Positions 1 to 64,000 of a stretch of 64,000 nt of DNA are shown in pieces; the first letter of the stretch is position 1; each line of letters opens with the position of its first letter. The notes beneath the pieces are model-generated. The model was not told where the DNA came from and made no database searches. It saw nothing but the letters and a program-made list of their open reading frames with translations. A program made the translations under genes and the position numbers. Source of the stretch: Burkholderiales bacterium. GTDB taxonomy: Bacteria > Pseudomonadota > Gammaproteobacteria > Burkholderiales > Burkholderiaceae_C. The DNA lies in assembly GCA_028868855.1 (NCBI GenBank), contig JAGWTR010000008.1, forward strand, positions 1-64,000. The letters are read 5' to 3'.

Positions 1-2498
1 AGGGCGATATTGGGATCGGCCATGTGCGGCACTTTGCTTTGGCCTGTGCCGGTGGCCTTGTCTGCCGCATCGGCCTGGGCGTTGGGCAAGCCGCTGGTGC
101 TAACCATGCCGCTGAGGCTCTTGGTCAGCGCGGCGGCGGGTGCGGCTTGGTCGTCCACGTTGCTCTTGTTGCCGCCCACGCTGCCAGCAGCCGTGGCCAG
201 GCCCACGGTCTGGTGGGTGCCGGCGGCCTGGTGGAAGGTGCTGGCCAGTTGTTGCGCTTGTTTGGCCAGCGCCATGCCGGGGGCGTTGTCGCCAGCGGGT
301 GTGGCGCTTTGGCCGAGGCCGTTGCCCAAGCTGAAGGTGCTGAGCATCACACCGCGTGCAGCACGCAGGCCGCCCCAGGCGTCGGTGCGCAGCTCGAAGC
401 CCAGGCCGCGGAAAGAGCCCCGGTGGTTGTCGGCCTGGTGCAGCAGGTGGCCCATTTGCAGCCAGGTCTGGCTTTGGGTGCTGTGCAGCTGGGTGCGCAA
501 CTGCCCCGGGGTGTCATCGAACACGAGCTGGTTGTAGCCGCTGGCGCCGAACTCCTTGCTCTTGACGCCGCTGAGTGCCGCAGCGTTGGCCTGGCCTTCC
601 GAGCCTTCGGTGGCGGCCCCCGGTGCGGCGCCGTGCCAGGCGGGGCTGTTGCCGCCGCTGCCCGAGCCCACGAGGTTCATCTGGCTGCTGGGGCTGTGGT
701 CGTTGGAGCCGGCCAGGGCGGCGGTGTCGGCTTCAGCGGCCTGGCCACCCGGGGTGCGGGGTACGCCCGATTCGCCGCGGCCGTTGTACAGGCTGGCCAT
801 GACAAAGGGGCGGTCGATGTCGTTGCCCAGGAAGCCGACCAGCACCTCCTGCCCGATGCGGGGGATGAACTGGTGGCCCATGCCGGGGCCGGCCAGGCGT
901 TGCATGACGCGCAGCCAGCAGCTGTGGTCGCTGTTGGCGCGCTGAGGGGCAAAGGCATTGGCCTGCCAGTGGAACTTGACCTTGATGCGGCCCAGCTGGT
1001 CGGTGTAGAGCTCGTCGGCGCCGCTGGCCGCCGTGCTGCCGTCCGGACCGACCACGATGGCGGTTTGCGGGCCCAGTGCGGTGGGGCGCGGGCGTGGCCG
1101 CAGGCCGGTGTCGTCCATCAACACGGCGCGCCAGGGCACGTTGCGGCGCAGGGCCTGGAACTGGCAGGCGTAGCCACTTTGAGCGGCTTGGTGCTGCAGG
1201 GCTTGCGTGTCCATCGCGTCTCCGCCCTGATCGACGGCCACGCTGAGCTGCGGCAGCTCGGCTTGCCCCAGAGTCTTCACGATGGTGGCGCTGAGGTCCT
1301 TGGGCAGGTTGTTGACGCCGTAGGCATCCGTGACGGTGACAAAGAATTCTTTGTCATCCGGTGTGAGCCCGAATGCGGCCAGCGGGTCCAGCGTGGATTG
1401 GGTGATGACCATCCAAGTGCCGGCGCGCAGGGTGCGCACGGTGCCGCGGCCTAGCCAGCTCTTGTAGCGCGCTTCACGGGCCTCTTGCAGGCGCGTGGCG
1501 ATGAACTGGGCTTCGGCCAGGTTGCCAAAGATGTAGTCGCCGGTTGGGTCGTAACTGGTCAACCAGCTTTGCAGGCTGGTGGCCTCATCACCACCCCATT
1601 GATGGTTGGTGGGCACCTCGGCGGTGATGGCGCGGTTGGCGGCGTAGTCCCAGCCTTGCACGACCGTGGCCGTGGGCCCAAGCGTTCGAATCGTGCCCAT
1701 GGCCTGGATGCTGTCTTGCACCTCCTGGCTGCTGCTGCGGTGAAATCGAATGCCTTGGCCGCCCAGGCTGCTCGCACTGGTCTGGTCTTGGGGCTGGTTG
1801 GCGCTGTTAACGAAGAAGACCACGGTGTGGCCGCCCGGCGCAGATTCGTCTTCTTCAATCCGATAGCAAAGGCCTTCTTCGACCAGCAAGCGGCTGACGA
1901 AATCGAGATCGGTCTCGCGGTATTGGGCGCAGTACGCACGCTGCCCGCCATTGCGGGCAAACAGGCCTTGGGCCACATAGCTGGGCACATCGTCATCCCA
2001 CTTCCAGGCGGCAATCAAGGCATGGTCAGCAAACACGTCTTCGATGATGTCGATCAGGCTCTTGTCTTGCCAAACCCGGCTGCTGAGCGTTTGGCCCAGC
2101 AGGGCGATCCAGGGCTGCACCAGCAGGCCTTTGCGGGCAAAGCCGCCATCGGCATCCAGCGAGTCCGCCTTCATGACGTAGCCACTGCGGCGTGACCGGC
2201 TGCCATCGGCCAGCGTGGTCTGCAAGGTGATGGGCTGCGCCATGAGCCTCTTGAGCTCGACGTGGGCGTCCAGCACCAAGGCGTTGATGTACAGCGCAAA
2301 GGGTTGGGACACGGCCTCGTGCAACACGAAACTCTCGACCATCAGGTCGGCGGGCAGACCGCCTTCGCGGGTCGGTGCAGACAGGGTGTAGAGGCGGTCT
2401 TCAGTGCGCCACTGGGCAATGATGGCGGCGAGTGCGCCTTGAACCGCTGACTGAACGGACGAGAGTCCTCCAGCCACAGATAAAGAATCCTGCCCCAT
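1..2498 (-). CDS. vgrG: Type VI secretion system tip protein VgrG (3' end beyond window)
   Basis: The ATG at 2498 is preceded by an AGGGA-type ribosome site, and 832 codons read without a stop to the window edge, so the C-terminus is missing. The N-terminal half has the gp27-like fold sequence of Vgr/Rhs-element proteins (for example FALYINALVLDAHVELK, then YCAQYRETDLDFVSRLLVEEG near residues 190-210). The gp5/OB region follows around residue 534 (GMGHQFIPRIGQEVLVGF). After it comes the stretch that ends in QAAGTHQTVGLATAAGSVGG and HMADPNIA, which in long Burkholderiales VgrGs leads into the DUF2345 region. VgrG trimers cap the Hcp tube and carry effectors. No other T6SS gene lies in the window, so this may be an orphan vgrG with effector cargo downstream, beyond base 1. 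The family call is confident; cargo and cluster membership are unknown. Confidence 0.93.
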   Translation of the reverse strand, partial: MGQDSLSVAGGLSSVQSAVQGALAAIIAQWRTEDRLYTLSAPTREGGLPADLMVESFVLHEAVSQPFALYINALVLDAHVELKRLMAQPITLQTTLADGSRSRRSGYVMKADSLDADGGFARKGLLVQPWIALLGQTLSSRVWQDKSLIDIIEDVFADHALIAAWKWDDDVPSYVAQGLFARNGGQRAYCAQYRETDLDFVSRLLVEEGLCYRIEEDESAPGGHTVVFFVNSANQPQDQTSASSLGGQGIRFHRSSSQEVQDSIQAMGTIRTLGPTATVVQGWDYAANRAITAEVPTNHQWGGDEATSLQSWLTSYDPTGDYIFGNLAEAQFIATRLQEAREARYKSWLGRGTVRTLRAGTWMVITQSTLDPLAAFGLTPDDKEFFVTVTDAYGVNNLPKDLSATIVKTLGQAELPQLSVAVDQGGDAMDTQALQHQAAQSGYACQFQALRRNVPWRAVLMDDTGLRPRPRPTALGPQTAIVVGPDGSTAASGADELYTDQLGRIKVKFHWQANAFAPQRANSDHSCWLRVMQRLAGPGMGHQFIPRIGQEVLVGFLGNDIDRPFVMASLYNGRGESGVPRTPGGQAAEADTAALAGSNDHSPSSQMNLVGSGSGGNSPAWHGAAPGAATEGSEGQANAAALSGVKSKEFGASGYNQLVFDDTPGQLRTQLHSTQSQTWLQMGHLLHQADNHRGSFRGLGFELRTDAWGGLRAARGVMLSTFSLGNGLGQSATPAGDNAPGMALAKQAQQLASTFHQAAGTHQTVGLATAAGSVGGNKSNVDDQAAPAAALTKSLSGMVSTSGLPNAQADAADKATGTGQSKVPHMADPNIA

Positions 2499-2637
2499 TT
2501 GGGTTCCCTGACGTTGCGTTTATTTGTTTGAACTGCAATGGGGGATTTTCAGGGGCAAACCAGCTCATGGCTTTCACCCTCATGGGTGACGCTGCAACCA
2601 TTTGTAAGTCGCGACCGTTGCCGAGACCGTAGGGGCA

Positions 2638-2671
2638 AGAAAAAAGCACTTAGCATCGCTGCTAAGTGCTT
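2638..2671 (-). terminator. Intrinsic terminator after tRNA-Val
   Basis: On the minus strand a perfect 12-bp stem (AAGCACTTAGCA pairing with TGCTAAGTGCTT) with a 4-base loop is followed by a run of six T. It lies 8 bases beyond the tRNA CCA end and is the first strong terminator downstream of the whole isc-dnaQ-tRNA block. Confidence 0.9.
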
Positions 2672-2679
2672 GATTTTCT

Positions 2680-2754
2680 TGGTGGGCGGTGCAGGGTTCG
2701 AACCTGCGACCCCTGCCGTGTGAAGGCAGTGCTCTACCACTGAGCTAACCGCCC
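2680..2754 (-). tRNA. tRNA-Val (anticodon CAC)
   Basis: The 75-nt minus-strand sequence folds as a complete cloverleaf. It has acceptor GGGCGGT/ACCGCCC, D stem GCTC/GAGC, anticodon stem CTGCC/GGCAG with loop TTCACAC, a 5-base variable loop, and T stem GCAGG/CCTGC around TTCGAAC. The anticodon CAC reads GUG valine codons. Discriminator A and the CCA end are encoded. It sits 52 bases after the dnaQ stop and directly before a strong terminator. Confidence 0.97.
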
Positions 2755-2805
2755 GAAACTTTGAATTTCGGTTCGCTGCGGGTGGCGCAATCAGCGAAGA
2801 CCAAA

Positions 2806-2836
2806 ATTATAGCACAGCCTCGATGCTGCGCCACAA
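2806..2836 (-). promoter_or_regulatory. Extended -10 promoter for tRNA-Val inside the dnaQ stop
   Basis: The minus strand reads TGCTATAAT, an extended -10 element whose hexamer occupies 2811-2806. The dnaQ stop codon TAA (2809-2807) is part of this hexamer. The only -35-like hexamer nearby is TTGTGG with a 19-bp spacer, so the extended -10 probably carries the activity. Initiation near 2799 would give a leader of about 45 nt before the tRNA. This is read from sequence only. Confidence 0.6.
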
Positions 2837-3529
2837 AGTTTTGCCACCCGAGGCTTTATCCAGCTCCTTCAGGGCTGCGTCAAAGGCAGCCGCCTCATCG
2901 GCGCTGGGTTCAAGCACAGCCAGTTCAAAGTGGCTGTAATCAATGGCGGCAGCGTCTAGCGCTGCCTGGCTGCCCTCTTCCTCGCTACCGGCATCGATCA
3001 GCAAGGCATCTTGCCCGCGCGTCATGTTGATGTAGACGGTCGCCAGCAACTCGGCGTCCATCAAGGCGCCGTGCAGGGTGCGGTGGGTGTTGTCCACTTC
3101 CAGGCGTTTGCACAAGGCGTCCAGCGAATTGGATTTGCCGGGGAACATCTCGCGCGCCATCACCAGGGTGTCGAGCACGCCAGCGATGTGGTCGCCCATC
3201 ACGCCCTTGTTCACGCGGCGCAGCTCGGCGTTGAGAAAGCCGATGTCGAAGGCCGCATTGTGAATGATCAGCTCAGCGTTGGCCACGTAGTCAAGAAATT
3301 CCTCGACCACGGCGGCGAACAGCGGCTTGTCAGCGAGGAACTCGTCGGTCAGGCCGTGGATGCGGACGGCGTCCTCGTGGTTGGGGCGCTGTGGGTTGAG
3401 ATAAAAGTGCAGATGCCGGCCGGTCAGGCGACGGTTGACCATCTCGACGCAGCCGATTTCGATGATGCGGTCACCCGACTCCGGACTCAGGCCGGTGGTT
3501 TCGGTGTCAAGAAAGATCTGACGGGACAT
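2807..3529 (-). CDS. dnaQ: DNA polymerase III epsilon subunit (3'-5' proofreading exonuclease)
   Basis: This 240-residue DEDDh exonuclease proofreads within the replicative polymerase core. ExoI is DTETTG at residues 8-13, ExoII is HNAAFD in the middle, and ExoIII is HGALMDAELL with the catalytic His and Asp. The C-terminal tail is acidic and alanine-rich, then ends in KTLWRSIEAVL; in known epsilon proteins this part contacts the alpha subunit. The ATG (3529) shares its A with the TGA stop of fdx, so translation is probably coupled and dnaQ is at least partly expressed from the isc transcript. An upstream in-frame extension overlaps fdx in another frame and was rejected because the family starts at MSRQIFLDTETTG. 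Confidence 0.96.
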   Translation of the reverse strand: MSRQIFLDTETTGLSPESGDRIIEIGCVEMVNRRLTGRHLHFYLNPQRPNHEDAVRIHGLTDEFLADKPLFAAVVEEFLDYVANAELIIHNAAFDIGFLNAELRRVNKGVMGDHIAGVLDTLVMAREMFPGKSNSLDALCKRLEVDNTHRTLHGALMDAELLATVYINMTRGQDALLIDAGSEEEGSQAALDAAAIDYSHFELAVLEPSADEAAAFDAALKELDKASGGKTLWRSIEAVL

Positions 3530-3867
3530 CAGTGGTTTTCCCGGGCGTGGTTGATCGTGTACTTGGGGATTTCGATGGTGAGGTCCTTGCCGGCCACGAT
3601 GGCCTGGCAACTCAGTCGTGAGTTGGGTTCCAGGCCCCAGGCGCGGTCCAGCAGGTCTTCCTCGGTCTCTTCCAGTTCGTTGAGGCTGTTGAAGCCCTCG
3701 CGCACGATGACGTGGCAGGTGGTGCACGCGCAGCTCATGTCGCAAGCATGCTCGATGGCGATGTTGTTTTCGAGCAGGGCTTCGCAGACCGAGGTGCCGG
3801 GCGCGGCGGTGATCTGCGTGCCTTGGGGGCACAGCTCGGCGTGCGGCAGGATTTTGATGATGGGCAT
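3529..3867 (-). CDS. fdx: ISC-system [2Fe-2S] ferredoxin
   Basis: The 112-residue protein is an adrenodoxin-type ferredoxin with the cluster motif CDMSCACTTC in mid-protein (C-x5-C-x2-C) and a distal Cys in RLSCQAIV. It supplies electrons for cluster assembly on IscU. The start ATG is 3 bp after the hscA stop and its own stop overlaps the dnaQ start by one base. Length and position in the operon are typical. There is no iscX gene after it; dnaQ takes that place. Confidence 0.96.
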   Translation of the reverse strand: MPIIKILPHAELCPQGTQITAAPGTSVCEALLENNIAIEHACDMSCACTTCHVIVREGFNSLNELEETEEDLLDRAWGLEPNSRLSCQAIVAGKDLTIEIPKYTINHARENH

Positions 3868-3870
3868 AGG

Positions 3871-5739
<1,869 letters not shown>

Positions 5740-5750
5740 GAATGGGCGGC

Positions 5751-6275
5751 TCAAAGGCCGTCTTCGTACCGTTCGAGTCGGTGGTTGATTTCGTCGCTCA
5801 GGCGATCAATGAACATCAGCGCACGCACTTCGAGCGCGGCCCGGGGGTGGTCGCCGTTCTGATCAATGAGCTGGGTGACTCGCAAGAGGCGGGCCTGGCG
5901 CTGGCTGGAGACTTCGTCCGACAAGGCTTGCACCTCATCGGCCGACCTTGCCTCTTCAAGTGTTTCGCGCCACTGCATCTGCTGCATCAGGAAATCAGCC
6001 GGCATGGCGGTGTTGCTTTCCGAGCGGATCGGGGCGCCGCCCAGTTCGCACAGATACGCCGCCCGCTTGAGCGGATCTTTCAGGCGCTGATGCGCCTCAT
6101 TGACGCGCACCGCCCACTGCATGGCCACGCGCTGAGCGGCACCGCCCTCGGCAGCGAAGCGGTCCGGATGCACCTGAGCCTGCAGGGCCTTCCACTGGGT
6201 ATCCAGCTTGGCACGGTCCAGGGCAAATGCTTTGGGCAAACCTAGCAAAGTGAAATCGTCAGCGTCAAGGTTCAT
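5751..6275 (-). CDS. hscB: Fe-S assembly J-domain co-chaperone HscB
   Basis: The 174-residue protein has an N-terminal J domain with the HPD tripeptide in [12 protein letters not shown] (near residue 37) and a C-terminal helical domain that in the family binds IscU. HPD stimulates the ATPase of HscA, encoded immediately downstream. The ATG is at 6275, 75 bases after the iscA stop. That gap contains a strong hairpin, annotated separately. Length is close to the 171 residues of the E. coli protein. Confidence 0.95.
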
Positions 6276-6306
6276 GTCAAAGGGATCAAGTCACGAAGCA
6301 CAATGC

Positions 6307-6330
6307 AAAACCCCACCACATGGTGGGGTT
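6307..6330 (-). other. Intra-operon hairpin between iscA and hscB
   Basis: On the minus strand the arms AACCCCACCA and TGGTGGGGTT form a perfect 10-bp stem around a two-base centre, followed by TT. The T run is short (four T including paired bases), so it could be a partial terminator, an attenuator or an mRNA-end stabiliser separating iscRSUA from hscBA-fdx. Confidence 0.6.
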
Positions 6331-6350
6331 GCGGGCGCATGCGCATCATC

Positions 6351-6674
6351 TCAGACGCGAAAGGATTCACCACAACCGCAGCGGTCGCGCTCTTTGGGGT
6401 TGTTGAACTTGAAGCCTTCATTGAGGCCTTCACGCACGAAGTCCAGTTCGGTCCCATCGATGTAAGGCAGGCTCTTGGGGTCGACCAGGATCTTGACACC
6501 CTTGTCTTCAAAGACCACGTCTTCGGGGGCGATCTCGTCAGCGAATTCCAGCTTGTAGGCCAGGCCCGAACAGCCCGTGGTCTTGACGCCCAGGCGCACG
6601 CCCACGCCCTTGCCGCGCCGACTCAGGAATCGGTTGACATGACGCGCCGCCGCCTCCGTCATGGTGACGGCCAT
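6351..6674 (-). CDS. iscA: A-type Fe-S carrier IscA
   Basis: The 107-residue protein is an A-type iron-sulfur carrier. The three conserved Cys are in [10 protein letters not shown] and at the C-terminus in [12 protein letters not shown]. The ATG at 6674 (MAVTMTEAA) is the usual family start and has an AGGT ribosome site about eight bases upstream. The frame stays open upstream to an ATG at 6773 (MQPEQATD), which would add 33 residues and overlap the end of iscU. That alternative cannot be excluded, so the N-terminus is the uncertain part of this call. Confidence 0.93.
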
Positions 6675-6762
6675 GCCAAAGACCTGCGCGGGCGCGACCT
6701 CGGGCAAGGCGGTCTCGCCGGGCCCGCTGGTGCATGACCCGGTGCTGGTGTCGGTGGCTTGC

Positions 6763-7149
6763 TCAGGCTGCATTTTTGGCCTTGTAGTCGTTGACGGCGG
6801 CCTTGATCGCATCTTCGGCCAGGATGGAGCAGTGAATCTTGACTGGCGGCAGGGCCAGCTCTTGCGCGATCTGGGTGTTCTTGATGGTGAGGGCTTCGTC
6901 CAGCGTCTTGCCGCGCACCCATTCGGTCACGAGCGAGCTTGACGCAATGGCCGAACCGCAACCGTAGGTTTTGAAGCGCGCGTCTTCAATCACCCCGGTG
7001 CTGGGGTTGACCTTGATTTGCAACTTCATGACGTCGCCGCAGGCGGGGGCGCCAACCATGCCGGTGCCCACGGACTCGTCGCCCTTGTCAAAGGAGCCGA
7101 CGTTGCGGGGGTTTTCGTAGTGGTCAATGACCTTGTCGCTGTATGCCAT
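6763..7149 (-). CDS. iscU: Fe-S cluster scaffold IscU
   Basis: The 128-residue scaffold has the three cluster ligands Cys37 (GAPACGDV), Cys64 ([10 protein letters not shown]) and Cys107 (VKIHCSIL). The LPPVK motif recognised by HscA is at residues 100-104. Asp39 (ACGD), which keeps the cluster labile in the family, is present. The start [14 protein letters not shown] is the family N-terminus. It lies 28 bases after iscS in the operon. Confidence 0.97.
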
Positions 7150-7177
7150 GTCTAACTCCAGAAACTGCGGGGCGTGT

Positions 7178-8398
7178 TCAGTGTGCCGCCCATTGAATAG
7201 TGCTGATGTCGATGCCGTCTTTGTACATGTCCCACAAGGGGGATAGTTCACGCAGCTTGGCGACACGCTCTTTCAAGGTCGACACGGCGTAATCGATTTC
7301 TTCTTCGGTGGTGAATCGGCCAATGGTCATGCGCAGCGAACTGTGCGCCAGTTCGTCGCTGCGACCCAAGGCGCGCAGCACATAGCTGGGCTCCAGGCTG
7401 GCGGATGTGCAGGCCGAGCCCGAGGACACCGCGATGCCTTTGATGCCCATGATCAGCGACTCTCCCTCAACGTAGTTGAAAGAGATGTTGAGGTTGTGCG
7501 GCACGCGTTGCTCGGCATGGCCGTTGATGAAGATCTGCTCGATGGACTGCAGTCCCTTCAAAAGGCGTTGTTGCAAGGCCTTGATGCGGGGCAACTCAAC
7601 TGCCATTTCTTCCTTGGCGATGCGGAAGGCCTCGCCCATGCCGACGATCTGGTGCGTGGGCAAGGTGCCCGAGCGCATGCCACGCTCATGGCCGCCACCG
7701 TGCATCTGCGCTTCCAGGCGGATGCGGGGTTTGCGGCGCACGTAGAGCGCGCCGATGCCCTTGGGACCATAGGTCTTGTGCGAGGCCAGACTGAGCAAGT
7801 CCACTGGCAAGGTGGCCATGTCGATGTCGACCTTGCCGGTGGCCTGGGCGGCGTCCACATGGAAGATCACACCTTTTTCGCGGCACAGCGCGCCCATGGC
7901 GGAAATGTCCTGGATGACGCCGATCTCATTGTTGACCAGCATGACCGAGGCCAGGATGGTGTCTGGGCGGATGGCGGCCTTGAACTTTTCGAGGTCCAGC
8001 AGGCCGTCTTCCTGCACGTCCAGATAGGTGGCCTCAAAACCCTGGCGTTCCAGTTCGCGGACGGTGTCCAGCACGGCCTTGTGCTCGGTCTTGACCGTGA
8101 TGATGTGCTTGCCGCGGCCTTGGTAGAAATGCGCCGCACCCTTGATGGCCAGGTTATTGGACTCGGTCGCCCCGGAAGTCCAGACGATCTCGCGCGGGTC
8201 GGCGCCAATCAGGTCGGCCACTAGCATGCGTGCGTTCTCGACGGCGGCTTCTGCTTCCCACCCATACGCGTGGGTGCGCGAGGCTGGGTTGCCAAAGTGT
8301 TCGCGCAACCAGGGGATCATGGCATCCACCACGCGCGGGTCCACAGGGGTGGTTGCGCCATAGTCCATGTAAATCGGAAAGTGCGGGGTCATGTCCAT
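7178..8398 (-). CDS. iscS: Cysteine desulfurase IscS
   Basis: The PLP enzyme (406 residues) releases sulfur from cysteine for Fe-S clusters and tRNA thiolation. The PLP-binding Lys is 208 ([12 protein letters not shown]) and the mobile-loop catalytic Cys is 330 ([21 protein letters not shown] region), matching the E. coli K206/C328 arrangement. The ATG at 8398 (MDMTPHFP) was taken; a second ATG at 8392 would remove two residues. It follows iscR after about 100 bp, and iscU begins 28 bp downstream. Confidence 0.96.
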
Positions 8399-8499
8399 AG
8401 GGGGACTCAATGAGAACTCATGCTGACGCCAACCGCTGCACTGCAAAGCACCGCCCAACGGCTGACAAAAATTTGAAACAACTTGGAATTATCGTTCGC

Positions 8500-9033
8500 T
8501 TACTTAGCCAAGGTGGAACCAAGGGCAAACACAGAATTGGGCGCGGTGATCTTGATGGGTTTGACCACCGGTTGCGTGGAAATGGCGCGCTTGACCGGCT
8601 GCGCCTCGATTGACACGCCCTTGGCGAGTTGATCTTCAACCAATTTGCGCAGGCTGATCGAGTCAAGATATTCGATCATCTTGTTGTTCAGGCTGGTCCA
8701 CAGGTCGTGCGTCATGCAGCGTCCGCCGTCCTCGCCCATGCAGTTTTCCTTGCCACCGCAACCGGTCGCATCAAGGGGCTCATCGACGGCAACAATGATG
8801 TCGGCCACGGTGATGTCTTCAGCCTTGCGGCCCAAGGAATAGCCGCCACCCGGCCCACGAGTGCTTTCCACCAGTTCGTGACGGCGCAGCTTGCCAAACA
8901 GCTGCTCAAGATAGGACAAGGAAATTTGCTGGCGCTGACTGATGGCGGCCAGGGCCACCGGCCCCGTGTGCTCACGCAAGGCCAGATCAATCATGGCGGT
9001 CACGGCAAAACGTCCTTTGGTGGTCAATCGCAT
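8500..9033 (-). CDS. iscR: Fe-S cluster-responsive transcription regulator IscR
   Basis: The 177-residue Rrf2-family regulator has an N-terminal winged helix (MRLTTKGRFAVTAMIDLAL, then a wing with RGPGGGYSLGR) and cluster ligands Cys92, Cys98, Cys106 plus His109 (CMTHDLW). The second Cys spacing is x7, whereas E. coli IscR has x5. The long C-terminal tail ends in APNSVFALGSTLAK. An AAGGAG ribosome site precedes the ATG by eight bases. It is the first gene of the ISC operon, and an IscR-like palindrome in its promoter suggests autorepression by the holo form. Confidence 0.96.
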   Translation of the reverse strand: MRLTTKGRFAVTAMIDLALREHTGPVALAAISQRQQISLSYLEQLFGKLRRHELVESTRGPGGGYSLGRKAEDITVADIIVAVDEPLDATGCGGKENCMGEDGGRCMTHDLWTSLNNKMIEYLDSISLRKLVEDQLAKGVSIEAQPVKRAISTQPVVKPIKITAPNSVFALGSTLAK

Positions 9034-9118
9034 GGCTCAACTCCTTATGGTTTGAAGACCGACACCCACTTGTGATCGAAGTGAGCCAGAGTGCGCTCAT
9101 TCCCGAGTGAATGCCTCA

Positions 9119-9151
9119 ATTATAGGGAGTCCGACTAATTTAGTCAACTAA
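9119..9151 (-). promoter_or_regulatory. isc operon sigma-70 promoter with IscR type-1-like site
   Basis: On the minus strand TTGACT (9147-9142) and TATAAT (9124-9119) are separated by exactly 17 bp. The perfect palindrome GACTAAATTAGTC (9133-9145) overlaps the -35 and spacer, and TTAGTTGACTAAATTAGTCGG matches the 5' and central part of the known IscR type-1 consensus. Binding there would block RNA polymerase. The end of the upstream phosphatase gene is only about 20 bp away. Confidence 0.88.
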
Positions 9152-9166
9152 TTCCAAGGGGATTCC

Positions 9167-9700
9167 CTAGGGGCGTCCCATGGCGCTCAAGCGCTGATGC
9201 AGGTGGTCGATCAGTCCCTCACAGGCAGCCTCCACCAGATCAAGGACCGCCTCAAAGCCCTCAGGTCCGCCGTAATAGGGATCCCCCACCACCTCCGCCC
9301 CCACCAAAGGCGAGCGGGCGGGGATGAACTCCGTCAAACGCCGCAGCTTGCTCTGGGCCAGCGCCGGGTCAAGACACGCCTTTTGAAGGCTGGCCAGGTT
9401 GACCCAGTCCATGGCCAGGATCAGGTCAAAGTGCTGGAAATCGCTTTCCTGCACCTGGCGGGCGCGCAAATGGCCCAGCTCATAGCCGCGGCGCAAGGCG
9501 TGGCGCTGGCTGCGATCGTCCGGCGGGCAGCCCGCATGGGAGCCCAGGGTGCCAGCAGAGTCGACCTCCACCCAGGCCGCCAGACCCGCCTGCGTCAGTT
9601 TGCGACGCAGCACGGCCTCGGCGGTGGGCGAGCGACAAATATTGCCCATGCACACCATCAGAACTCGCAACTGGGGGCGAGGCACAGCAGTCAAGGTCAT
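9167..9700 (-). CDS. Low-molecular-weight protein tyrosine phosphatase
   Basis: The 177-residue protein has the P-loop CMGNICRS (C-x5-R-S) near residues 17-24, where Cys is the nucleophile. The general-acid DP pair is in VGDPYYGG near the C-terminus. The family dephosphorylates tyrosine residues, and in bacteria often acts on exopolysaccharide kinases; no such partner is nearby. It lies 18 bases after uvrB on the same strand and may be cotranscribed with it. The ATG at 9700 gives the conserved N-terminus with a short proline-containing leader. Confidence 0.92.
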   Translation of the reverse strand: MTLTAVPRPQLRVLMVCMGNICRSPTAEAVLRRKLTQAGLAAWVEVDSAGTLGSHAGCPPDDRSQRHALRRGYELGHLRARQVQESDFQHFDLILAMDWVNLASLQKACLDPALAQSKLRRLTEFIPARSPLVGAEVVGDPYYGGPEGFEAVLDLVEAACEGLIDHLHQRLSAMGRP

Positions 9701-9718
9701 GATCGAGATTGCCTACCT

Positions 9719-11854
9719 CTAACGCCGAGCCTGAACCGGGGGAATGTGGTCGCCGCCGGCCGCGCCAAAGACTTGCTCTTTCAGCATGGACAGCTGATCA
9801 CGCAGCCGCGCGGCCTTTTCAAACTCCAGATTGCGTGCGGATTCCAGCATTTCCTTTTCAAGCTGCTTGATGCGCTTGCTGAGGTCCTTCTCACTCAGGG
9901 CCTCGGCCCCCACCATGGACTTTGCCAACGCTTCGACAGCTTTCAAATCATCCTTGGCAGCGTTAGACATGACGCCGTCGATCAACTCCTTGACCTGTTT
10001 GCGCACCGTGCGCGGCGTGATGCCGTGGACCGCGTTGTGCGCGATCTGCTTGGCGCGACGCCGCTCGGTCTCGCCCATGGCCTTCCTCATCGACTCGGTG
10101 ATCTTGTCAGCGTACAAAATCGCCTCGCCATGCTGGTTGCGCGCAGCACGGCCAATGGTTTGAATCAGGCTGCGCTCGGAGCGCAAGAAGCCCTCCTTGT
10201 CGGCATCCAGGATCGCCACGAGCGAAACCTCGGGCAGGTCCAAGCCTTCGCGCAAGAGGTTGATGCCCACCAACACGTCGAAAGTGCCCAGGCGCAGGTC
10301 GCGCAGAATTTCAACCCGTTCGACGGTGTCAATGTCCGAATGCAGGTAGCGCACTTTGACGCCGTTGTCCGACAGGTAATCGGTCAGCTGCTCGGACATG
10401 CGCTTGGTCAGGGTGGTGATCAGCACACGCTCGTTTTTCTCGACGCGAATGCGGATTTCCTGCAGCACATCGTCGACCTGGTGCATGGCCGGGCGCACAG
10501 TCACCAAGGGGTCGAGCAGGCCGGTGGGACGCACCAGTTGCTCCACCACCTGTCCGGCGTGTTGCTGCTCGTAGGCCGCGGGCGTGGCGGAGACGAACAC
10601 CACCTGGCGCATCTTGGACTCGAACTCCTCGAACTTGAGCGGCCGGTTGTCCAGCGCCGAGGGCAGGCGAAAACCATATTCCACCAGCGTGGTCTTGCGC
10701 GAGCGGTCGCCGTTGTACATGGCGCCCAGCTGGCCGATCATCACGTGGCTTTCATCCAGGAACATCAGAGAATCGGGCGGCATGTAATCCACCAGCGTCG
10801 GCGGCGGGTCGCCCGGCTTGGCGCCCGACAGGTGGCGCGAGTAGTTTTCAATGCCCTTGCAGTGACCGATCTCTTGCAGCATTTCCAGGTCGAATTTGGT
10901 GCGCTGTTCAATGCGTTGGGCCTCGACCAGCTTGCCCACACCCACCAGTTCTTTCACGCGGACATTGAGCTCCTCTTTGATGGCCTCGACGGCCACCAGC
11001 ACGCGCTCGCGCGGCGTCACATAGTGGCTGGACGGGTAGATGGTGAAGCGCGGAATTTTCTGCCGGATTCGCCCGGTGAGCGGGTCAAAGAGCTGAATGG
11101 AATCGAGCTCGTCGTCGAACAATTCCAGGCGCACGGCCAGTTCCGAATGTTCGGCCGGGAAGACGTCGATGGTGTCGCCTCGCACGCGGAAGGTGCCGCG
11201 CGCAAAGTCGGCATCGTTGCGCTTGTACTGCATGCGGATCAGTTGCTGGATCACATCGCGCTGCCCCATCTTGTCGCCCACCCGGGCGATCAGGACCATC
11301 TGCATGTAGTCCTCGGGCTTGCCGATGCCGTAGATGGCCGAGACGGTGGCGACGATGACCACGTCGCGGCGCTCCAGCAGACTCTTGGTGGCGCTCAGGC
11401 GCATCTGCTCGATGGCCTCGTTGATGGCACTGTCTTTTTCGATGAACAGGTCGCGCTGCGGGACGTAGGCCTCGGGCTGGTAGTAGTCGTAGTAGCTGAC
11501 GAAGTATTCGACCGCGTTGTTGGGGAAGAACTCGCGGAACTCGGCGTAGAGCTGGGCGGCCAGGGTCTTGTTGGGCGCGAACACGATGGCCGGGCGGCCT
11601 TCGCGGGCGATCACGTTGGCCATGGTGAAGGTCTTGCCCGAACCGGTCACACCCAGCAGGGTCTGGTACGACAGCCCGTCGTGTATGCCGTCGCACAACT
11701 GGGTGATGGCCGTCGGCTGGTCTCCGGCTGGGGGATAAGGCTGGAACAACTCGAAAGGCGAATCCGGAAAACTCACGAATTGGCCCGCCACCGCAGGCTG
11801 CGCCCCGTCTTTGGGCGACTTGCCGGCAAGGGAAACATCAATCAATTCAGACAT
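9719..11854 (-). CDS. uvrB: Excinuclease ABC subunit B
   Basis: UvrB (711 residues) verifies DNA damage delivered by UvrA and recruits UvrC in nucleotide excision repair. Visible motifs are Walker [11 protein letters not shown] near residue 70, the beta-hairpin region [12 protein letters not shown], the DEAD-like DESHV, motif VI (QTIGRAARN) and a C-terminal UVR domain ([13 protein letters not shown]). The ATG at 11854 (MSELIDVSL) was chosen over an upstream GTG at 11896. It is divergent from the aminotransferase gene across about 120 bp. Confidence 0.97.
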
Positions 11855-11975
11855 GGGCGGCGTAGATCGATAAAATGACAGGTTGTCCGAGGCCACCGTT
11901 TCGCTTTAGGCGACAAAGTGTGGTTTCGTGGTGTTACTGGTTTTAGCTTATCCCAACCGACCAAGGACTGCTTGC

Positions 11976-13175
11976 ATGGCCTCCCTGTTTGCCGCCGTTG
12001 AAATGGCCCCCCGCGACCCGATTCTGGGCCTCAACGAACAATTCAATGCCGACCCCAACCCCCACAAGGTAAATTTGGGCGTGGGCGTCTACACCGACGA
12101 CCAAGGCAAGCTGCCCCTGCTCAAATGCGTCGCCGCCGCCGAGCACCAGATGCTGCAAGCCCCCAAGGCGCGCGGCTACCTGCCCATCGACGGCATTGCC
12201 GCCTATGACAAGGCCGTGCAGGGCCTGGTATTCGGGGCCGAGCACCCCGCCGTCAAAGCCGCTCGCATCTCGACGGCTCAAGCCATTGGCGGCACGGGTG
12301 GGCTGAAGCTGGGCGCCGACTTCCTCAAGCGTCTGAGCCCCAACGCCCAGGTGCTGATTTCCGATCCCAGCTGGGAAAACCACCGCGCCCTGTTTGAATC
12401 GGCCGGCTTCACCGTGGGCACCTACCCCTACTACGACGCGGCCAACAAGGGCATCAACGTGGTCGGCATGCTCGCCGCCCTGAAGGCCGCAGCGCCCGGG
12501 ACCATCGTCGTGCTGCACGCCTGCTGCCACAACCCGACCGGCTACGACCTCACTGAAGCCCAGTGGAACGAGGTCATCGCCATTGCGAAGGAACGCGGTC
12601 TGGTTCCCTTCCTGGACATGGCCTACCAAGGCTTCGGCGAAGGCATTCTTGAAGACGGCAAGGTCGTCATCAAGTTCCTGGACGCGGGCCTGAACTTCTT
12701 CGTCGCGACCAGTTTCTCCAAGAGCTTTTCGCTCTATGGCGAGCGTGTCGGCGCACTGAGCATCGTCAGCGAATCGGCCGAAGAAGCCGCCCGTGTGCTG
12801 AGCCAACTCAAGCGCGTGATCCGCACCAACTACTCCAACCCGCCCACGCATGGTGCTCAGGTGGTCGCCACCGTGCTGACCACGCCCGAACTGCGCCAAC
12901 AATGGGAAGAAGAGCTGGCCGGCATGCGTGAGCGCATCAAGCAGATGCGAGGCGCCCTGGTGCAAGAACTGAAGGCTGCGGGCGTGTCCGACGACCTGAG
13001 CTTCATCACCCGTCAAAAGGGCATGTTCAGTTATTCGGGCCTGAACGCACCGCAAATGCAGCGCCTGCGCTCGGAGTTCGGTGTCTACGGGGTCGATTCA
13101 GGACGCATTTGCGTGGCCGCGCTCAACAACGGCAACCTCAAGGCCGTCGCGGCGGCGATCAAGGCGGTGCTGTAA
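11976..13175 (+). CDS. tyrB: Aromatic/aspartate aminotransferase (class I)
   Basis: The 399-residue PLP enzyme transfers amino groups between aspartate or aromatic amino acids and 2-oxoglutarate. The PLP lysine is in TSFSKSFSLYGERVGAL. The substrate-binding motif HACCHNPTGYDLT and the Arg-containing C-terminus are present. The N-terminus FAAVEMAPRDPILGLNEQFNAD is typical of the AspC/TyrB group. The ATG at 11976 has AAGGA about ten bases upstream; an upstream in-frame start adds an unlikely leader. Assignment between AspC and TyrB substrate preference cannot be made from sequence, so the symbol is approximate. Confidence 0.9.
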   Translation: MASLFAAVEMAPRDPILGLNEQFNADPNPHKVNLGVGVYTDDQGKLPLLKCVAAAEHQMLQAPKARGYLPIDGIAAYDKAVQGLVFGAEHPAVKAARISTAQAIGGTGGLKLGADFLKRLSPNAQVLISDPSWENHRALFESAGFTVGTYPYYDAANKGINVVGMLAALKAAAPGTIVVLHACCHNPTGYDLTEAQWNEVIAIAKERGLVPFLDMAYQGFGEGILEDGKVVIKFLDAGLNFFVATSFSKSFSLYGERVGALSIVSESAEEAARVLSQLKRVIRTNYSNPPTHGAQVVATVLTTPELRQQWEEELAGMRERIKQMRGALVQELKAAGVSDDLSFITRQKGMFSYSGLNAPQMQRLRSEFGVYGVDSGRICVAALNNGNLKAVAAAIKAVL

Positions 13176-13203
13176 AGAAGCTCGCAAATTCTGGCGACAC
13201 CAC

Positions 13204-13229
13204 AAAAGGGGCTTCGTGCCCCTTTTTTT
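13204..13229 (+). terminator. Intrinsic terminator after the aminotransferase gene
   Basis: The sequence AAAAGGGGC, a TTCGT loop, GCCCC and seven T form a compact GC-rich hairpin with a T run, 28 bases after the stop codon at 13175. The A run on the left side could let it also work on the minus strand. Confidence 0.92.
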
Positions 13230-13330
13230 GTGTCTGCTTCAGCGCACAGGCCCGAAATACCGGGTGCTTGTGCCCTTGTTATCGCGCTTGTCTTACAACC
13301 CCCGATGCGAAGATCGTAAAAGTCCTTTAT

Positions 13331-13361
13331 GCTGCACTGCACAAAGTGCGTCATGCATCAG
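13331..13361 (+). promoter_or_regulatory. TGCA-rich element upstream of phaZ (shared with parA)
   Basis: GCTGCACTGCACAA followed by AGTGCGTCATGCATCAG lies 65 bases before the phaZ start. The segment 53591-53621 upstream of the orphan parA gene aligns with it without gaps at 24 of 31 positions. GCACT-N6-AGTGC within it is an inverted repeat. TGC-rich repeats are known targets of the PHB regulator PhaR in other bacteria; assignment to PhaR here is inference. Confidence 0.5.
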
Positions 13362-13395
13362 GGACAAGACAAGCTTGCACAACAGAGGTCGCCTT

Positions 13396-14676
13396 ATGCT
13401 CTACCAAATCTACGAAACCAATCGCTCCTGGATCAGCCCGTTTTCCGAATTCGCCAGTGCAGCGTCCAAGTTGTACAGCAACCCTTTGTCGCCATTCGCT
13501 CAAGTTCCCCAAGCGCAGCGGGTGTCGGCCGGTTTTGATTTGGTGCACCGACTGACCAAGGAATACGAAAAACCCGAATTCGGCATCAACAAGGTTGCCA
13601 TCGCCGGTGGCGAGGTCGTGATTCAGGAAAAAGTCGTGGTTGAAAAGCCCTTCTGCCGCCTGCTGCGCTTCAAGCGCTTCACGGACGATGCCAAACTGCT
13701 CTCCATCATGCGTGAGCAGCCTTCCGTGCTGGTGGTGGCCCCCTTGTCTGGCCACCACTCCACCCTGCTGCGCGACACGGTGCGCACCCTGCTGCAGGAC
13801 CACAAGGTCTACATCACCGACTGGGTCGATGCACGCATGGTGCCCGTCGAGGAAGGCCCGTTCCACCTGGACGACTACGTGAATTACGTTCAGGAGTTCA
13901 TCCGCACCATCGGCCCCAAAGTCCATGTGATCTCGGTGTGCCAACCCACGGTGCCGGTGCTGGCCGCCGTCTCCCTGATGGCCAGCCGTGGTGAAAAAAC
14001 CCCTCTGAGCATGACGATGATGGGTGGCCCGATCGACGCCCGCAAATCGCCGACATCGGTCAATAACCTGGCCATGAACAAGAGCTTCGAGTGGTTCGAG
14101 GCCAATGTGATCTACCGCGTGCCGACGAACTACCCAGGTGCCACGCGACGCGTGTACCCCGGCTTCCTGCAGCACACCGGTTTCGTCGCCATGAACCCGG
14201 ACCGTCACCGCGAGTCGCACTACGACTACTTCCTGGACCTGATCCGCGGCGATGACGACAACGCCGATGCGCACCGCCAGTTCTACGACGAGTACAACGC
14301 CGTGCTGGACATGCCTGCCGAGTACTACCTGGAGACCATCAAGACCGTGTTCCAGGATTTTGCGCTGGTCAATGGCACCTGGAAGGTTCGCAACCTTGAA
14401 GGCAAGCCAGAGCTGGTGAGGCCGCAGGACATCAAGACCACCGCCCTGCTGACCGTGGAAGGTGAGCTTGATGACATCTCCGGGGCGGGTCAGACGGAGG
14501 CCGCACACAATTTGTGCTCGGGCATCCCAAAGTCCAAGCAGGAACATTACGTGGTCGAGGGTGCGGGCCACTACGGGATTTTCTCGGGTCGACGCTGGCG
14601 TGAAAAGGCGTACCCGGAGATTCGTGCCTTCATCGCCGCCCACAACAACAACAAGCCCCCAGCCAAGACCAAATAA
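13396..14676 (+). CDS. phaZ: Intracellular poly(3-hydroxybutyrate) depolymerase
   Basis: The 426-residue protein mobilises stored PHB and matches the Cupriavidus necator PhaZa1 family. Its nucleophile is Cys182 in HVISVCQPTVPVLAA rather than the Ser of extracellular enzymes. Likely partners are the Asp in VEGELDDISG and the His in GAGHYGIFSG. There is no signal peptide, which fits a cytoplasmic granule-bound enzyme. The chosen ATG (MLYQIYETNRSW) is the family start; a longer in-frame ORF from 13081 runs back through the terminator and the end of the aminotransferase gene and is spurious. A TGCA-rich element lies upstream. No other pha gene is in the window. Confidence 0.94.
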   Translation: MLYQIYETNRSWISPFSEFASAASKLYSNPLSPFAQVPQAQRVSAGFDLVHRLTKEYEKPEFGINKVAIAGGEVVIQEKVVVEKPFCRLLRFKRFTDDAKLLSIMREQPSVLVVAPLSGHHSTLLRDTVRTLLQDHKVYITDWVDARMVPVEEGPFHLDDYVNYVQEFIRTIGPKVHVISVCQPTVPVLAAVSLMASRGEKTPLSMTMMGGPIDARKSPTSVNNLAMNKSFEWFEANVIYRVPTNYPGATRRVYPGFLQHTGFVAMNPDRHRESHYDYFLDLIRGDDDNADAHRQFYDEYNAVLDMPAEYYLETIKTVFQDFALVNGTWKVRNLEGKPELVRPQDIKTTALLTVEGELDDISGAGQTEAAHNLCSGIPKSKQEHYVVEGAGHYGIFSGRRWREKAYPEIRAFIAAHNNNKPPAKTK

Positions 14677-14712
14677 GACGGGTCAATTGATGCTGGCATA
14701 GACTGACGGCCC

Positions 14713-15375
14713 ATGCTGGACGCCGAACAGATCAACGCCCTTTTGCCGCAAACGCAGTGCACGCGCTGCGGCTACCCCGACTGTGCCAGCTACGCCCAGG
14801 CCGTTGCCTGCGGCGAGGCGGGCATCAACCAATGTCCGCCCGGGGGCGAGGAAGGCATCCGCCGCCTGGCGCAAGCCACCGGTTTGCCCGCCCTGCCCTT
14901 GAGCGACGTGCATGGCATCGAAGGCCCGCGCCACCTGGTCGTCATTGACGAAGACTGGTGCATCGGATGCACCTTGTGCATCAAGGCTTGCCCGGTCGAT
15001 TGCATCGTGGGTGCGCCCAAGCAGATGCACACCGTGATCGAAGACCTGTGCACCGGTTGCGAGTTGTGCATCCCTGTGTGCCCTGTCGACTGCATCTCCG
15101 TGGTGCCAGCGCATGAGACGCAGCCCGCTCCCACGGGCTGGGCGGCCTGGAGCGAGCCCCTGGCCCTGCAGGCCCGCCAACGCCATGCCACGCACACCGT
15201 CCGTTTGGTCAAGGCCCAGCACGACAATGAGGTGCGATTGCAGGCCAAGGCCGAGCGCAAGCTGGCCAACCTGACACAGGAGTCTCGCCTGACCGACCCC
15301 GTACAACTGGACCAGAAGCGCGCCGTGATCGAAGCCGCACTGGCCCGTGCCCGGGCGCGCCGCAGCAGCAACTGA
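14713..15375 (+). CDS. rnfB: RnfB-like ferredoxin-type electron transport protein
   Basis: The 220-residue protein has an N-terminal Fe-S motif ([30 protein letters not shown] spans residues 16-45, with four cluster Cys) and then two classical 4Fe-4S motifs, [15 protein letters not shown] and [15 protein letters not shown]. The C-terminal part is charged and helical. It corresponds to the RnfB/RsxB subunit, but no rnfA, C, D, G or E gene is adjacent, so it is a stand-alone form; nth, a Fe-S protein, lies 3.8 kb downstream. What it reduces is not shown by the sequence. The short N-terminus lacks the membrane helix of full-length RnfB. Confidence 0.88.
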
Positions 15376-15418
15376 GCCTCGCCCCGCAACCCTTTGCCCA
15401 TTTTTTTGGAGCCGTCGC

Positions 15419-16504
15419 ATGCCAAACCTGTTCGACCCCATCCACATCGGCGACCTTGACCTCGCCAACCGCCTGGTCATGGCACCCCTCACCCGCAACC
15501 GCGCCGGCCAGAACCAGGTTCCCACCGACCTGATGGTCACCTACTACGAGCAGCGCGCCAATCCGGCCACCGGCGCGGGTTTGATCGTCTCGGAAGCCAC
15601 CCAGATCAGCCCGCAAGGCCAAGGCTACCTGGACACCCCGGGCATCTACAGCGCCGAGCAAGTTGCCGGCTGGCGCAAGGTCACCGATGCGGTGCATGCG
15701 CAAGGCGGAAAGATCGTGGTCCAGCTATGGCACGTGGGTCGCATCTCGCACACCTCGCTGCAACCGGGTGGTGCCGCACCTTTGGCGCCCTCCGCCATCC
15801 AGGCCAATACCAAGACCTTCACGGCCAAGGGCTTTGAGCCCGTCTCCGCGCCGCGCGCGCTGACCCTGGAAGAATTGCCCGGCATCGTCGACCAATACCG
15901 CCGTGCGGCCCGCAATGCCATCACCGCCGGCTTTGACGGCGTGGAGGTGCACGGTGCCAATGGCTATCTGTTGGATCAGTTCTTACGCGATGGCAGCAAC
16001 CACCGCACCGACGCCTACGGCGGATCGATTCAAAACCGCGCCCGCTTGCTGATCGAGGTCATGCAAGCCGTGGTCGACGAGATCGGTGCCAAGCGCACGG
16101 CCATCCGCATCTCACCGGTCACCCCGTCCAACGATGCCCACGACAGCAACCCGCAAGCCTTGTTCAACCACGTGGCCGAGCAGCTGGACAAGCTCCAACT
16201 CTTGTACGTGCATGTGATTGAAGGCGAAACCGGCGGCAAGCGCGACATCGCCCCCTTCGACTACGAGGCACTGCACCATCGCGTACACGCACCATGGATG
16301 GTCAACAACGGCTACAGCCTGGCGCTCGCCGATGACGTGCTGAACCAAGGCGGTGCCGATCTGGTCGCGTTTGGGCGCCCCTTCATCGGCAACCCTGATC
16401 TGGGACGGCGCCTGCGGGACGGCGTGACACTGAATGCCCTCAACCCCGCGACGCTGTATGGCGGCGGAGCGGCAGGCTACACCGACTACCCCGCGATGAG
16501 TTAA
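15419..16504 (+). CDS. nemA: Old Yellow Enzyme-family alkene reductase (NemA-like)
   Basis: The 361-residue FMN enzyme reduces activated C=C bonds (N-ethylmaleimide, enones, nitro compounds) with NAD(P)H. The fold begins with LFDPIHIGDLDLANRLVMAPLTRNRA. The pair that binds the substrate carbonyl is His and Asn in VEVHGANGYLLDQFL, and SNHRTDAYGGSIQNRAR is the family signature. FMN-phosphate residues are in DLVAFGRPFIGNPDL. The ATG at 15419 has GGAG seven bases upstream. It follows rnfB by 43 bp and may share its transcript. Confidence 0.92.
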   Translation: MPNLFDPIHIGDLDLANRLVMAPLTRNRAGQNQVPTDLMVTYYEQRANPATGAGLIVSEATQISPQGQGYLDTPGIYSAEQVAGWRKVTDAVHAQGGKIVVQLWHVGRISHTSLQPGGAAPLAPSAIQANTKTFTAKGFEPVSAPRALTLEELPGIVDQYRRAARNAITAGFDGVEVHGANGYLLDQFLRDGSNHRTDAYGGSIQNRARLLIEVMQAVVDEIGAKRTAIRISPVTPSNDAHDSNPQALFNHVAEQLDKLQLLYVHVIEGETGGKRDIAPFDYEALHHRVHAPWMVNNGYSLALADDVLNQGGADLVAFGRPFIGNPDLGRRLRDGVTLNALNPATLYGGGAAGYTDYPAMS

Positions 16505-16530
16505 ACGCTGTGTGACTTTTGAGACGCTTG

Positions 16531-16600
16531 ACCCCCGAATGAAGGGGTAGATACCCTCATTCAAGGGTCATCAGCATGTCATTTCTGGCCCGCAATATGC
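16531..16600 (+). promoter_or_regulatory. Sigma-54-like promoter preceded by two tandem dyads
   Basis: TGGCCCGCAATATGC (16586-16600) keeps the GG-N10-GC geometry of -24/-12 promoters. Upstream are two adjacent inverted repeats: ACCCCCGAATGAAGGGGT (16531-16548) and ACCCTCATTCAAGGGT (16553-16568). The arrangement resembles an activator site before a sigma-54 promoter, although the dyads are unusually close. A further hairpin (ATGGACA/TGTCCAT, 16612-16638) lies in the predicted leader of the next gene. Confidence 0.45.
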
Positions 16601-16651
16601 ATCCTCATGATATGGACAACGCTTGCGCCGCTGTCCATGAAGTGGAGAGAC

Positions 16652-16879
16652 ATGATGCGCGCCTTAATGAACCTTGCCATTGAACCTACCATGCACCTGT
16701 TCGAGGTGTCTGCCCTGGTCCTCATCGACCCCTCGCAGCAGGCCGTTAAACGGGTGCTCAAGGTGTTGGCCGACACGCCCGTGGGGGCGGTCAAGATCGT
16801 GCGTGACCGCTATCCGCGTTCGCGCGCTCACCAGGTGCTGTCGCAACACGACTTGCCCGAACAGCTGGCCTTGGCCTGA
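16652..16879 (+). CDS. Small protein of unknown function
   Basis: The 75-residue ORF starts at ATGATG with a good ribosome site (GGAGAGA, one base before the first ATG). The predicted product begins MMRALMNLAIEPTMHLFEVSA and ends in HDLPEQLALA. It is a mix of hydrophobic segments and a basic middle (KIVRDRYPRSRAH), with no signal peptide and no motif I recognise. The segment LIDPSQQAVKRVLKVLADTPVGAVKIVRD looks like a genuine alpha/beta protein (positions 22-50). Possible sigma-54 promoter and dyads lie just upstream. A longer start at 16607 exists but has no ribosome site. Reality as a gene is likely; function is unknown. Confidence 0.65.
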   Translation: MMRALMNLAIEPTMHLFEVSALVLIDPSQQAVKRVLKVLADTPVGAVKIVRDRYPRSRAHQVLSQHDLPEQLALA

Positions 16880-16984
16880 TCAATGTGAAGGTCACTTGAA
16901 GCCCGCGGTGCCATCCTCATTTATGCTGGGGTGCTGACGCAAGCAATGCGTCTTATTTTCACTCCACGCCGAGGAAACACCGTG

Positions 16985-17608
16985 ATGACTGCTGAATCCA
17001 CCACCCGTCGCATCAAACGCTGGTTGGGCGCCCTGGCCGCCGCCGCCCTTGTCGTGTCACTGTCAGGTTGCGGGTACAACGATTTCCAGCGCCTGGACGA
17101 ACAGACCAAGTCGGCATGGTCCGAGGTGCTCAATCAGTATCAGCGCCGCGCTGACCTCATCCCCAACATCGTCGCCACGGTCAAGGGTGAAGCCGGCTTT
17201 GAACAGGACACCTTGACCAAGGTGATCGAGGCGCGCGCCAAGGCGACCAGCATCCAGGCCACACCCGAACTGGTCAACAACCCCCAGGCCTTTCAGAAGT
17301 TTCAACAAGCACAAGGCGAACTCAGTGGCGCCTTGTCACGCCTGCTGGTGGTCAGTGAAAACTACCCCAACCTGAGGGCCAATCAGGGCTTCCAGGATTT
17401 GCGCGTGCAGCTCGAAGGCACAGAAAACCGCATCACCGTGGCCCGCAACCGCTACATCCAGACGGTGCAGGAATACAACGTGAAGGCGCGCAGCTTCCCG
17501 ACCAACCTCACCGCCATGGTGTTCAGCTACCAGCCCAAACCCAATTTCACGGTGCAGAACGAGGCCCAGATTTCGGCCCCGCCCGCGGTTGATTTCAACA
17601 AGAAATAA
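16985..17608 (+). CDS. lemA: LemA family lipoprotein
   Basis: The 207-residue protein has a basic N-terminus, a hydrophobic helix and the lipobox LSGC (VVSLSGCGYND), so it is probably a lipid-anchored periplasmic protein. Heptad-like helices follow (LDEQTKSAWSEVLNQYQRR, LIPNIVATVKG), typical of LemA. The ending FSYQPKPNFTVQNEAQISAPPAVDF is conserved in the family. Molecular role is not established. It forms an operon with two TPM-domain genes (12 bp to the next start). The ATG at 16985 follows GAGGAA; a GTG three bases earlier is an alternative. Confidence 0.92.
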   Translation: MTAESTTRRIKRWLGALAAAALVVSLSGCGYNDFQRLDEQTKSAWSEVLNQYQRRADLIPNIVATVKGEAGFEQDTLTKVIEARAKATSIQATPELVNNPQAFQKFQQAQGELSGALSRLLVVSENYPNLRANQGFQDLRVQLEGTENRITVARNRYIQTVQEYNVKARSFPTNLTAMVFSYQPKPNFTVQNEAQISAPPAVDFNKK

Positions 17609-17620
17609 GCGGTTAGCACC

Positions 17621-18592
17621 ATGAGGCAGTCGCTGCTCTCGGCATCGGTGTGGATGCGGGTCTGGAGGCGGATGGCACTGCTGTTCGCCCTGCTGCTGAG
17701 CGGTTTCAGCCCCCCTGGCCTGGCGGCCAACGCCGACGGTGGGGTGCAAGCGGTGCCCCCGCTCACGGCCCGTGTCATCGACCAGACCGCCACCCTCAGC
17801 CAAGAGCAGCGTACAGCGCTGGAGGGCAAGCTGGCGGGCCTTGAAGCCAAGCTCGGGTCGCAACTGGTGGTGCTGATGGTGCCCACCACCTCGCCCGAAG
17901 ACATCGCCGCCTATGGTCAGCGCGTGGCCGACGCCTGGAAGATCGGGCGCCACGACGTCGGCGATGGCCTGCTGATCGTGGTCGCCAAAGATGACCGGCG
18001 TGTGCGCATTGAAGTGGCCAAGACCCTGGAAGGGGCGATTCCGGACCTGGCGGCCAAGCAGATCATCGACCGCGCCATCACACCGGCCTTTCGGGTGGGT
18101 GATTACGCAGGTGGTCTGACTTTGGCGGTCGACCACCTGGAGGCCCGCATCAAAGGCGAAAACCTGCCCTTGCCCACGGCACAGGGCCCCTCAGGTCAGG
18201 GTGACACCGGTTTTGACTGGAATGCTCTGGCCTTGTTTTTGTTCGTGGGGGTGCCCATCATTGGAGGCATCCTGTCGTCGATGCTGGGCCGTAAGGCGGG
18301 ATCCGCGGTGTCTGGCCTGCTGGCCGGCGGACTTGGCTGGTTGGTGAGCACCAGCGTACTGGTGGGGCTGGGTGTGGGCTTTATTTCGGCGGTGGTGGTG
18401 GCGGCCATGGCCGCCAGTGGGGCCTCGCGCGGACGCGGCGGCCCATGGGGCGGTGGCGGATTCGGTGGCGGCGGCTATGGCGGCGGATTTTCGTCTGGTG
18501 GCGGTGGCGGATTTTCGTCTGGTGGCGGTGGCGGATTTTCGTCTGGTGGCGGTGGCGATTTTGGCGGAGGCGGCGCTTCCGGCAACTGGTGA
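17621..18592 (+). CDS. TPM-domain (YgcG-like) membrane protein with glycine-rich tail
   Basis: The 323-residue protein starts with a signal/anchor segment (ALLFALLLSGF), then a TPM domain around residues 45-170 (VIDQTATLSQEQRTALEGKL; GLLIVVAKDDRRVRIEV; AITPAFRVGDYAGGL). Two hydrophobic stretches near residues 206-225 and 233-265 are likely membrane helices. The C-terminus is a Gly/Ser-rich tail (WGGGGFGGGGYGGGF and GGFSSGGG repeats). TPM domains occur in proteins tied to photosystem repair in plants and to envelope stress in bacteria; function here is unknown. Partners are LemA upstream and a soluble TPM protein 4 bp downstream. Confidence 0.88.
   Translation: MRQSLLSASVWMRVWRRMALLFALLLSGFSPPGLAANADGGVQAVPPLTARVIDQTATLSQEQRTALEGKLAGLEAKLGSQLVVLMVPTTSPEDIAAYGQRVADAWKIGRHDVGDGLLIVVAKDDRRVRIEVAKTLEGAIPDLAAKQIIDRAITPAFRVGDYAGGLTLAVDHLEARIKGENLPLPTAQGPSGQGDTGFDWNALALFLFVGVPIIGGILSSMLGRKAGSAVSGLLAGGLGWLVSTSVLVGLGVGFISAVVVAAMAASGASRGRGGPWGGGGFGGGGYGGGFSSGGGGGFSSGGGGGFSSGGGGDFGGGGASGNW
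18482..18553 (+). repeat. Three perfect 24-bp tandem repeats in the TPM gene
   Basis: Three identical in-frame 24-bp units at 18482-18505, 18506-18529 and 18530-18553 each encode GGFSSGGG. A degenerate fourth unit follows (GGDFGGGG). Copy number could vary by slippage without breaking the frame. Confidence 0.95.
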
Positions 18593-18596
18593 GTTC

Positions 18597-19112
18597 ATGA
18601 GCAAGCAAAACCCTTTCCTGCGCTGGGCCAGGCACTTCTGGATGGACCAAGGCCATGCTCGACGCCAACTCAGCCCGGCAGGCCTGCGGCAATTGGAAGA
18701 GCGCGTGCGCGCCAGCGAGGCACGGCACACGGGCGAATTGCGCTTGTGTGTTGAAGGCGGCTTGCATTGGCAGGCCCTCTGGCAAGGCCAGACGGCACGC
18801 ACCCGTGCGTTGGACATGTTCAGCGCTCTGCGTGTCTGGGACACCGAACACAACAACGGCGTGCTGATTTACCTCCTGCTGGCCGACCACCACATCGAAA
18901 TCCTGGCCGACCGGGGCATCATGAATCGCGTCGCCCCGCAAGCCTGGTCGGCCATCGCCAAACACCTGAGCGCCACCTTGCGCGCCGGTCAGTTCGAACA
19001 AGGATTGAACGAGGCCGTGGATGCCGTGACCGACTTGCTCGTCACCCATTTTCCGGCCGATGCTGCGGTGGGTCACCCCAACGAACTGCCCGATCAGGTG
19101 GTGGTGATCTGA
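18597..19112 (+). CDS. TPM-domain protein, soluble partner
   Basis: The 171-residue protein has no signal peptide. It contains a TPM domain: RVRASEARHTGELRLCVEGG, VLIYLLLADHHIEILADRGI and IAKHLSATLRAGQFEQGLNEA are the typical blocks. Its start lies four bases after the preceding TPM gene's stop, so it is translationally linked. Pairs of a membrane TPM protein with a glycine-rich tail and a soluble TPM protein next to lemA recur in Burkholderiales. Function is not known. The ATG at 18597 (MSKQNPFLRWARHFW) was chosen because the frame upstream runs through the glycine-rich repeats of the previous gene. Confidence 0.88.
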   Translation: MSKQNPFLRWARHFWMDQGHARRQLSPAGLRQLEERVRASEARHTGELRLCVEGGLHWQALWQGQTARTRALDMFSALRVWDTEHNNGVLIYLLLADHHIEILADRGIMNRVAPQAWSAIAKHLSATLRAGQFEQGLNEAVDAVTDLLVTHFPADAAVGHPNELPDQVVVI

Positions 19113-19148
19113 ACAGGGAGCGCCCAGCAGGCCCTAGACTTGGCCGCC

Positions 19149-19793
19149 ATGAAAGTTGCCGACATCCCGACCTTCTTCGCCACGCTACACGCAGCCAACC
19201 CCGAACCCAAAACCGAGCTTGAATACAGCACGGATTTTGAGTTACTGACCGCCGTGCTGCTATCAGCTCAAGCCACGGACGTGGGTGTGAACAAGGCCAC
19301 TCGAAAATTATTCCCGGTGGCCAACACGCCCCAGCAATTGTTGGATCTGGGCATGGACGGGCTGTGTGATTACATCAAGACCATTGGCCTGTACCGCAGC
19401 AAAGCCAAGCACCTGCTGGAAACCTGCCGCATCCTGATCAATCAGCATGGGGGACAGGTGCCGCGCACGCGCGAGGCCCTGGAGGCCTTGCCCGGCGTGG
19501 GCCGCAAAACGGCCAATGTGGTGCTGAACGTGGCCTTTGGCGAGCCCACCTGCGCGGTCGACACGCACATCTTTCGTGTCAGCAACCGCACCGGCCTGGC
19601 CTCAGGCAAGACGCCGCTGGAGGTGGAGAACAAGCTGATGAAGCGAATCCCGCCTGAGTTCAAGCTGCACGCCCACCACTGGCTGATACTGCACGGGCGC
19701 TATGTGTGTCAGGCGCGCAAGCCACGCTGCTGGGAATGCAGCGTGGCCACCTGGTGTTCGTTCAAACCCAAGACACCGGCACCGGCGCCTTGA
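19149..19793 (+). CDS. nth: Endonuclease III (DNA glycosylase/AP lyase)
   Basis: The 214-residue enzyme removes oxidised pyrimidines. The helix-hairpin-helix LPGVGRKTANVVLNVAF carries catalytic Lys120, and Asp138 lies in AVDTHIFRVSNRTGL. The 4Fe-4S ligands are Cys187, 194, 197 and 203 (C-x6-C-x2-C-x5-C), the same numbers as in E. coli Nth. The ATG at 19149 (MKVADIP) was chosen over a TTG nine bases upstream. The gene ends 18 bp from the convergent GDSL hydrolase gene. Confidence 0.97.
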   Translation: MKVADIPTFFATLHAANPEPKTELEYSTDFELLTAVLLSAQATDVGVNKATRKLFPVANTPQQLLDLGMDGLCDYIKTIGLYRSKAKHLLETCRILINQHGGQVPRTREALEALPGVGRKTANVVLNVAFGEPTCAVDTHIFRVSNRTGLASGKTPLEVENKLMKRIPPEFKLHAHHWLILHGRYVCQARKPRCWECSVATWCSFKPKTPAPAP

Positions 19794-19811
19794 AGCCTCG
19801 ACCCGGATGGC

Positions 19812-20786
19812 TCAAACGCGACGGCGAGACACCACCACGCCCACCAGCATCAAACCCACCAGCGCCAGACCGGTTGTTTCAGGCTCAGGAACGGCCGCCG
19901 CCATGGCGTGACCCACCGCATCATGCACACCGGCTGTCGGGTGCACGTTGTCCCAAAGGAAGTACTTCGTGGAATCAGAGCACAGGGTGCCGCCGTTTGT
20001 CCCAAAGTAATTGCCCGACCAGCACCCCGTCGTGACATTGCCGCCCTGGGCTGTCAGGTCGGAACGGACCTGAGCCAGAACGCTCCCGACATCAAAGATG
20101 TGGATATTGGAGCCGGCCAAGGCACCTTGCGTCGCCACCAAGGCATTGGACAGTGCCCCGTTGAAACCCAGGGAAAACTGGTGCGCCTGGGCCTGTGCGG
20201 TAGCGCCTGCGGCGATCACCTCCGCCGAGTACGACATATCGGGAAGCAAGGGCACGAAGAACTCGCGCGCGCCCGAGCCATAGAGTTGCCCCAACTCACT
20301 GGTCAAATTGGCGATCACCGTGCCGGCCGTCGCTACCGGATTGGTCGACGAGAAGAAGTCATTGCCGCCGCCCCACAGGAAGTACAAGGCCGATGCATCG
20401 GCTGTCTTGCCTTGGGACGCCAAGCCCCCGGTGAACGCATTGACCTGGCCTTGCAGCCCGGTGTTGTCGAGCAAACCAGGCAGGGGGATTCGATTGCTCA
20501 CACCAGTCAGCGCGCCACCGTAGGCATAGTCCACCAAGGAAACGCCCAAGGTTTGTGCCATCACCTCCACCGCGACGGGGCCATTGCTGAAGCGGCCATT
20601 GAAATACGGCGCGGCAGGAATGCCCGCACCCAAGGCGGGTTGCGTGCGGCTGAAAAGGTTGCCGTTGTCAGACAGGCTGTCGCCAAAAGCGATGATCTGG
20701 CTGTAGGCCGCCTGGGCCGAAGAAAACGGCGAAGCCAGCAGGACGGCGACGGTGCCGATGGATGCCAAGGTGGAGCTAAAACGCAT
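19812..20786 (-). CDS. Secreted GDSL/SGNH hydrolase with PEP-CTERM sorting signal
   Basis: The 324-residue protein has a signal peptide (MRFSSTLASIGTVAVLLA, probable cleavage after AQA at residue 27). The SGNH blocks are FGDSLSDNGN (Ser37), GGGNDFF and DNVHPT (Asp/His). It ends in a PEP-CTERM sorting signal: VPEPE at 299-303, a hydrophobic helix, and SRRRV. Such signals are processed by exosortase/EpsH, so the organism should have that system elsewhere, usually with exopolysaccharide genes. It is probably an esterase or lipase at the cell surface; the substrate is unknown. GGGGAA precedes the ATG at 20786. The frame extends upstream without a plausible start. Confidence 0.92.
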   Translation of the reverse strand: MRFSSTLASIGTVAVLLASPFSSAQAAYSQIIAFGDSLSDNGNLFSRTQPALGAGIPAAPYFNGRFSNGPVAVEVMAQTLGVSLVDYAYGGALTGVSNRIPLPGLLDNTGLQGQVNAFTGGLASQGKTADASALYFLWGGGNDFFSSTNPVATAGTVIANLTSELGQLYGSGAREFFVPLLPDMSYSAEVIAAGATAQAQAHQFSLGFNGALSNALVATQGALAGSNIHIFDVGSVLAQVRSDLTAQGGNVTTGCWSGNYFGTNGGTLCSDSTKYFLWDNVHPTAGVHDAVGHAMAAAVPEPETTGLALVGLMLVGVVVSRRRV

Positions 20787-20886
20787 GGAAGTTCCCCGTG
20801 AATGTTGCATTTCAAGAAAACGAAACCATAGCATTGGCCGGAATGCCGAGCACTGCCGTGAGGCCCCCAAGATAGGGGTACGACCG

Positions 20887-21807
20887 TCAGTCCTGGTGCA
20901 AGCCTTCGCGCACCGTGGGGTAGCGCAAGGGCACCTTCAACTCATTTTTCAAACGGTGGTTGATCAGGCGGCGCGACTCGCTCAAGAAGGACATCTGCAG
21001 GGGCGACAACGCTCGCTCGGCCTCGGCCCGGCTCAGGCGAGGCGGATGCGGCAGGCCGCACAGATCGGCCACCAGATCGAAGTAATCGCCCATCAACTGG
21101 TCGTTGTCATCACAGGCATGCACGACACGCCCGGGCCGCCCTCGCCACAGCGCGGCCACGCAGGCGCGCGCCAGGTCGTCAGCGTGGATGTGGTTGGTGT
21201 AGACATCATCGCTCTGGCACAGCACCGGCGATCCTTTGAGCACACGCTCGCACGGATGGCCGCCCTCGCGGTCCACGGCGTAGATGCCGGGGATGCGCAA
21301 GATGCTGATGCGGCTGCCGTGCGCCATGGCCTGTCGGCGACCCCACCAGCGCAGCAGCGACTCGGCGTGCACGCGGCGATGCGCCCTCGGCGTGGCCGGC
21401 CGCACGGCTCGCGTTTCGTCAAAGCGTGCGCCACCCGCGTCCCCATAGACCCCTGTGGTGCTGCCGTACACCAGGCTGCGCACCTGCCCACGCAAGGACA
21501 AGGCATTGAGCAGGTGGCGTGTGCGCGGATCCGCCTCACCCTGCCCTGGTGGCGGCGCCAGGTGCACCACCCAGGTGGCCAGGCCGGCCAGACGGCCCAA
21601 GGTATCGGGGCGATCCAGATCGCCCAGCAGCGGCACCACTCCGCAGGCCCGCAAGGACGCCGCCCGCTCCAGCTGGGTGGTCAGCGCCAGCACCCGGCAG
21701 CGGGGCAACAACTGCCGCGCCACGCGCAGCCCGACGTCGCCGCAACCCACGATCAAAATGCGACTTTGGCGAAAGCGTGATGAACGGCTCGGAGCAGGGT
21801 TGTACAT
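20887..21807 (-). CDS. NAD(P)-binding SDR-family epimerase-like protein
   Basis: The 306-residue protein has an N-terminal Rossmann motif ILIVGCGDVGLRVARQLL (residues 17-34) and the extended-SDR flow: LLGDLDRPDTL, WVVHLAPPPGQG, SLVYGSTTGVYGD, then ILRIPGIYAVDREGG. In the catalytic region the usual Y-x3-K is replaced by RRVHAESLLRWW, so it may be an atypical SDR without classical catalysis. It resembles YeeZ-type proteins, which are poorly characterised. The ATG at 21807 was taken; a longer frame runs on the antisense of the next gene. It is divergent from the reductase gene at 21874. Confidence 0.85.
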   Translation of the reverse strand: MYNPAPSRSSRFRQSRILIVGCGDVGLRVARQLLPRCRVLALTTQLERAASLRACGVVPLLGDLDRPDTLGRLAGLATWVVHLAPPPGQGEADPRTRHLLNALSLRGQVRSLVYGSTTGVYGDAGGARFDETRAVRPATPRAHRRVHAESLLRWWGRRQAMAHGSRISILRIPGIYAVDREGGHPCERVLKGSPVLCQSDDVYTNHIHADDLARACVAALWRGRPGRVVHACDDNDQLMGDYFDLVADLCGLPHPPRLSRAEAERALSPLQMSFLSESRRLINHRLKNELKVPLRYPTVREGLHQD

Positions 21808-21873
21808 GGCAGGCAAGCAAGGCGGGAGGCTGAGGGACAATTGGGGGGATTTTGACCGTTGTCGAGTGAGTTC

Positions 21874-22923
21874 ATGAGCTTTTCCGTCACCATCGAGCCC
21901 AGCGCCCTCCAGTTCACCATGCAGCGCGGTGAAACCGTGCTGGGTGCGGCCATCAATGCCAGCGTGGGCCTGCCCTATGGCTGCAAGGATGGCGCCTGCG
22001 GCTCCTGCAAGTGCAAGCTGCTGGACGGTCGCGTCATCCATGGCGCCCACCAGGCCAAGGCCCTGAGCGACGAAGAAGAAGCTGCGGGTTGGATGCTGAC
22101 CTGCTGCGCCACCCCGCAAACGGACTTGGTGATTGAATGCCGGCAGGTGGTGTCCGCAGGTGACTTCCCGATTCTGAAGATGCCCACCCGCGTCACCACC
22201 CTGACCTTGGCCGCGCCCGATGTGATGGTGCTGCGACTGCAACTGCCCGCCACCACCAGTTTTGGTTTTCGGGCCGGGCAGTACATCGAATTCATCCTGA
22301 AGGACGGCCATCGGCGCAGCTACTCGATGGCCAACGCGCCCCACACCCTCCGGGACCCGGCCACTGGCGGTTTAGAGCTGCACCTGCGTCACATGCCCGG
22401 CGGCAAGTTCACCGACCATGTGTTCACCGCGATGAAGGAAAAAGAGATCCTGCGGATCGAAGGGCCCTATGGCACCTTTTTCTTGCGCGAGGACTCCAGC
22501 AAACCCGTCGTGCTGCTGGCCTCGGGCACGGGCTTTGCGCCCATCAAGGCCATCCTCGAACACATGCGCTTCAAAGGCATGAACCGGCCCACGACCCTGT
22601 ACTGGGGCTGCCGCAGCCGCGCTGACCTGTACCTGAATGACTGGGCCGAGCAAGCCGCCGCCAAGTTGCCGTGGCTGAGGTATGTGCCCGTGTTGTCAGA
22701 GCCCAAGCCCGAGGACCACTGGACGGGCCGCACTGGCTTTGTCCACCATGCCGTGCTGCACGACCTGCCCGACCTGTCCAGCCACGAGGTCTATGCCTGC
22801 GGCGCGCCCGTGATGGTGCAACTGGCCCAGCGCGAATTCGTGGCCGACGCGGGTCTGCCTGCGGAATGCTTCTTTGCCGACGCCTTCACCAGCGAGGCGG
22901 ACAAGGATCACACACTCAGGTGA
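21874..22923 (+). CDS. 2Fe-2S/FAD/NAD(P)H reductase (AscD-like)
   Basis: The 349-residue protein joins an N-terminal plant-type 2Fe-2S domain (Cys37, 42, 45 in YGCKDGACGSCKCKLL and Cys77 or 78 in TCCATP) to an FAD domain (RSYSMANAPH) and an NAD(P) domain (LLASGTGFAPIKAILEHM). This is the layout of oxygenase reductases and of CDP-6-deoxy-L-threo-D-glycero-4-hexulose-3-dehydrase reductase (AscD), which it resembles most. No oxygenase or deoxysugar gene is near, so its electron acceptor is unknown. The ATG at 21874 follows GAGTGAG. Its stop codon directly abuts the convergent livF stop. Confidence 0.9.
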   Translation: MSFSVTIEPSALQFTMQRGETVLGAAINASVGLPYGCKDGACGSCKCKLLDGRVIHGAHQAKALSDEEEAAGWMLTCCATPQTDLVIECRQVVSAGDFPILKMPTRVTTLTLAAPDVMVLRLQLPATTSFGFRAGQYIEFILKDGHRRSYSMANAPHTLRDPATGGLELHLRHMPGGKFTDHVFTAMKEKEILRIEGPYGTFFLREDSSKPVVLLASGTGFAPIKAILEHMRFKGMNRPTTLYWGCRSRADLYLNDWAEQAAAKLPWLRYVPVLSEPKPEDHWTGRTGFVHHAVLHDLPDLSSHEVYACGAPVMVQLAQREFVADAGLPAECFFADAFTSEADKDHTLR

Positions 22924-23637
22924 TCACACCCCCAAATATGCGGCCTGCACTTGCGGGTCGTTCAGCAATTGCTGCGCGGGCCCTTGCAGCACCAATTCAC
23001 CCGAGTCCATCACATAGGCGCGCTGCGCGATTTGCAGCGCCCGGTGGGCGTTTTGCTCGACCAGCAGGACGGTCACGCCTTGTCGGGCGATGTCGGTGAT
23101 GACCTCGAAAATCTTGTCGACCATCAAGGGTGCCAGGCCCATGGAGGGCTCATCCAGCAAGAGCAGCTTGGGGCGCGCCAGCAAGGCCCGGCCCATGGCC
23201 AGCATCTGCTGCTCGCCGCCCGACAAGGTGCCGGCCAGTTGGCGATGCCGCTCTTTCAAACGCGGAAAGCGCTGGTACACCGACTCAATGTCGGCATCGA
23301 CCTGATCGTCCTTGCGCAGATAGGCGCCCATGCGCAGGTTCTCGTCAATGGACATGCGGGCAAAGATGCCGCGCCCTTCGGGCACCATGACCAGGCCTTG
23401 CGCGACCAGCGCCCAGGCGCCCTGCCCCTTGAGGCTGCGGCCTTGGTAGAGCACCTCTCCAGAACGCGGCGTCAGCAAGCCGCAGATGGCCTTGAGCGTG
23501 GTGGTTTTGCCCGCGCCATTGGCCCCGATCAGGCTGACCAGTTCGCCGGTGTGCAGTTCCAGATCCAGGCACTTGACGGCCTGGATGCCGCCATAGGCAA
23601 CGCTCAATTGGCGCAAGGCCAGCAAGGGGGCACTCAT
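22924..23637 (-). CDS. livF: Branched-chain amino acid-type ABC transporter ATPase LivF
   Basis: The 237-residue ATPase has Walker A GANGAGKTTT, the LivF-type VMVPEGRGIFARMSIDENL region, signature LSGGEQQ and Walker B LLLDEPSMGL. It pairs with LivG to power the LivHM permease. The start overlaps the livG stop by 4 bp (ATGA). It is the last gene of livHMGF, and its stop directly abuts the stop of the convergent reductase gene. Confidence 0.95.
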   Translation of the reverse strand: MSAPLLALRQLSVAYGGIQAVKCLDLELHTGELVSLIGANGAGKTTTLKAICGLLTPRSGEVLYQGRSLKGQGAWALVAQGLVMVPEGRGIFARMSIDENLRMGAYLRKDDQVDADIESVYQRFPRLKERHRQLAGTLSGGEQQMLAMGRALLARPKLLLLDEPSMGLAPLMVDKIFEVITDIARQGVTVLLVEQNAHRALQIAQRAYVMDSGELVLQGPAQQLLNDPQVQAAYLGV

Positions 23638-24416
23638 GCGGGGACGCCTCCTTCGTGGGCACAGCCCAGATAGGCCTCGATCACGGCCGGGTTTCGCTGC
23701 ACTTCGGCCGGCGTGCCCTGGGCAATCAGCTTGCCCTGGTCCAGCACCGTGACGCGGTCGCACAGGCCCATCACCAGCTTCACGTCGTGTTCGATCAACA
23801 GCACCGCCCGGCCCTGGGCGCGGATGCGTTCGATCAGCCCGCGCAACAGCACTTTCTCGGTGGCATTCATGCCGGCGGCGGGCTCGTCCAGCGCCAGCAG
23901 TTTGGGCTCGGTGGCCAGTGCGCGGGCGATCTCCAGACGACGCTGGTCGCCGTAGCTCAAGGTGTGCGCCGTTTGCCGCGCCTGCGCACCCAGACCAACG
24001 AATTCGAGCAGAACCTGGGCATCGCGGGTGATGGCGGCTTCTTCGCGCACAAAGGCTGGGGTGCGCAACACGGCATGCCACCAACTGACGCGAGTGCGCA
24101 CATGGCGGCCCACCCGGACGTTGTCGAGTGCGCTCATATCGGCGAACAGGCGGATATTCTGAAAAGTGCGCGCAATGCCGGCCTTGGCCACTTCATGGAC
24201 GGCGGTGGGCTTGTAGGCGTGGCCAGCCAGTTCAAAGTGCCCCTGGTCGGCGGGGACCAGGCCAGTGATGACGTTGAAGAAGGTGGTCTTGCCCGCGCCA
24301 TTGGGGCCGATCAGGCCATGCACCTCGCCCGCCTCAATGGTCAAACCCACGCCGCTCAAGGCCTGCACCCCGCCAAAGCGCTTGGACACATTGGCCACTT
24401 GCAAGAGGCCGCTCAT
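23634..24416 (-). CDS. livG: Branched-chain amino acid-type ABC transporter ATPase LivG
   Basis: The 260-residue ATPase shows Walker A GPNGAGKTTFFN, the LivG-type GIARTFQNIRLFADMSALDNV, signature LSYGDQRRLEIARAL and Walker B LLALDEPAAGMN. LSYGDQR is the usual LivG variant of LSGGQ. The start overlaps livM by 4 bp and its end overlaps livF by 4 bp, so the three genes are translationally coupled. Confidence 0.95.
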   Translation of the reverse strand: MSGLLQVANVSKRFGGVQALSGVGLTIEAGEVHGLIGPNGAGKTTFFNVITGLVPADQGHFELAGHAYKPTAVHEVAKAGIARTFQNIRLFADMSALDNVRVGRHVRTRVSWWHAVLRTPAFVREEAAITRDAQVLLEFVGLGAQARQTAHTLSYGDQRRLEIARALATEPKLLALDEPAAGMNATEKVLLRGLIERIRAQGRAVLLIEHDVKLVMGLCDRVTVLDQGKLIAQGTPAEVQRNPAVIEAYLGCAHEGGVPA

Positions 24417-25504
24417 GCCCGCGCCCCTTTGCCGTCGTCATCCTGCTCTTCATGGTGGGGGGCGGGCCACAGGCCACGCGGACGCAACAGCATGATGCCG
24501 ATCATGGCCAAGGCCACCAGCAGTTGACGCAGGATGGCCGCATCCAGACGCCCGCCGGTCATCGCTTGCAAGGGACCGGCCACATGGCGCAGCACCTCGG
24601 GCAAGGCCGACAGCAGGAAGGCGCCCAGGATCACCCCGGGCACATGGCCCAGGCCGCCAAGCACCACCATGGCCACGACCATCACGGACTCCTGCAGCGA
24701 GAACGACTCCGGCGAGACAAAGCCCTGGAAGCTGGCGAACAGCACGCCGGCGATGCCGCCAAAGGTGGCGCCCAGACCGAAGGCCAGCAGCTTGAGGTTG
24801 CGCGTATTCAGGCCCATGGCCTTGGCGGCGATCTCGTCCTCGCGGATGGCCATCCAGGCCCGGCCCAGGCGCGAGTTCTGCAACCGAAGGCTCACCACCA
24901 CGGCCAGCACGACCAAGCTTAGGAAGAGGTAGTAATGCAGCGTGACGGGCTGCAAGGTCATGCCGGCAAGGTGCCACGGTTCGCCCAGACTGACACCGAA
25001 GATGGTGAAGGGGTCGATGCCGCCAATGCCCTTGGGGCCGTTGGTGATGTTGACGGGCGCGTCCAGGTTGTTCATGAACACGCGCACGATCTCGCCAAAA
25101 CCCAGAGTCACGATGGCCAGGTAGTCGCCACGCAGTTTCAGCGTGGGCGCGCCCAACAGCACCCCGGCCAGGGCTGCAGCGCCCGCCCCCAAGGGGATCA
25201 CCGCCCAGACGGGAAAATGCAGGCCCTGTGGGAACATCGCAGCCACCGCCGCAATGTTGTCCACCAGATGCGGCGAGGCCAGCAACGCGAACAGGTAGGC
25301 GCCGACGGCATAAAACGCCACATAGCCCAGGTCCAGAAGGCCGGCATAGCCCACCACAATGTTCAGGCCCAGGGCCAGCAGGATGTAGATCAGGGACACG
25401 TCCAGGATGCGCACCCAGGCCTGGCCCTGGCCTTGCAGAACCAGGGGCAGCACCGTCAAGGCCACGGCTGCCAACAGGACGGTCATCAGTTTGGAGTTTT
25501 TCAT
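24413..25504 (-). CDS. livM: Branched-chain amino acid-type ABC transporter permease LivM
   Basis: The 363-residue integral membrane protein has about eight to ten hydrophobic helices. Family blocks include IYILLALGLNIVVGYAGLLDLGYVAF and GRAWMAIREDEIAAKAMGLN, the second being the cytoplasmic coupling loop that contacts the ATPases. The C-terminus is short and acidic (HHEEQDDDGKGARA). ATG at 25504; 18 bp separate it from the livH stop. Confidence 0.94.
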   Translation of the reverse strand: MKNSKLMTVLLAAVALTVLPLVLQGQGQAWVRILDVSLIYILLALGLNIVVGYAGLLDLGYVAFYAVGAYLFALLASPHLVDNIAAVAAMFPQGLHFPVWAVIPLGAGAAALAGVLLGAPTLKLRGDYLAIVTLGFGEIVRVFMNNLDAPVNITNGPKGIGGIDPFTIFGVSLGEPWHLAGMTLQPVTLHYYLFLSLVVLAVVVSLRLQNSRLGRAWMAIREDEIAAKAMGLNTRNLKLLAFGLGATFGGIAGVLFASFQGFVSPESFSLQESVMVVAMVVLGGLGHVPGVILGAFLLSALPEVLRHVAGPLQAMTGGRLDAAILRQLLVALAMIGIMLLRPRGLWPAPHHEEQDDDGKGARA

Positions 25505-25522
25505 CGCGATTGCCTCAGCCCT

Positions 25523-26446
25523 TCAAGCGCGATCGGCCACACGCTCACCCATCAGGCCTTGCGGGCGCAGCGTCAACACCAGGATCAACACGGCAAAGGC
25601 AAAGATGTCCTGATAGTTGCTGCCCAGGACGCCCCCTGTCAGGTCGCCAATGTAGCCCGCGCCCATGGCCTCGATGAGGCCCAGCAAGACCCCGCCAATC
25701 ATGGCGCCCGGCAGGTTGCCAATGCCACCAAACACAGCCGCCGTGAACGCTTTGAGGCCCGGCAGAAAGCCCATCGTGTGCTGCACCGACCCGTAGTTGG
25801 CCGCCCACATGACACCCGCCAGTGCCGCCAGCGCCGCACCAATGATGAAGGTGGCGCTGATCACGCGGTCCGGCTGCACGCCCATCAACTGCGCCACGCG
25901 CGGGTTCTCGGCCGTGGCGCGCATGGCCCGGCCCAGACTGGTGCCGTGAATCAAGGCCATCAGGCCAGCCAGCGTGAACGCCGTCACCACGATGATCAGG
26001 ATCTGCACCAGGTTGGTGGTCGCGCCCAGGATGTCGATGGGGTCGTCCGGCAGGAGGATGGGGAAGGGTTTGTAGTCGGGCTTCCAGATGATCATGGCCA
26101 GCGTCTGCAGGAGCAGCGACATGCCCATGGCCGTGATCAGGGGCGCCAGGCGCGGCGCGCTGCGCAAGGGGCGGTAGGCCAGCTTTTCAATCAGGAAGTT
26201 GAGCAAGGCACACACCACCATGGCCGCCAGCAAGGCCAGCAACAGCAGCACCCAACCCGGCCATCCGGTCCAAGCCAGCGAGGTCACCACCGTCCAGCTC
26301 ACCAGGGCGCCTACCATCAGCACTTCGCCGTGGGCAAAGTTGATGAGATTGATGATGCCGTAGACCATGGTGTAGCCCAGCGCCACCAGGGCATACATGC
26401 TGCCCAGCACCAGGCCGTTGATCAGTTGTTGAATGAAGGTATCCAC
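25523..26446 (-). CDS. livH: Branched-chain amino acid-type ABC transporter permease LivH
   Basis: The 307-residue permease begins, with a GTG start at 26446, MDTFIQQLINGLVLGSMYAL, the typical LivH N-terminus. YTMVYGIINLINFAHGE and the coupling loop GRAMRATAENPRVAQLMGV are diagnostic. An ATG-like extension upstream (to 26506) runs into the terminator of the preceding gene and was rejected. It is the first gene of livHMGF; no periplasmic binding-protein gene (livK/livJ) is present, so the binding protein must be encoded elsewhere and the substrate is uncertain (branched-chain amino acids, urea and amides are known for the family). Confidence 0.93.
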   Translation of the reverse strand: MDTFIQQLINGLVLGSMYALVALGYTMVYGIINLINFAHGEVLMVGALVSWTVVTSLAWTGWPGWVLLLLALLAAMVVCALLNFLIEKLAYRPLRSAPRLAPLITAMGMSLLLQTLAMIIWKPDYKPFPILLPDDPIDILGATTNLVQILIIVVTAFTLAGLMALIHGTSLGRAMRATAENPRVAQLMGVQPDRVISATFIIGAALAALAGVMWAANYGSVQHTMGFLPGLKAFTAAVFGGIGNLPGAMIGGVLLGLIEAMGAGYIGDLTGGVLGSNYQDIFAFAVLILVLTLRPQGLMGERVADRA

Positions 26447-26467
26447 GGGGTCGCTAGGCCATCCAGG

Positions 26468-26489
26468 CAGTGCATGCCTCAGTGCATGC
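26468..26489. repeat. Two direct CAGTGCATGC repeats before livH
   Basis: The 10-mer CAGTGCATGC occurs at 26468-26477 and again at 26480-26489, with two bases between. Each contains the palindrome GCATGC. It lies just upstream of the livH GTG and downstream of the aldehyde dehydrogenase terminator, so it may be an operator, though this is not tested. Confidence 0.6.
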
Positions 26490-26514
26490 AAAAAGCCCGC
26501 CAACAAGGCGGGCT
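26490..26514 (-). terminator. Intrinsic terminator after the aldehyde dehydrogenase gene
   Basis: On the minus strand AGCCCGCC, a TTGTT loop and GGCGGGCT form a perfect 8-bp GC-rich stem followed by a T run. It lies 40 bases beyond the stop codon of the aldehyde dehydrogenase gene and separates it from livHMGF. Confidence 0.92.
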
Positions 26515-26554
26515 CGTGTCGAACGCATGGTCCGAATTATCGGGCAAGTTCGAT

Positions 26555-28027
26555 TCAGAACAGGGTCGGCAAACGCAGGCTGTTGATCGTCAGGCGAATC
26601 AGCTTCTTCTTGGTGTCCGTGTAGGGCGGGAAGAACATGCGGGCCGTCATCACCGGGCCAGCCTTGAGCACGGCCCGCTCGTGCGAGAAGGCCTTGAAGC
26701 CGAAATGCCCGTGGGCATTGCCGATGCCCGAATTGTTGACACCGCCAAACGGCAAGTTGCCGTGCGCGTAGTGCATCACGCAGTGGTTGATGGCGACGCC
26801 GCCCGAACTGGTCTGGGTCAGGATGCGGCGCGTGCGCGCTTTGTCGCGGCTCCAGATGTACAGGGCCAGTGGTTTGTGGCCGGCGTTGATCTCGCGCACC
26901 ACAGCATCGATGTCCTGGTAGGCGATGATGGGCAGCACGGGACCAAAGATTTCTTCGCTCATGATGCTGGCCTCAGCGGGCACGTGATCGAGCAGCGTGG
27001 GCGCGATGTAGCAACTGGCCACGTCGACATCGCCCCCCGCCAGCACCTTGGCGCCCTTGCTTTGCGCATCTTGCAGGAGGCCCGCGACGCGCTGGGTGTG
27101 GCGCTGGTTGATGATGCGGGCCAGGTCGCCGCTGTTGCGCTGCTCGGCGGGCGTGGCGCCGTAGCGCGTGCTCAGCACCTTGCGGCACTCAGCCACGAAA
27201 CGGTCTTTCACCGACTCGTGCACGTAGAGGTGATCCGGTGCCACACAGATCTGGCCACAGTTGGTGAACTTGCCCCACATCAGGGCTTCGGCGGCCATGC
27301 TCAGGTCGGCGGTCTCGTCGACGATGACTGGCGACTTGCCGCCCAACTCCAACGTGACGCTGGTGAGGTGCTTGGCCGCCGCCGCCATCACCACCTTGCC
27401 CACGGCGGGCGAGCCGGTGAAGAAGATGTGATCGAACGGCAGGTTCAGCAGGGCTTGCGAGGTGGGCAGGCTGCCTTCGAACAGGGCCACTTCATTGGGC
27501 GCGAAGGTATCGGCCACCAGGCGGGCCATGACGGCGCTCACCGTCGGTGTCATCTCTGATGGTTTGAGGATGACCGTGTTGCCCGCCGCCAGGGCCGACA
27601 CCATCGGACCAAAGCACAGGTTGAAGGGAAAGTTCCAGGGCGCGATGATCAGGCTGCGGCCACGCGGCTGGTATTCGATCCAGCCCGTGTTGCCCACCAT
27701 GGCCATGGTCGGCCACACCTTGGTGGGGCGCATCCAGCGCTTGAGATGGCCGATGGCGTGGCGGATTTCGTCGAGCACCGGCAAGAACTCAGTGCCGTCA
27801 ACCTCAGCCACCGGCTTGCGGTAGTCTTTTTCAAAGGCGGCGTAGAAATCGCTCTGGCGCGCCAGCATGGCATCGCGCAACTTCTTGAGGCGGGCAATGC
27901 GTTCGGCCGCAGTCGATTCACGCCACTTCAGGGCGGTGGCCAACTGGGCGTCAAACACCTGGGCAATCACGGCGGGATCGGCTTCGCCGGTGCTGGGATC
28001 AACGACATGCATGGTGGCTTGGCTCAT
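26555..28027 (-). CDS. Class 3-type aldehyde dehydrogenase
   Basis: The 490-residue NAD(P)-dependent enzyme oxidises aldehydes to acids. Key residues are Glu228 in LELGGKSP and the nucleophile Cys261 in GQICVAPDH, and the motif GVNNSGIGNAHGHFGFKAFSHERAVL is split as usual in the ALDH3/coniferyl aldehyde group. The C-terminal tail (FFPPYTDTKKKLIRLTINSL) resembles fatty or coniferyl aldehyde dehydrogenases. Substrate is not determined by sequence. A small ribbon-helix-helix gene ends 26 bp upstream and is probably in the same operon. A terminator follows. Confidence 0.93.
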   Translation of the reverse strand: MSQATMHVVDPSTGEADPAVIAQVFDAQLATALKWRESTAAERIARLKKLRDAMLARQSDFYAAFEKDYRKPVAEVDGTEFLPVLDEIRHAIGHLKRWMRPTKVWPTMAMVGNTGWIEYQPRGRSLIIAPWNFPFNLCFGPMVSALAAGNTVILKPSEMTPTVSAVMARLVADTFAPNEVALFEGSLPTSQALLNLPFDHIFFTGSPAVGKVVMAAAAKHLTSVTLELGGKSPVIVDETADLSMAAEALMWGKFTNCGQICVAPDHLYVHESVKDRFVAECRKVLSTRYGATPAEQRNSGDLARIINQRHTQRVAGLLQDAQSKGAKVLAGGDVDVASCYIAPTLLDHVPAEASIMSEEIFGPVLPIIAYQDIDAVVREINAGHKPLALYIWSRDKARTRRILTQTSSGGVAINHCVMHYAHGNLPFGGVNNSGIGNAHGHFGFKAFSHERAVLKAGPVMTARMFFPPYTDTKKKLIRLTINSLRLPTLF

Positions 28028-28053
28028 TGCTCGGTTTCCAGAAAAAAGGCGAT

Positions 28054-28329
28054 TCAGGCAGACCCGGCCAGACCGCTGCGCAGCACGCGATCCACCAGGT
28101 CATTGAGCGAGATGCCCTCTTGTTCGGCCTGGGCCTGCAACTGCTTGACCAGGTCACCGTTCAACTTGACGGCAAAGGGCACCAAGCCCTGGGCTTGATC
28201 GATCTTACGCTGCTCGCGACGGTCAAGCACGGCCCCGGCGGCCGCGCCAAAACGCCCGGGAAGGGGCGCCTGACGCATCTGCCCCATGATTTTCAGGGCC
28301 TTGTTTTTTTCGAGATCGGTTTTTTTCAT
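28054..28329 (-). CDS. Small ribbon-helix-helix-type protein
   Basis: The 91-residue protein begins MKKTDLEKNKALKIMGQM. Its C-terminal half, VPFAVKLNGDLVKQLQAQAEQEG then ISLNDLVDRVLRSGLAG (residues 50-89), has the strand-helix-helix pattern of MetJ/Arc-type DNA-binding proteins. The N-terminal half is basic. Such proteins act as antitoxins or local repressors; no toxin is adjacent. It lies directly upstream of the aldehyde dehydrogenase gene and could regulate it. The ATG at 28329 was chosen; the longer frame is antisense to the S4-domain gene. Confidence 0.7.
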   Translation of the reverse strand: MKKTDLEKNKALKIMGQMRQAPLPGRFGAAAGAVLDRREQRKIDQAQGLVPFAVKLNGDLVKQLQAQAEQEGISLNDLVDRVLRSGLAGSA

Positions 28330-28461
28330 CAGTGACACGCCTGCGGGACTGGACAATAAGGTGCAATGGCGGGATTGTGCACCGCCCCGCCTGAATGCGC
28401 GCAGGTTTGCTCCCGCCACTTTCATCCTCATTAACCCCAATGCGGACACCGCCCGACCCTC

Positions 28462-28710
28462 ATGGACCCCTTGCAACAGATCACGTTCGAACTCCGCGGG
28501 GACTTCATTCCCCTGGACAGCCTGCTCAAAGTCTGCGGGCTGGCCGACAGCGGCGGCCGCGCCAAAACCATGGTGGCCGAGGGGCTGGTACAGGTCGACG
28601 GGCAGGACGAACTGCGTAAGACTTGCAAAATCCGCGCAGGCCAGGTGGTGACCCTGAACGGCGCCAGCATCCGGGTGGAAGCACCCGGGGTCCCCTCCTT
28701 GAAAAAGTGA
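28462..28710 (+). CDS. S4-domain RNA-binding protein (YbcJ-like)
   Basis: The 82-residue protein is almost entirely an S4 RNA-binding domain: ITFELRGDFIPLDSLLKVCG, then GGRAKTMVAEGLVQVDGQ and IRAGQVVTLNG. It is similar to E. coli YbcJ, a small RNA-binding protein of unknown target. It starts 132 bp from the divergent ribbon-helix-helix gene and is followed 4 bp later by the acyl-CoA ligase, so the two are probably cotranscribed. Confidence 0.85.
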   Translation: MDPLQQITFELRGDFIPLDSLLKVCGLADSGGRAKTMVAEGLVQVDGQDELRKTCKIRAGQVVTLNGASIRVEAPGVPSLKK

Positions 28711-28714
28711 CGCC

Positions 28715-30361
28715 ATGTCCAACATCTACGACCGCGATCTGCCCAAGACCGACGCCAACTTTGCCGCGCTGACGCCCCTGTCCTTCCTGGAGCGCTCCGC
28801 CAAGGTCTACCCCGACCGGCTGGCCATCGTGCACGGGGCCTTGCGCCAGACCTGGGGGCAGACCTACGCCCGCTGCCGGCAACTGGCGAGCGCCTTGCAG
28901 CAGAATGGCTTGGGGGTGGGCGACACGGTGGCCGTGATGCTGCCCAACACACCGCCCATGGTGGAAGCTCACTTTGGGGTACCCATGTCGGGCGCGGTAC
29001 TCAACACCCTCAACACCCGCCTGGACCCACAGGCGCTGGCCTATATGCTGGACCACGGCGAGGCCAAGGCCGTCATCGTGGACTGCGAATTCAGCGCCGT
29101 GATGGCCCAGGCTCTGGCCCTGCGGTCATCCAGTCAGCCCATTCTGGTCATTGATGCAGATGACTCGGCGTACACCGGCGCGGGCGAGCGCATTGGCTCC
29201 ATCACCTACGAAGCCCTGCTGGCCACCGGCCATGCAGAATTTGAATGGGCCCTGCCCAGTGACGAGTGGAATGCGATCAGCCTGAACTACACCTCAGGCA
29301 CCACGGGCAACCCCAAGGGTGTGGTCTACCACCACCGAGGCGCCACGCTCAACGCCTTGTCCAACATCCTGGAGTGGGATCTGCCCAAGCACGCCGTCTA
29401 CCTGTGGACGCTGCCCATGTTCCACTGCAATGGTTGGTGCTTCCCGTGGACAGTGGCGGCGCGTGGCGGTGTCAATGTCTGCCTGCGCAAGGTCGAGCCC
29501 AAGGCGGTGTTTGACGCCATCCGAGAGCACGGCGTCACCCATTACTGTGCCGCACCCATCGTGCACGCGTCGCTGGTGAATGCGCCTGACGAGCTCAAGC
29601 AAGGCATCACGCAGTCGGTCAAGGCCATGGTGGCGGGCGCCGCGCCTCCGGCGTCCATGATCGAAGGCATGGAGCGCATGGGTTTTGACCTGACCCACGT
29701 GTACGGCCTGACCGAGGTCTATGGCCCGGCGGCCGTGTGCGTCAAGCACGAGGCCTGGGACGCGCTGGATGTGGGTGAACGCGCGCGCCTGAATGCACGC
29801 CAGGGCGTCAATTACCACCTGCAGCGCGACGTGACCGTGATGGAGCCGCTGACCATGCAGCGCGTGCCGGCCGATGGCCAGACCATGGGCGAGATCATGT
29901 TCCGCGGCAACATCGCCATGAAGGGTTACCTGAAGAATCCCAAGGCCACGCGAGAGGCCTTTGCCGGTGGCTGGTTTCACTCTGGTGACCTGGCCGTGAT
30001 GTACCCCGACGGCTACTGCAAGATCAAGGACCGCAGCAAAGACATCATCATCTCGGGGGGCGAGAACATTTCGTCGATCGAAGTGGAGGACGTGCTGTAC
30101 CGCCACCCCGCCGTGCTGACCGCCGCCGTGGTCGCCAAGGCCGACCCCAAGTGGGGCGAAACACCCTGCGCCTTCGTGGAACTGAAGGCCGGTGCGCAGG
30201 TGACCGAGCAGGACATCATCGCTCACTGCAAGCAGCATCTGGCGGGCTTCAAGGTGCCGCGCACGGTGGTGTTTGGCGAGTTGCCCAAAACATCCACCGG
30301 CAAGATTCAGAAATTCGAATTGCGCAAAGTGGCGGGATCGTCAGACGCCATCGACCCCTGA
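28715..30361 (+). CDS. AMP-forming acyl-CoA synthetase (DmdB/medium-chain type)
   Basis: The 548-residue enzyme activates a carboxylic acid as an adenylate and transfers it to CoA. The P-loop-like YTSGTTGNPKGVVYHHRG lies near residues 192-209, the A5 motif VYGLTEVYGP is present, and the A8/A10 region GGWFHSGDLAVMYPDGYCKI with catalytic Lys in STGKIQKFELR closes the protein. The sequence LWTLPMFHCNGWCFPWTVAARGG is typical of the group with 3-methylmercaptopropionyl-CoA ligase DmdB and short/medium-chain ligases. The exact substrate cannot be told. It is separated from the DUF302 gene by 19 bp, convergent. Confidence 0.92.
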   Translation: MSNIYDRDLPKTDANFAALTPLSFLERSAKVYPDRLAIVHGALRQTWGQTYARCRQLASALQQNGLGVGDTVAVMLPNTPPMVEAHFGVPMSGAVLNTLNTRLDPQALAYMLDHGEAKAVIVDCEFSAVMAQALALRSSSQPILVIDADDSAYTGAGERIGSITYEALLATGHAEFEWALPSDEWNAISLNYTSGTTGNPKGVVYHHRGATLNALSNILEWDLPKHAVYLWTLPMFHCNGWCFPWTVAARGGVNVCLRKVEPKAVFDAIREHGVTHYCAAPIVHASLVNAPDELKQGITQSVKAMVAGAAPPASMIEGMERMGFDLTHVYGLTEVYGPAAVCVKHEAWDALDVGERARLNARQGVNYHLQRDVTVMEPLTMQRVPADGQTMGEIMFRGNIAMKGYLKNPKATREAFAGGWFHSGDLAVMYPDGYCKIKDRSKDIIISGGENISSIEVEDVLYRHPAVLTAAVVAKADPKWGETPCAFVELKAGAQVTEQDIIAHCKQHLAGFKVPRTVVFGELPKTSTGKIQKFELRKVAGSSDAIDP

Positions 30362-30380
30362 ATCCTCAGGCCATGTCAGC

Positions 30381-30860
30381 TCACCCCACGGCCGCATCCA
30401 CAACCTGGGGCAGCATGGTCATGGGGTCACGGAATTCATGTGGCAGGTCGTCGTCCTGCATCAGGGCAAGGCCGTCATGGAACATCACCCGCGTTGATCC
30501 ATCGGGCTGCTGGGCGACCAACAGCTTCATGGGCAGGTCCGGCGTCGCATCGGCATCGGCTTGAATCATGGGCGTTTGACCGCCGTGGTCGCCCAGAACC
30601 AGCACGGTGGCCGGCGCGGGCACCAACACGTCGCCATTGAGGCGATCTGGCACCACCTTGGCCATCACCGCCAAGCCCCGTTTGCGGGCCGATTTCTCAA
30701 TCTTCTGAACCGTTTCGTCCACCGAGTATTTGCTGGTCAAGGTGATCCAGCCGTGTCCCTGAGCGCTGGCTTCTTCTCGATCGCGCAGTTCGGGCCAGCG
30801 GCCTGCGGCCAGCAATACCATGGCCATACAACCGGTCATCCAGTATCGAGTCAAACGCAT
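30381..30860 (-). CDS. DUF302 family protein with membrane anchor
   Basis: The 159-residue protein has an N-terminal hydrophobic segment (TGCMAMVLLAAG) that may be a signal or anchor; a Cys within it is not a clear lipobox. The DUF302 domain follows: KYSVDETVQKIEKSARKRG, then LAVMAKVVPDR, and QPDGSTRVMFHDGLALMQ. The function of DUF302 is unknown. A very strong ribosome site (AGGAGG) is seven bases before the ATG at 30860, which decides the start. It is 49 bp downstream of the serine hydrolase gene on the same strand. Confidence 0.85.
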   Translation of the reverse strand: MRLTRYWMTGCMAMVLLAAGRWPELRDREEASAQGHGWITLTSKYSVDETVQKIEKSARKRGLAVMAKVVPDRLNGDVLVPAPATVLVLGDHGGQTPMIQADADATPDLPMKLLVAQQPDGSTRVMFHDGLALMQDDDLPHEFRDPMTMLPQVVDAAVG

Positions 30861-30909
30861 GGCAGCACCTCCTGTAAGCGGTGTCAGATCGGGATGATGC
30901 ACTGAAGTT

Positions 30910-32331
30910 TCAAGGCTTGGGCGTTTCGGAAGGTAAAGATGCGGCCAAGGCTGTCGCCATCTCAAACACACGCCGCTTGGTGTCCTCCTGGTCAAAAGAC
31001 ACCCCCATGCGCAGCACCATCAGTTGCTGGCTGGGGATGATGACAAGGTACTGGCCCATCAGGCCTGCAAAATAAACCACGTCGGTCGCCGTGCCTTTGG
31101 GCAACTCCTTCGGATCATGCAAGCGCATGAAACCGCCATAACCAGGATTGGCCGGCGACGGCGTTTTCATGAACCGAACGAAGCTGTCCGAGACCAGCGC
31201 CTGCCCGTTCCAGCGCCCGTCATTGCGGACCAACTCGCCCAGGCGAAACCAGTCACGCGGGCGCAGCACGCCGCCCGCGCCGCCAATGGGCGTGCCCGAG
31301 GCATCGGCCTGCAACACGGCATGGCGCATACCCAGCGGCTGGAACAGGTGTTTTTGAAGGTGATCGTAGCTGGCCTGCGCATCGCCACCCAGCACCGTGC
31401 GCAAGGCCTTGGACACGATGGCCGTGGTGCCGGTGGAGTAATTGAACGCGCTACCCGGGGCGGCCACCACCGCTTGCACAGCGGCATAGTCGCCCTGGTC
31501 CGCCATGGAAAACAGCATCTCGGAGGTGGAGCTGAACCCCTTGTGCCCCTCATCCCAGAACAGGCCGGGCGCCATGTTGAGCAGGTGCCGCCAGGTGATC
31601 CGCGCCTTGTCGGTACCGACCCATTGACCCACGGGCGCGGGGTCGTCCAGCTTGAAGCGCCCTTCGCCGACCATGCTGCCGGCCCACATGGCGGTCAGCG
31701 TCTTGGTCAGCGACCAGCCGAGTTGGGGCTGATCCTGGTTGTAGCCAGGCGCATAACGTTCATGCACCAGGTGGCCGTCCTTGGCCACCAGCACGGCCAC
31801 GGTGTTCTGACGCGCCTGGGCCGGCGCTTCGTCAAACAAGGTGTCCGACCAGCGCTGCACCAAGGCCTGCTGCGCGGGCGTCAGGCGGGTCGGCTCTGCA
31901 ACACCCTCGCCCAAGGGCCAGGGCGCACGGGACGGCAGCGCTTGCCCATTGGCCACCACACCCTGCAATGGTTGACGCAACACAGCGGCTTCGTCGATGC
32001 CCGGCGGCACCAGCGTGCAGCCCAGACCTGGGCGAAACACAGCGACCCGCTTGAACACATCAAGCGGCAGCCAGGTGTTGACCTCCACGCGGTGGCCCAT
32101 GCTCACGTCCACCGACCAGACCTTGGACAAGGGGCTCACCTTGGGCGCGGTGTAGCGCTCGCGCACCCGCGCCAGATCATCGTTGCCTTGCATCACGCGG
32201 GTGCACAGCTCCCAGGCCGCATAGCCCGTGCCCATGGGGGCATCGGCCCACAAACTGGCCTGACTGGGGGCCCCCACGATGAGCAGGGTCGTTGCCCACA
32301 GGCTTGAAAAACAGAAAGAACGACGCTTCAT
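30910..32331 (-). CDS. Exported serine hydrolase of the beta-lactamase/6-aminohexanoate-dimer hydrolase type
   Basis: The 473-residue protein has a signal peptide (MKRRSFCFSSLWATTLLIVG, cleavage probably after SQA). The catalytic S-x-x-K is Ser207-Lys210 in GWSLTKTLTA, and Tyr298 in NYSTGTT is the second motif. The layout (HERYAPGYNQDQPQLGWSLTK; PLGMRHAVLQADASGTPIGG) resembles the class C beta-lactamase-related and 6-aminohexanoate-dimer hydrolase family rather than a true penicillinase. The substrate is unknown; peptidoglycan fragments, amides or esters are all possible. It may share a transcript with DUF302 downstream. Confidence 0.9.
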   Translation of the reverse strand: MKRRSFCFSSLWATTLLIVGAPSQASLWADAPMGTGYAAWELCTRVMQGNDDLARVRERYTAPKVSPLSKVWSVDVSMGHRVEVNTWLPLDVFKRVAVFRPGLGCTLVPPGIDEAAVLRQPLQGVVANGQALPSRAPWPLGEGVAEPTRLTPAQQALVQRWSDTLFDEAPAQARQNTVAVLVAKDGHLVHERYAPGYNQDQPQLGWSLTKTLTAMWAGSMVGEGRFKLDDPAPVGQWVGTDKARITWRHLLNMAPGLFWDEGHKGFSSTSEMLFSMADQGDYAAVQAVVAAPGSAFNYSTGTTAIVSKALRTVLGGDAQASYDHLQKHLFQPLGMRHAVLQADASGTPIGGAGGVLRPRDWFRLGELVRNDGRWNGQALVSDSFVRFMKTPSPANPGYGGFMRLHDPKELPKGTATDVVYFAGLMGQYLVIIPSQQLMVLRMGVSFDQEDTKRRVFEMATALAASLPSETPKP

Positions 32332-32403
32332 GAAATCTCGGTCCTGTCGGCAGAAATTGCCGCGTGTTCGAGACTGTACCGAAATGCCGCATCATTGCCG
32401 ATC

Positions 32404-33981
32404 ATGAACATCTTCACCGCCCTGGCCGCCGCGTGGCCGTCCCCCTTGGATGACCCGTTAGAGGCCCGTGACCCGAGCGCGCTCGCCATCCTGACCGACA
32501 CCGGGCTGCGCTACACCTGGACCGATCTGGAGCGGGCCACGGCCATGCTGGCCAACCTGTTGACCGGTCTGCGCCTTCAAGGCCACGGAGGCCGACCTCC
32601 GGTGGTGGCCGCCCACGTCGACAAATCGGTCGAAGCCTTGCTGCTCTACCTGGCCACGCTGCGCGCCGGCTGTGTGTTCCTGCCGCTCAATCCGGCCTAT
32701 CGTCAGACCGAGCTGGATTACTTTGTGCAAGATGCGCGGCCGTCGGTGCTGGTGTGCCGTTCCAAGGACGTGGACTGGATCGTGCCGCTGGCGGCGCACG
32801 GGCATGTGGCCCACCTGTTCACCCTCAACGACGACCGCAGCGGCAGCCTGCTGAGCCGCGCCGCCACCCAGTCCGATCAGCACGAGATCGCATCGCGAAG
32901 AGCGGCGGATCTCGCGGCCATCCTGTACACATCAGGCACCACCGGCCGCAGCAAAGGTGCGCTGCTCACGCACGGCAATCTGCTGAGCAACGCCCGCACC
33001 TTGCTGCGCCACTGGGACTGGCGCCACGATGATGTCCTGGTGCATGCCCTGCCCATCTTCCACATCCACGGTCTATTCGTGGCCTGCCATTGCGCGCTGC
33101 TGTCGGGCACGCCGATGCGCTGGTTGAACCGCTTCGACGCCGCACCGGTCATCGCGCAGATCCAGTCCACCGAGGCGCCACGCGCCACGCTCTTCATGGG
33201 GGTGCCAACCATGTACGTCCGCCTGTTGGCTGAGCCCGCCCTGACGCCCGAGGCCTGCGCGTCGATGCGTCTGTTCATCAGCGGCTCGGCCCCCTTGCCA
33301 ACTGCTGCCGCGCAGGCGTTTCAATCAAGAACCGGCCACACCATTTTGGAGCGCTATGGCATGAGTGAAACCGGCATGCTGTGCTCGAACCCGTGTCGCA
33401 CCCACGAAGGACCGCGCCTGGCTGGCAGCGTCGGGCGGCCCTTGCCCGGCGTGGGCCTGCGCATCGTGGACGATGCCGACGCGCCCTGCGCCGCCGACGT
33501 CGTCGGCCATGTGCAGGTGCGCGGTCCCAATGTGTTTGCGGGCTACCTGGGCATGCCCGACAAAACCCGCGAAGCCTTCACCCCCGATGGCTGGTTCCGC
33601 ACTGGCGATGTGGGCCACCTCGATGCGCAGGGCTATGTGCACCTGTCAGGCCGCGCCAAGGACCTGATCATCAGCGGCGGCTTCAATGTCTACCCGGCCG
33701 AGGTGGAAAGCCACCTCGACAAGTTGCCCGGCGTGCTCGAATCGGCCGTGATCGGCGTGCCGCACCCGGACTTCGGCGAAGGCGTGATCGCCGTGGTGGT
33801 GCCCCAGTCCCGACAAACCGTGCGCGAGTCCACCCTGATCGCGGCCTTGAAAGACAGCATCGCCGGGTTCAAGGTACCCAAGCGCGTCTTCGTGGCCGAA
33901 GACCTGCCGCGCAACGCCATGGGCAAGGTCCAGAAGAACCTGTTGCGCCAGCAACATCACAACACGTTTGCCACACCATGA
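32404..33981 (+). CDS. matB: Malonyl-CoA synthetase-like AMP-dependent ligase (MatB-like)
   Basis: The 525-residue adenylate-forming ligase has YTSGTTGRSKGALLTHGN (near residues 177-194), ERYGMSETGMLCSNP, and the terminal GKVQKNL. The segment LVHALPIFHIHGLFVACHCAL is characteristic of MatB malonyl-CoA synthetases. That would convert malonate to malonyl-CoA. There is no matA/matC neighbour, so the malonate assignment rests on sequence resemblance only. The ATG at 32404 was taken over an upstream TTG. Its stop overlaps the next start (ATGA). Confidence 0.82.
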   Translation: MNIFTALAAAWPSPLDDPLEARDPSALAILTDTGLRYTWTDLERATAMLANLLTGLRLQGHGGRPPVVAAHVDKSVEALLLYLATLRAGCVFLPLNPAYRQTELDYFVQDARPSVLVCRSKDVDWIVPLAAHGHVAHLFTLNDDRSGSLLSRAATQSDQHEIASRRAADLAAILYTSGTTGRSKGALLTHGNLLSNARTLLRHWDWRHDDVLVHALPIFHIHGLFVACHCALLSGTPMRWLNRFDAAPVIAQIQSTEAPRATLFMGVPTMYVRLLAEPALTPEACASMRLFISGSAPLPTAAAQAFQSRTGHTILERYGMSETGMLCSNPCRTHEGPRLAGSVGRPLPGVGLRIVDDADAPCAADVVGHVQVRGPNVFAGYLGMPDKTREAFTPDGWFRTGDVGHLDAQGYVHLSGRAKDLIISGGFNVYPAEVESHLDKLPGVLESAVIGVPHPDFGEGVIAVVVPQSRQTVRESTLIAALKDSIAGFKVPKRVFVAEDLPRNAMGKVQKNLLRQQHHNTFATP

Positions 33982-34673
33982 AAAAATTTTTACTGATTTG
34001 CGCCATGGTGCTGGGTGCCTTCGTGCTGGCGGGCCTGATCGTCTGGGGCCATGGCCCTGACACCACCTCGCCAGCGGCCGCCAGCTCGCCCTGGCAGATT
34101 GAGCGCCTGCCGAACGGGGCCTCTCGCGTGTTCGGTTTGAACTTGTCCGCCGACCCTCAGGCCGCCAGCACACTGGGTGATGCACAGCGCCTGTGGTCAT
34201 CGGACATCCAGATCGCGGTGATCGCGGCACCGGGTGAAAACGGCAGCCTGGAGGCCTATATCGAAAGCGCCGTGCTGGGCTTCGTCACGGGCAAGCTGGT
34301 GGTGACGGCTGATGTCAGCCCCGAGTTGATCGGGCAATTTCGCGAACGGGCCACGAAAGCCGAATTCATGGACGGCACCACGCGCAAGTATCGATTGACG
34401 GCCAAGGACATGGCGACCGCCTTGCGTTCACCCGTGCTGGCCCTGGCCTTCATCCCGCAAGCGCAATTGGATGAAGCCACCATCACGGCTCGATTTGGCA
34501 AAGCGGCGCAGCGCGTGTCCGGCAATGAGCACACCCAGCACTGGCTCTACCCCGACAAGGGCCTGAGCGTGACCCTGGACACCCAGGGAAAAGAGTTGCT
34601 GCAGTACGTGGCGCCCGCGCGGTTTGCGCTGCTGCGCGACCCCTTGCTGAAGGAGCCCAAGCGCGCACCGTGA
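33978..34673 (+). CDS. Membrane-anchored protein of unknown function
   Basis: The 231-residue protein has one N-terminal hydrophobic helix (FLLICAMVLGAFVLAGLIVWG) and a periplasmic-type soluble rest. The start overlaps the end of the MatB-like gene by 4 bp, so the two are coupled. The soluble part contains IERLPNGASRVFGLNLS and WLYPDKGLSVTLDTQGKEL. It looks like a family of uncharacterised Burkholderiales proteins; I recognise no domain with a known function. A glycine-rich loop or catalytic motif is not visible. Confidence 0.75.
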   Translation: MKKFLLICAMVLGAFVLAGLIVWGHGPDTTSPAAASSPWQIERLPNGASRVFGLNLSADPQAASTLGDAQRLWSSDIQIAVIAAPGENGSLEAYIESAVLGFVTGKLVVTADVSPELIGQFRERATKAEFMDGTTRKYRLTAKDMATALRSPVLALAFIPQAQLDEATITARFGKAAQRVSGNEHTQHWLYPDKGLSVTLDTQGKELLQYVAPARFALLRDPLLKEPKRAP

Positions 34674-34699
34674 AAACTCACGGGCACTGCATGGCGGCT

Positions 34700-35584
34700 T
34701 CACTGCTGCGTTGTTGACGCGCCCAATTCGTCGAGGTGCCTGTCTTTGGCCGCCCACAGGCCATTGATCCAGGTCTGCAAACGGGCGCGGTACGTTGGAT
34801 CATTGCCCGGGTCGGTTTTCAGATCGGTGGGAATCTGGATCTGCCGGACATCGACAATCACGTGATGCAACTTGCCGCAGATCAGATCGGTGAAGGTGGG
34901 CACGCCATCGGGGTAGACGATGGTCACGTCCAGCATGGCGTCAAACTGCTCGCCCATGGTGGCCAGGGCCATGGCGATGCCGCCCGTCTTGGGCTTGAGC
35001 AAGTGTTGATACGGTGAGCGTTGCTGGTCATGCTTGGCCGGGGTGAATCGCGTGCCTTCCAGGAAGCTGATCACCGAGGTGGGGACGACGCGGAATTTCT
35101 CGCAGGCCTTGCGTGCGGTTTCAAGGTCCTTGGCCGCGCTGGCCTTGCCGCCCTTGCGGCTCATGAACGGAAAGTCCAAGGCCCACCAGGCCAGCCCGAT
35201 GATCGGCACGTAGATCAACTCCTTCTTGATGAAGAACTTCAGCAGGGGAATCTTGCCGCCAAACACTTTTTGCAGCACCAGAATGTCGACCCAACTCTGG
35301 TGATTGCTGCTGACCAGGTACCAGCCGTACCGTTTGAAACCGCTCGCGCCGGTGACCTGCCACTGGGTGCGCCCCACGGCATTGATCCACAGCCCGTTGT
35401 TGTTGACCCAGATGTCCGCCAGCGCATTGTTGACCACATCGGCCACGCGCCGGACTGACCGGAATGGCAGCAGCAGCTTGGCCAGCGCAAACGGGATCAG
35501 GGAGGTGCACATGATGACCGTGTTCAGGGTCAAGGCGGTGCTGGCCAAGGTGGCCTTGGCGAAGGAAACAAGACGTGCAAGCAT
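34700..35584 (-). CDS. Lysophospholipid acyltransferase family protein (YihG-like)
   Basis: The 294-residue membrane acyltransferase carries NHQSWVD (the N-H-x4-D catalytic motif) near residues 93-99, and FLEGTRFTPAKH, the EGTR motif, further on. N-terminal hydrophobic helices (ALTLNTVIMCTSLIPFALAKL) anchor it. These enzymes put an acyl chain on lysophosphatidic acid or related glycerophospholipids. It is closer to the YihG/LCLAT group than to PlsC. ATG at 35584. It ends 26 bp from the convergent unknown gene. Confidence 0.9.
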   Translation of the reverse strand: MLARLVSFAKATLASTALTLNTVIMCTSLIPFALAKLLLPFRSVRRVADVVNNALADIWVNNNGLWINAVGRTQWQVTGASGFKRYGWYLVSSNHQSWVDILVLQKVFGGKIPLLKFFIKKELIYVPIIGLAWWALDFPFMSRKGGKASAAKDLETARKACEKFRVVPTSVISFLEGTRFTPAKHDQQRSPYQHLLKPKTGGIAMALATMGEQFDAMLDVTIVYPDGVPTFTDLICGKLHHVIVDVRQIQIPTDLKTDPGNDPTYRARLQTWINGLWAAKDRHLDELGASTTQQ

Positions 35585-35699
35585 GGCAATGAGGAGATGC
35601 GCAAATCAATCAATGATGGGCGCGATTATGCGGCTCGACGAATAAAGCCCGTCAAACGCGAACGCGGGGCCTGGCTGTCCAGGCAGCAAAGGGCTGCGG

Positions 35700-36752
35700 C
35701 TATTCGAAAACGAGGGGTGCAGACGCGCCTTGCGCCAACGCCGTCAGCGAGCCCACCACGGCCGCCTCGGCAAACCCATCACGGTGGAACGCGGCGAGCA
35801 CGTCCGGCACGGCCTCAGGGGTGCAGCTGACCAGCAGTCCGCCACTGGTCTGGGGGTCCGAGACCATGGCCTGCATCCAGGCGGGGCCCTCGCGAGGCCA
35901 CCGCACGGCGGCTCCATAAGCCTGCCAGTTGCGTCCCGACGCCCCGGTGACGATGCCCTCGCGGGCAAACGTCGCCGCCTCGCCAATCAGGGGGATGTCG
36001 GCCAGCGCGACGCGCGCGCCCAAATTTGACCCCCGGCAGACTTCGAGCAAATGACCGGCCAGGCCGAAGCCCGTCACATCGGTCATGGCGTGCACGCCCG
36101 GCAGCCCGCCCAGGGCGATGCCAACGCGGTTGAGCTGCGTGGTGTGGCGCAGCATTTGCGCATAGCCCGGCGCGCCCAGCACGCCCTTCTTCAAGGCCGC
36201 CGACAAAATGCCCACGCCCAGCGGCTTGCCCAGCACCAGCGCATCGCCCGCCTGGCCATCGGCATTGCGACGCACCCGGTCCGGGTGCACCAGTCCCAGT
36301 GCCACCAGGCCGTAGATGGGCTCCAGCAAATCAATGGAATGGCCGCCGGCGATGGGAATGCCCGCTTCGCGGCAGACTTCAGCACCACCGGCCAGCACCT
36401 GCCCGATCACCTCGGGTGGCAGCTTGGCAATCGGCATGCCCACCAGTGCCAGGGCCATGATCGGCGTGCCGCCCATGGCATAGATGTCCGACAGGGCATT
36501 GGTCGCGGCGATGCGGCCGAAATCGCGCGCGTCGTCCACGATCGGCGTGAAGAAATCGGTGGTCGCCACCAACGCCTGGCTGTCATTTAGGCGGTACACC
36601 GCCGCGTCGTCGCTGGTTTCCAGGCCCACCATCAGCTCAGGCGGAACCAGGCCTTGGGGCGCACGTGACAAAATCTCGGACAGGAGGCCCGGGGCAATCT
36701 TGCAGCCGCATCCGCCACCGTGGGAAAACTGGGTCAAGGCAATGGAAGTCAT
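35700..36752 (-). CDS. selD: Selenophosphate synthetase
   Basis: The 350-residue enzyme makes selenophosphate from selenide and ATP. The glycine-rich active-site loop GGGCGCKIAPG includes the catalytic Cys at the position where some species have selenocysteine, and the following Lys. YALDNDAVY-like DDAAVYRLND, TDFFTPIVDDARDFGRIAATNALSDIYAMGG and GGHS complete the signature. The frame has no in-frame TGA. mnmH, its user for tRNA, lies divergently 45 bp away, so a shared promoter region is likely. Confidence 0.94.
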   Translation of the reverse strand: MTSIALTQFSHGGGCGCKIAPGLLSEILSRAPQGLVPPELMVGLETSDDAAVYRLNDSQALVATTDFFTPIVDDARDFGRIAATNALSDIYAMGGTPIMALALVGMPIAKLPPEVIGQVLAGGAEVCREAGIPIAGGHSIDLLEPIYGLVALGLVHPDRVRRNADGQAGDALVLGKPLGVGILSAALKKGVLGAPGYAQMLRHTTQLNRVGIALGGLPGVHAMTDVTGFGLAGHLLEVCRGSNLGARVALADIPLIGEAATFAREGIVTGASGRNWQAYGAAVRWPREGPAWMQAMVSDPQTSGGLLVSCTPEAVPDVLAAFHRDGFAEAAVVGSLTALAQGASAPLVFE

Positions 36753-36797
36753 GGGTCAACAGAAGTTTCGATCGATTGTGCCAGTGGCGGGCGGCCG

Positions 36798-37853
36798 ATG
36801 AGCCCGCGCGCCCCGGTTCAAGTGCAGGTGCAGGATCGGCATCAGTTCGATACCCTCATTGATGCCCGCTCCCCGGCCGAGTTCAAACTGGACCACATTC
36901 CCGGCGCCATCAACTGCCCCGTGCTGGACGACGAAGAGCGGCGCATTGTGGGCACGCTGTACAAACAGCAAGGCGCCTTCGAGGCACGCCGGGTCGGTGG
37001 CGCCATGGTCGCGGCCAATCTGGCGCGCCATCTTCAGACGCACTTCAGCGACAAGCCATACCACTGGAAGCCCCTGATCTATTGCTGGCGCGGCGGCCTG
37101 CGCAGTGGCTCCATGGTGACCTGGTTGCGCCTGGTGGGCTGGGATGCGCAGCAGCTGGCCGGTGGCTACAAGCGCTGGCGTCAACATGTGATCGCCACCT
37201 TGGACCAACGGTGTCCTCAATTGCAGTTCCGGGTGGTCTGCGGCGCCACGGGCAGTGCCAAAACCCGCCTGCTGAATGTGCTGGCCAGCGAAGGCGCGCA
37301 GGTGCTCGATCTGGAAGGGCTGGCCTGCCACAAGGGCTCTCTGCTGGGGGCGGTGCCCGGCCAGGATCAGCCGTCTCAAAAGGCGTTTGAAACCGCCATG
37401 GTGTCGGTCATCGAGGGGTTTGACCTGGCCAAACCCGTGTATGTCGAGGCCGAAAGCCGCAAGATCGGGCGCCTGGCCTTGCCCACGGTCCTGGTCGATC
37501 GGATGCGCGCCAGCCCCTGCATTGAAGTGCTGGCGCCCCCCCAAGCGCGGTTGGAATTTTTGCTGCGTGATTACGCCTACTTGGGTGAAGATGGCGAAGC
37601 CCTGGCCCGCCGGCTGGAGCCGCTGCGCGACATGCACAGCAAGGACACCGTGAACCGGTGGCAAGACTGGGCCCGCCAGTCCGAGCTACCCCAGTTGTTC
37701 GAGGAGCTGACCCGGCTGCACTACGACCCCTCGTACGCCCGATCACAGTCGCTGCATTTTCACCAATGGGGGCAACGCCAGCCACTGCACAGCCCGACGC
37801 TGGATGATGAGGCGATCGGGCGCTTGGCGCGGGAGTTGCTGGCGCGGCCTTGA
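36798..37853 (+). CDS. mnmH: tRNA 2-selenouridine synthase
   Basis: The 351-residue protein replaces sulfur with selenium at the wobble uridine of certain tRNAs, using selenophosphate from SelD. An N-terminal rhodanese domain carries the active Cys96 in LIYCWRGGLRSGS. The C-terminal P-loop domain has GATGSAKTRLL near residues 149-159. Here the usual Gly before the Lys is Ala. The GARAFGSRR-like substrate region includes EAESRKIGRLALP. The ATG at 36798 (MSPRAPVQ) gives the family length; a start at 36720 is spurious. It is divergent from selD. Confidence 0.92.
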   Translation: MSPRAPVQVQVQDRHQFDTLIDARSPAEFKLDHIPGAINCPVLDDEERRIVGTLYKQQGAFEARRVGGAMVAANLARHLQTHFSDKPYHWKPLIYCWRGGLRSGSMVTWLRLVGWDAQQLAGGYKRWRQHVIATLDQRCPQLQFRVVCGATGSAKTRLLNVLASEGAQVLDLEGLACHKGSLLGAVPGQDQPSQKAFETAMVSVIEGFDLAKPVYVEAESRKIGRLALPTVLVDRMRASPCIEVLAPPQARLEFLLRDYAYLGEDGEALARRLEPLRDMHSKDTVNRWQDWARQSELPQLFEELTRLHYDPSYARSQSLHFHQWGQRQPLHSPTLDDEAIGRLARELLARP

Positions 37854-37884
37854 TTGCGGACTCGTCCGGGGTGGAAAGGCCTTG

Positions 37885-39648
37885 TCAGGCGGCGTCCTGC
37901 GCCTGCCACTGCTGCAAAACGTACAAGCGTTGGTAGCGCCCCTCGGGCAGGGCCATCAAGGCCTCATGGGTGCCTTGCTCGACGATGCGACCATGGTGCA
38001 GCACCACGATGGTGTCGGCGTCGCGGATGGTGGACAGGCGGTGTGCAATGGCCACCACGGTGACCTGGCCGTGCAGCGCGTCCAGGGCTTTTTGCACCAG
38101 GCGTTCGGTGTCGCTGTCGATGTGCGAGGTGGCCTCGTCTAGAAACAGGATGCGCGGCTGACCGGCCAGGGCGCGGGCCATGGCCAGCAATTGCTTCTGG
38201 CCCACAGACAGGCGGGCACCGCCCTCACCGAGCGGCGTGTCATAGCCTTGCTCCAAGCCCATGATGAAGTCGTGCACCTGCGCGGCACGTGTGGCCGCTT
38301 CGATCTGGGCGGTGCTCAGGCCACGTCCCATGTCAACGTTTTCGCGGGCGCTGGCGGCCAACAAGAAGGGCTCTTGCGGCACCAGGCCGACGGCTTGGCG
38401 GAAAGCCTCATCGTTGATCTGGTCGACGGGCTGGCCGTCGATGCACACGGCGCCGGGGCTGGCTTTATAAAAGCGCAACAGCAGCGACAACAGGGTGGAT
38501 TTGCCACTGCCGGTGTGCCCGACGATGCCAATGAACTGGCCCGGCGCGATGTCCAGGTTCACGTCATGCAGGACGGGTGGGTTGCTGGCGTAGGCAAAGG
38601 TGAGATGGCGGATCGCGATCCCCCCCCGGTTGATGCGGCCCTGCCCGCCGGTGCGCAGGGATTCGCCTTCTTGGAGCAAGGCGTTGACGCGCGCCGCCGC
38701 CACCATGGCCTGCTGCAGCTGCGAGAACTGCGTGGTGATCTGGATCAGTGGCTCGACGACCCGCGCCATGGTGCTGATGAAGGCATAGAGCACGCCCACC
38801 TCGACCGCGCTCAGGCTGCCGCCCTGGCTGCGCAGGCCGAACACCGCCATCACCAAGGCGAGCAACAGCACGTTGAGCAAATCAAGGGCCGGACGCAGCA
38901 ACCAGGCATTGGCGCGCAACTCGGCGCGGCGCGCCTCCAGCTGCTCGTGGGTGGTGCGGGCAAAGCGCTGCGCAAAACGCGGCGTGGCATTGCTGGCTTG
39001 CAACACCGCCATGCCCGCGATGGACTCGCCCATTTGGGCATTGAGGTCGCTGCGCAACTGGCGCGAGCGGGTCACGGCCGGGGCGCTCAGTCGCTGGTAC
39101 AGCCAGACGATGGCCGTCACGGCCGGCACCAGCAGGGCCACGATCAGCATCAATCGCCAGTCTAACCAGGCCATGGCCAATAACGCGGCAGCCAGGGCCA
39201 CCACGCTGTCGAGCATGACGAACAGCACCTGCACGTACAAGGATTTGACGGCTTCGGTGTCATTGGTGACGCGGCTGACCAGTTGCCCCGTGATGGCGCG
39301 GTCAAAGTAAGCCATGGGCAGACGCAGGACGTGGCCGTAGACCTCTTCACGCAAGCGCTGCACGGAGCGCATGGCCAGCCCGGCCAGCCGGATCAACTGG
39401 CCGTAACGAACCCAGCTGGCCAGCCAGGCGGTCACCAGGGCGCCGCCCAGCAGGCCGGCGATTTCCAGCCAGGGCCCTTGGCGCGGCATGAGGTGGCGGT
39501 CAATGAAGGCCTTGCCCAGGATCGGACCGAGGGCTTCCAGGCCCGCCGCCAGCATCAGCCACAGCAGGCCCCAGCGCAGGTGGTGGGCTTCGGGCCGCGC
39601 CGCGTGGCGCAGCAGTTGAAGGGCCTGACCACGCTCACGCGGCTGCAT
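37885..39648 (-). CDS. mdlB: ABC exporter, MdlB-like half-transporter (consensus ATPase)
   Basis: The 587-residue half-transporter has a membrane domain of six helices (residues 1-310) and a C-terminal ATPase. Walker A is GHTGSGKSTLL, the signature is LSVGQKQ (not LSGGQ), Walker B is LFLDEATSHID with catalytic Glu, and the switch His is in AIAHRLSTI. It overlaps the upstream partner gene by 14 bp. The Glu marks it as the NBD that keeps the consensus Walker B, in contrast to the partner. The substrate is unknown; E. coli MdlAB is a putative multidrug exporter. Confidence 0.9.
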   Translation of the reverse strand: MQPRERGQALQLLRHAARPEAHHLRWGLLWLMLAAGLEALGPILGKAFIDRHLMPRQGPWLEIAGLLGGALVTAWLASWVRYGQLIRLAGLAMRSVQRLREEVYGHVLRLPMAYFDRAITGQLVSRVTNDTEAVKSLYVQVLFVMLDSVVALAAALLAMAWLDWRLMLIVALLVPAVTAIVWLYQRLSAPAVTRSRQLRSDLNAQMGESIAGMAVLQASNATPRFAQRFARTTHEQLEARRAELRANAWLLRPALDLLNVLLLALVMAVFGLRSQGGSLSAVEVGVLYAFISTMARVVEPLIQITTQFSQLQQAMVAAARVNALLQEGESLRTGGQGRINRGGIAIRHLTFAYASNPPVLHDVNLDIAPGQFIGIVGHTGSGKSTLLSLLLRFYKASPGAVCIDGQPVDQINDEAFRQAVGLVPQEPFLLAASARENVDMGRGLSTAQIEAATRAAQVHDFIMGLEQGYDTPLGEGGARLSVGQKQLLAMARALAGQPRILFLDEATSHIDSDTERLVQKALDALHGQVTVVAIAHRLSTIRDADTIVVLHHGRIVEQGTHEALMALPEGRYQRLYVLQQWQAQDAA

Positions 39649-41398
39649 CGTCGGACTCCAGTTGCTGTTCGAGTTGTTGATAACGCCACTGGCGGGCGTA
39701 CCAGCCTTGCAGGGCCAGCAGGTGTGCGTGATGGCCTTGCTCGCTCAGTTGCCCATCGCGCAGCACCAGGACGTGGTCGGCATCGGCCACGGCACTGAGC
39801 CGGTGGCTGACCACGATGACAATGCGCTCGGGCCGCTGGGCTCGCAACTCGTGCAGGTGCCGCAGGATGCGCGCCTCGGTGTCGGTGTCGACGGCCGACA
39901 AGGCATCGTCCAGCAAGAGCAGGGGCGCGTCGGCCAGCAAGGCGCGTGCGATGGCGATGCGCTGGCGCTGTCCGCCGGACAAGGTCACACCGCGCTCGCC
40001 CACGGGGGTGTCGTAGCCTTTGGGCAGGCGCAGGATGTCGTCGTGCACGGCGGCCATGTGCGCGACGTGTTCGATCTGGGCGCGCGTGGCATCAGGTCGC
40101 GCCAGGGCGATGTTCTCGGCCACGGAGGCGGAGAACAAGAACGGCTCTTGCGGCACCCAGCTCACGGCCGCGCGCAGGGTGTCCAGGCGGTAGTCGCTCA
40201 AGGCCACACCGCCCCATTGCAAACCACCCGAGGCGGGCGCAAACTGGCGCAGCAGCAGGCGCACCAGCGTTGATTTGCCCGCCCCCGTGGGGCCGACCAG
40301 GCCCAGAGTCTGGCCTGGCTGGATCTGCCAGGAAACGCCTGCCAAGGCGGGGCGGGACTGCCCCGGATACGCAAAGACCAGCTCATGGGCCTGCAAATCT
40401 CCCGGCTGGATCTGGGTCACCGCGCCATCGTCCAGCACGGACAAGGGCTCATTCAGGACCGGCTGCAAGCGGTCCCAGGCAGCCCGGCCGCGCTCGATGA
40501 GCGAGAGCACCCAACCGGCGGCGAACATGGGCCAGATCATCTGCCCCAGGTATAGGCTGAAGCTGGTGAGCTGGCCGATGCTGAGCTGGTCATGCCAGAC
40601 CAGGTAGCCGCCCATGCCCAGACTCAGGACCATGGCGGTGCTGAGTGTGAAGCCCACAGCAGGCTCGTAGGCGGCCTCCCAGCGCTGGGCCTTCAAACTG
40701 GCTTGCGCGGCCCGGTCGGCCAAAACGGCAAAGTCGGCGGTGCTGCGCGCTTCCAAGCCCAGGGCCCGCACCGTGCGCACGCCCGACAAGGTCTCATGCA
40801 CCTGATCGTTGAGGTGGCCGAAGTGGTCCAGCGATTCGCGCGAGGCGGTGTGTACATGGTTGGAAATCCACCAGAACGACCACGCCATGACCGGGAACGG
40901 CAGCAGGGCCACCAGGGTCAGGCGCCAGTCCACCCCCAGCGCCATGGACGCCACCACCAGCAGCAAGGTCTGGGTGCCGTCAAAGCCGGCCAGCACCGCC
41001 TCGCCGGCGGCTTGTTCGACCGCATCGATGTCATTGGTGGCCAGGGCCATCAGGTCACCGGTGCGGCGGGTTTGGTAAAAGCGTGGACCTTGCAGGCTCA
41101 GGCGTTCATACAGGCGCGTGCGCAGCTCCACGCCCAGGCCGTAGGCCGCGGCATAGAGCAATTGCCGCCACGTCACCCGCATGAAGTAAATGGCCACGCC
41201 GGCCAGCACGATCAGTCCGAGCTCGTGCGCCAGACCGGCGCTGTCCAGACGCCGCGCCACCAGCGCATCGACCACCTGCCCGACCTGGCGCGGCAGCCAG
41301 ACGGTGAGTAAAGCGATGACGGCCAACAGCAAGGCCGATGTGCCGTAAGCCCGCCATTGGCGCCGGATGAATTGGGCAACGAGGGTGAACAGGGACAT
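39635..41398 (-). CDS. mdlA: ABC exporter, MdlA-like half-transporter (degenerate ATPase)
   Basis: The 587-residue half-transporter starts MSLFTLVAQFIRRQW at the ATG at 41398, with six membrane helices followed by the ATPase. Walker A is GPTGAGKST, the signature LSGGQRQ, and Walker B is LLLDDALSAVD, where Asp replaces the catalytic Glu. That substitution is known in heterodimeric exporters and fits pairing with the downstream gene. The switch His is in VVSHRLSAV. The VF530 gene ends 21 bp after this start's position on the same strand and may be the first gene of the unit. Confidence 0.9.
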   Translation of the reverse strand: MSLFTLVAQFIRRQWRAYGTSALLLAVIALLTVWLPRQVGQVVDALVARRLDSAGLAHELGLIVLAGVAIYFMRVTWRQLLYAAAYGLGVELRTRLYERLSLQGPRFYQTRRTGDLMALATNDIDAVEQAAGEAVLAGFDGTQTLLLVVASMALGVDWRLTLVALLPFPVMAWSFWWISNHVHTASRESLDHFGHLNDQVHETLSGVRTVRALGLEARSTADFAVLADRAAQASLKAQRWEAAYEPAVGFTLSTAMVLSLGMGGYLVWHDQLSIGQLTSFSLYLGQMIWPMFAAGWVLSLIERGRAAWDRLQPVLNEPLSVLDDGAVTQIQPGDLQAHELVFAYPGQSRPALAGVSWQIQPGQTLGLVGPTGAGKSTLVRLLLRQFAPASGGLQWGGVALSDYRLDTLRAAVSWVPQEPFLFSASVAENIALARPDATRAQIEHVAHMAAVHDDILRLPKGYDTPVGERGVTLSGGQRQRIAIARALLADAPLLLLDDALSAVDTDTEARILRHLHELRAQRPERIVIVVSHRLSAVADADHVLVLRDGQLSEQGHHAHLLALQGWYARQWRYQQLEQQLESDDAAA

Positions 41399-41418
41399 GC
41401 CAGGGGCACGCAAGCGCG

Positions 41419-41661
41419 TTAGGACCGTGCGGCCCGCTGACGCTCACGAAGCATGAACAAATACAAGCCTTCCACCTTTTCACGGGCCCAGGGCGTCTTG
41501 CGCAGAAACCGCAGGCTGGACGTGATGCTGGGGTCGCTGATGAAGCAGCGAATGGCGATGCGGCGGCCCAACTCCGGCCAGCCATAGCCGACCACCAGTT
41601 CGTTGAGGATCGCCTCCAGGGTGAGGCCATGGAGCGGGTCGCGGTTCGGGGGGGTGTTCAT
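41419..41661 (-). CDS. VF530-family (DUF2132) DNA-binding-like protein
   Basis: The 80-residue protein is a typical member of the VF530 family: [60 protein letters not shown]. The family has a helical fold and is conserved in many proteobacteria; its function is not established. The ATG at 41661 was chosen. It lies 20 bp upstream of mdlA on the same strand, so it may be the first gene of the exporter operon. Confidence 0.88.
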
Positions 41662-41825
41662 GTTGGAATCATGCAGCAGGTCGATGCGGGCGCCGACTAT
41701 CGTGCGATTGTTCACGGCGCGGGCCAGTTGTGAGCGAGATTTAGGGCCAATGACTCAACTTTATGCACAGATTGGTCGTAAAGCCGAATGTAGACAATTA
41801 CGATATCGTGAAATAGGTGGGGATC

Positions 41826-42806
41826 ATGCAAGCATCACTTCCTGAGAAGCTGCAAAAGGCCAAAGCGGCACCAACGTTGGTCACCCCTGGACGGGAGAGC
41901 GAGCGCTGGGCGCAATGGCAGCAACTGACCGAAGCGCTGGAGCCCCTGTTGCTCATACCGCATCAATGCCCTGATTTTCTGGGTTCAGTGACCCAGCAGG
42001 CGGCCACGCTGATCCAGCTGGTGCGAGAAGACCCTGACCTGGCCATTTTCCACGTGGTGCACGCCATGCCCGACCAGCTTGGCCACTATGGCGTGATCCA
42101 CGCCGTGCACACGGCCATCCTGGTGTGCCTGATTGGCCAGCGCAAGGGCTGGAAGTCCGACTACACGGCAGGCGCCATCAAGGCGGCCCTGACGATGAAC
42201 CTGTCGATCACCGCGCTGCAAAACACCCTGGCCGAACAAACCACGCCGCTCACCGCGGAGCAGCGCGACGCCATCAACACCCACCCTGCAGACAGCCAGA
42301 AGCTGCTCAGACGCCTGGGCGTCATCGACGAGCACTGGTTGCGCGCCGTGGCACTGCACCACGAACCGCACGACAACAAAAACTTCCCGAACCACGTGAA
42401 CGAAGTGTCGCAGTGGGCCGATGTCCTGCGCACCTGCGACGTCTTTGGCGCCAAGATCAGCCCACGCATCACCCGCCATGGCATCTTGTCCGTGCACGCG
42501 GCTGAAGCCATCTTTCGCCAGCGCAGTTCCGGCTACTTTGGCGCCACCATCATCCGCGAACTGGCCCTTTACCCGCCCGGGTGCATGGTGCGCTTGTGCA
42601 GCGGCGAGACCGCCATCGTGCTGCGCCGGACACGCTCGCCCATGCGCCCGGAAGTGAGCATCCTGACCGACACACGGGGCCGCGCCTTGGCCCAGCCCCT
42701 GCGTTGCATGACCGGCACGGGCCTGGGTCGCAGTGTGTTGGTCGCCGTGGCCGATGTGGACCTGGCCACACGCTTCAGCCCTGAGCAGCTCTTCAGCAAC
42801 AACTGA
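41826..42806 (+). CDS. Degenerate HD-GYP-type domain protein
   Basis: The 326-residue protein has an HD-domain-like region at residues 75-200 (HAMPDQLGHYGVIHAVHTAILVCLIG; LHHEPHDNKNFP; WADVLRTCDVFGAKI). The position of the catalytic HD is occupied by MNLSI, and HHExxDGxGYP appears as HHEPHDNKNFP, so c-di-GMP phosphodiesterase activity is unlikely. The C-terminus (ELALYPPGCMVRLCSGETAIVLRR) matches the tail of HD-GYP-type response proteins. It may be a binding or signalling partner. AGGTGG before the ATG at 41826 decides the start; a GTG nine bases upstream is the alternative. Confidence 0.82.
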   Translation: MQASLPEKLQKAKAAPTLVTPGRESERWAQWQQLTEALEPLLLIPHQCPDFLGSVTQQAATLIQLVREDPDLAIFHVVHAMPDQLGHYGVIHAVHTAILVCLIGQRKGWKSDYTAGAIKAALTMNLSITALQNTLAEQTTPLTAEQRDAINTHPADSQKLLRRLGVIDEHWLRAVALHHEPHDNKNFPNHVNEVSQWADVLRTCDVFGAKISPRITRHGILSVHAAEAIFRQRSSGYFGATIIRELALYPPGCMVRLCSGETAIVLRRTRSPMRPEVSILTDTRGRALAQPLRCMTGTGLGRSVLVAVADVDLATRFSPEQLFSNN

Positions 42807-42811
42807 GACCG

Positions 42812-42836
42812 CGCGGGCATCACAGCCTTGCCCGCG
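42812..42836 (+). terminator. Weak hairpin after the HD-GYP-type gene
   Basis: CGCGGGCA, a nine-base loop and TGCCCGCG form an 8-bp stem six bases after the stop codon. There is no T run, so it may be a weak or Rho-assisted terminator. Confidence 0.5.
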
Positions 42837-42868
42837 TTCGCCCCACTCGTCTTTATGATGGCCCCATC

Positions 42869-42883
42869 GGAGCCCCGGGCTCC
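42869..42883. promoter_or_regulatory. Palindrome before frmA
   Basis: GGAGCCCCGGGCTCC is a perfect 15-bp palindrome (7-bp arms and one central base) 17 bases before the frmA ATG. A TATGAT hexamer lies ten bases upstream of it (42854-42859), so a protein bound here would sit at the start of transcription. It is an operator candidate for formaldehyde- or glutathione-responsive control, not a known FrmR site. Confidence 0.45.
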
Positions 42884-42900
42884 TGTCAAAGGATCGCCCC

Positions 42901-44019
<1,119 letters not shown>

Positions 44020-44030
44020 GCAGGCGCACC

Positions 44031-44867
44031 ATGATCGAGACACTGAGCGAACACGCCTGCTTTGGTGGCGTGCAAGGCTTTTACCGGCACACCTCATCGA
44101 GCATTGGCCTGCCGATGCGGTTTGGGCTGTACCGTCCCCCGCAGCCGGGGCCGCGCCCGCTGCTGGTCTACCTGGCCGGCCTGACCTGCACGGAAGAGAC
44201 CTTTGCGATCAAGGCCGGCGCGCAGCAATTCGCGGCCGAACATGGCCTGATGCTGCTCAGTCCCGACACCAGTCCACGGGACACCGGGGTCGAGGGGGCC
44301 GATGCGGCCTGGGACTTCGGCACCGGGGCAGGCTTCTACCTGGACGCCACGCAAGCGCCTTGGAGCCCGCACTGGCACATGGAAAGCTACCTGTGCGCCG
44401 AACTGGCGCCCCTGGTGTTGCAGCACTTCATGGGCCGGGTCGACCGCGTGGGCATCTTTGGCCACTCCATGGGCGGCCACGGCGCGCTGACCTTGGCGCT
44501 GCGCCACCCCGCCTTGTTCAAAAGCGTCTCGGCCTTGGCGCCGATTGCCGCGCCCACCCAGTGCCCCTGGGGCCAGAAAGCCTTGGCGGGCTACCTGGGC
44601 AACGACCGCGTCGAGTGGGCCCGCCACGACGCCACCGAACTGATCAAGGCCGGCGCACGCTGCCCCGCCATCCTGATCGACGTCGGCCTGGCCGACAAGT
44701 TCCTGCCTGATCAATTGCACCCGCATCTGTTCGAGTCCGCATGTCAGGACGGCGGTCAGGCCTTGACGCTGCGCCGCCATGAGGGCTACGACCACAGCTA
44801 CTATTTCATCAGCAGTTTCATGCGCGACCACATCGCGCACCACGCGCAGGTGCTGAACGCACCCTGA
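44031..44867 (+). CDS. fghA: S-formylglutathione hydrolase
   Basis: The 278-residue serine esterase hydrolyses S-formylglutathione to formate and glutathione. The nucleophile is Ser146 in FGHSMGGHGALT, the acid Asp lies in the GLADKFLPDQL region, and the His in GYDHSYYFISSF. The segment YLAGLTCTEETFAIKAG near residue 47 is the esterase D signature. The ATG at 44031 is 11 bases after the frmA stop; an upstream TTG start would overlap frmA. Confidence 0.95.
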   Translation: MIETLSEHACFGGVQGFYRHTSSSIGLPMRFGLYRPPQPGPRPLLVYLAGLTCTEETFAIKAGAQQFAAEHGLMLLSPDTSPRDTGVEGADAAWDFGTGAGFYLDATQAPWSPHWHMESYLCAELAPLVLQHFMGRVDRVGIFGHSMGGHGALTLALRHPALFKSVSALAPIAAPTQCPWGQKALAGYLGNDRVEWARHDATELIKAGARCPAILIDVGLADKFLPDQLHPHLFESACQDGGQALTLRRHEGYDHSYYFISSFMRDHIAHHAQVLNAP

Positions 44868-44883
44868 ACGCATCAAGGACCGG

Positions 44884-47800
44884 TCATGAGCCGCTGGCCG
44901 CGCTGCTGCTCTCGGGCATCCACAATTCAATCACGCCCGGACGCCGGTTGAGCGTGTCGGGCAACTCGCGAATCCAGACTTGGCCGGGCTCATTGGAGGT
45001 CACCCAAGGCTGGCCAATGAGGCGTGACAAGGCCTGCGCACAAGCGCGGCTGTTCGGGTCGTGCAGAACGAAGGTGGGCTGGGGCCAGGGTGCGGGGCGG
45101 CGCTGCTGACGCAGCTCGGCACTGCGGGTCACGTTTTCAATGGGCGCCACCTGGACCAGGCCCGTGGTTTGTGTCTGCAAGGTTTGTCGAAGTGCATTGG
45201 CGGCCAGCCGAGAGGCCTCGTCATAAATCTGCAGGTACAGCGTGGTCTGCCCCTGCGCACGCTGACAGGCCTTGAAAGGATGGCTGGGTGGCATGACGGC
45301 AGGCGGCGCTGACGACCTGCCCTGCTTGACCGCGCCCCATCCTTGCCAGACTTGAGACAACTGCGCCAGCACCGCCTGTGCCGCATGGGCTTGCTCCGTG
45401 GGCGACGAACCAGGGTGCCAGTAGTTCAAAGCGGTGTTCTCGGTGACAGGTTTGAGGGCCAAGGCACAGAGGTCATTGCGAACACGTTGTTGGGATGCGG
45501 TGCAATTACCAGGCACGCTGGCAGCCTGGGTGCAGTGCTCGGCAATGCGCGTGGCCAGACGCTCCACCCCCGCACGCTCCAGAGGCCTCAGGATGGCACT
45601 GTGACGCAAGTCCAGCAGCAGGGTTTCGGCCTGCGTGACAACGTGCTCGGGCACCTGTGCGCAAGTCGCATCGAAATTATTCAACCCCTTGGACACCTCG
45701 ATGAACAACTGGTGCGCGTCCGCCCGTGCATCGTTCTCCTGGCGCTGCACCTGGTCGGCGATCTGCCACAGGGACAATAGCAAGGTGCCCGAGGCGCCCA
45801 AGCCCAAGGTGGTGCCAATCGCTGTGGCACGCGCAGTGCGGCGCCACAGCGGCTCATCAACGCCTGGTGCACTGCTGACCTTTTCCTCACGCAATCGGGC
45901 AGCGATCTTGATGCCATGGTGGGCAGGACTGCGCCAGCCAGGCAGTTGCGAAAGCCAGGTGTCGTTCAGCGCCTTGCCAAAGTCTTCTCCCAGCCGGTGA
46001 TAGCTCTCCCACTGGGCTTCGTCAAAGTCTTGATCGCTGGTCGGCTCATGCGGAAATGCCTCATGCTTTCGCGCGTATGCCAACACATCCACATCCAGCG
46101 CGTTGTGCAGATTGGGTTTGACGATCAGCAAGGTGCCCTCGGGCCGAATCGCCGTGGTCGGCCTGCCCTGCGCATTCAGGGGGCCGGGCCGTTCGTGATA
46201 ACGAATGCGCGCCAACAACACGCCTCGGCACGAATGGTTGTCCCCCATGTCTTCGGGCGACAGCACCGTCAGCTCGGTTCCGCACAGCGTGAACAAGCGC
46301 CGTGCTTCATCGTTGGAATAAAAATCGATTTCAGCGCCAAAGTCGATGCGCGCCTTGCGGACCAGGTTTTCCAGGTCGCCGAACTGATAGCCAACATCGC
46401 AACTGGCATCCGACAGGATGATGAAATCCAGCTCGCGCTTGAGCAGCGCATACACACCGGTGTTCTCAAAATGCCCACCGTCGGACAGATACCACCACGG
46501 CCGGTCTCGGCCAAAAAAAGTGGCCGACGCTTCACTGGCCAGCATCAAGGGTTTGGGCAGAAAGTGCCAACCCAGGCGACTCAGCCAGCGCAACTCGACC
46601 CGCTTGTAAGGCGCTTTGACCCAGTAGCCCAGGCGAACCCCCAGGAAGTACAGCAGCAAGGCCAGTCCGCGCGACGTGTAGGCCCCCGCGCCCGGTGAGG
46701 CCGCGGCCCCCGAGATCGCCACCCAGCGTCCCAGCGTGCCCATGTCATGCCACGGCTTCAAGGCAATGAACTGCGAGGGGCCCAGCTCCAGACCACGCCA
46801 CGAGGCGGTCACCGCGGTTCCCTTGCGGTCGGCGTTGTACAGCCCGCTCTCGTCATCCCGAGTCTGGTTCAAGGACGTGTTGACGAGGTGGATCGGGCCT
46901 CCTTCGGTTTCGGGGTGGTAGTTGCTGAGACCCGTGTCATCGCCCGCCACCACCGAGGTCACATCAGAATGACTGCCCATGTGATCGGCCAGGCGCCGCT
47001 TCACATTGCCCACCGCCAGGTAGGCGCGAGTCAGACGGGCCCGATAGAAGCTGTGCAGCGACGAGGTGTTGGGCATCTGCGCATTGCCCGCCGTCAGCAG
47101 CACCCACAGGAACCACACGCTGGCCACCATGGCCGCACGCATCCATGCGGGCGTGTTGATCAGCACCCTGAACGTGTCGGGCGCGAACACGAACCACTGC
47201 ATCAGCACCAACCACCCCATCACCAACGCGAGCAGGCCGAACAAGCCACCCAGGTCGACCAACCGGGGCCACCAATCCCGGGCATGCCCGCCCGCGTCAG
47301 AGGCCATTTGCTGCAGGGGTTGCGCCATGGTCCGCAAGCTCAAAGCCAGCAAGCCCCCCAAGCCCAGACCGCTCCACACGTAATCGTTGCCAGCCTGCAG
47401 CTCTTCCAGAACCCACCAACTCACCACGTCCAGAGCCCCCATCCCCAGGATCGCCAAGGCACCCAGCGTCACCACACGCAAGGCCGCCGTCAAATGGTTG
47501 CGCACGCGGGCCACCGACAAGGCATAGGGCTCAGGGCTCAACCAGACCACCCCCTGCACAGTGGCTTGCCCAATCAGCAGGGACATCAGGGCCAGCACAG
47601 CGGCACCCACCGAGTTCAGGCCGTCGCGCACGGGGTTCAGTGCTTGATGCGCCAGCAAGGCACGCACCAGCGCATAGGCCGCCAGCGCGCCGCCCAGCAG
47701 GAACAGCATTTCGGTCAGTGCAGGACCAACAGCGCGCCCCCCGGGATTCGGTGCGTCGCGGGCCGCCCAGTAGCCCGCGATCAGGCCGGGGGCGGTCGCC

Positions 47801-48471
47801 ATCCAAAAGGCCAAGGCCACCACCCACCAAGGCGTCTGCCAGCGCTGCCACCCGACCGAGTTGAGCACCTGCGTGGTGTGCTGCCACAAATGAGGCAGCA
47901 GCACCACCAGACCCAGCAACAGGCACGCCACCATGAACTCGGCGTGAATGGCCAGCAAGGCCCGCAAATAGGTGACGGCGGCAATGCCGTAGTCTCGTGA
48001 CCCTCCCGGCGACAAGTAACGCCCATTGCGACGCAGCCACTCCAGCACGGGCGATGCGCTGTCGGCCATCAAGGCCTGTGCGCGACGCATGCCATAGGTC
48101 GACACCAGACGGCCGAACATGCCGCCGGTATAGCCCCCGCCAGACACTGTTGACAAATAGTCCAGCCGACCCAGCAGCCCATGGTTGACCAGCGTGCGAT
48201 GGGCGTTCGCCACCGGGCCCGCAGCATCGTCTCGGTGGTTCTCGGCCATGCCCCGCATCAGCCCCAGCGCGAAGGTCGCGCTGCGCACGCCTCCACCCGA
48301 CAACGCCAGACCCACGCGAGGCAGACCACCTTCCGCAGCCTGATCATCATCCGCCACGCTGCCAGGCGCCTCGTCCAGCACTTTGCGGCGACGCGCCAGC
48401 ACCGCAGCCTGTTCGGCCTGCATCAAGGCCGACCATGCGTCACCCAGCTCACCTGCTTTGACTGATGCCAT
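44884..48471 (-). CDS. Large patatin-like phospholipase with internal membrane domain
   Basis: The 1195-residue protein opens with a patatin oxyanion motif LALSGGGVRSATF (residues 56-68), then Ser110 in YLSTVSGGGYTGG as the probable nucleophile. About eight hydrophobic helices follow between residues 174 and 463, then a soluble segment and the acid motif YLSDGGHFENTG, with Asp664 as the second dyad residue. A further membrane helix (TLGLGASGTLLLSLWQI) lies near residue 870, followed by a long C-terminal domain ending in PESSSAASGS. The dyad is thus split by a membrane insert. The ATG at 48471 (MASVKAGE) follows GGGAG; the ATG at 48492 is an alternative. Substrate and role are unknown. Confidence 0.85.
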   Translation of the reverse strand: MASVKAGELGDAWSALMQAEQAAVLARRRKVLDEAPGSVADDDQAAEGGLPRVGLALSGGGVRSATFALGLMRGMAENHRDDAAGPVANAHRTLVNHGLLGRLDYLSTVSGGGYTGGMFGRLVSTYGMRRAQALMADSASPVLEWLRRNGRYLSPGGSRDYGIAAVTYLRALLAIHAEFMVACLLLGLVVLLPHLWQHTTQVLNSVGWQRWQTPWWVVALAFWMATAPGLIAGYWAARDAPNPGGRAVGPALTEMLFLLGGALAAYALVRALLAHQALNPVRDGLNSVGAAVLALMSLLIGQATVQGVVWLSPEPYALSVARVRNHLTAALRVVTLGALAILGMGALDVVSWWVLEELQAGNDYVWSGLGLGGLLALSLRTMAQPLQQMASDAGGHARDWWPRLVDLGGLFGLLALVMGWLVLMQWFVFAPDTFRVLINTPAWMRAAMVASVWFLWVLLTAGNAQMPNTSSLHSFYRARLTRAYLAVGNVKRRLADHMGSHSDVTSVVAGDDTGLSNYHPETEGGPIHLVNTSLNQTRDDESGLYNADRKGTAVTASWRGLELGPSQFIALKPWHDMGTLGRWVAISGAAASPGAGAYTSRGLALLLYFLGVRLGYWVKAPYKRVELRWLSRLGWHFLPKPLMLASEASATFFGRDRPWWYLSDGGHFENTGVYALLKRELDFIILSDASCDVGYQFGDLENLVRKARIDFGAEIDFYSNDEARRLFTLCGTELTVLSPEDMGDNHSCRGVLLARIRYHERPGPLNAQGRPTTAIRPEGTLLIVKPNLHNALDVDVLAYARKHEAFPHEPTSDQDFDEAQWESYHRLGEDFGKALNDTWLSQLPGWRSPAHHGIKIAARLREEKVSSAPGVDEPLWRRTARATAIGTTLGLGASGTLLLSLWQIADQVQRQENDARADAHQLFIEVSKGLNNFDATCAQVPEHVVTQAETLLLDLRHSAILRPLERAGVERLATRIAEHCTQAASVPGNCTASQQRVRNDLCALALKPVTENTALNYWHPGSSPTEQAHAAQAVLAQLSQVWQGWGAVKQGRSSAPPAVMPPSHPFKACQRAQGQTTLYLQIYDEASRLAANALRQTLQTQTTGLVQVAPIENVTRSAELRQQRRPAPWPQPTFVLHDPNSRACAQALSRLIGQPWVTSNEPGQVWIRELPDTLNRRPGVIELWMPESSSAASGS

Positions 48472-48588
48472 GCGCACTCCCGTGCCGCTCATCCCTGCAG
48501 GGACGACTCCCTGGCAATACTGCTGCATTTTTAAGCACCTGCCAATGCCAGCATGGCCATAAATTAGGGGGGCCCCGATAATCGCGGC

Positions 48589-50028
48589 ATGAGCACCCCC
48601 ACCCCGCAAGACCTCGCCGCCCAGACCACGGCCGCCAAGACCGCCGATCACCCCTTCAGCCTGCTGCCCCTGGCGCCCGCCATGCTGGCCAATCTGCAAC
48701 AGCTGGGTTACCTGAACATGACGCCGATCCAGGCGGCCAGCCTGCCCTTCGCCCTGGCCGGCCAGGACCTGATCGCCCAGGCCAAGACCGGCAGCGGCAA
48801 GACCGCCGCCTTCGCCTTGGCCCTTTTGTCGCGCCTGGACGTGCGACGCTTTGCCGTGCAGACCCTCGTGCTGTGCCCCACGCGCGAGCTGGCTGACCAG
48901 GTCACGCAAGAGATCCGCCGCCTGGCGCGCGCCGAAGAAAACATCAAGATCCTGACCCTGTGCGGCGGCAGCACCATGCGCCCGCAAATGGCCAGCCTGG
49001 AGCACGGCGCGCACATCGTGGTCGGCACGCCCGGCCGCATCATGGACCACCTCGAACGCGGCAGCCTGAACCTGTCCGCCCTGAACACCCTGGTGCTCGA
49101 CGAGGCCGATCGCATGCTGGACATGGGCTTCTTCGACGACATCGTGACGGTGGCCAAACAGTGTCCCAAGGAACGTCAGACGCTGCTGTTCTCGGCCACC
49201 TACCCCGAAGGCATCGCCAAGCTCAGCCAGCAATTCCTGCGCAACCCAAAAGAAGTCAAGGTGCAGGGCACCCACGAAGCCAGCAAGATCCGTCAGCGCT
49301 GGTACGAAGTCGAGCGCGAGACCCGCCTGGACGCGGTCTCCAAGCTGTTGCTGCACTACCGCCCGGCCAGCACGATTGCCTTTTGCAACACCAAGCAGCA
49401 ATGCCGCGACCTGGTCGATGTGTTGAGCGCACAGGGCATCGAAGCCATTGCCCTGCATGGCGATCTGGAACAGCGCGACCGTGATCAGGTGCTAATCCAG
49501 TTCGCCAACCGCAGTTGCTCCGTGCTCGTGGCCACCGACGTCGCCGCGCGCGGCCTGGACATTGCCCAACTGGAAGCCGTGATCAACGTCGACGTGACGC
49601 CCGACCCCGAAGTACACATCCACCGCATCGGCCGCACGGGTCGCGGCGACGCCGAAGGCTGGGCCCTGAACCTGGCCAGCCTGGACGAGATGGGCCGCGT
49701 GGGCAACATTGAAGTGATGCAGGGACGCGAATCCGAATGGCACCCGCTCAACGAGCTGACCCCGGCCAGCAAGGAGCCCCTGCTGCCCCCCATGATCACC
49801 CTGCAGATCCTGGGCGGTCGCAAGGAAAAAATCCGCCCTGGCGACGTGCTGGGCGCCCTGACCGGGGACGCCGGGTTTGCCGGCAGCCAGATCGGCAAAA
49901 TCAATGTGACCGACTTTCACACCTACGTCGCGGTGGAGCGCAGCATTGCCCGGCAAGCCGTGAGCAAGCTCTCCAGCGGCAAAGTCAAGGGCAAGAAGGT
50001 GAAGGTGCGCTTCCTGAACGAACTGTGA
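48589..50028 (+). CDS. dbpA: ATP-dependent RNA helicase DbpA
   Basis: The 479-residue DEAD-box helicase acts in 50S ribosome assembly on 23S rRNA hairpin 92. Visible motifs are [10 protein letters not shown] (Q motif), [20 protein letters not shown] ([10 protein letters not shown]), SAT, and HRIGRTGRG. The C-terminal domain with [18 protein letters not shown] matches the DbpA RNA-binding domain that confers specificity for 23S rRNA. It is divergent from the patatin gene across about 120 bp. Confidence 0.96.
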
Positions 50029-50131
50029 AGCCCCCCACAAAGGCAGATCAGCTACCCCTACTGTAAATAGGGCCATGGCTTTGGGTCAAAAGTGGACAAT
50101 AGAGGGTTGTCCTCCGATTGTCCCGCCCGCC

Positions 50132-52504
50132 ATGTCCGTCTCAGTTCCTGCCATCACCGTCCCACGCGCCGACAAGCCCCTGAACGGCTACCGGCCGTAT
50201 TGGGCCAAGCGCTTTGGCACGGCCAAATTCCTGCCCATGTCCAGGGAAGAGATGAGCGAACTCGGCTGGGACAGCTGCGACATCATCATCGTCACCGGCG
50301 ACGCCTATGTCGACCACCCCAGCTTCGGCATGGCCGTCATCGGCCGCACGCTCGAAGCACAGGGCTTTCGCGTGGGCATCATCGCGCAGCCGGACTGGCA
50401 AAGCGCCGACCCCTTCAAGGTGCTGGGCAAGCCCAACCTGTTCTGGGCCGTGGCCGCGGGCAACATGGACTCGATGATCAACGGCTACACGGCTGATCGC
50501 AAGATCCGCAGCGACGACGCCTACACCCCGGGCGGCGTGGCCGGCAAGCGCCCCGACCGGGCGTCGCTCGTCTATGCCCAACGTTGCAAGGAAGCCTTCC
50601 CCGACGTGCCCATCATCATGGGCGGCATCGAGGCCTCGCTGCGCCGCATCGCGCACTACGACTACTGGCAGGACAAGGTGCGGCGCTCGATCCTGGCGGA
50701 TGCCAAGGCTGACCTGCTGCTGTTTGGCAATGCCGAACGCGCCATTGTCGAAGTGGCGCACCGCCTGGCGGCCCGCGAGCCCATCGAGTCCATCACCGAT
50801 GTGCGCGGCACCTCGTTCATGCGCCGCACCAACGACCCCACCGCCGAAGGCTGGTTCGAACTGGACTCGTCCGAAGTGGACATGCCTGGTCGCGTCGACG
50901 AACACATCAACCCCTACCAGAGCACCTCCGAGCAAGCCCAAGCCCAGGGCAGCACCTGCGCCAAAGAAGACGCGCAAGCACAGGGCGCCACCAGCATGGG
51001 CAGCAACGTCAAGCCCATCACCTTCGTGCGCAGCAACGTGGACAAGCCCACTGGCAAGATCAACATGCCGCCACGTGAGCGCACGGTGATCCGCCTGCCC
51101 TCGTATGAACAGGTCAAAAGCGACCCCGTGCTTTACGCCCACGCCAACCGCGTGCTGCACCTGGAAACCAACCCCGGCAACGCGCGCGCCTTGGTTCAGG
51201 CCCATGCGCACCGCGACGTCTGGATCAACCCGCCGCCCATCCCGCTCACCACGGCCGAGATGGACTTCACCTTTGACCTGCCCTACGCGCGCGCGCCCCA
51301 CCCCGCCTATGCCGACGCCAACGGCAGCCACGATGGCGAGACCAAGATTCCCTCCTGGGAAATGATCCGACTGAGCGTGAACATCATGCGCGGCTGCTTT
51401 GGTGGCTGCACCTTCTGCTCCATCACCGAGCACGAAGGCCGCATCATCCAGAGCCGCTCCGAAGACTCGGTCATCAAGGAAATCGAAGCCATCCGCGACA
51501 GCGTCAAAGGCTTCACCGGCGTCATCTCCGACCTGGGCGGCCCCACCGCCAACATGTACCGCCTGGGTTGCAAATCACCCGAGATCGAAGCGGCCTGCCG
51601 CAAGCCCTCGTGCGTGTACCCCGACGTCTGCTCCAATCTGAACACCAACCACGACCCGCTGATCAAGATGTACCGCCGCGCGCGCACCTTGAAGGGCATC
51701 AAGAAGATCCTGATCAGCTCGGGCTTGCGCTACGACCTGGCGATCCGATCGCCCGAGTACGTCAAGGAACTGGTCACCCACCACGTGGGCGGCTACCTCA
51801 AGATCGCGCCCGAGCACACCGAGGAAGGCCCGCTCACCAAGATGATGAAACCGGGCATCGGCAACTACGACCGCTTCAAGCAGATGTTTGAAAAGTTCAC
51901 CGAAGAGGCCGGCAAGAAGCAGTACCTGATCCCCTACTTCATCGCCGCCCACCCCGGCACCAGTGATGAAGACATGATGAACCTGGCCCTCTGGCTCAAG
52001 CGCAACGGCTTCAAGGCTGACCAGGTGCAGACCTTCTACCCCTCGCCCATGGCCACGGCCACGGCGATGTACCACTCCGGGCGCAACCCACTGCGCAAGG
52101 TCACGCGCGACAGCGAAGCCGTCGACATCGTGCGTGGTGACAAACGCCGTCGCCTGCACAAGGCCTTCTTGCGCTACCACGATGCCAACAACTGGCCGCT
52201 GCTGCGCGAGGCGCTCAAGGCCATGGGCCGCGCCGACCTGATCGGCAACGGCAAGCACCACCTCATCCCGAGCTACCAGCCCGTGACGGACTGCAGCTAC
52301 CAGAGCGCGCGGCGCAAGAATTCGACCCCGGTCGGCGTCAAGACCTCACCGGTGACCAAAGGCCGCATCCTGACCCAGCACACGGGTTTGCCGCCGCGTG
52401 AGACCGGGGCCAGCATCACGCCGACCAAGGCGCTGCGCAGTGGTGGTCACGCGGGCAGCGGTGGCGGACTGGCCAAACCTTTTGCTCGCAAGAAGCCTCG
52501 TTAA
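50132..52504 (+). CDS. ygiQ: YgiQ family radical SAM protein
   Basis: The 790-residue radical SAM protein has Cys422, Cys426 and Cys429 ([10 protein letters not shown]) for the [4Fe-4S] cluster. The N-terminal part shows the cobalamin-binding-like fold of UPF0313 ([34 protein letters not shown]) and the C-terminal part has [19 protein letters not shown] and [18 protein letters not shown], both diagnostic. The reaction is unknown. The ATG at 50132 (MSVSVPAI) was chosen; an ATG at 50075 adds 19 residues. Its stop overlaps the convergent LLM stop at TTAA. Confidence 0.93.
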
Positions 52505-53541
52505 TCCGGCGCGATGCCTGGGCGTGTGATGGCCGTCAGGCCAAACTCCCGCGCCAGCAAGGCATAGGATTGCCGACGCACCGCCGGGTTGTAGGCCCAG
52601 GTGTTGATCACCAATTCATCGAGTTCCAACCGGCCCGCCAGGTGACGCAACTGGGCGCCCACCTGCTCGGCCGTCCCCACAAAGGACTTGCGCCGAAACG
52701 CCTCCACCTCCACGTGTTCATCGGCCGTGAAGCCGCGTGCGGCTATCTCCTCAGGTGACTGCAAGGGCGCCATGACGCCCCGGTTGCGGTCGACACGCCA
52801 GCGGTCGCGGCTCAGGGCGTGGTATTGCGCCTCTTCGGCCGTGTCGGCCACCAGAGCCCAGACACACACGGTGGCCTGCGGGCGCGGATGGCGCTCATTG
52901 GGCTGGTAGAGCGTGGTGTACAGCGTCAGCGCCTGTTCCGCCCCTTCGCCGTCCATGAAAAAATAGGCGAACGCATACGGCAGGCCAAACTGCGCCGCCA
53001 GTTGGGCGCCATAGTCCGAACTGCCCAGCACCCACACTTCGGGCAGGCGGTCAAAACTGCTTTGCAGGTCAACCGGACCGCGCGGGTGCGCCACGATGCC
53101 CCGATGCGGCAAGCCCGTCAGCCAGGCCTGCAGATCGCGCACCTGCTCAGGAAAATTCTCAGCGGCCGCATAGGCATGCGGATTGAGCGCCTGCGCGGTG
53201 CGCACATCCCCCCCTGGCGCGCGGCCCACACCCAGGTCGATGCGGCCCGGCGCCAAGGCATCGAGCACGCGAAATTGCTCGGCCACCTTCAGGGCCGAAT
53301 AGTGCGGCAGCATCACGCCCGCGCTGCCAATGCGGATGCGCCGGGTGCGCGCGGCAATGGCGGCCAACAAAATCTCGGGGGCCGAGCCCACGATCGTGGG
53401 CAGACCATGGTGCTCGCTGAGCCAGAAGCGGTGATAGCCCAGGGCCTCGCAATGCTGCGCCAGGTCCAGCGTGTCCCGAATGGCTTCGTCTTCACCATGG
53501 CCGCTCAAGGCCAGCGATTGATCAAGCACGGACAGTTTCAT
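52501..53541 (-). CDS. LLM class flavin-dependent oxidoreductase
   Basis: The 346-residue protein belongs to the luciferase-like monooxygenase group (MsnO8/YhbW type). Motifs are [57 protein letters not shown] and [14 protein letters not shown]. It has no substrate-specific signature. The ATG at 53541 ([14 protein letters not shown]) was chosen over a longer frame. Its stop codon TAA is read from the same TTAA as the ygiQ stop. It is divergent from parA. Confidence 0.92.
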
Positions 53542-53590
53542 GCCCCAAAGCATAGGCCAAGCGACATCACAACGCCAGGTCGATGGTATT

Positions 53591-53621
53591 GTTGCAGTGC
53601 ACAATGCAGGTCAGGCATCAG
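53591..53621 (+). promoter_or_regulatory. TGCA-rich element upstream of parA (shared with phaZ)
   Basis: GTTGCAGTGCACAA followed by TGCAGGTCAGGCATCAG aligns without gaps with 13331-13361 upstream of phaZ, 24 of 31 identical. It ends 17 bases before the parA ATG and includes TGCACAATGCA. A common regulator is inferred, PhaR being the best candidate because of the phaZ side. Confidence 0.5.
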
Positions 53622-53637
53622 AGGAAAGGTCACCACC

Positions 53638-54408
53638 ATGCGGCACGTTGTTTTCAATCAAAAGGGGGGCGTTGGCAAGTCCACCATCACCTGCAATCTG
53701 GCCGCCATCAGCGCCTTTCAAGGCCTGCGCACGCTGGTCGTGGACCTGGACCCGCAAGGCAACTCAACCCATTACCTGCTGGGCGGCTCGGCCGATGAAT
53801 CGGACCCCACCGTGGCCGACTTCTTCGACCAGACGCTCAAGTTCAGCGCCCGCCCCAAGGCCTCTTCCGAGTTCATTGTGTCCACCCCTTGGGAAGGCCT
53901 GGACCTGATGCCCTCCAGCCCGCAACTCGAAGAGTTGCAAGGCAAGCTTGAGTCGCGTCACAAAATCTACAAACTGCGTGAAGCCCTGCTGGAACTGGCC
54001 GACGACTACGACCGCATCTACATCGACACGCCGCCCGCGCTGAATTTCTACACGCGCTCGGCCTTGATCGCCGCGCAGGGCTGCCTGATCCCGTTTGACT
54101 GCGACGATTTTTCGCGCCGCGCCCTGTATGCCCTGCTGGACAATGTGCAAGAGATCCAGGCCGACCACAACGCCGACCTGGCGGTGGAAGGCATCGTGGT
54201 CAACCAGTTCCAGCCGCGCGCCAACCTGCCGCAAAAGCTGGTGCAGGAGTTGATTGACGAAGGCCTGCCCGTGCTGCAACCCTACCTGAGCGCCTCGGTG
54301 CGCATCCGCGAATCACACCAGCAGGCCCGGCCCATGATCCACCTGGATCCGCGCCACAAGCTGACGCAAGACTTCGTGAGCCTGCACGACGCCTTGCGCA
54401 GTGAGTGA
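53638..54408 (+). CDS. Orphan ParA-family ATPase
   Basis: The 256-residue protein has the deviant Walker A KGGVGKST (residues 9-16) with both signature lysines, the DLDPQGNST motif and the VVDLDPQGN Walker region, then IDTPPALNFYTRSALIAA. This is the ParA/MinD-type positional ATPase. No parB or parS is adjacent: neighbours are an LLM oxidoreductase (divergent) and a methyltransferase. Such stand-alone ParAs position plasmids, chemoreceptor arrays, carboxysomes or storage granules. A phaZ-like TGCA element upstream suggests the last. The ATG at 53638 was chosen; GAGGAAAGG lies upstream. Confidence 0.9.
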   Translation: MRHVVFNQKGGVGKSTITCNLAAISAFQGLRTLVVDLDPQGNSTHYLLGGSADESDPTVADFFDQTLKFSARPKASSEFIVSTPWEGLDLMPSSPQLEELQGKLESRHKIYKLREALLELADDYDRIYIDTPPALNFYTRSALIAAQGCLIPFDCDDFSRRALYALLDNVQEIQADHNADLAVEGIVVNQFQPRANLPQKLVQELIDEGLPVLQPYLSASVRIRESHQQARPMIHLDPRHKLTQDFVSLHDALRSE

Positions 54409-54566
54409 CCCCACCCTCGGCCTAGGGGTCAGGCGCCCAGGAAGTCGCGCATGGGCGGCACGATGCCCCGCGTCTTACTTCCGTCAGCCTGTTCGGGTTT
54501 GAAGATTGGCCGTTTGCGCCTGACGCGTCAGCACGGCCGTCGGATCGATCATGATGGCACCCAATC

Positions 54567-55196
54567 ATGAAACTCACACCCCAAGACCTCACCCAAATCA
54601 CCGAGCGCACGCTGGACCAGTATCAGCACAGTGCACAAGACTTCTGGGAGGGCACGCGCCACCATGACGTGGCCCAGAACATCCAAGCCTTGCTGCAGGC
54701 CATCCAAGCCGAGCCGCCCTTCACCATCCTCGATTTTGGCTGCGGCCCCGGGCGTGACCTCAGGACTTTCGCCAAGGCCGGCCACACCGCCATCGGCCTG
54801 GACGGCACGGCCAGCTTTGCCACCATGGCGAGCGAGCACAGCGGCTGCACCGTCTGGCATCAGAACTTTTTGAAGTTGGCCCTGCCCGCCCAGTATTTCG
54901 ACGGGGTATTTGCCAACGCCTCGCTGTTCCATGTGCCCAGTCAGGAACTGCCACGTGTGCTCGGGCAATTGCACGACACCCTCAAACCGGGCGGCGTGCT
55001 GTTCAGCTCCAACCCGATGGGCAAGAACCAGGAAGGCTGGTCCGGCCAGCGCTATGGCGTATATCACGATCTGCCAGCCTGGCGCGAGTTCATGGCCGGC
55101 GCGGGCTTTGTCGAAGTGACACACTACTACCGTCCCGCCGGACTGCCACGCGATCAGCAACACTGGCTGGCCACCGTCTGGCGCCGTCCTGAGTAG
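54567..55196 (+). CDS. SAM-dependent methyltransferase
   Basis: The 209-residue class I methyltransferase shows the SAM-binding motif ILDFGCGPGRDLRTFAKAG (near residues 54-72), the acidic motif GLDGTASFA, and the C-terminal LHDTLKPGGVLFSSNPMG. The N-terminus begins MKLTPQDLTQITERTLDQYQ. The substrate is unknown. It is separated from parA by about 160 bp and from the metallopeptidase gene by 16 bp. The intergenic piece upstream contains no clear gene. Confidence 0.88.
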   Translation: MKLTPQDLTQITERTLDQYQHSAQDFWEGTRHHDVAQNIQALLQAIQAEPPFTILDFGCGPGRDLRTFAKAGHTAIGLDGTASFATMASEHSGCTVWHQNFLKLALPAQYFDGVFANASLFHVPSQELPRVLGQLHDTLKPGGVLFSSNPMGKNQEGWSGQRYGVYHDLPAWREFMAGAGFVEVTHYYRPAGLPRDQQHWLATVWRRPE

Positions 55197-55212
55197 ACTG
55201 ACTTGCCCGACC

Positions 55213-55716
55213 ATGACTCCCTTGAAATACCTGACCGGCTACCCCCTGGACCTGCAGGCCAAGGTGCACGCCCTCATCGAGCAGGACAGCTTGGGGATCA
55301 TGCTGCGCAGCAAATATCCCGACGCCCACGAAGTGCGCACCGACAAGGCGCTCTATGACTACACCATCGAGCTGAAAAGCCGCTACCTGCGCAATGCACA
55401 CCCACTCAGCAAGGTCAATTACGACAACAAGCTGCAGGTGATTGGCCACGCGCTGGGCACGCACACCTCGGTATCGCGGGTGCAAGGCGGCAAGCTCAAG
55501 GCCAAGCGCGAGATCCGGGTCGCCAGCCTGTTCAAGGAAGCCCCGGCGGACTTCCTGAGAATGATCGTGGTGCACGAACTGGCGCACATCAAGGAGCGTC
55601 AGCACGACAAGGCCTTCTATCAGCTGTGCGAGCACATGGAGCCCAACTACCATCAGCTCGAATTTGATCTGCGGCTCTATCTGACCCACATGGACTTGAA
55701 GACGCCGTCGACCTGA
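55213..55716 (+). CDS. YgjP-like zinc metallopeptidase (M48/DUF45 family)
   Basis: The 167-residue protein contains HELAH at residues 121-125 (VVHELAHIKERQHD) with a third ligand His131, the arrangement of YgjP/DUF45 metallopeptidases. It starts MTPLKYLTGYPLDLQAKVHAL. The family is widespread and substrates are unknown. It starts 16 bp after the methyltransferase gene and may be in the same transcript. Confidence 0.88.
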   Translation: MTPLKYLTGYPLDLQAKVHALIEQDSLGIMLRSKYPDAHEVRTDKALYDYTIELKSRYLRNAHPLSKVNYDNKLQVIGHALGTHTSVSRVQGGKLKAKREIRVASLFKEAPADFLRMIVVHELAHIKERQHDKAFYQLCEHMEPNYHQLEFDLRLYLTHMDLKTPST

Positions 55717-55798
55717 GCCGGCCTGTGCCCGAAATTGCGAGGACAATCTCCCTCCAGGTTTTCCCTCCGCCCCCCAGAACAACCTCCAGAATCAAGTC

Positions 55799-56317
55799 AT
55801 GTCCGAATATCAGGTTCGCCCCGCCATTCCCCGCGATGCCATGGCCATTGCCGACATCTATGCCAGCGCCGTGCAAGCCGCCTACAAAGACCTGGTGCCC
55901 GACGACCAGCTGTCCGGCCTGTACGCCTCCAAACGCCAGGGTTTCTGGCGCGAAGCCATCGAGATGGGTGAACCGCAAATCCTGGTGGCCACGGAAGGCG
56001 AGCAGGTGGTGGGGTTTGTGGGCTTTGATCGCTCCCGCGACAAGGGCACCCCCTCCACCATGGGCGAGATCTGGCTGATCTACGTCACGCCGGAGAAGTG
56101 GTCCACCGGCGCCGGCCTGGCCCTGTGGGACGCCGCCCGGGACGGCCTGGAGGACGAAGGCTGCACCCACGTCTCGCTGTGGCTACCCCTGCGCAATGAA
56201 CGCGCCCTGCGCTTTCACGAAATCGCCGGCTTCAAGCGCGAACTGAACTCGGCCAAAACGGTCGACGTGGGCGGCGTCAAGATCGAGTCAATTCGCCTCA
56301 AACGCGCCATTGGCTGA
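55799..56317 (+). CDS. GNAT family N-acetyltransferase
   Basis: The 172-residue protein has the GNAT pattern: AIPRDAMAIADIYASAVQAAY at the N-terminus, VVGFVGFDRS as motif D/A strand, and EIWLIYVTPEKWSTGAGLALWDAA for the acetyl-CoA P-loop (Q/R-x-x-G-x-A/G variant). LRNERALRFHEIAGFK is the conserved motif B. The acceptor is unknown. It ends 5 bp before the convergent ppk2 stop. Confidence 0.9.
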   Translation: MSEYQVRPAIPRDAMAIADIYASAVQAAYKDLVPDDQLSGLYASKRQGFWREAIEMGEPQILVATEGEQVVGFVGFDRSRDKGTPSTMGEIWLIYVTPEKWSTGAGLALWDAARDGLEDEGCTHVSLWLPLRNERALRFHEIAGFKRELNSAKTVDVGGVKIESIRLKRAIG

Positions 56318-56322
56318 GCCCC

Positions 56323-57162
56323 TCAGAACCCGCTGGCAATGGGTTTGAGCGGGCCGTTGAATTCCTCCTTGGCGGGCGCCGCGGCCAACGGGGGAAAGTC
56401 CAAGACATCTTCGGGCACCTTACAGTCGGGCAACTGGTCCAGCAGGTGCCTGATCAGGGTCAGACGGCCACGGCGCTGGTCATTGAAATCCACCAGCGTC
56501 CAGGGGGCGTGCTTGGTGTGGGTGGCCTCCAGCATGGCATCGCGGGCCTTGCCGTAGTCGCGGTACTTGTCACGCGCCTGCAGGTCGACAGGCGAGAGCT
56601 TCCAGCGCTTGAGCGGATTGTCTCGACGTTCGGCAAAACGCTGCTCCTGCTCGGCCTGGTCCACCGCCAGCCAGTACTTGAACAGCAAGATGCCGTCGTC
56701 CACCAACTGCTTTTCGAACGCAGGCGCCTGCTTCAAGAAACGCTTGACCTCATCCTCACTGCAATAGCCCATCACCTTTTCAACCCCGGCGCGGTTGTAC
56801 CAACTGCGATCACAGAGCACGATGTTGCCCGCCGCCGGCAGGTGTTCCACATAGCGCTGGAAGTACCACTGGCTGCGCTCCACATCGCTGGGCTTGGGCA
56901 GGGCCACCACCTGGCACAAACGCGGGTTGAGGTTTTGACTGATGGCGTGGATGACCCCGCCCTTGCCCGCCGTATCCCGGCCTTCAAACAACACCAGCAA
57001 ACGCTTGCCATGGCGCTCTACCCAGCGCGCCAACTGGTTGATTTCAATCTGCATGGGCTCAAGCGCGGCCTCGTAGTCCTGCTTGCTCAGGTGATCGGAC
57101 GATTTTTCCTTGCCCTTGGCTTTGCCGTTACCGTTGCCGTTGCCGTTTTTTCCATTGCCCAT
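56323..57162 (-). CDS. ppk2: Polyphosphate kinase 2
   Basis: The 279-residue PPK2 enzyme uses polyphosphate to phosphorylate nucleotides. Walker A is FEGRDTAGKGGVIHAI (Gly61-Lys67 region), Walker B CDRSWYNRAGVEKVMGY, and the lid module ERRDNPLKRWKLSPVDLQARDKYRDY. The N-terminal first 18 residues are an Asn/Gly/Lys repeat tail (MGNGKNGNGNGNGKAKGK) not needed for the fold. The gene is transcribed toward the convergent GNAT gene, with 5 bp between them. Confidence 0.93.
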   Translation of the reverse strand: MGNGKNGNGNGNGKAKGKEKSSDHLSKQDYEAALEPMQIEINQLARWVERHGKRLLVLFEGRDTAGKGGVIHAISQNLNPRLCQVVALPKPSDVERSQWYFQRYVEHLPAAGNIVLCDRSWYNRAGVEKVMGYCSEDEVKRFLKQAPAFEKQLVDDGILLFKYWLAVDQAEQEQRFAERRDNPLKRWKLSPVDLQARDKYRDYGKARDAMLEATHTKHAPWTLVDFNDQRRGRLTLIRHLLDQLPDCKVPEDVLDFPPLAAAPAKEEFNGPLKPIASGF

Positions 57163-57270
57163 GCTGGCCTGTCCCGTTGGCGTTGCTGAGGTCTTGTTAT
57201 ACCTTGCCGCCGCGGGTCATGCCTGCTCAGCGGACAATGGCGTTTTGCCCGCACCACGCCCCGCCTCCTC

Positions 57271-58218
57271 ATGACCATCTTGCTCGCGCCCATGGAAGGC
57301 CTCCTTGATTTCGTCCTGCGCGACATCCTGACCCGCGTGGGGGGCATCGACCGCTGCGTGTCCGAGTTCATCCGCGTCACAGGCACCCTGCTGCCCGACC
57401 GTGTCTTCACGCGCATCGTGCCGGAGCTGAACAACGGCGGGCGCACCCTCGCTGGCGTGCCCGTGCGGCCCCAGTTGATGGGCTCTGATGCGGTGTGCCT
57501 GGCCGAAAACGCCGCCAAGCTGGCCGCCTTGGGGCCCGACGGCATCGACCTGAATTTTGGCTGTCCGGCCAAGGTGGTGAACCGCCACGGCGGCGGGGCC
57601 GCGCTGCTGCAAGACCCCGAACTGCTGGCCACCATTGTCTCGGCGGTGCGCCGCGCCGTGCCCCAGCATGTGCCGGTGTCGGCCAAGATGCGCTTGGGCT
57701 TCCACGACGACCGTCTGGCGGTCGCCTGCGCCCAGGCCATCGCCGACAGCGGCGCCGACGAACTCGTCGTGCATGCCCGCACCAGGGCCGATGCCTACAG
57801 GCCACCCGCCTATTGGGAGCGTGTGGCCGACATCCGCGAGGCGGTCCCTATCCCCGTGGTGGCCAACGGCGAAATCTGGACCCCACAGGACGCGATCCGC
57901 TGTCGAGAAGCCTCAGGCTGCCATGCCCTGATGATTGGCCGGGGCATGGTCGTCAACCCAGGGCTGGCGCTGGCCATCGCACGCCCCGGTCACCCGCCCG
58001 TTCAATGGGCCGACCTGCTGCCGCTGATGGGGGCCTTCTGGGAGTTGGTGGCCACGCGCGTGGAGCCGCGTCAGCGGGCCGGCCGGCTCAAGCAGTGGCT
58101 CAATTTTTTACGCCGCCACTACCCACAGGCCGAAGAAGCTTATGTCGCCATCAAGTCGATCAACGACTCGACGCTGATCACTCGGCACCTGGTGCAGATC
58201 GGCGCCGCCCCCGCTTGA
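57271..58218 (+). CDS. dusC: tRNA dihydrouridine synthase (DusC-like)
   Basis: The 315-residue flavoenzyme reduces uridine in tRNA. FMN-binding MTILLAPMEGLLDFVLRDIL and the active-site Cys in LNFGCPAKVVNRHGGGAAL (near residue 98) are typical. The C-terminal helical domain LLPLMGAFWELVATRVEPRQRAGRLKQWLNFLRRHY marks the DusC group, which modifies U16 in E. coli. The ATG at 57271 was chosen. The convergent DUF427 gene ends 26 bp away. Confidence 0.93.
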   Translation: MTILLAPMEGLLDFVLRDILTRVGGIDRCVSEFIRVTGTLLPDRVFTRIVPELNNGGRTLAGVPVRPQLMGSDAVCLAENAAKLAALGPDGIDLNFGCPAKVVNRHGGGAALLQDPELLATIVSAVRRAVPQHVPVSAKMRLGFHDDRLAVACAQAIADSGADELVVHARTRADAYRPPAYWERVADIREAVPIPVVANGEIWTPQDAIRCREASGCHALMIGRGMVVNPGLALAIARPGHPPVQWADLLPLMGAFWELVATRVEPRQRAGRLKQWLNFLRRHYPQAEEAYVAIKSINDSTLITRHLVQIGAAPA

Positions 58219-58244
58219 GGGCCGGGCCGCCTCACCTGGGCAGT

Positions 58245-58526
58245 TCACTCCTCGATCGTTACCCCATGCGCAAAGGCCACGCGGCCTTTGATGTCCTGCG
58301 CCGCCTCCTTGGGGTCGGGGTAGAACCAGACCGCATCGGGCTTGGCGTCGCCATTGACGAACAGCGTGTAGTAGCTGGCCTGTCCCTTCCACGAGCACAT
58401 GGTGCGCTGGTTGCTGGACAGCACGTACTCCATCTTCAAACTGTCGGCGGGAAAGTAGTGGTGGCCTTCAACGACCACGACGTCGTCGCTTTCGGCCACG
58501 ACCACGCCGTTCCAGATTGCTTTCAT
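58245..58526 (-). CDS. DUF427 family protein
   Basis: The 93-residue protein is a typical DUF427 member: MKAIWNGVVVAESDDVVVVEGHHYFP, MEYVLSSNQRTMCSWKGQASYY, and AVWFYPDPKEAAQDIKGRVAF. It is a beta-rich fold of unknown function. ATG at 58526. It is divergent from ylqF, with about 145 bp between them that shows no gene. Confidence 0.9.
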   Translation of the reverse strand: MKAIWNGVVVAESDDVVVVEGHHYFPADSLKMEYVLSSNQRTMCSWKGQASYYTLFVNGDAKPDAVWFYPDPKEAAQDIKGRVAFAHGVTIEE

Positions 58527-58671
58527 GAGGGGCCTTTATGCGTAGAGGTTGCAGATGGTCTGAAGCCCGCATGGTACGTCGGCCAAGCGCCCCCACTCTC
58601 AACGACAATGACGCCAGGGCGCGCCCCACCAACGCGTCATCCCTCCCTGGAGCAAGAAAGAGAACGTCAAG

Positions 58672-59646
58672 ATGGCCATTCAATGGTTTCCCGGTCACAT
58701 GCACCTGACCAAAAAAGCCATCATCGAGCGGCTCAAGGACACCGATGTGGTGATCGAGATGCTGGACGCCCGCCTGCCCGGCTCCAGCGCCAACCCGATG
58801 CTGGCGCAGCTCACGGGCAGCAAGCCCAAGCTCAAGATTCTGAACAAACAGGACCTGGCCGACCCGGCCCGTACCGAGCAATGGCTGGCCCATTACAACA
58901 GTCAGCCGGCAACGCGGGCCATTGGCCTGGACGCCAGCGAGACCGCGCCTGCGCAGCGCCTCATCAAGGCCTGCCGCGAACTGGCGCCGCTGCGTGGCGG
59001 CATGGTCAAGCCCTTGCGCGTGCTGATCTGCGGCATCCCCAATGTGGGCAAGTCCACCCTGATCAACACCTTGACGGGCAAGAAGGCGGCCAAGACCGGC
59101 GATGAGCCCGGCATCACCAAGCTGGAGCAACGCATTGCCCTGGCGCAAGACTTCTACCTCTTTGACACGCCCGGCATGCTGTGGCCACGCATCTCGGTCG
59201 AACAGAGCGGCTACAACCTGGCCGCCAGCGGCGCCGTGGGCCGCAACGCCCTGGACGAAGAAGAGGTGGCATTGGAACTGCTGGACTATGTGCGCGCCCA
59301 CTACCCCGGTCACCTCGAAGCGCGCTTCAAACTGGAGGACATTGCTGGCTTGAGCACCGATGAACTCCTGACTGCGATCGGGCGCAAACGCGGCGCGGTA
59401 CTCAGCGGCGGGCGCATCCACCTGCAAAAGGTCGGTGAAATCGTCATGCACGAGTTCCGCCACACGGGCCTGGGACGCATCACGCTGGAAAGCCCCGAAG
59501 AGTTTCAAGCCTGGTGCGCGGCGGCCGAAGCGTCCGACGCCGAGCGCGAGCAGGCCAAGCAAGCGCGCAATAAAAAACGCAAAGGACCGGGCAAGAATGC
59601 AGCGCCGGCGTCCGAAGACGACCCCGATGCCGACGACGATCAATGA
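58672..59646 (+). CDS. ylqF: Ribosome biogenesis GTPase YlqF
   Basis: The 324-residue circularly permuted GTPase acts late in 50S subunit assembly. The G motifs come in permuted order: NKQD (G4, near residues 58-61), then GIPNVGKSTLINTL (G1) and DTPG (G3). The N-terminus MAIQWFPGHMHLTKKAI is the family start. The C-terminal tail is charged and ends in an acidic run (SEDDPDADDDQ). It is followed 6 bp later by the helicase gene. Confidence 0.95.
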   Translation: MAIQWFPGHMHLTKKAIIERLKDTDVVIEMLDARLPGSSANPMLAQLTGSKPKLKILNKQDLADPARTEQWLAHYNSQPATRAIGLDASETAPAQRLIKACRELAPLRGGMVKPLRVLICGIPNVGKSTLINTLTGKKAAKTGDEPGITKLEQRIALAQDFYLFDTPGMLWPRISVEQSGYNLAASGAVGRNALDEEEVALELLDYVRAHYPGHLEARFKLEDIAGLSTDELLTAIGRKRGAVLSGGRIHLQKVGEIVMHEFRHTGLGRITLESPEEFQAWCAAAEASDAEREQAKQARNKKRKGPGKNAAPASEDDPDADDDQ

Positions 59647-59652
59647 CCGCGC

Positions 59653-61608
59653 ATGAGTGACGCTATTTTCAAACCCAAAGGCATGCTGCCCACGGCCGAG
59701 CAGTTGGCGATCCAGCTGGAACGCCACCGACACGTCATCGTCGAGGCCAATGCCGGTGCGGCCAAAACCACCACCCTGGCCTTGCGTCTGGCCCAGGCCC
59801 TGGCGCGCGGCGCCGACCTGGAGAGCCTCCAGGCCCTGACCTACACCGAGGCCGCCGTCACGGCCCTGCGCCAGGCGCTGGACCGCATCGGCGTGCCCGC
59901 CTCTGTGCGCAACCGCCTGCGGATTCAGACCTTCGACGACTTCTGCGCCGAGCGCCTGCTCACCATCGAAGGGCCTGGCGTGACCCGCTACAACACGCCC
60001 GAGCAGCTCAAACCCCATGTGCTGCAGGCCATCGAGCGCGTGTTGGACAACCCCGACGAACGCCATCGCGATGAATTCGCCATCGAAGGCTCGGGCGAAG
60101 GCAGCGTGGAAGGCCTGCTGGCCTCGTTTGACCGACTGAAGGGCACCTTGCAACTGACCCTGGAAGCCGCCGACCGCCCGCTCTCGCCCGCCCTGGCCGA
60201 CGAGATGGGTGACGACTACCTCACCCTGCGCGCCTTTTGCGCCTACGAGCACCTGCGCCGCGGCGGCCACCCGGACCGGCATGCCTTCAGGGCGCCCAAC
60301 GACGCCACCCATGACCTGGCCAAGGTGCTGCTGAGCGACGATGCACTCCTGGAAGGAGAGCACCCCATGGCGCTCGGCCTGCACCTCATCGTGCTGGACG
60401 AGATGCACGACACCAACCGCGCCATGTTCACCGTGCTGCAGCACCTGCTGCGCCAGAACCCCGCCGCCTTCGTTGGCGCCGGCGATCGAGATCAGGTGAT
60501 CCATGCCGTGGCGGGCGCCGAAGCCCACTTCATGGGCGAGAGTTTCAACCGCGAAATCGGCCAGGCGCACCGCCTGCCCTTGACGAGCTCCTACCGTTTT
60601 GGCCAAGCCCTGGCCCACCATGTCGGCCGTCTGGCCCACAAAACCTACCTGTCTCAAAGCGATCGCCAGACCAGCGTGCGTGTCATGCGATACGACAGCG
60701 CCAAAGAAACGAATTGGCACATCGCCCAGGCCATCACGAACCGCGAGGGCCTGAGCCCCAAGGCCGCCAACTCAGAAATCGCCATCCTGCTGCGCCAGCC
60801 CCACCAATCCGTGGCGCTGGAAAACCACCTGCTGGACCAAGGTCTGGACTACCGAACCGCCGGCTTCACCCCCTACCTGATGCGCCCCGAGGTGCTGTTC
60901 GTGCGCGGCCTGATTGCCCATGCCCGGGAAGACTTCCCGGCCATCGAGGACATCGAGACGCGCCGCCGCATCCTGACGTCGCTGCTGCTGTTTTGCGGCT
61001 CCTTCGTCGAGACCGACGCCACCGACCCCGAAAGCCAGAAAAAGGCCCAGGACCTGGCCATCACGGAGGTGACGGCCCAGCCTCAGCTGGCGCCGTTCTT
61101 TGTGCAAAACCAGGTCCTTCGCAATGCACCGGAGCGCGTCCGGGTGCTCGTGGAGGCTGCGCTGGAGGTGATCAGCGCCAACGCCACCGACCTCCTGCTG
61201 AACCGTTTCACCGAGGCCCTCAAGCCCCAGCAACTGGCGGCCCGCGTGCTGGTCCAGTCCGACGCCATCGAACAAGTTGGCGCCAACATCCAGGGCCTGA
61301 TTCAATCGGCCTCGACCTTCGACAACGTCGAATCTTTTTTCCGCGCCATGAACGCACGCGAGGTGCGCCAGAAATCCATGCGCAGCAAGCACTGCATTGT
61401 CATTTCCAGCATCGAAGCGGCCAAGGGCCTGGAGTTCGAGCATGTGATCATGCCCGGGCTCAACAAGGGCGAGTTTGCAATCGGCGGCAACACCTCTGAC
61501 AATCGCAACCTGCTGTATGTGGGCATGACGCGTGCCAAGAATCAGCTGACCATCCTGTATGACGGCACCCGTCCGAGCAAATACCTTTACGATACCGGAC
61601 TACTCTGA
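59653..61608 (+). CDS. UvrD/Rep-type SF1 helicase with variant Walker A
   Basis: The 651-residue protein has the SF1 layout: Q motif PTAEQLAIQ, Walker A VEANAGAAKTTTLAL (residues 30-44; Ala in place of the usual Gly before Lys38), IQTFDDFC, Walker B LIVLDEMHDTN (Asp249-Glu250), TSSYRFGQA, IEAAKGLEFEHVIMP and LLYVGMTRAKNQL. The middle insert and the absence of a nuclease domain distinguish it from RecB. Whether it unwinds DNA or RNA is not shown. It follows ylqF by 6 bp, and the NYN-LOTUS gene starts 13 bp downstream, so they are probably cotranscribed. Confidence 0.85.
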   Translation: MSDAIFKPKGMLPTAEQLAIQLERHRHVIVEANAGAAKTTTLALRLAQALARGADLESLQALTYTEAAVTALRQALDRIGVPASVRNRLRIQTFDDFCAERLLTIEGPGVTRYNTPEQLKPHVLQAIERVLDNPDERHRDEFAIEGSGEGSVEGLLASFDRLKGTLQLTLEAADRPLSPALADEMGDDYLTLRAFCAYEHLRRGGHPDRHAFRAPNDATHDLAKVLLSDDALLEGEHPMALGLHLIVLDEMHDTNRAMFTVLQHLLRQNPAAFVGAGDRDQVIHAVAGAEAHFMGESFNREIGQAHRLPLTSSYRFGQALAHHVGRLAHKTYLSQSDRQTSVRVMRYDSAKETNWHIAQAITNREGLSPKAANSEIAILLRQPHQSVALENHLLDQGLDYRTAGFTPYLMRPEVLFVRGLIAHAREDFPAIEDIETRRRILTSLLLFCGSFVETDATDPESQKKAQDLAITEVTAQPQLAPFFVQNQVLRNAPERVRVLVEAALEVISANATDLLLNRFTEALKPQQLAARVLVQSDAIEQVGANIQGLIQSASTFDNVESFFRAMNAREVRQKSMRSKHCIVISSIEAAKGLEFEHVIMPGLNKGEFAIGGNTSDNRNLLYVGMTRAKNQLTILYDGTRPSKYLYDTGLL

Positions 61609-61621
61609 ACGACGACACGAC

Positions 61622-62851
61622 ATGGCCTCATCCCCCGACAACATCAGCATGGCACTGTTCTGCGACTTCGAGAACGTTGCCCTTGGCGTGCGCGATGCAA
61701 ACTACGACAAATTCGACATCAAGCGCGTGCTAGAACGCCTTCTGCTCAAGGGCAGCATCGTCGTCAAGAAGGCCTACTGCGACTGGGACCGCTACAAGGG
61801 CTTCAAGTCCACCATGCACGAAGCCAACTTCGAGCTGATCGAGATACCGCACGTGCGCCAGTCGGGCAAGAACTCGGCCGACATCCGCATGGTGGTGGAC
61901 GCGCTGGACCTGTGCTACACCAAGTCCCACGTCAACACCTTCGTCATCATCAGCGGTGACTCCGATTTTTCACCCCTGGTGTCCAAACTGCGCGAGAACG
62001 CCAAGTTCGTGATTGGCGTGGGCGTCAAGCAATCGACGTCGGACCTGCTGATCGCCAATTGCGACGAGTTCATCTTTTACGACGACCTGGTGCGTGAAAG
62101 CCAGCGCCAGGCGGCCCGCCGCGAGCCGCAAGGCAACCAGCCTGCCGCCCGCCGTTCGCCCGAGGACGAAAGCCGTCGCCGTGAAACCATGGATATCCGC
62201 CGCACCAAGGGCGTTGAGATGGCCGCAGAGACCTTTGAAGCATTGGTGTCCGAACGGGGTGACAGCGGCAAGATCTGGGCCTCCGTGCTGAAAGAAGCCA
62301 TCAAGCGCCGCAACCCGGGTTTCAGCGAGTCCTACTACGGCTTTCGCACCTTTGGCAATTTGCTCGAAGAAGCCCAGGCGCGTGGCCTCCTGGAGTTTGG
62401 CCGGGATGAAAAATCCGGCGCCTATGTGTTCCGTGGCAACGGTCCGGTGAACGGCGCCTTGGCCAGGCCTGAAGTGGCGCAGACGACGCCCCATCACGCG
62501 CCGATTGGCGCGCCAATCATCGATGCCAGCCCCTCGGCGGAGGCCCCGGAGAAGCCCGAGTCCCGTCGCCGAGGTCGTGGTGGCCGCAAACCTTCGGTCC
62601 AGGTTGAGGCAACGACCATGGCGGAAGCACCCGTCGCCGCCAGTGCAGACAGTTGGTACGAGCCCATCGCACCCGAGTTGATGCCCGTGTCTGCGCTGGC
62701 AGCAGCCCCCACCGCTGAGGCCACGCAGGCCGACACGACCGATGCCAAGCCTGCTCGCAGCCGTCGCACGCGTCAGTCGGCCGCCAAGTCGGCGACAAAA
62801 CCCGCCGCCAAACGTGCGCCGAAAGCCGCCAAGGGGGCAGACCAAGCCTGA
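61622..62851 (+). CDS. NYN (LabA/PIN-like) nuclease with LOTUS domain
   Basis: The 409-residue protein has an N-terminal NYN nuclease domain: Asp15 in LFCDFENVAL, KNSADIRMVVDAL (Asp87 region), and VIISGDSDFSPLV (Asp113 and Asp115). A LOTUS/OST-HTH domain spans about residues 201-272 (AAETFEALVSERGDSGKIWAS; FRTFGNLLEEAQARGLLEF). The rest (273-409) is Ala/Pro/Arg/Lys-rich and looks disordered, with RRRGRGGRKP and AKPAAK-like repeats that may bind nucleic acid. NYN-LOTUS fusions are known in RNA-processing proteins such as eukaryotic MARF1. It is paired with the SF1 helicase upstream. Confidence 0.9.
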   Translation: MASSPDNISMALFCDFENVALGVRDANYDKFDIKRVLERLLLKGSIVVKKAYCDWDRYKGFKSTMHEANFELIEIPHVRQSGKNSADIRMVVDALDLCYTKSHVNTFVIISGDSDFSPLVSKLRENAKFVIGVGVKQSTSDLLIANCDEFIFYDDLVRESQRQAARREPQGNQPAARRSPEDESRRRETMDIRRTKGVEMAAETFEALVSERGDSGKIWASVLKEAIKRRNPGFSESYYGFRTFGNLLEEAQARGLLEFGRDEKSGAYVFRGNGPVNGALARPEVAQTTPHHAPIGAPIIDASPSAEAPEKPESRRRGRGGRKPSVQVEATTMAEAPVAASADSWYEPIAPELMPVSALAAAPTAEATQADTTDAKPARSRRTRQSAAKSATKPAAKRAPKAAKGADQA

Positions 62852-62911
62852 TCAAGCGGCCACAGCCCGTGGGCGCTGGTCCGCCCGCGCCACCTGGCCG
62901 TGTTGGCTCCC

Positions 62912-64000
62912 TCATTTCGCCCAGTTGCCGTCCTTCAAGCCCGTCACCCGATTGAACACCGGATTGACGCCCGCCACATGGTCCTGGCGATCGGCCACGA
63001 AGTAGCCATGCCGCTCGAACTGGACCTTCTGGTCCGCTGCGGCCTGGGCCAGTGAAGGCTCCACATAAGCCGTCACCACCTTCTTGCTGGCCGGGTTCAG
63101 GCTGGCCAGGAAGTCCTTGCCGCCCGCATCAGGCTGCGCTTCGGTGAAGAGGCGGTCATACAGGCGCACTTCAGCGGCCACGCCGTCGGCCACGCCCACC
63201 CAGGTGATCGCCGCCTTGACCTTGACGCCGTCCGCACCGGGTGTGCCACTCTTGGTATCGGGCACCACGGCGGCCTGCACCTCGGTCACGCGGCCATCGG
63301 CATCCTTGACACAGCCGGTGCACTCGATCACATAGCCGCCCTTGAGGCGCACCTTGTTGCCCGGGAACAGGCGCTTGTAGCCCTTGGGCGGCACCTCTTC
63401 AAAGTCCTCACGCTCGATCCAGACCTCGCGGCCGATCGTGAACTGGCGAGGAGCCGGCTCAAGCGCGCCTTCGGGCGCATCGTGCGCTGAATGGGGCAGC
63501 GCAGGCAGCGAGCACGGCTCCAAATGCCCAGCACCCATCACCTCGTCCCAGTTGCTCAAGACCAGCTTGACGGGGTCAAGCACGGCCATGCCACGGTGGG
63601 CCTTGTTCTCCAGGTCATCGCGCAAGGCGATGTCCAGCGTGCTGTAGTCGATCCAGCTGTCGGCCTTGGTCACGCCAATGCGTTCGCAGAACAACTGGAT
63701 GCTTTCGGGCGTGTAGCCACGGCGGCGCAGGCCCACGATGGTGGGCATGCGGGGGTCGTCCCAGCCATCCACCTTGCCCTCGTCCACCAGCTGCTTGAGC
63801 TTGCGCTTGCTGGTGATGACGTAGCTGAGGTTCAGACGCGCGAACTCGTATTGCTTGGGCGTGGGCTGCTTCAGCAAACCGCCTTCGGCCAACCGCTCCA
63901 ACAGCCAGTCGTAGAACGGGCGTTGGTCTTCAAACTCCAGGGTGCAGATGCTGTGAGTGATCTGCTCCAGTGCGTCTTCAATCGGATGGGCAAAGGTGTA
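62912..64000 (-). CDS. glnS: Glutaminyl-tRNA synthetase (5' end beyond window)
   Basis: The visible 362 residues are the C-terminal part of a class I glutaminyl-tRNA synthetase: YTFAHPIEDALEQITHS and TLEFEDQRPFYDWLLERL, then ARLNLSYVITSKRKLKQLVDEG (the KMSKS-like loop) and RMPTIVGLRRRGYTPESI. The two beta-barrel anticodon-binding domains follow, with GYVIECTGCVKDADGR. The frame is open to the window edge, where the first complete codon begins at 64000. The gene ends 60 bp from the convergent NYN-LOTUS gene. The N-terminal catalytic HIGH region is outside the window. Confidence 0.96.
   Translation of the reverse strand, partial: YTFAHPIEDALEQITHSICTLEFEDQRPFYDWLLERLAEGGLLKQPTPKQYEFARLNLSYVITSKRKLKQLVDEGKVDGWDDPRMPTIVGLRRRGYTPESIQLFCERIGVTKADSWIDYSTLDIALRDDLENKAHRGMAVLDPVKLVLSNWDEVMGAGHLEPCSLPALPHSAHDAPEGALEPAPRQFTIGREVWIEREDFEEVPPKGYKRLFPGNKVRLKGGYVIECTGCVKDADGRVTEVQAAVVPDTKSGTPGADGVKVKAAITWVGVADGVAAEVRLYDRLFTEAQPDAGGKDFLASLNPASKKVVTAYVEPSLAQAAADQKVQFERHGYFVADRQDHVAGVNPVFNRVTGLKDGNWAK

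What the first reader, a model, noticed from the sequence alone, without database searches (positions are those of the whole stretch)
13331..53621. A TGCA-rich upstream element shared by phaZ and an orphan parA, 40 kb apart
The sequences at 13331-13361 (before phaZ) and 53591-53621 (before the ParA gene) align without gaps at 24 of 31 positions, including TGCA-N-TGCACAA-type cores and GCATCAG. Both sit within about 70 bases of a start codon. phaZ is a PHB depolymerase, and TGC-rich sites are known targets of the PHB regulator PhaR in other bacteria. The inference is that this ParA is part of a PHB regulon. The link rests on two sites only.
Basis: partly seen in the sequence, partly recalled or inferred. 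Interest (0 to 1): 0.72.

Follow-up and report, generated by a model that had tools for sequence, protein, structure and literature searches.

The report
Orphan ParA under plastic-storage regulator control
A lone ParA-type ATPase gene carries the same DNA control site as genes that coat and digest the cell's PHB (bioplastic) storage granules, and the site is conserved across many relatives, which suggests, without proving it, that this motor-like protein works with those granules.

Summary
In detail: 24 of 31 bases match. The working part is a 17-bp near-palindrome fitting published PhaR operators; the "GCATCAG" half is not conserved. TGCANTGCACAA occurs three times in the 3.40-Mb genome: before phaZ, this parA and a phasin gene, phaP. 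In same-genus genomes the PhaR consensus (at most 2 mismatches) lies upstream of 28 of 29 parA, 28 of 28 phaP and 18 of 18 phaZ orthologues, against 45 of 746 other genes. The site stays with parA although its neighbours change. The wiring is largely limited to one group (Aquabacterium, Leptothrix, Rubrivivax, Schlegelella) and absent in Rhodoferax and nearly all Zoogloeaceae orthologues. phaR and both phaC genes lack a site; phaM has only a weak one. ParA is Soj/McdA-like in fold and has no known partner gene beside it. Most likely PhaR represses parA until PHB forms, and ParA then helps distribute granules on the nucleoid; that cargo is inferred. A 2025 review lists the PHB granule-spacing component as unknown.

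The parts
53589..53605 (+). Predicted PhaR operator of parA, TTGTTGCAGTGCACAAT, 32 nt before the ATG; it ends in a -10-like CACAAT
   Evidence: 1 mismatch to YTKNTGCRNYGCANMAR; core exact to TGCRNYGCASMA; conserved in 28 of 29 genus orthologues; 1.75 bits per base against 0.29/0.27 in flanks of 25 promoters aligned on it
53638..54408 (+). parA: ParA-family ATPase without a ParB gene recognised beside it, 256 aa (P0002)
   Evidence: Deviant Walker A KGGVGKST; Pfam AAA_31 E=1.4e-36; start supported by 80 orthologues; model pLDDT 89.8, closest solved folds Soj/ParA, McdA next
13329..13345 (+). Predicted PhaR operator of phaZ, ATGCTGCACTGCACAAA, overlapping a -10-like TATGCT (13328-13333)
   Evidence: 1 mismatch to YTKNTGCRNYGCANMAR; conserved in 18 of 18 genus phaZ
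13396..14676 (+). phaZ, PHB depolymerase, 426 aa (P0001)
   Evidence: NCBIfam TIGR01849 E=8.7e-182; Pfam PHB_depo_C E=3.5e-93
52501..53541 (-). Divergent LLM-class (MsnO8-type) oxidoreductase sharing the parA intergenic region; probably not the target of the site
   Evidence: TIGR03558 E=1.9e-111; found beside parA in only 1 of 80 relatives, 72 of which hold at least 1 kb upstream

Best explanation
The element is an operator for PhaR, the PHB-responsive repressor. Without PHB, PhaR sits on the parA, phaZ and phaP promoters (at parA and phaZ over the -10 region) and holds them off; when PHB forms, PhaR is drawn onto the granule surface and all three genes are released. The ParA made then acts as an ATP-dependent nucleoid-bound distributor of PHB granules, in the manner of McdA with carboxysomes, through a granule-bound partner not yet identified (PhaM is a candidate). 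Shown here: the shared element, its match to published PhaR consensus sequences, its conservation, and that it tracks parA rather than the neighbouring genes. Inferred: PhaR binding, direction of regulation, granule cargo, the partner. Confidence by step: parA is a PhaR target in this group about 0.9; ParA acts on PHB granules about 0.4.
For: Only three TGCANTGCACAA in the genome: phaP, phaZ, parA (phasin). Consensus sites in the genus: parA 28/29, phaP 28/28, phaZ 18/18 against 45/746 other genes near parA orthologues, or 2/89 in the genus loci alone (Fisher P 2e-30 and 1e-23 for parA, which treats related genomes as independent). 25 distinct parA promoters aligned on the site: 1.75 bits inside, 0.29 and 0.27 in flanks, while the site's start varies from -45 to -80. 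Gene context varies: minE 70-648 nt upstream in 17 of 80 relatives, all 17 with the site; LLM gene in 1 of 80. Among exact TGCANTGCACAA sites of 31 genus genomes parA is the most recurrent target (15 of 84 sites, 15 genomes). Perfect 17-mers also precede a PHA depolymerase of extracellular type and a ptsN-like gene. ParA keeps KGGVGKST and D36/D38, is 34% identical to the genome's Soj, and folds like Soj and McdA. Literature: PhaR leaves phaP1 for the granule during PHA synthesis (PMC12849132, passages); the spacing component of PHB granules is listed as unknown (PMC13052382, passages).
Against: No binding or expression data. phaR, phaC1 and phaC2 promoters lack a site (best 3, 3 and 4 mismatches); phaM's best has 2 mismatches, one in the core. 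The site is missing in 43 of 80 listed orthologues, including all 15 of the Rhodoferax-type (QH/QY-start) group and all Zoogloeaceae/Rhodocyclaceae but one weak case, and in 7 of 7 inspected from Paraburkholderia, Caballeronia, Pseudomonas and Acinetobacter, so ParA's ancestral role need not involve PHB. No homologue of this genome's PhaZ, PhaP, PhaR or PhaC was found near parA in the 80 loci (up to 6 kb each side, both sides at least 5 kb in 51). PhaM, a known granule-nucleoid tether, is already encoded. No partner gene was found. In R. eutropha PhaR can also activate (title of PMC12849132), so the direction is not certain. 6% of unrelated genes also pass the 2-mismatch threshold.
Confidence: 0.5

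Rival explanations
1. parA is a true PhaR target, but ParA's cargo is not the PHB granule. It moves something else (nucleoid or replicon, the division machinery, polyphosphate granules), and some lineages switch it on when granules crowd the cell.
For: Orthologues without a PhaR site in many lineages, including Acinetobacter baumannii at 54% identity. parA lies 70-648 nt after minE in 17 of 80 relatives. In one Pseudomonas veronii plasmid the 57%-identical ParA is followed 100 nt later by a CHAD protein; CHAD proteins localise to polyphosphate granules (PMC9239181, passages). A PPK2 gene (PF03976) lies about 2 kb from parA in the window.
Against: Conserved co-regulation with phasin and depolymerase is most simply read as a granule role. 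The CHAD adjacency is a single case, with no CHAD homologue in the other loci fetched by then at E 1e-3; PPK2 is near parA in 3 of 80 relatives.
Confidence: 0.38
2. The shared element is bound by another factor that co-regulates phaP, phaZ and parA, not by PhaR.
For: PhaR binding was not tested, and phaR itself lacks the site here.
Against: Exact match to the Bradyrhizobium footprint consensus and 16 of 17 to the R. eutropha palindrome; one PhaR in the genome.
Confidence: 0.07
3. The site serves the divergent LLM oxidoreductase and parA is a bystander.
For: They share a 96-bp intergenic region.
Against: LLM gene beside parA in 1 of 80 relatives, and that parA (L086) has no site within 2 mismatches; the site stays with parA in other contexts.
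Confidence: 0.02
4. Chance resemblance between two promoters.
For: One other pair of upstream regions in the window reached 25 of 31.
Against: Genome-wide rarity and genus-wide conservation.
Confidence: 0.01

Closest known systems
PhaR (AniA) regulon of Ralstonia eutropha, Bradyrhizobium and Sinorhizobium
   Same: Same palindromic TGC-RNY-GCA operator, on phasin and depolymerase genes; PhaR protein present
   Different: A ParA as a target was not found in the searches made; of the PhaR papers only passages were seen. No site on phaR or phaC here
McdA/McdB carboxysome positioning
   Same: ParA-type ATPase with deviant Walker A; McdA (6non, 6nop) among the fold matches, TM 0.80-0.84 by query
   Different: 22% identity; Soj structures match better; no McdB-like gene recognised beside it; cargo untested
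PhaM / PhaF / PhaH granule-nucleoid tethers
   Same: The proposed job, placing PHB granules on the nucleoid; PhaM is encoded in this genome
   Different: Those are described as having no homology to ParA (PMC13052382, passages)
Chromosomal ParA (Soj)
   Same: Same fold; 33-34% identity to the genome's own Soj-like ParA
   Different: A separate, highly conserved orthologue group; no family search for ParB was run, and none of the neighbour families read by eye looks like ParB

Membership tests
PhaR regulon | Palindromic operator YTKNTGCRNYGCANMAR / TGCRNYGCASMA in the promoter | tested here: met
PhaR regulon | Operator shared with phasin and PHB depolymerase genes of the same genome | tested here: met
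   phaP, phaZ, extracellular-type depolymerase
PhaR regulon | Conserved upstream of orthologues in relatives | tested here: met
   28 of 29 in the genus; 37 of 80 in the wider named set, clustered on the tree
PhaR regulon | PhaR encoded in the genome | tested here: met
   PF07879 E=1.7e-29, one copy
PhaR regulon | Site on phaR (autoregulation) | tested here: not met
   Best is 3 mismatches; not a strict requirement, since in S. meliloti the phaR motifs also fell below threshold (passages)
PhaR regulon | PhaR binds the promoter and changes expression | not testable with these tools
   Needs gel shift, ChIP, RNA-seq
ParA/MinD ATPase family | Deviant Walker A with signature lysine (KGGVGK[ST]T) and the ParA fold | tested here: met
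   K9, K14, D36, D38 invariant in 33 sequences; fold
McdA-type organelle-positioning ATPase | McdB-like partner gene nearby | tested here: inconclusive
   The 22 largest neighbour families of 80 loci were read by eye; no small gene is shared by all groups and none was recognised as a partner
McdA-type organelle-positioning ATPase | Positions an organelle on the nucleoid | not testable with these tools
   Needs microscopy

The most novel reading that the evidence does not exclude
In the Aquabacterium-Leptothrix-Rubrivivax-Schlegelella group, PHB granules (carbonosomes) are spaced and segregated by a dedicated ATP-driven ParA system whose ATPase is made only when PHB exists, because the granule itself titrates the repressor: the cargo switches on its own transporter.
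Probability: 0.35. Interest if true: 0.86.

Novelty: new variant of a known kind. Interest (0 to 1): 0.7.

Why it matters
How bacteria space and share out PHB granules is open: a 2025 review names the tethers PhaM, PhaF and PhaH, marks the spacing component with a question mark, and says it remains to be seen whether energy is spent (PMC13052382, passages). A conserved ParA wired to the PHB repressor is a concrete, deletable candidate with relatives among named isolates, and it would give one orphan ParA lineage a likely cargo. It would also add a cytoskeletal-type gene to a regulon known mainly for coat, storage and metabolic genes.

Tried and rejected
Chance resemblance: rejected. Site belonging to the LLM gene: rejected. 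The GCATCAG half as part of the element: rejected, flanks not conserved. Sites on phaR, phaC1, phaC2 and the Soj-like parA: none within 2 mismatches; phaM: one at 2 mismatches with a broken core, which the bare threshold would count. A broad PHB regulon by TGCRNYGCASMA alone: too loose, 101 matches against 29 for the reversed control. The own-genome 17-mer scan gave 67 sites at up to 1 mismatch against 19 reversed; 50 of the 67 were listed (0-mismatch sites first) and the rest, apart from those in DNA already held, were not annotated. A partner or pha gene next to parA: none recognised in 80 loci. Herbaspirillum granule paper: the terms ParA, partition, chromosome and ATPase gave no relevant passage in the main text (PMC3783465); whether that species has the orthologue was not tested. 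Literature linking ParA to PhaR or PHB granules: (listings) gave no such paper by title or abstract; the library is open-access only. One search translated parA one base out of frame; corrected. The gene caller was home-made; it extended parA and the ptsN-like gene upstream over their sites, and I set those starts by hand (parA by orthologues). One search was given 27 of 28 phaP loci; the last (L305) was checked and has a perfect site. The control (45 of 748) dropped genus genes whose upstream held TGCACAAT; one search repeated it with an exclusion by position and gave 45 of 746. Searches (a failed first try of that; wrong coordinates) gave nothing; redid the PPK2 part of 95 only. In the tree L059 (2 mismatches, broken core) was labelled as lacking a site although one search counts it in the 37; the 37 labelled rows there are the other 36 plus the window.

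Full report
OBSERVATION. The two 31-mers match at 24 of 31 positions and each is the other's best match in the window. The score alone would not be proof, since one other pair of upstream regions reached 25. The core TGCANTGCACAA settles it: three copies in the 3.40-Mb genome, none for the reversed pattern. They precede phaZ (TIGR01849), this parA, and a phasin gene (PF09361) that has a second site nearer its start.

WHAT THE ELEMENT IS. Both window sites match exactly the PhaR consensus TGCRNYGCASMA of Bradyrhizobium diazoefficiens, deduced with DNase I footprints (PMC6201568, abstract and passages; matches), and 16 of 17 positions of the R. eutropha palindrome YTKNTGCRNYGCANMAR (PMC12849132, passages; scored). 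PhaR is encoded once (PF07879).

CONSERVATION. Of 31 genomes of the genus, 29 gave the ParA orthologue; the other two are 82% and 53% complete. 28 of 29 have a site with at most 2 mismatches (19 with 1, 9 with 2; the last has 3), starting 45-80 nt before the ATG. Phasin: 28 of 28 orthologues from the same 31 genomes. phaZ: 18 of 18 orthologues from the 19 genus genomes searched. Controls at this threshold: letter shuffles 1.6-1.9%; real upstream regions of other genes in the same loci 45 of 746, or 2 of 89 in the genus loci. Aligned on the site, 25 distinct parA promoters carry 1.75 bits per base within it and 0.29/0.27 in the flanks; phaZ and phaP behave alike, except that phaZ is also conserved on its left (0.81 bits). 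Alignment on the motif raises the inside value somewhat. Without presupposing targets, 84 distinct exact TGCANTGCACAA sites in the 31 genomes (85 matches, one counted on both strands; reversed control 12; five genomes have none) have parA as the most recurrent target, 15 sites in 15 genomes. A phosphoglycerate-mutase-like gene (named by its RHGET motif, from recall) follows with 5, phaZ with 3, phaP with 2; many others lie inside genes or before unrelated genes. phaP and phaZ of relatives mostly use other variants of the consensus.

SITE FOLLOWS THE GENE. In the window the site lies between parA and a divergent LLM oxidoreductase, but that neighbour was found in 1 of 80 relatives, 72 of which hold at least 1 kb upstream. 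In 17 of 80 parA lies 70-648 nt after minE, and all 17 have the site.

PHYLOGENETIC LIMITS. Among 80 named-collection orthologues 37 have the site at up to 2 mismatches within 150 nt (shuffles 1.5%): 28 of 30 with MRY starts, 5 of 28 with MRR starts, 0 of 15 in the Rhodoferax-type MQH/MQY group, 4 of 7 in the rest. On a tree the label changes 6 times against 28.4 for shuffled labels. Seven inspected orthologues from Paraburkholderia, Caballeronia, Pseudomonas and Acinetobacter plasmid-collection records have none at 3 or fewer mismatches. So PHB wiring is a feature of one part of the betaproteobacteria, on an older ParA.

REST OF THE REGULON IN THIS GENOME. At 0 mismatches the 17-mer has 7 sites, 6 of them intergenic, the ptsN-like case with its start set by hand (P 1e-6 for an intergenic fraction of 7.3% estimated on 102 kb). 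They precede phaP, a type-2 extracellular-type PHA depolymerase (NF050059), a ptsN-like gene (PF00359; 0.8 bits under the NCBIfam PtsN cut-off), a patatin-like phospholipase, a weak DctM match and an unclassified gene after dksA (named by eye). phaR, phaC1 and phaC2 have no site within 2 mismatches; phaM has one at 2 with a broken core.

THE ParA. 256 aa; the 32 other sequences aligned, from families ranging from Sphaerotilaceae to Zoogloeaceae, are 75-86% identical to it, with invariant KGGVGKST and D36/D38. It is not the chromosomal-type ParA, which is encoded elsewhere at 33-34% identity. The model (pLDDT 89.8) matches Soj/ParA structures best (TM up to 0.90) and McdA at 0.80-0.84 by query. 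No homologue of this genome's PhaZ, PhaP, PhaR or PhaC was found in the DNA held around parA in 80 loci (at least 5 kb on both sides in 51). No ParB search was run; among the 22 largest neighbour families, read by eye, none looked like a partner.

HOW IT LIKELY WORKS. Shown: the shared, conserved operator. Established elsewhere: PhaR represses R. eutropha phaP1 and is sequestered on nascent granules (PMC12849132, passages). Inferred: at parA the operator ends in a -10-like CACAAT, and similar CACAAT or CATAAT boxes stand before many Zoogloeaceae orthologues that lack the operator; at phaZ it overlaps TATGCT, preceded in most relatives by a TGCAA-containing -35 at 17 bp. Both suit repression. 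ParA would then appear with phasin when granules form. A ParA-type ATPase co-produced with granule coat and depolymerase most plausibly distributes granules on the nucleoid; the cargo step is my inference (about 0.4). The chief rival is another cargo (about 0.38): minE adjacency, orthologues outside the wired group, a PPK2 gene about 2 kb away in the window and a single ParA-CHAD neighbourhood in Pseudomonas veronii keep it open.

NOVELTY. Listings of searches showed no paper that links ParA to PhaR or to PHB granules; the review (passages) states that the known granule tethers lack homology to ParA and marks the spacing component as unknown. The PhaR operator is a known kind; a conserved orphan ParA as its target is a new variant.

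CHECK.

Noticed in passing
L340:316-1473 (own genome C3, about 145.0-146.2 kb): A perfect 17-mer PhaR-type site 28 nt before a type-2 extracellular-type short-chain PHA depolymerase (NF050059): a further PHB gene in the predicted regulon.
   Followed up: partly
L341:1501-1517 (own genome C6:69094): Perfect PhaR-type site about 130 nt before a ptsN-like gene (PTS-Ntr IIA; start set by hand).
   Followed up: no
L339:1-1467, site 1501-1517 (own genome C2:423661): Perfect PhaR-type site between a dksA-like gene and a long hypothetical gene with a basic N-terminal region and no Pfam or NCBIfam match; a possible granule or ParA partner, conservation not tested.
   Followed up: partly
L342 and L337: Perfect PhaR-type sites 31 nt before a patatin-like phospholipase gene and 11 nt before a gene with a weak DctM match.
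   Followed up: no
L389:467-2164 (Pseudomonas veronii plasmid): A 57%-identical ParA is followed 100 nt later by a CHAD protein; CHAD proteins localise to polyphosphate granules. Single case.
   Followed up: partly
window 56323-57162 (-): PPK2 polyphosphate kinase gene (PF03976) about 2 kb from parA; within the held flank in 3 of 80 relatives.
   Followed up: partly
L036, L042, L044, L045 and others (17 of 80 loci): parA lies 70-648 nt downstream of minE, with its own PhaR-type site upstream.
   Followed up: partly
L227, L232, L252, L266, L271: TGCANTGCACAA 10-25 nt before a phosphoglycerate-mutase-like (RHGET) gene in five genus genomes: another recurrent target.
   Followed up: no
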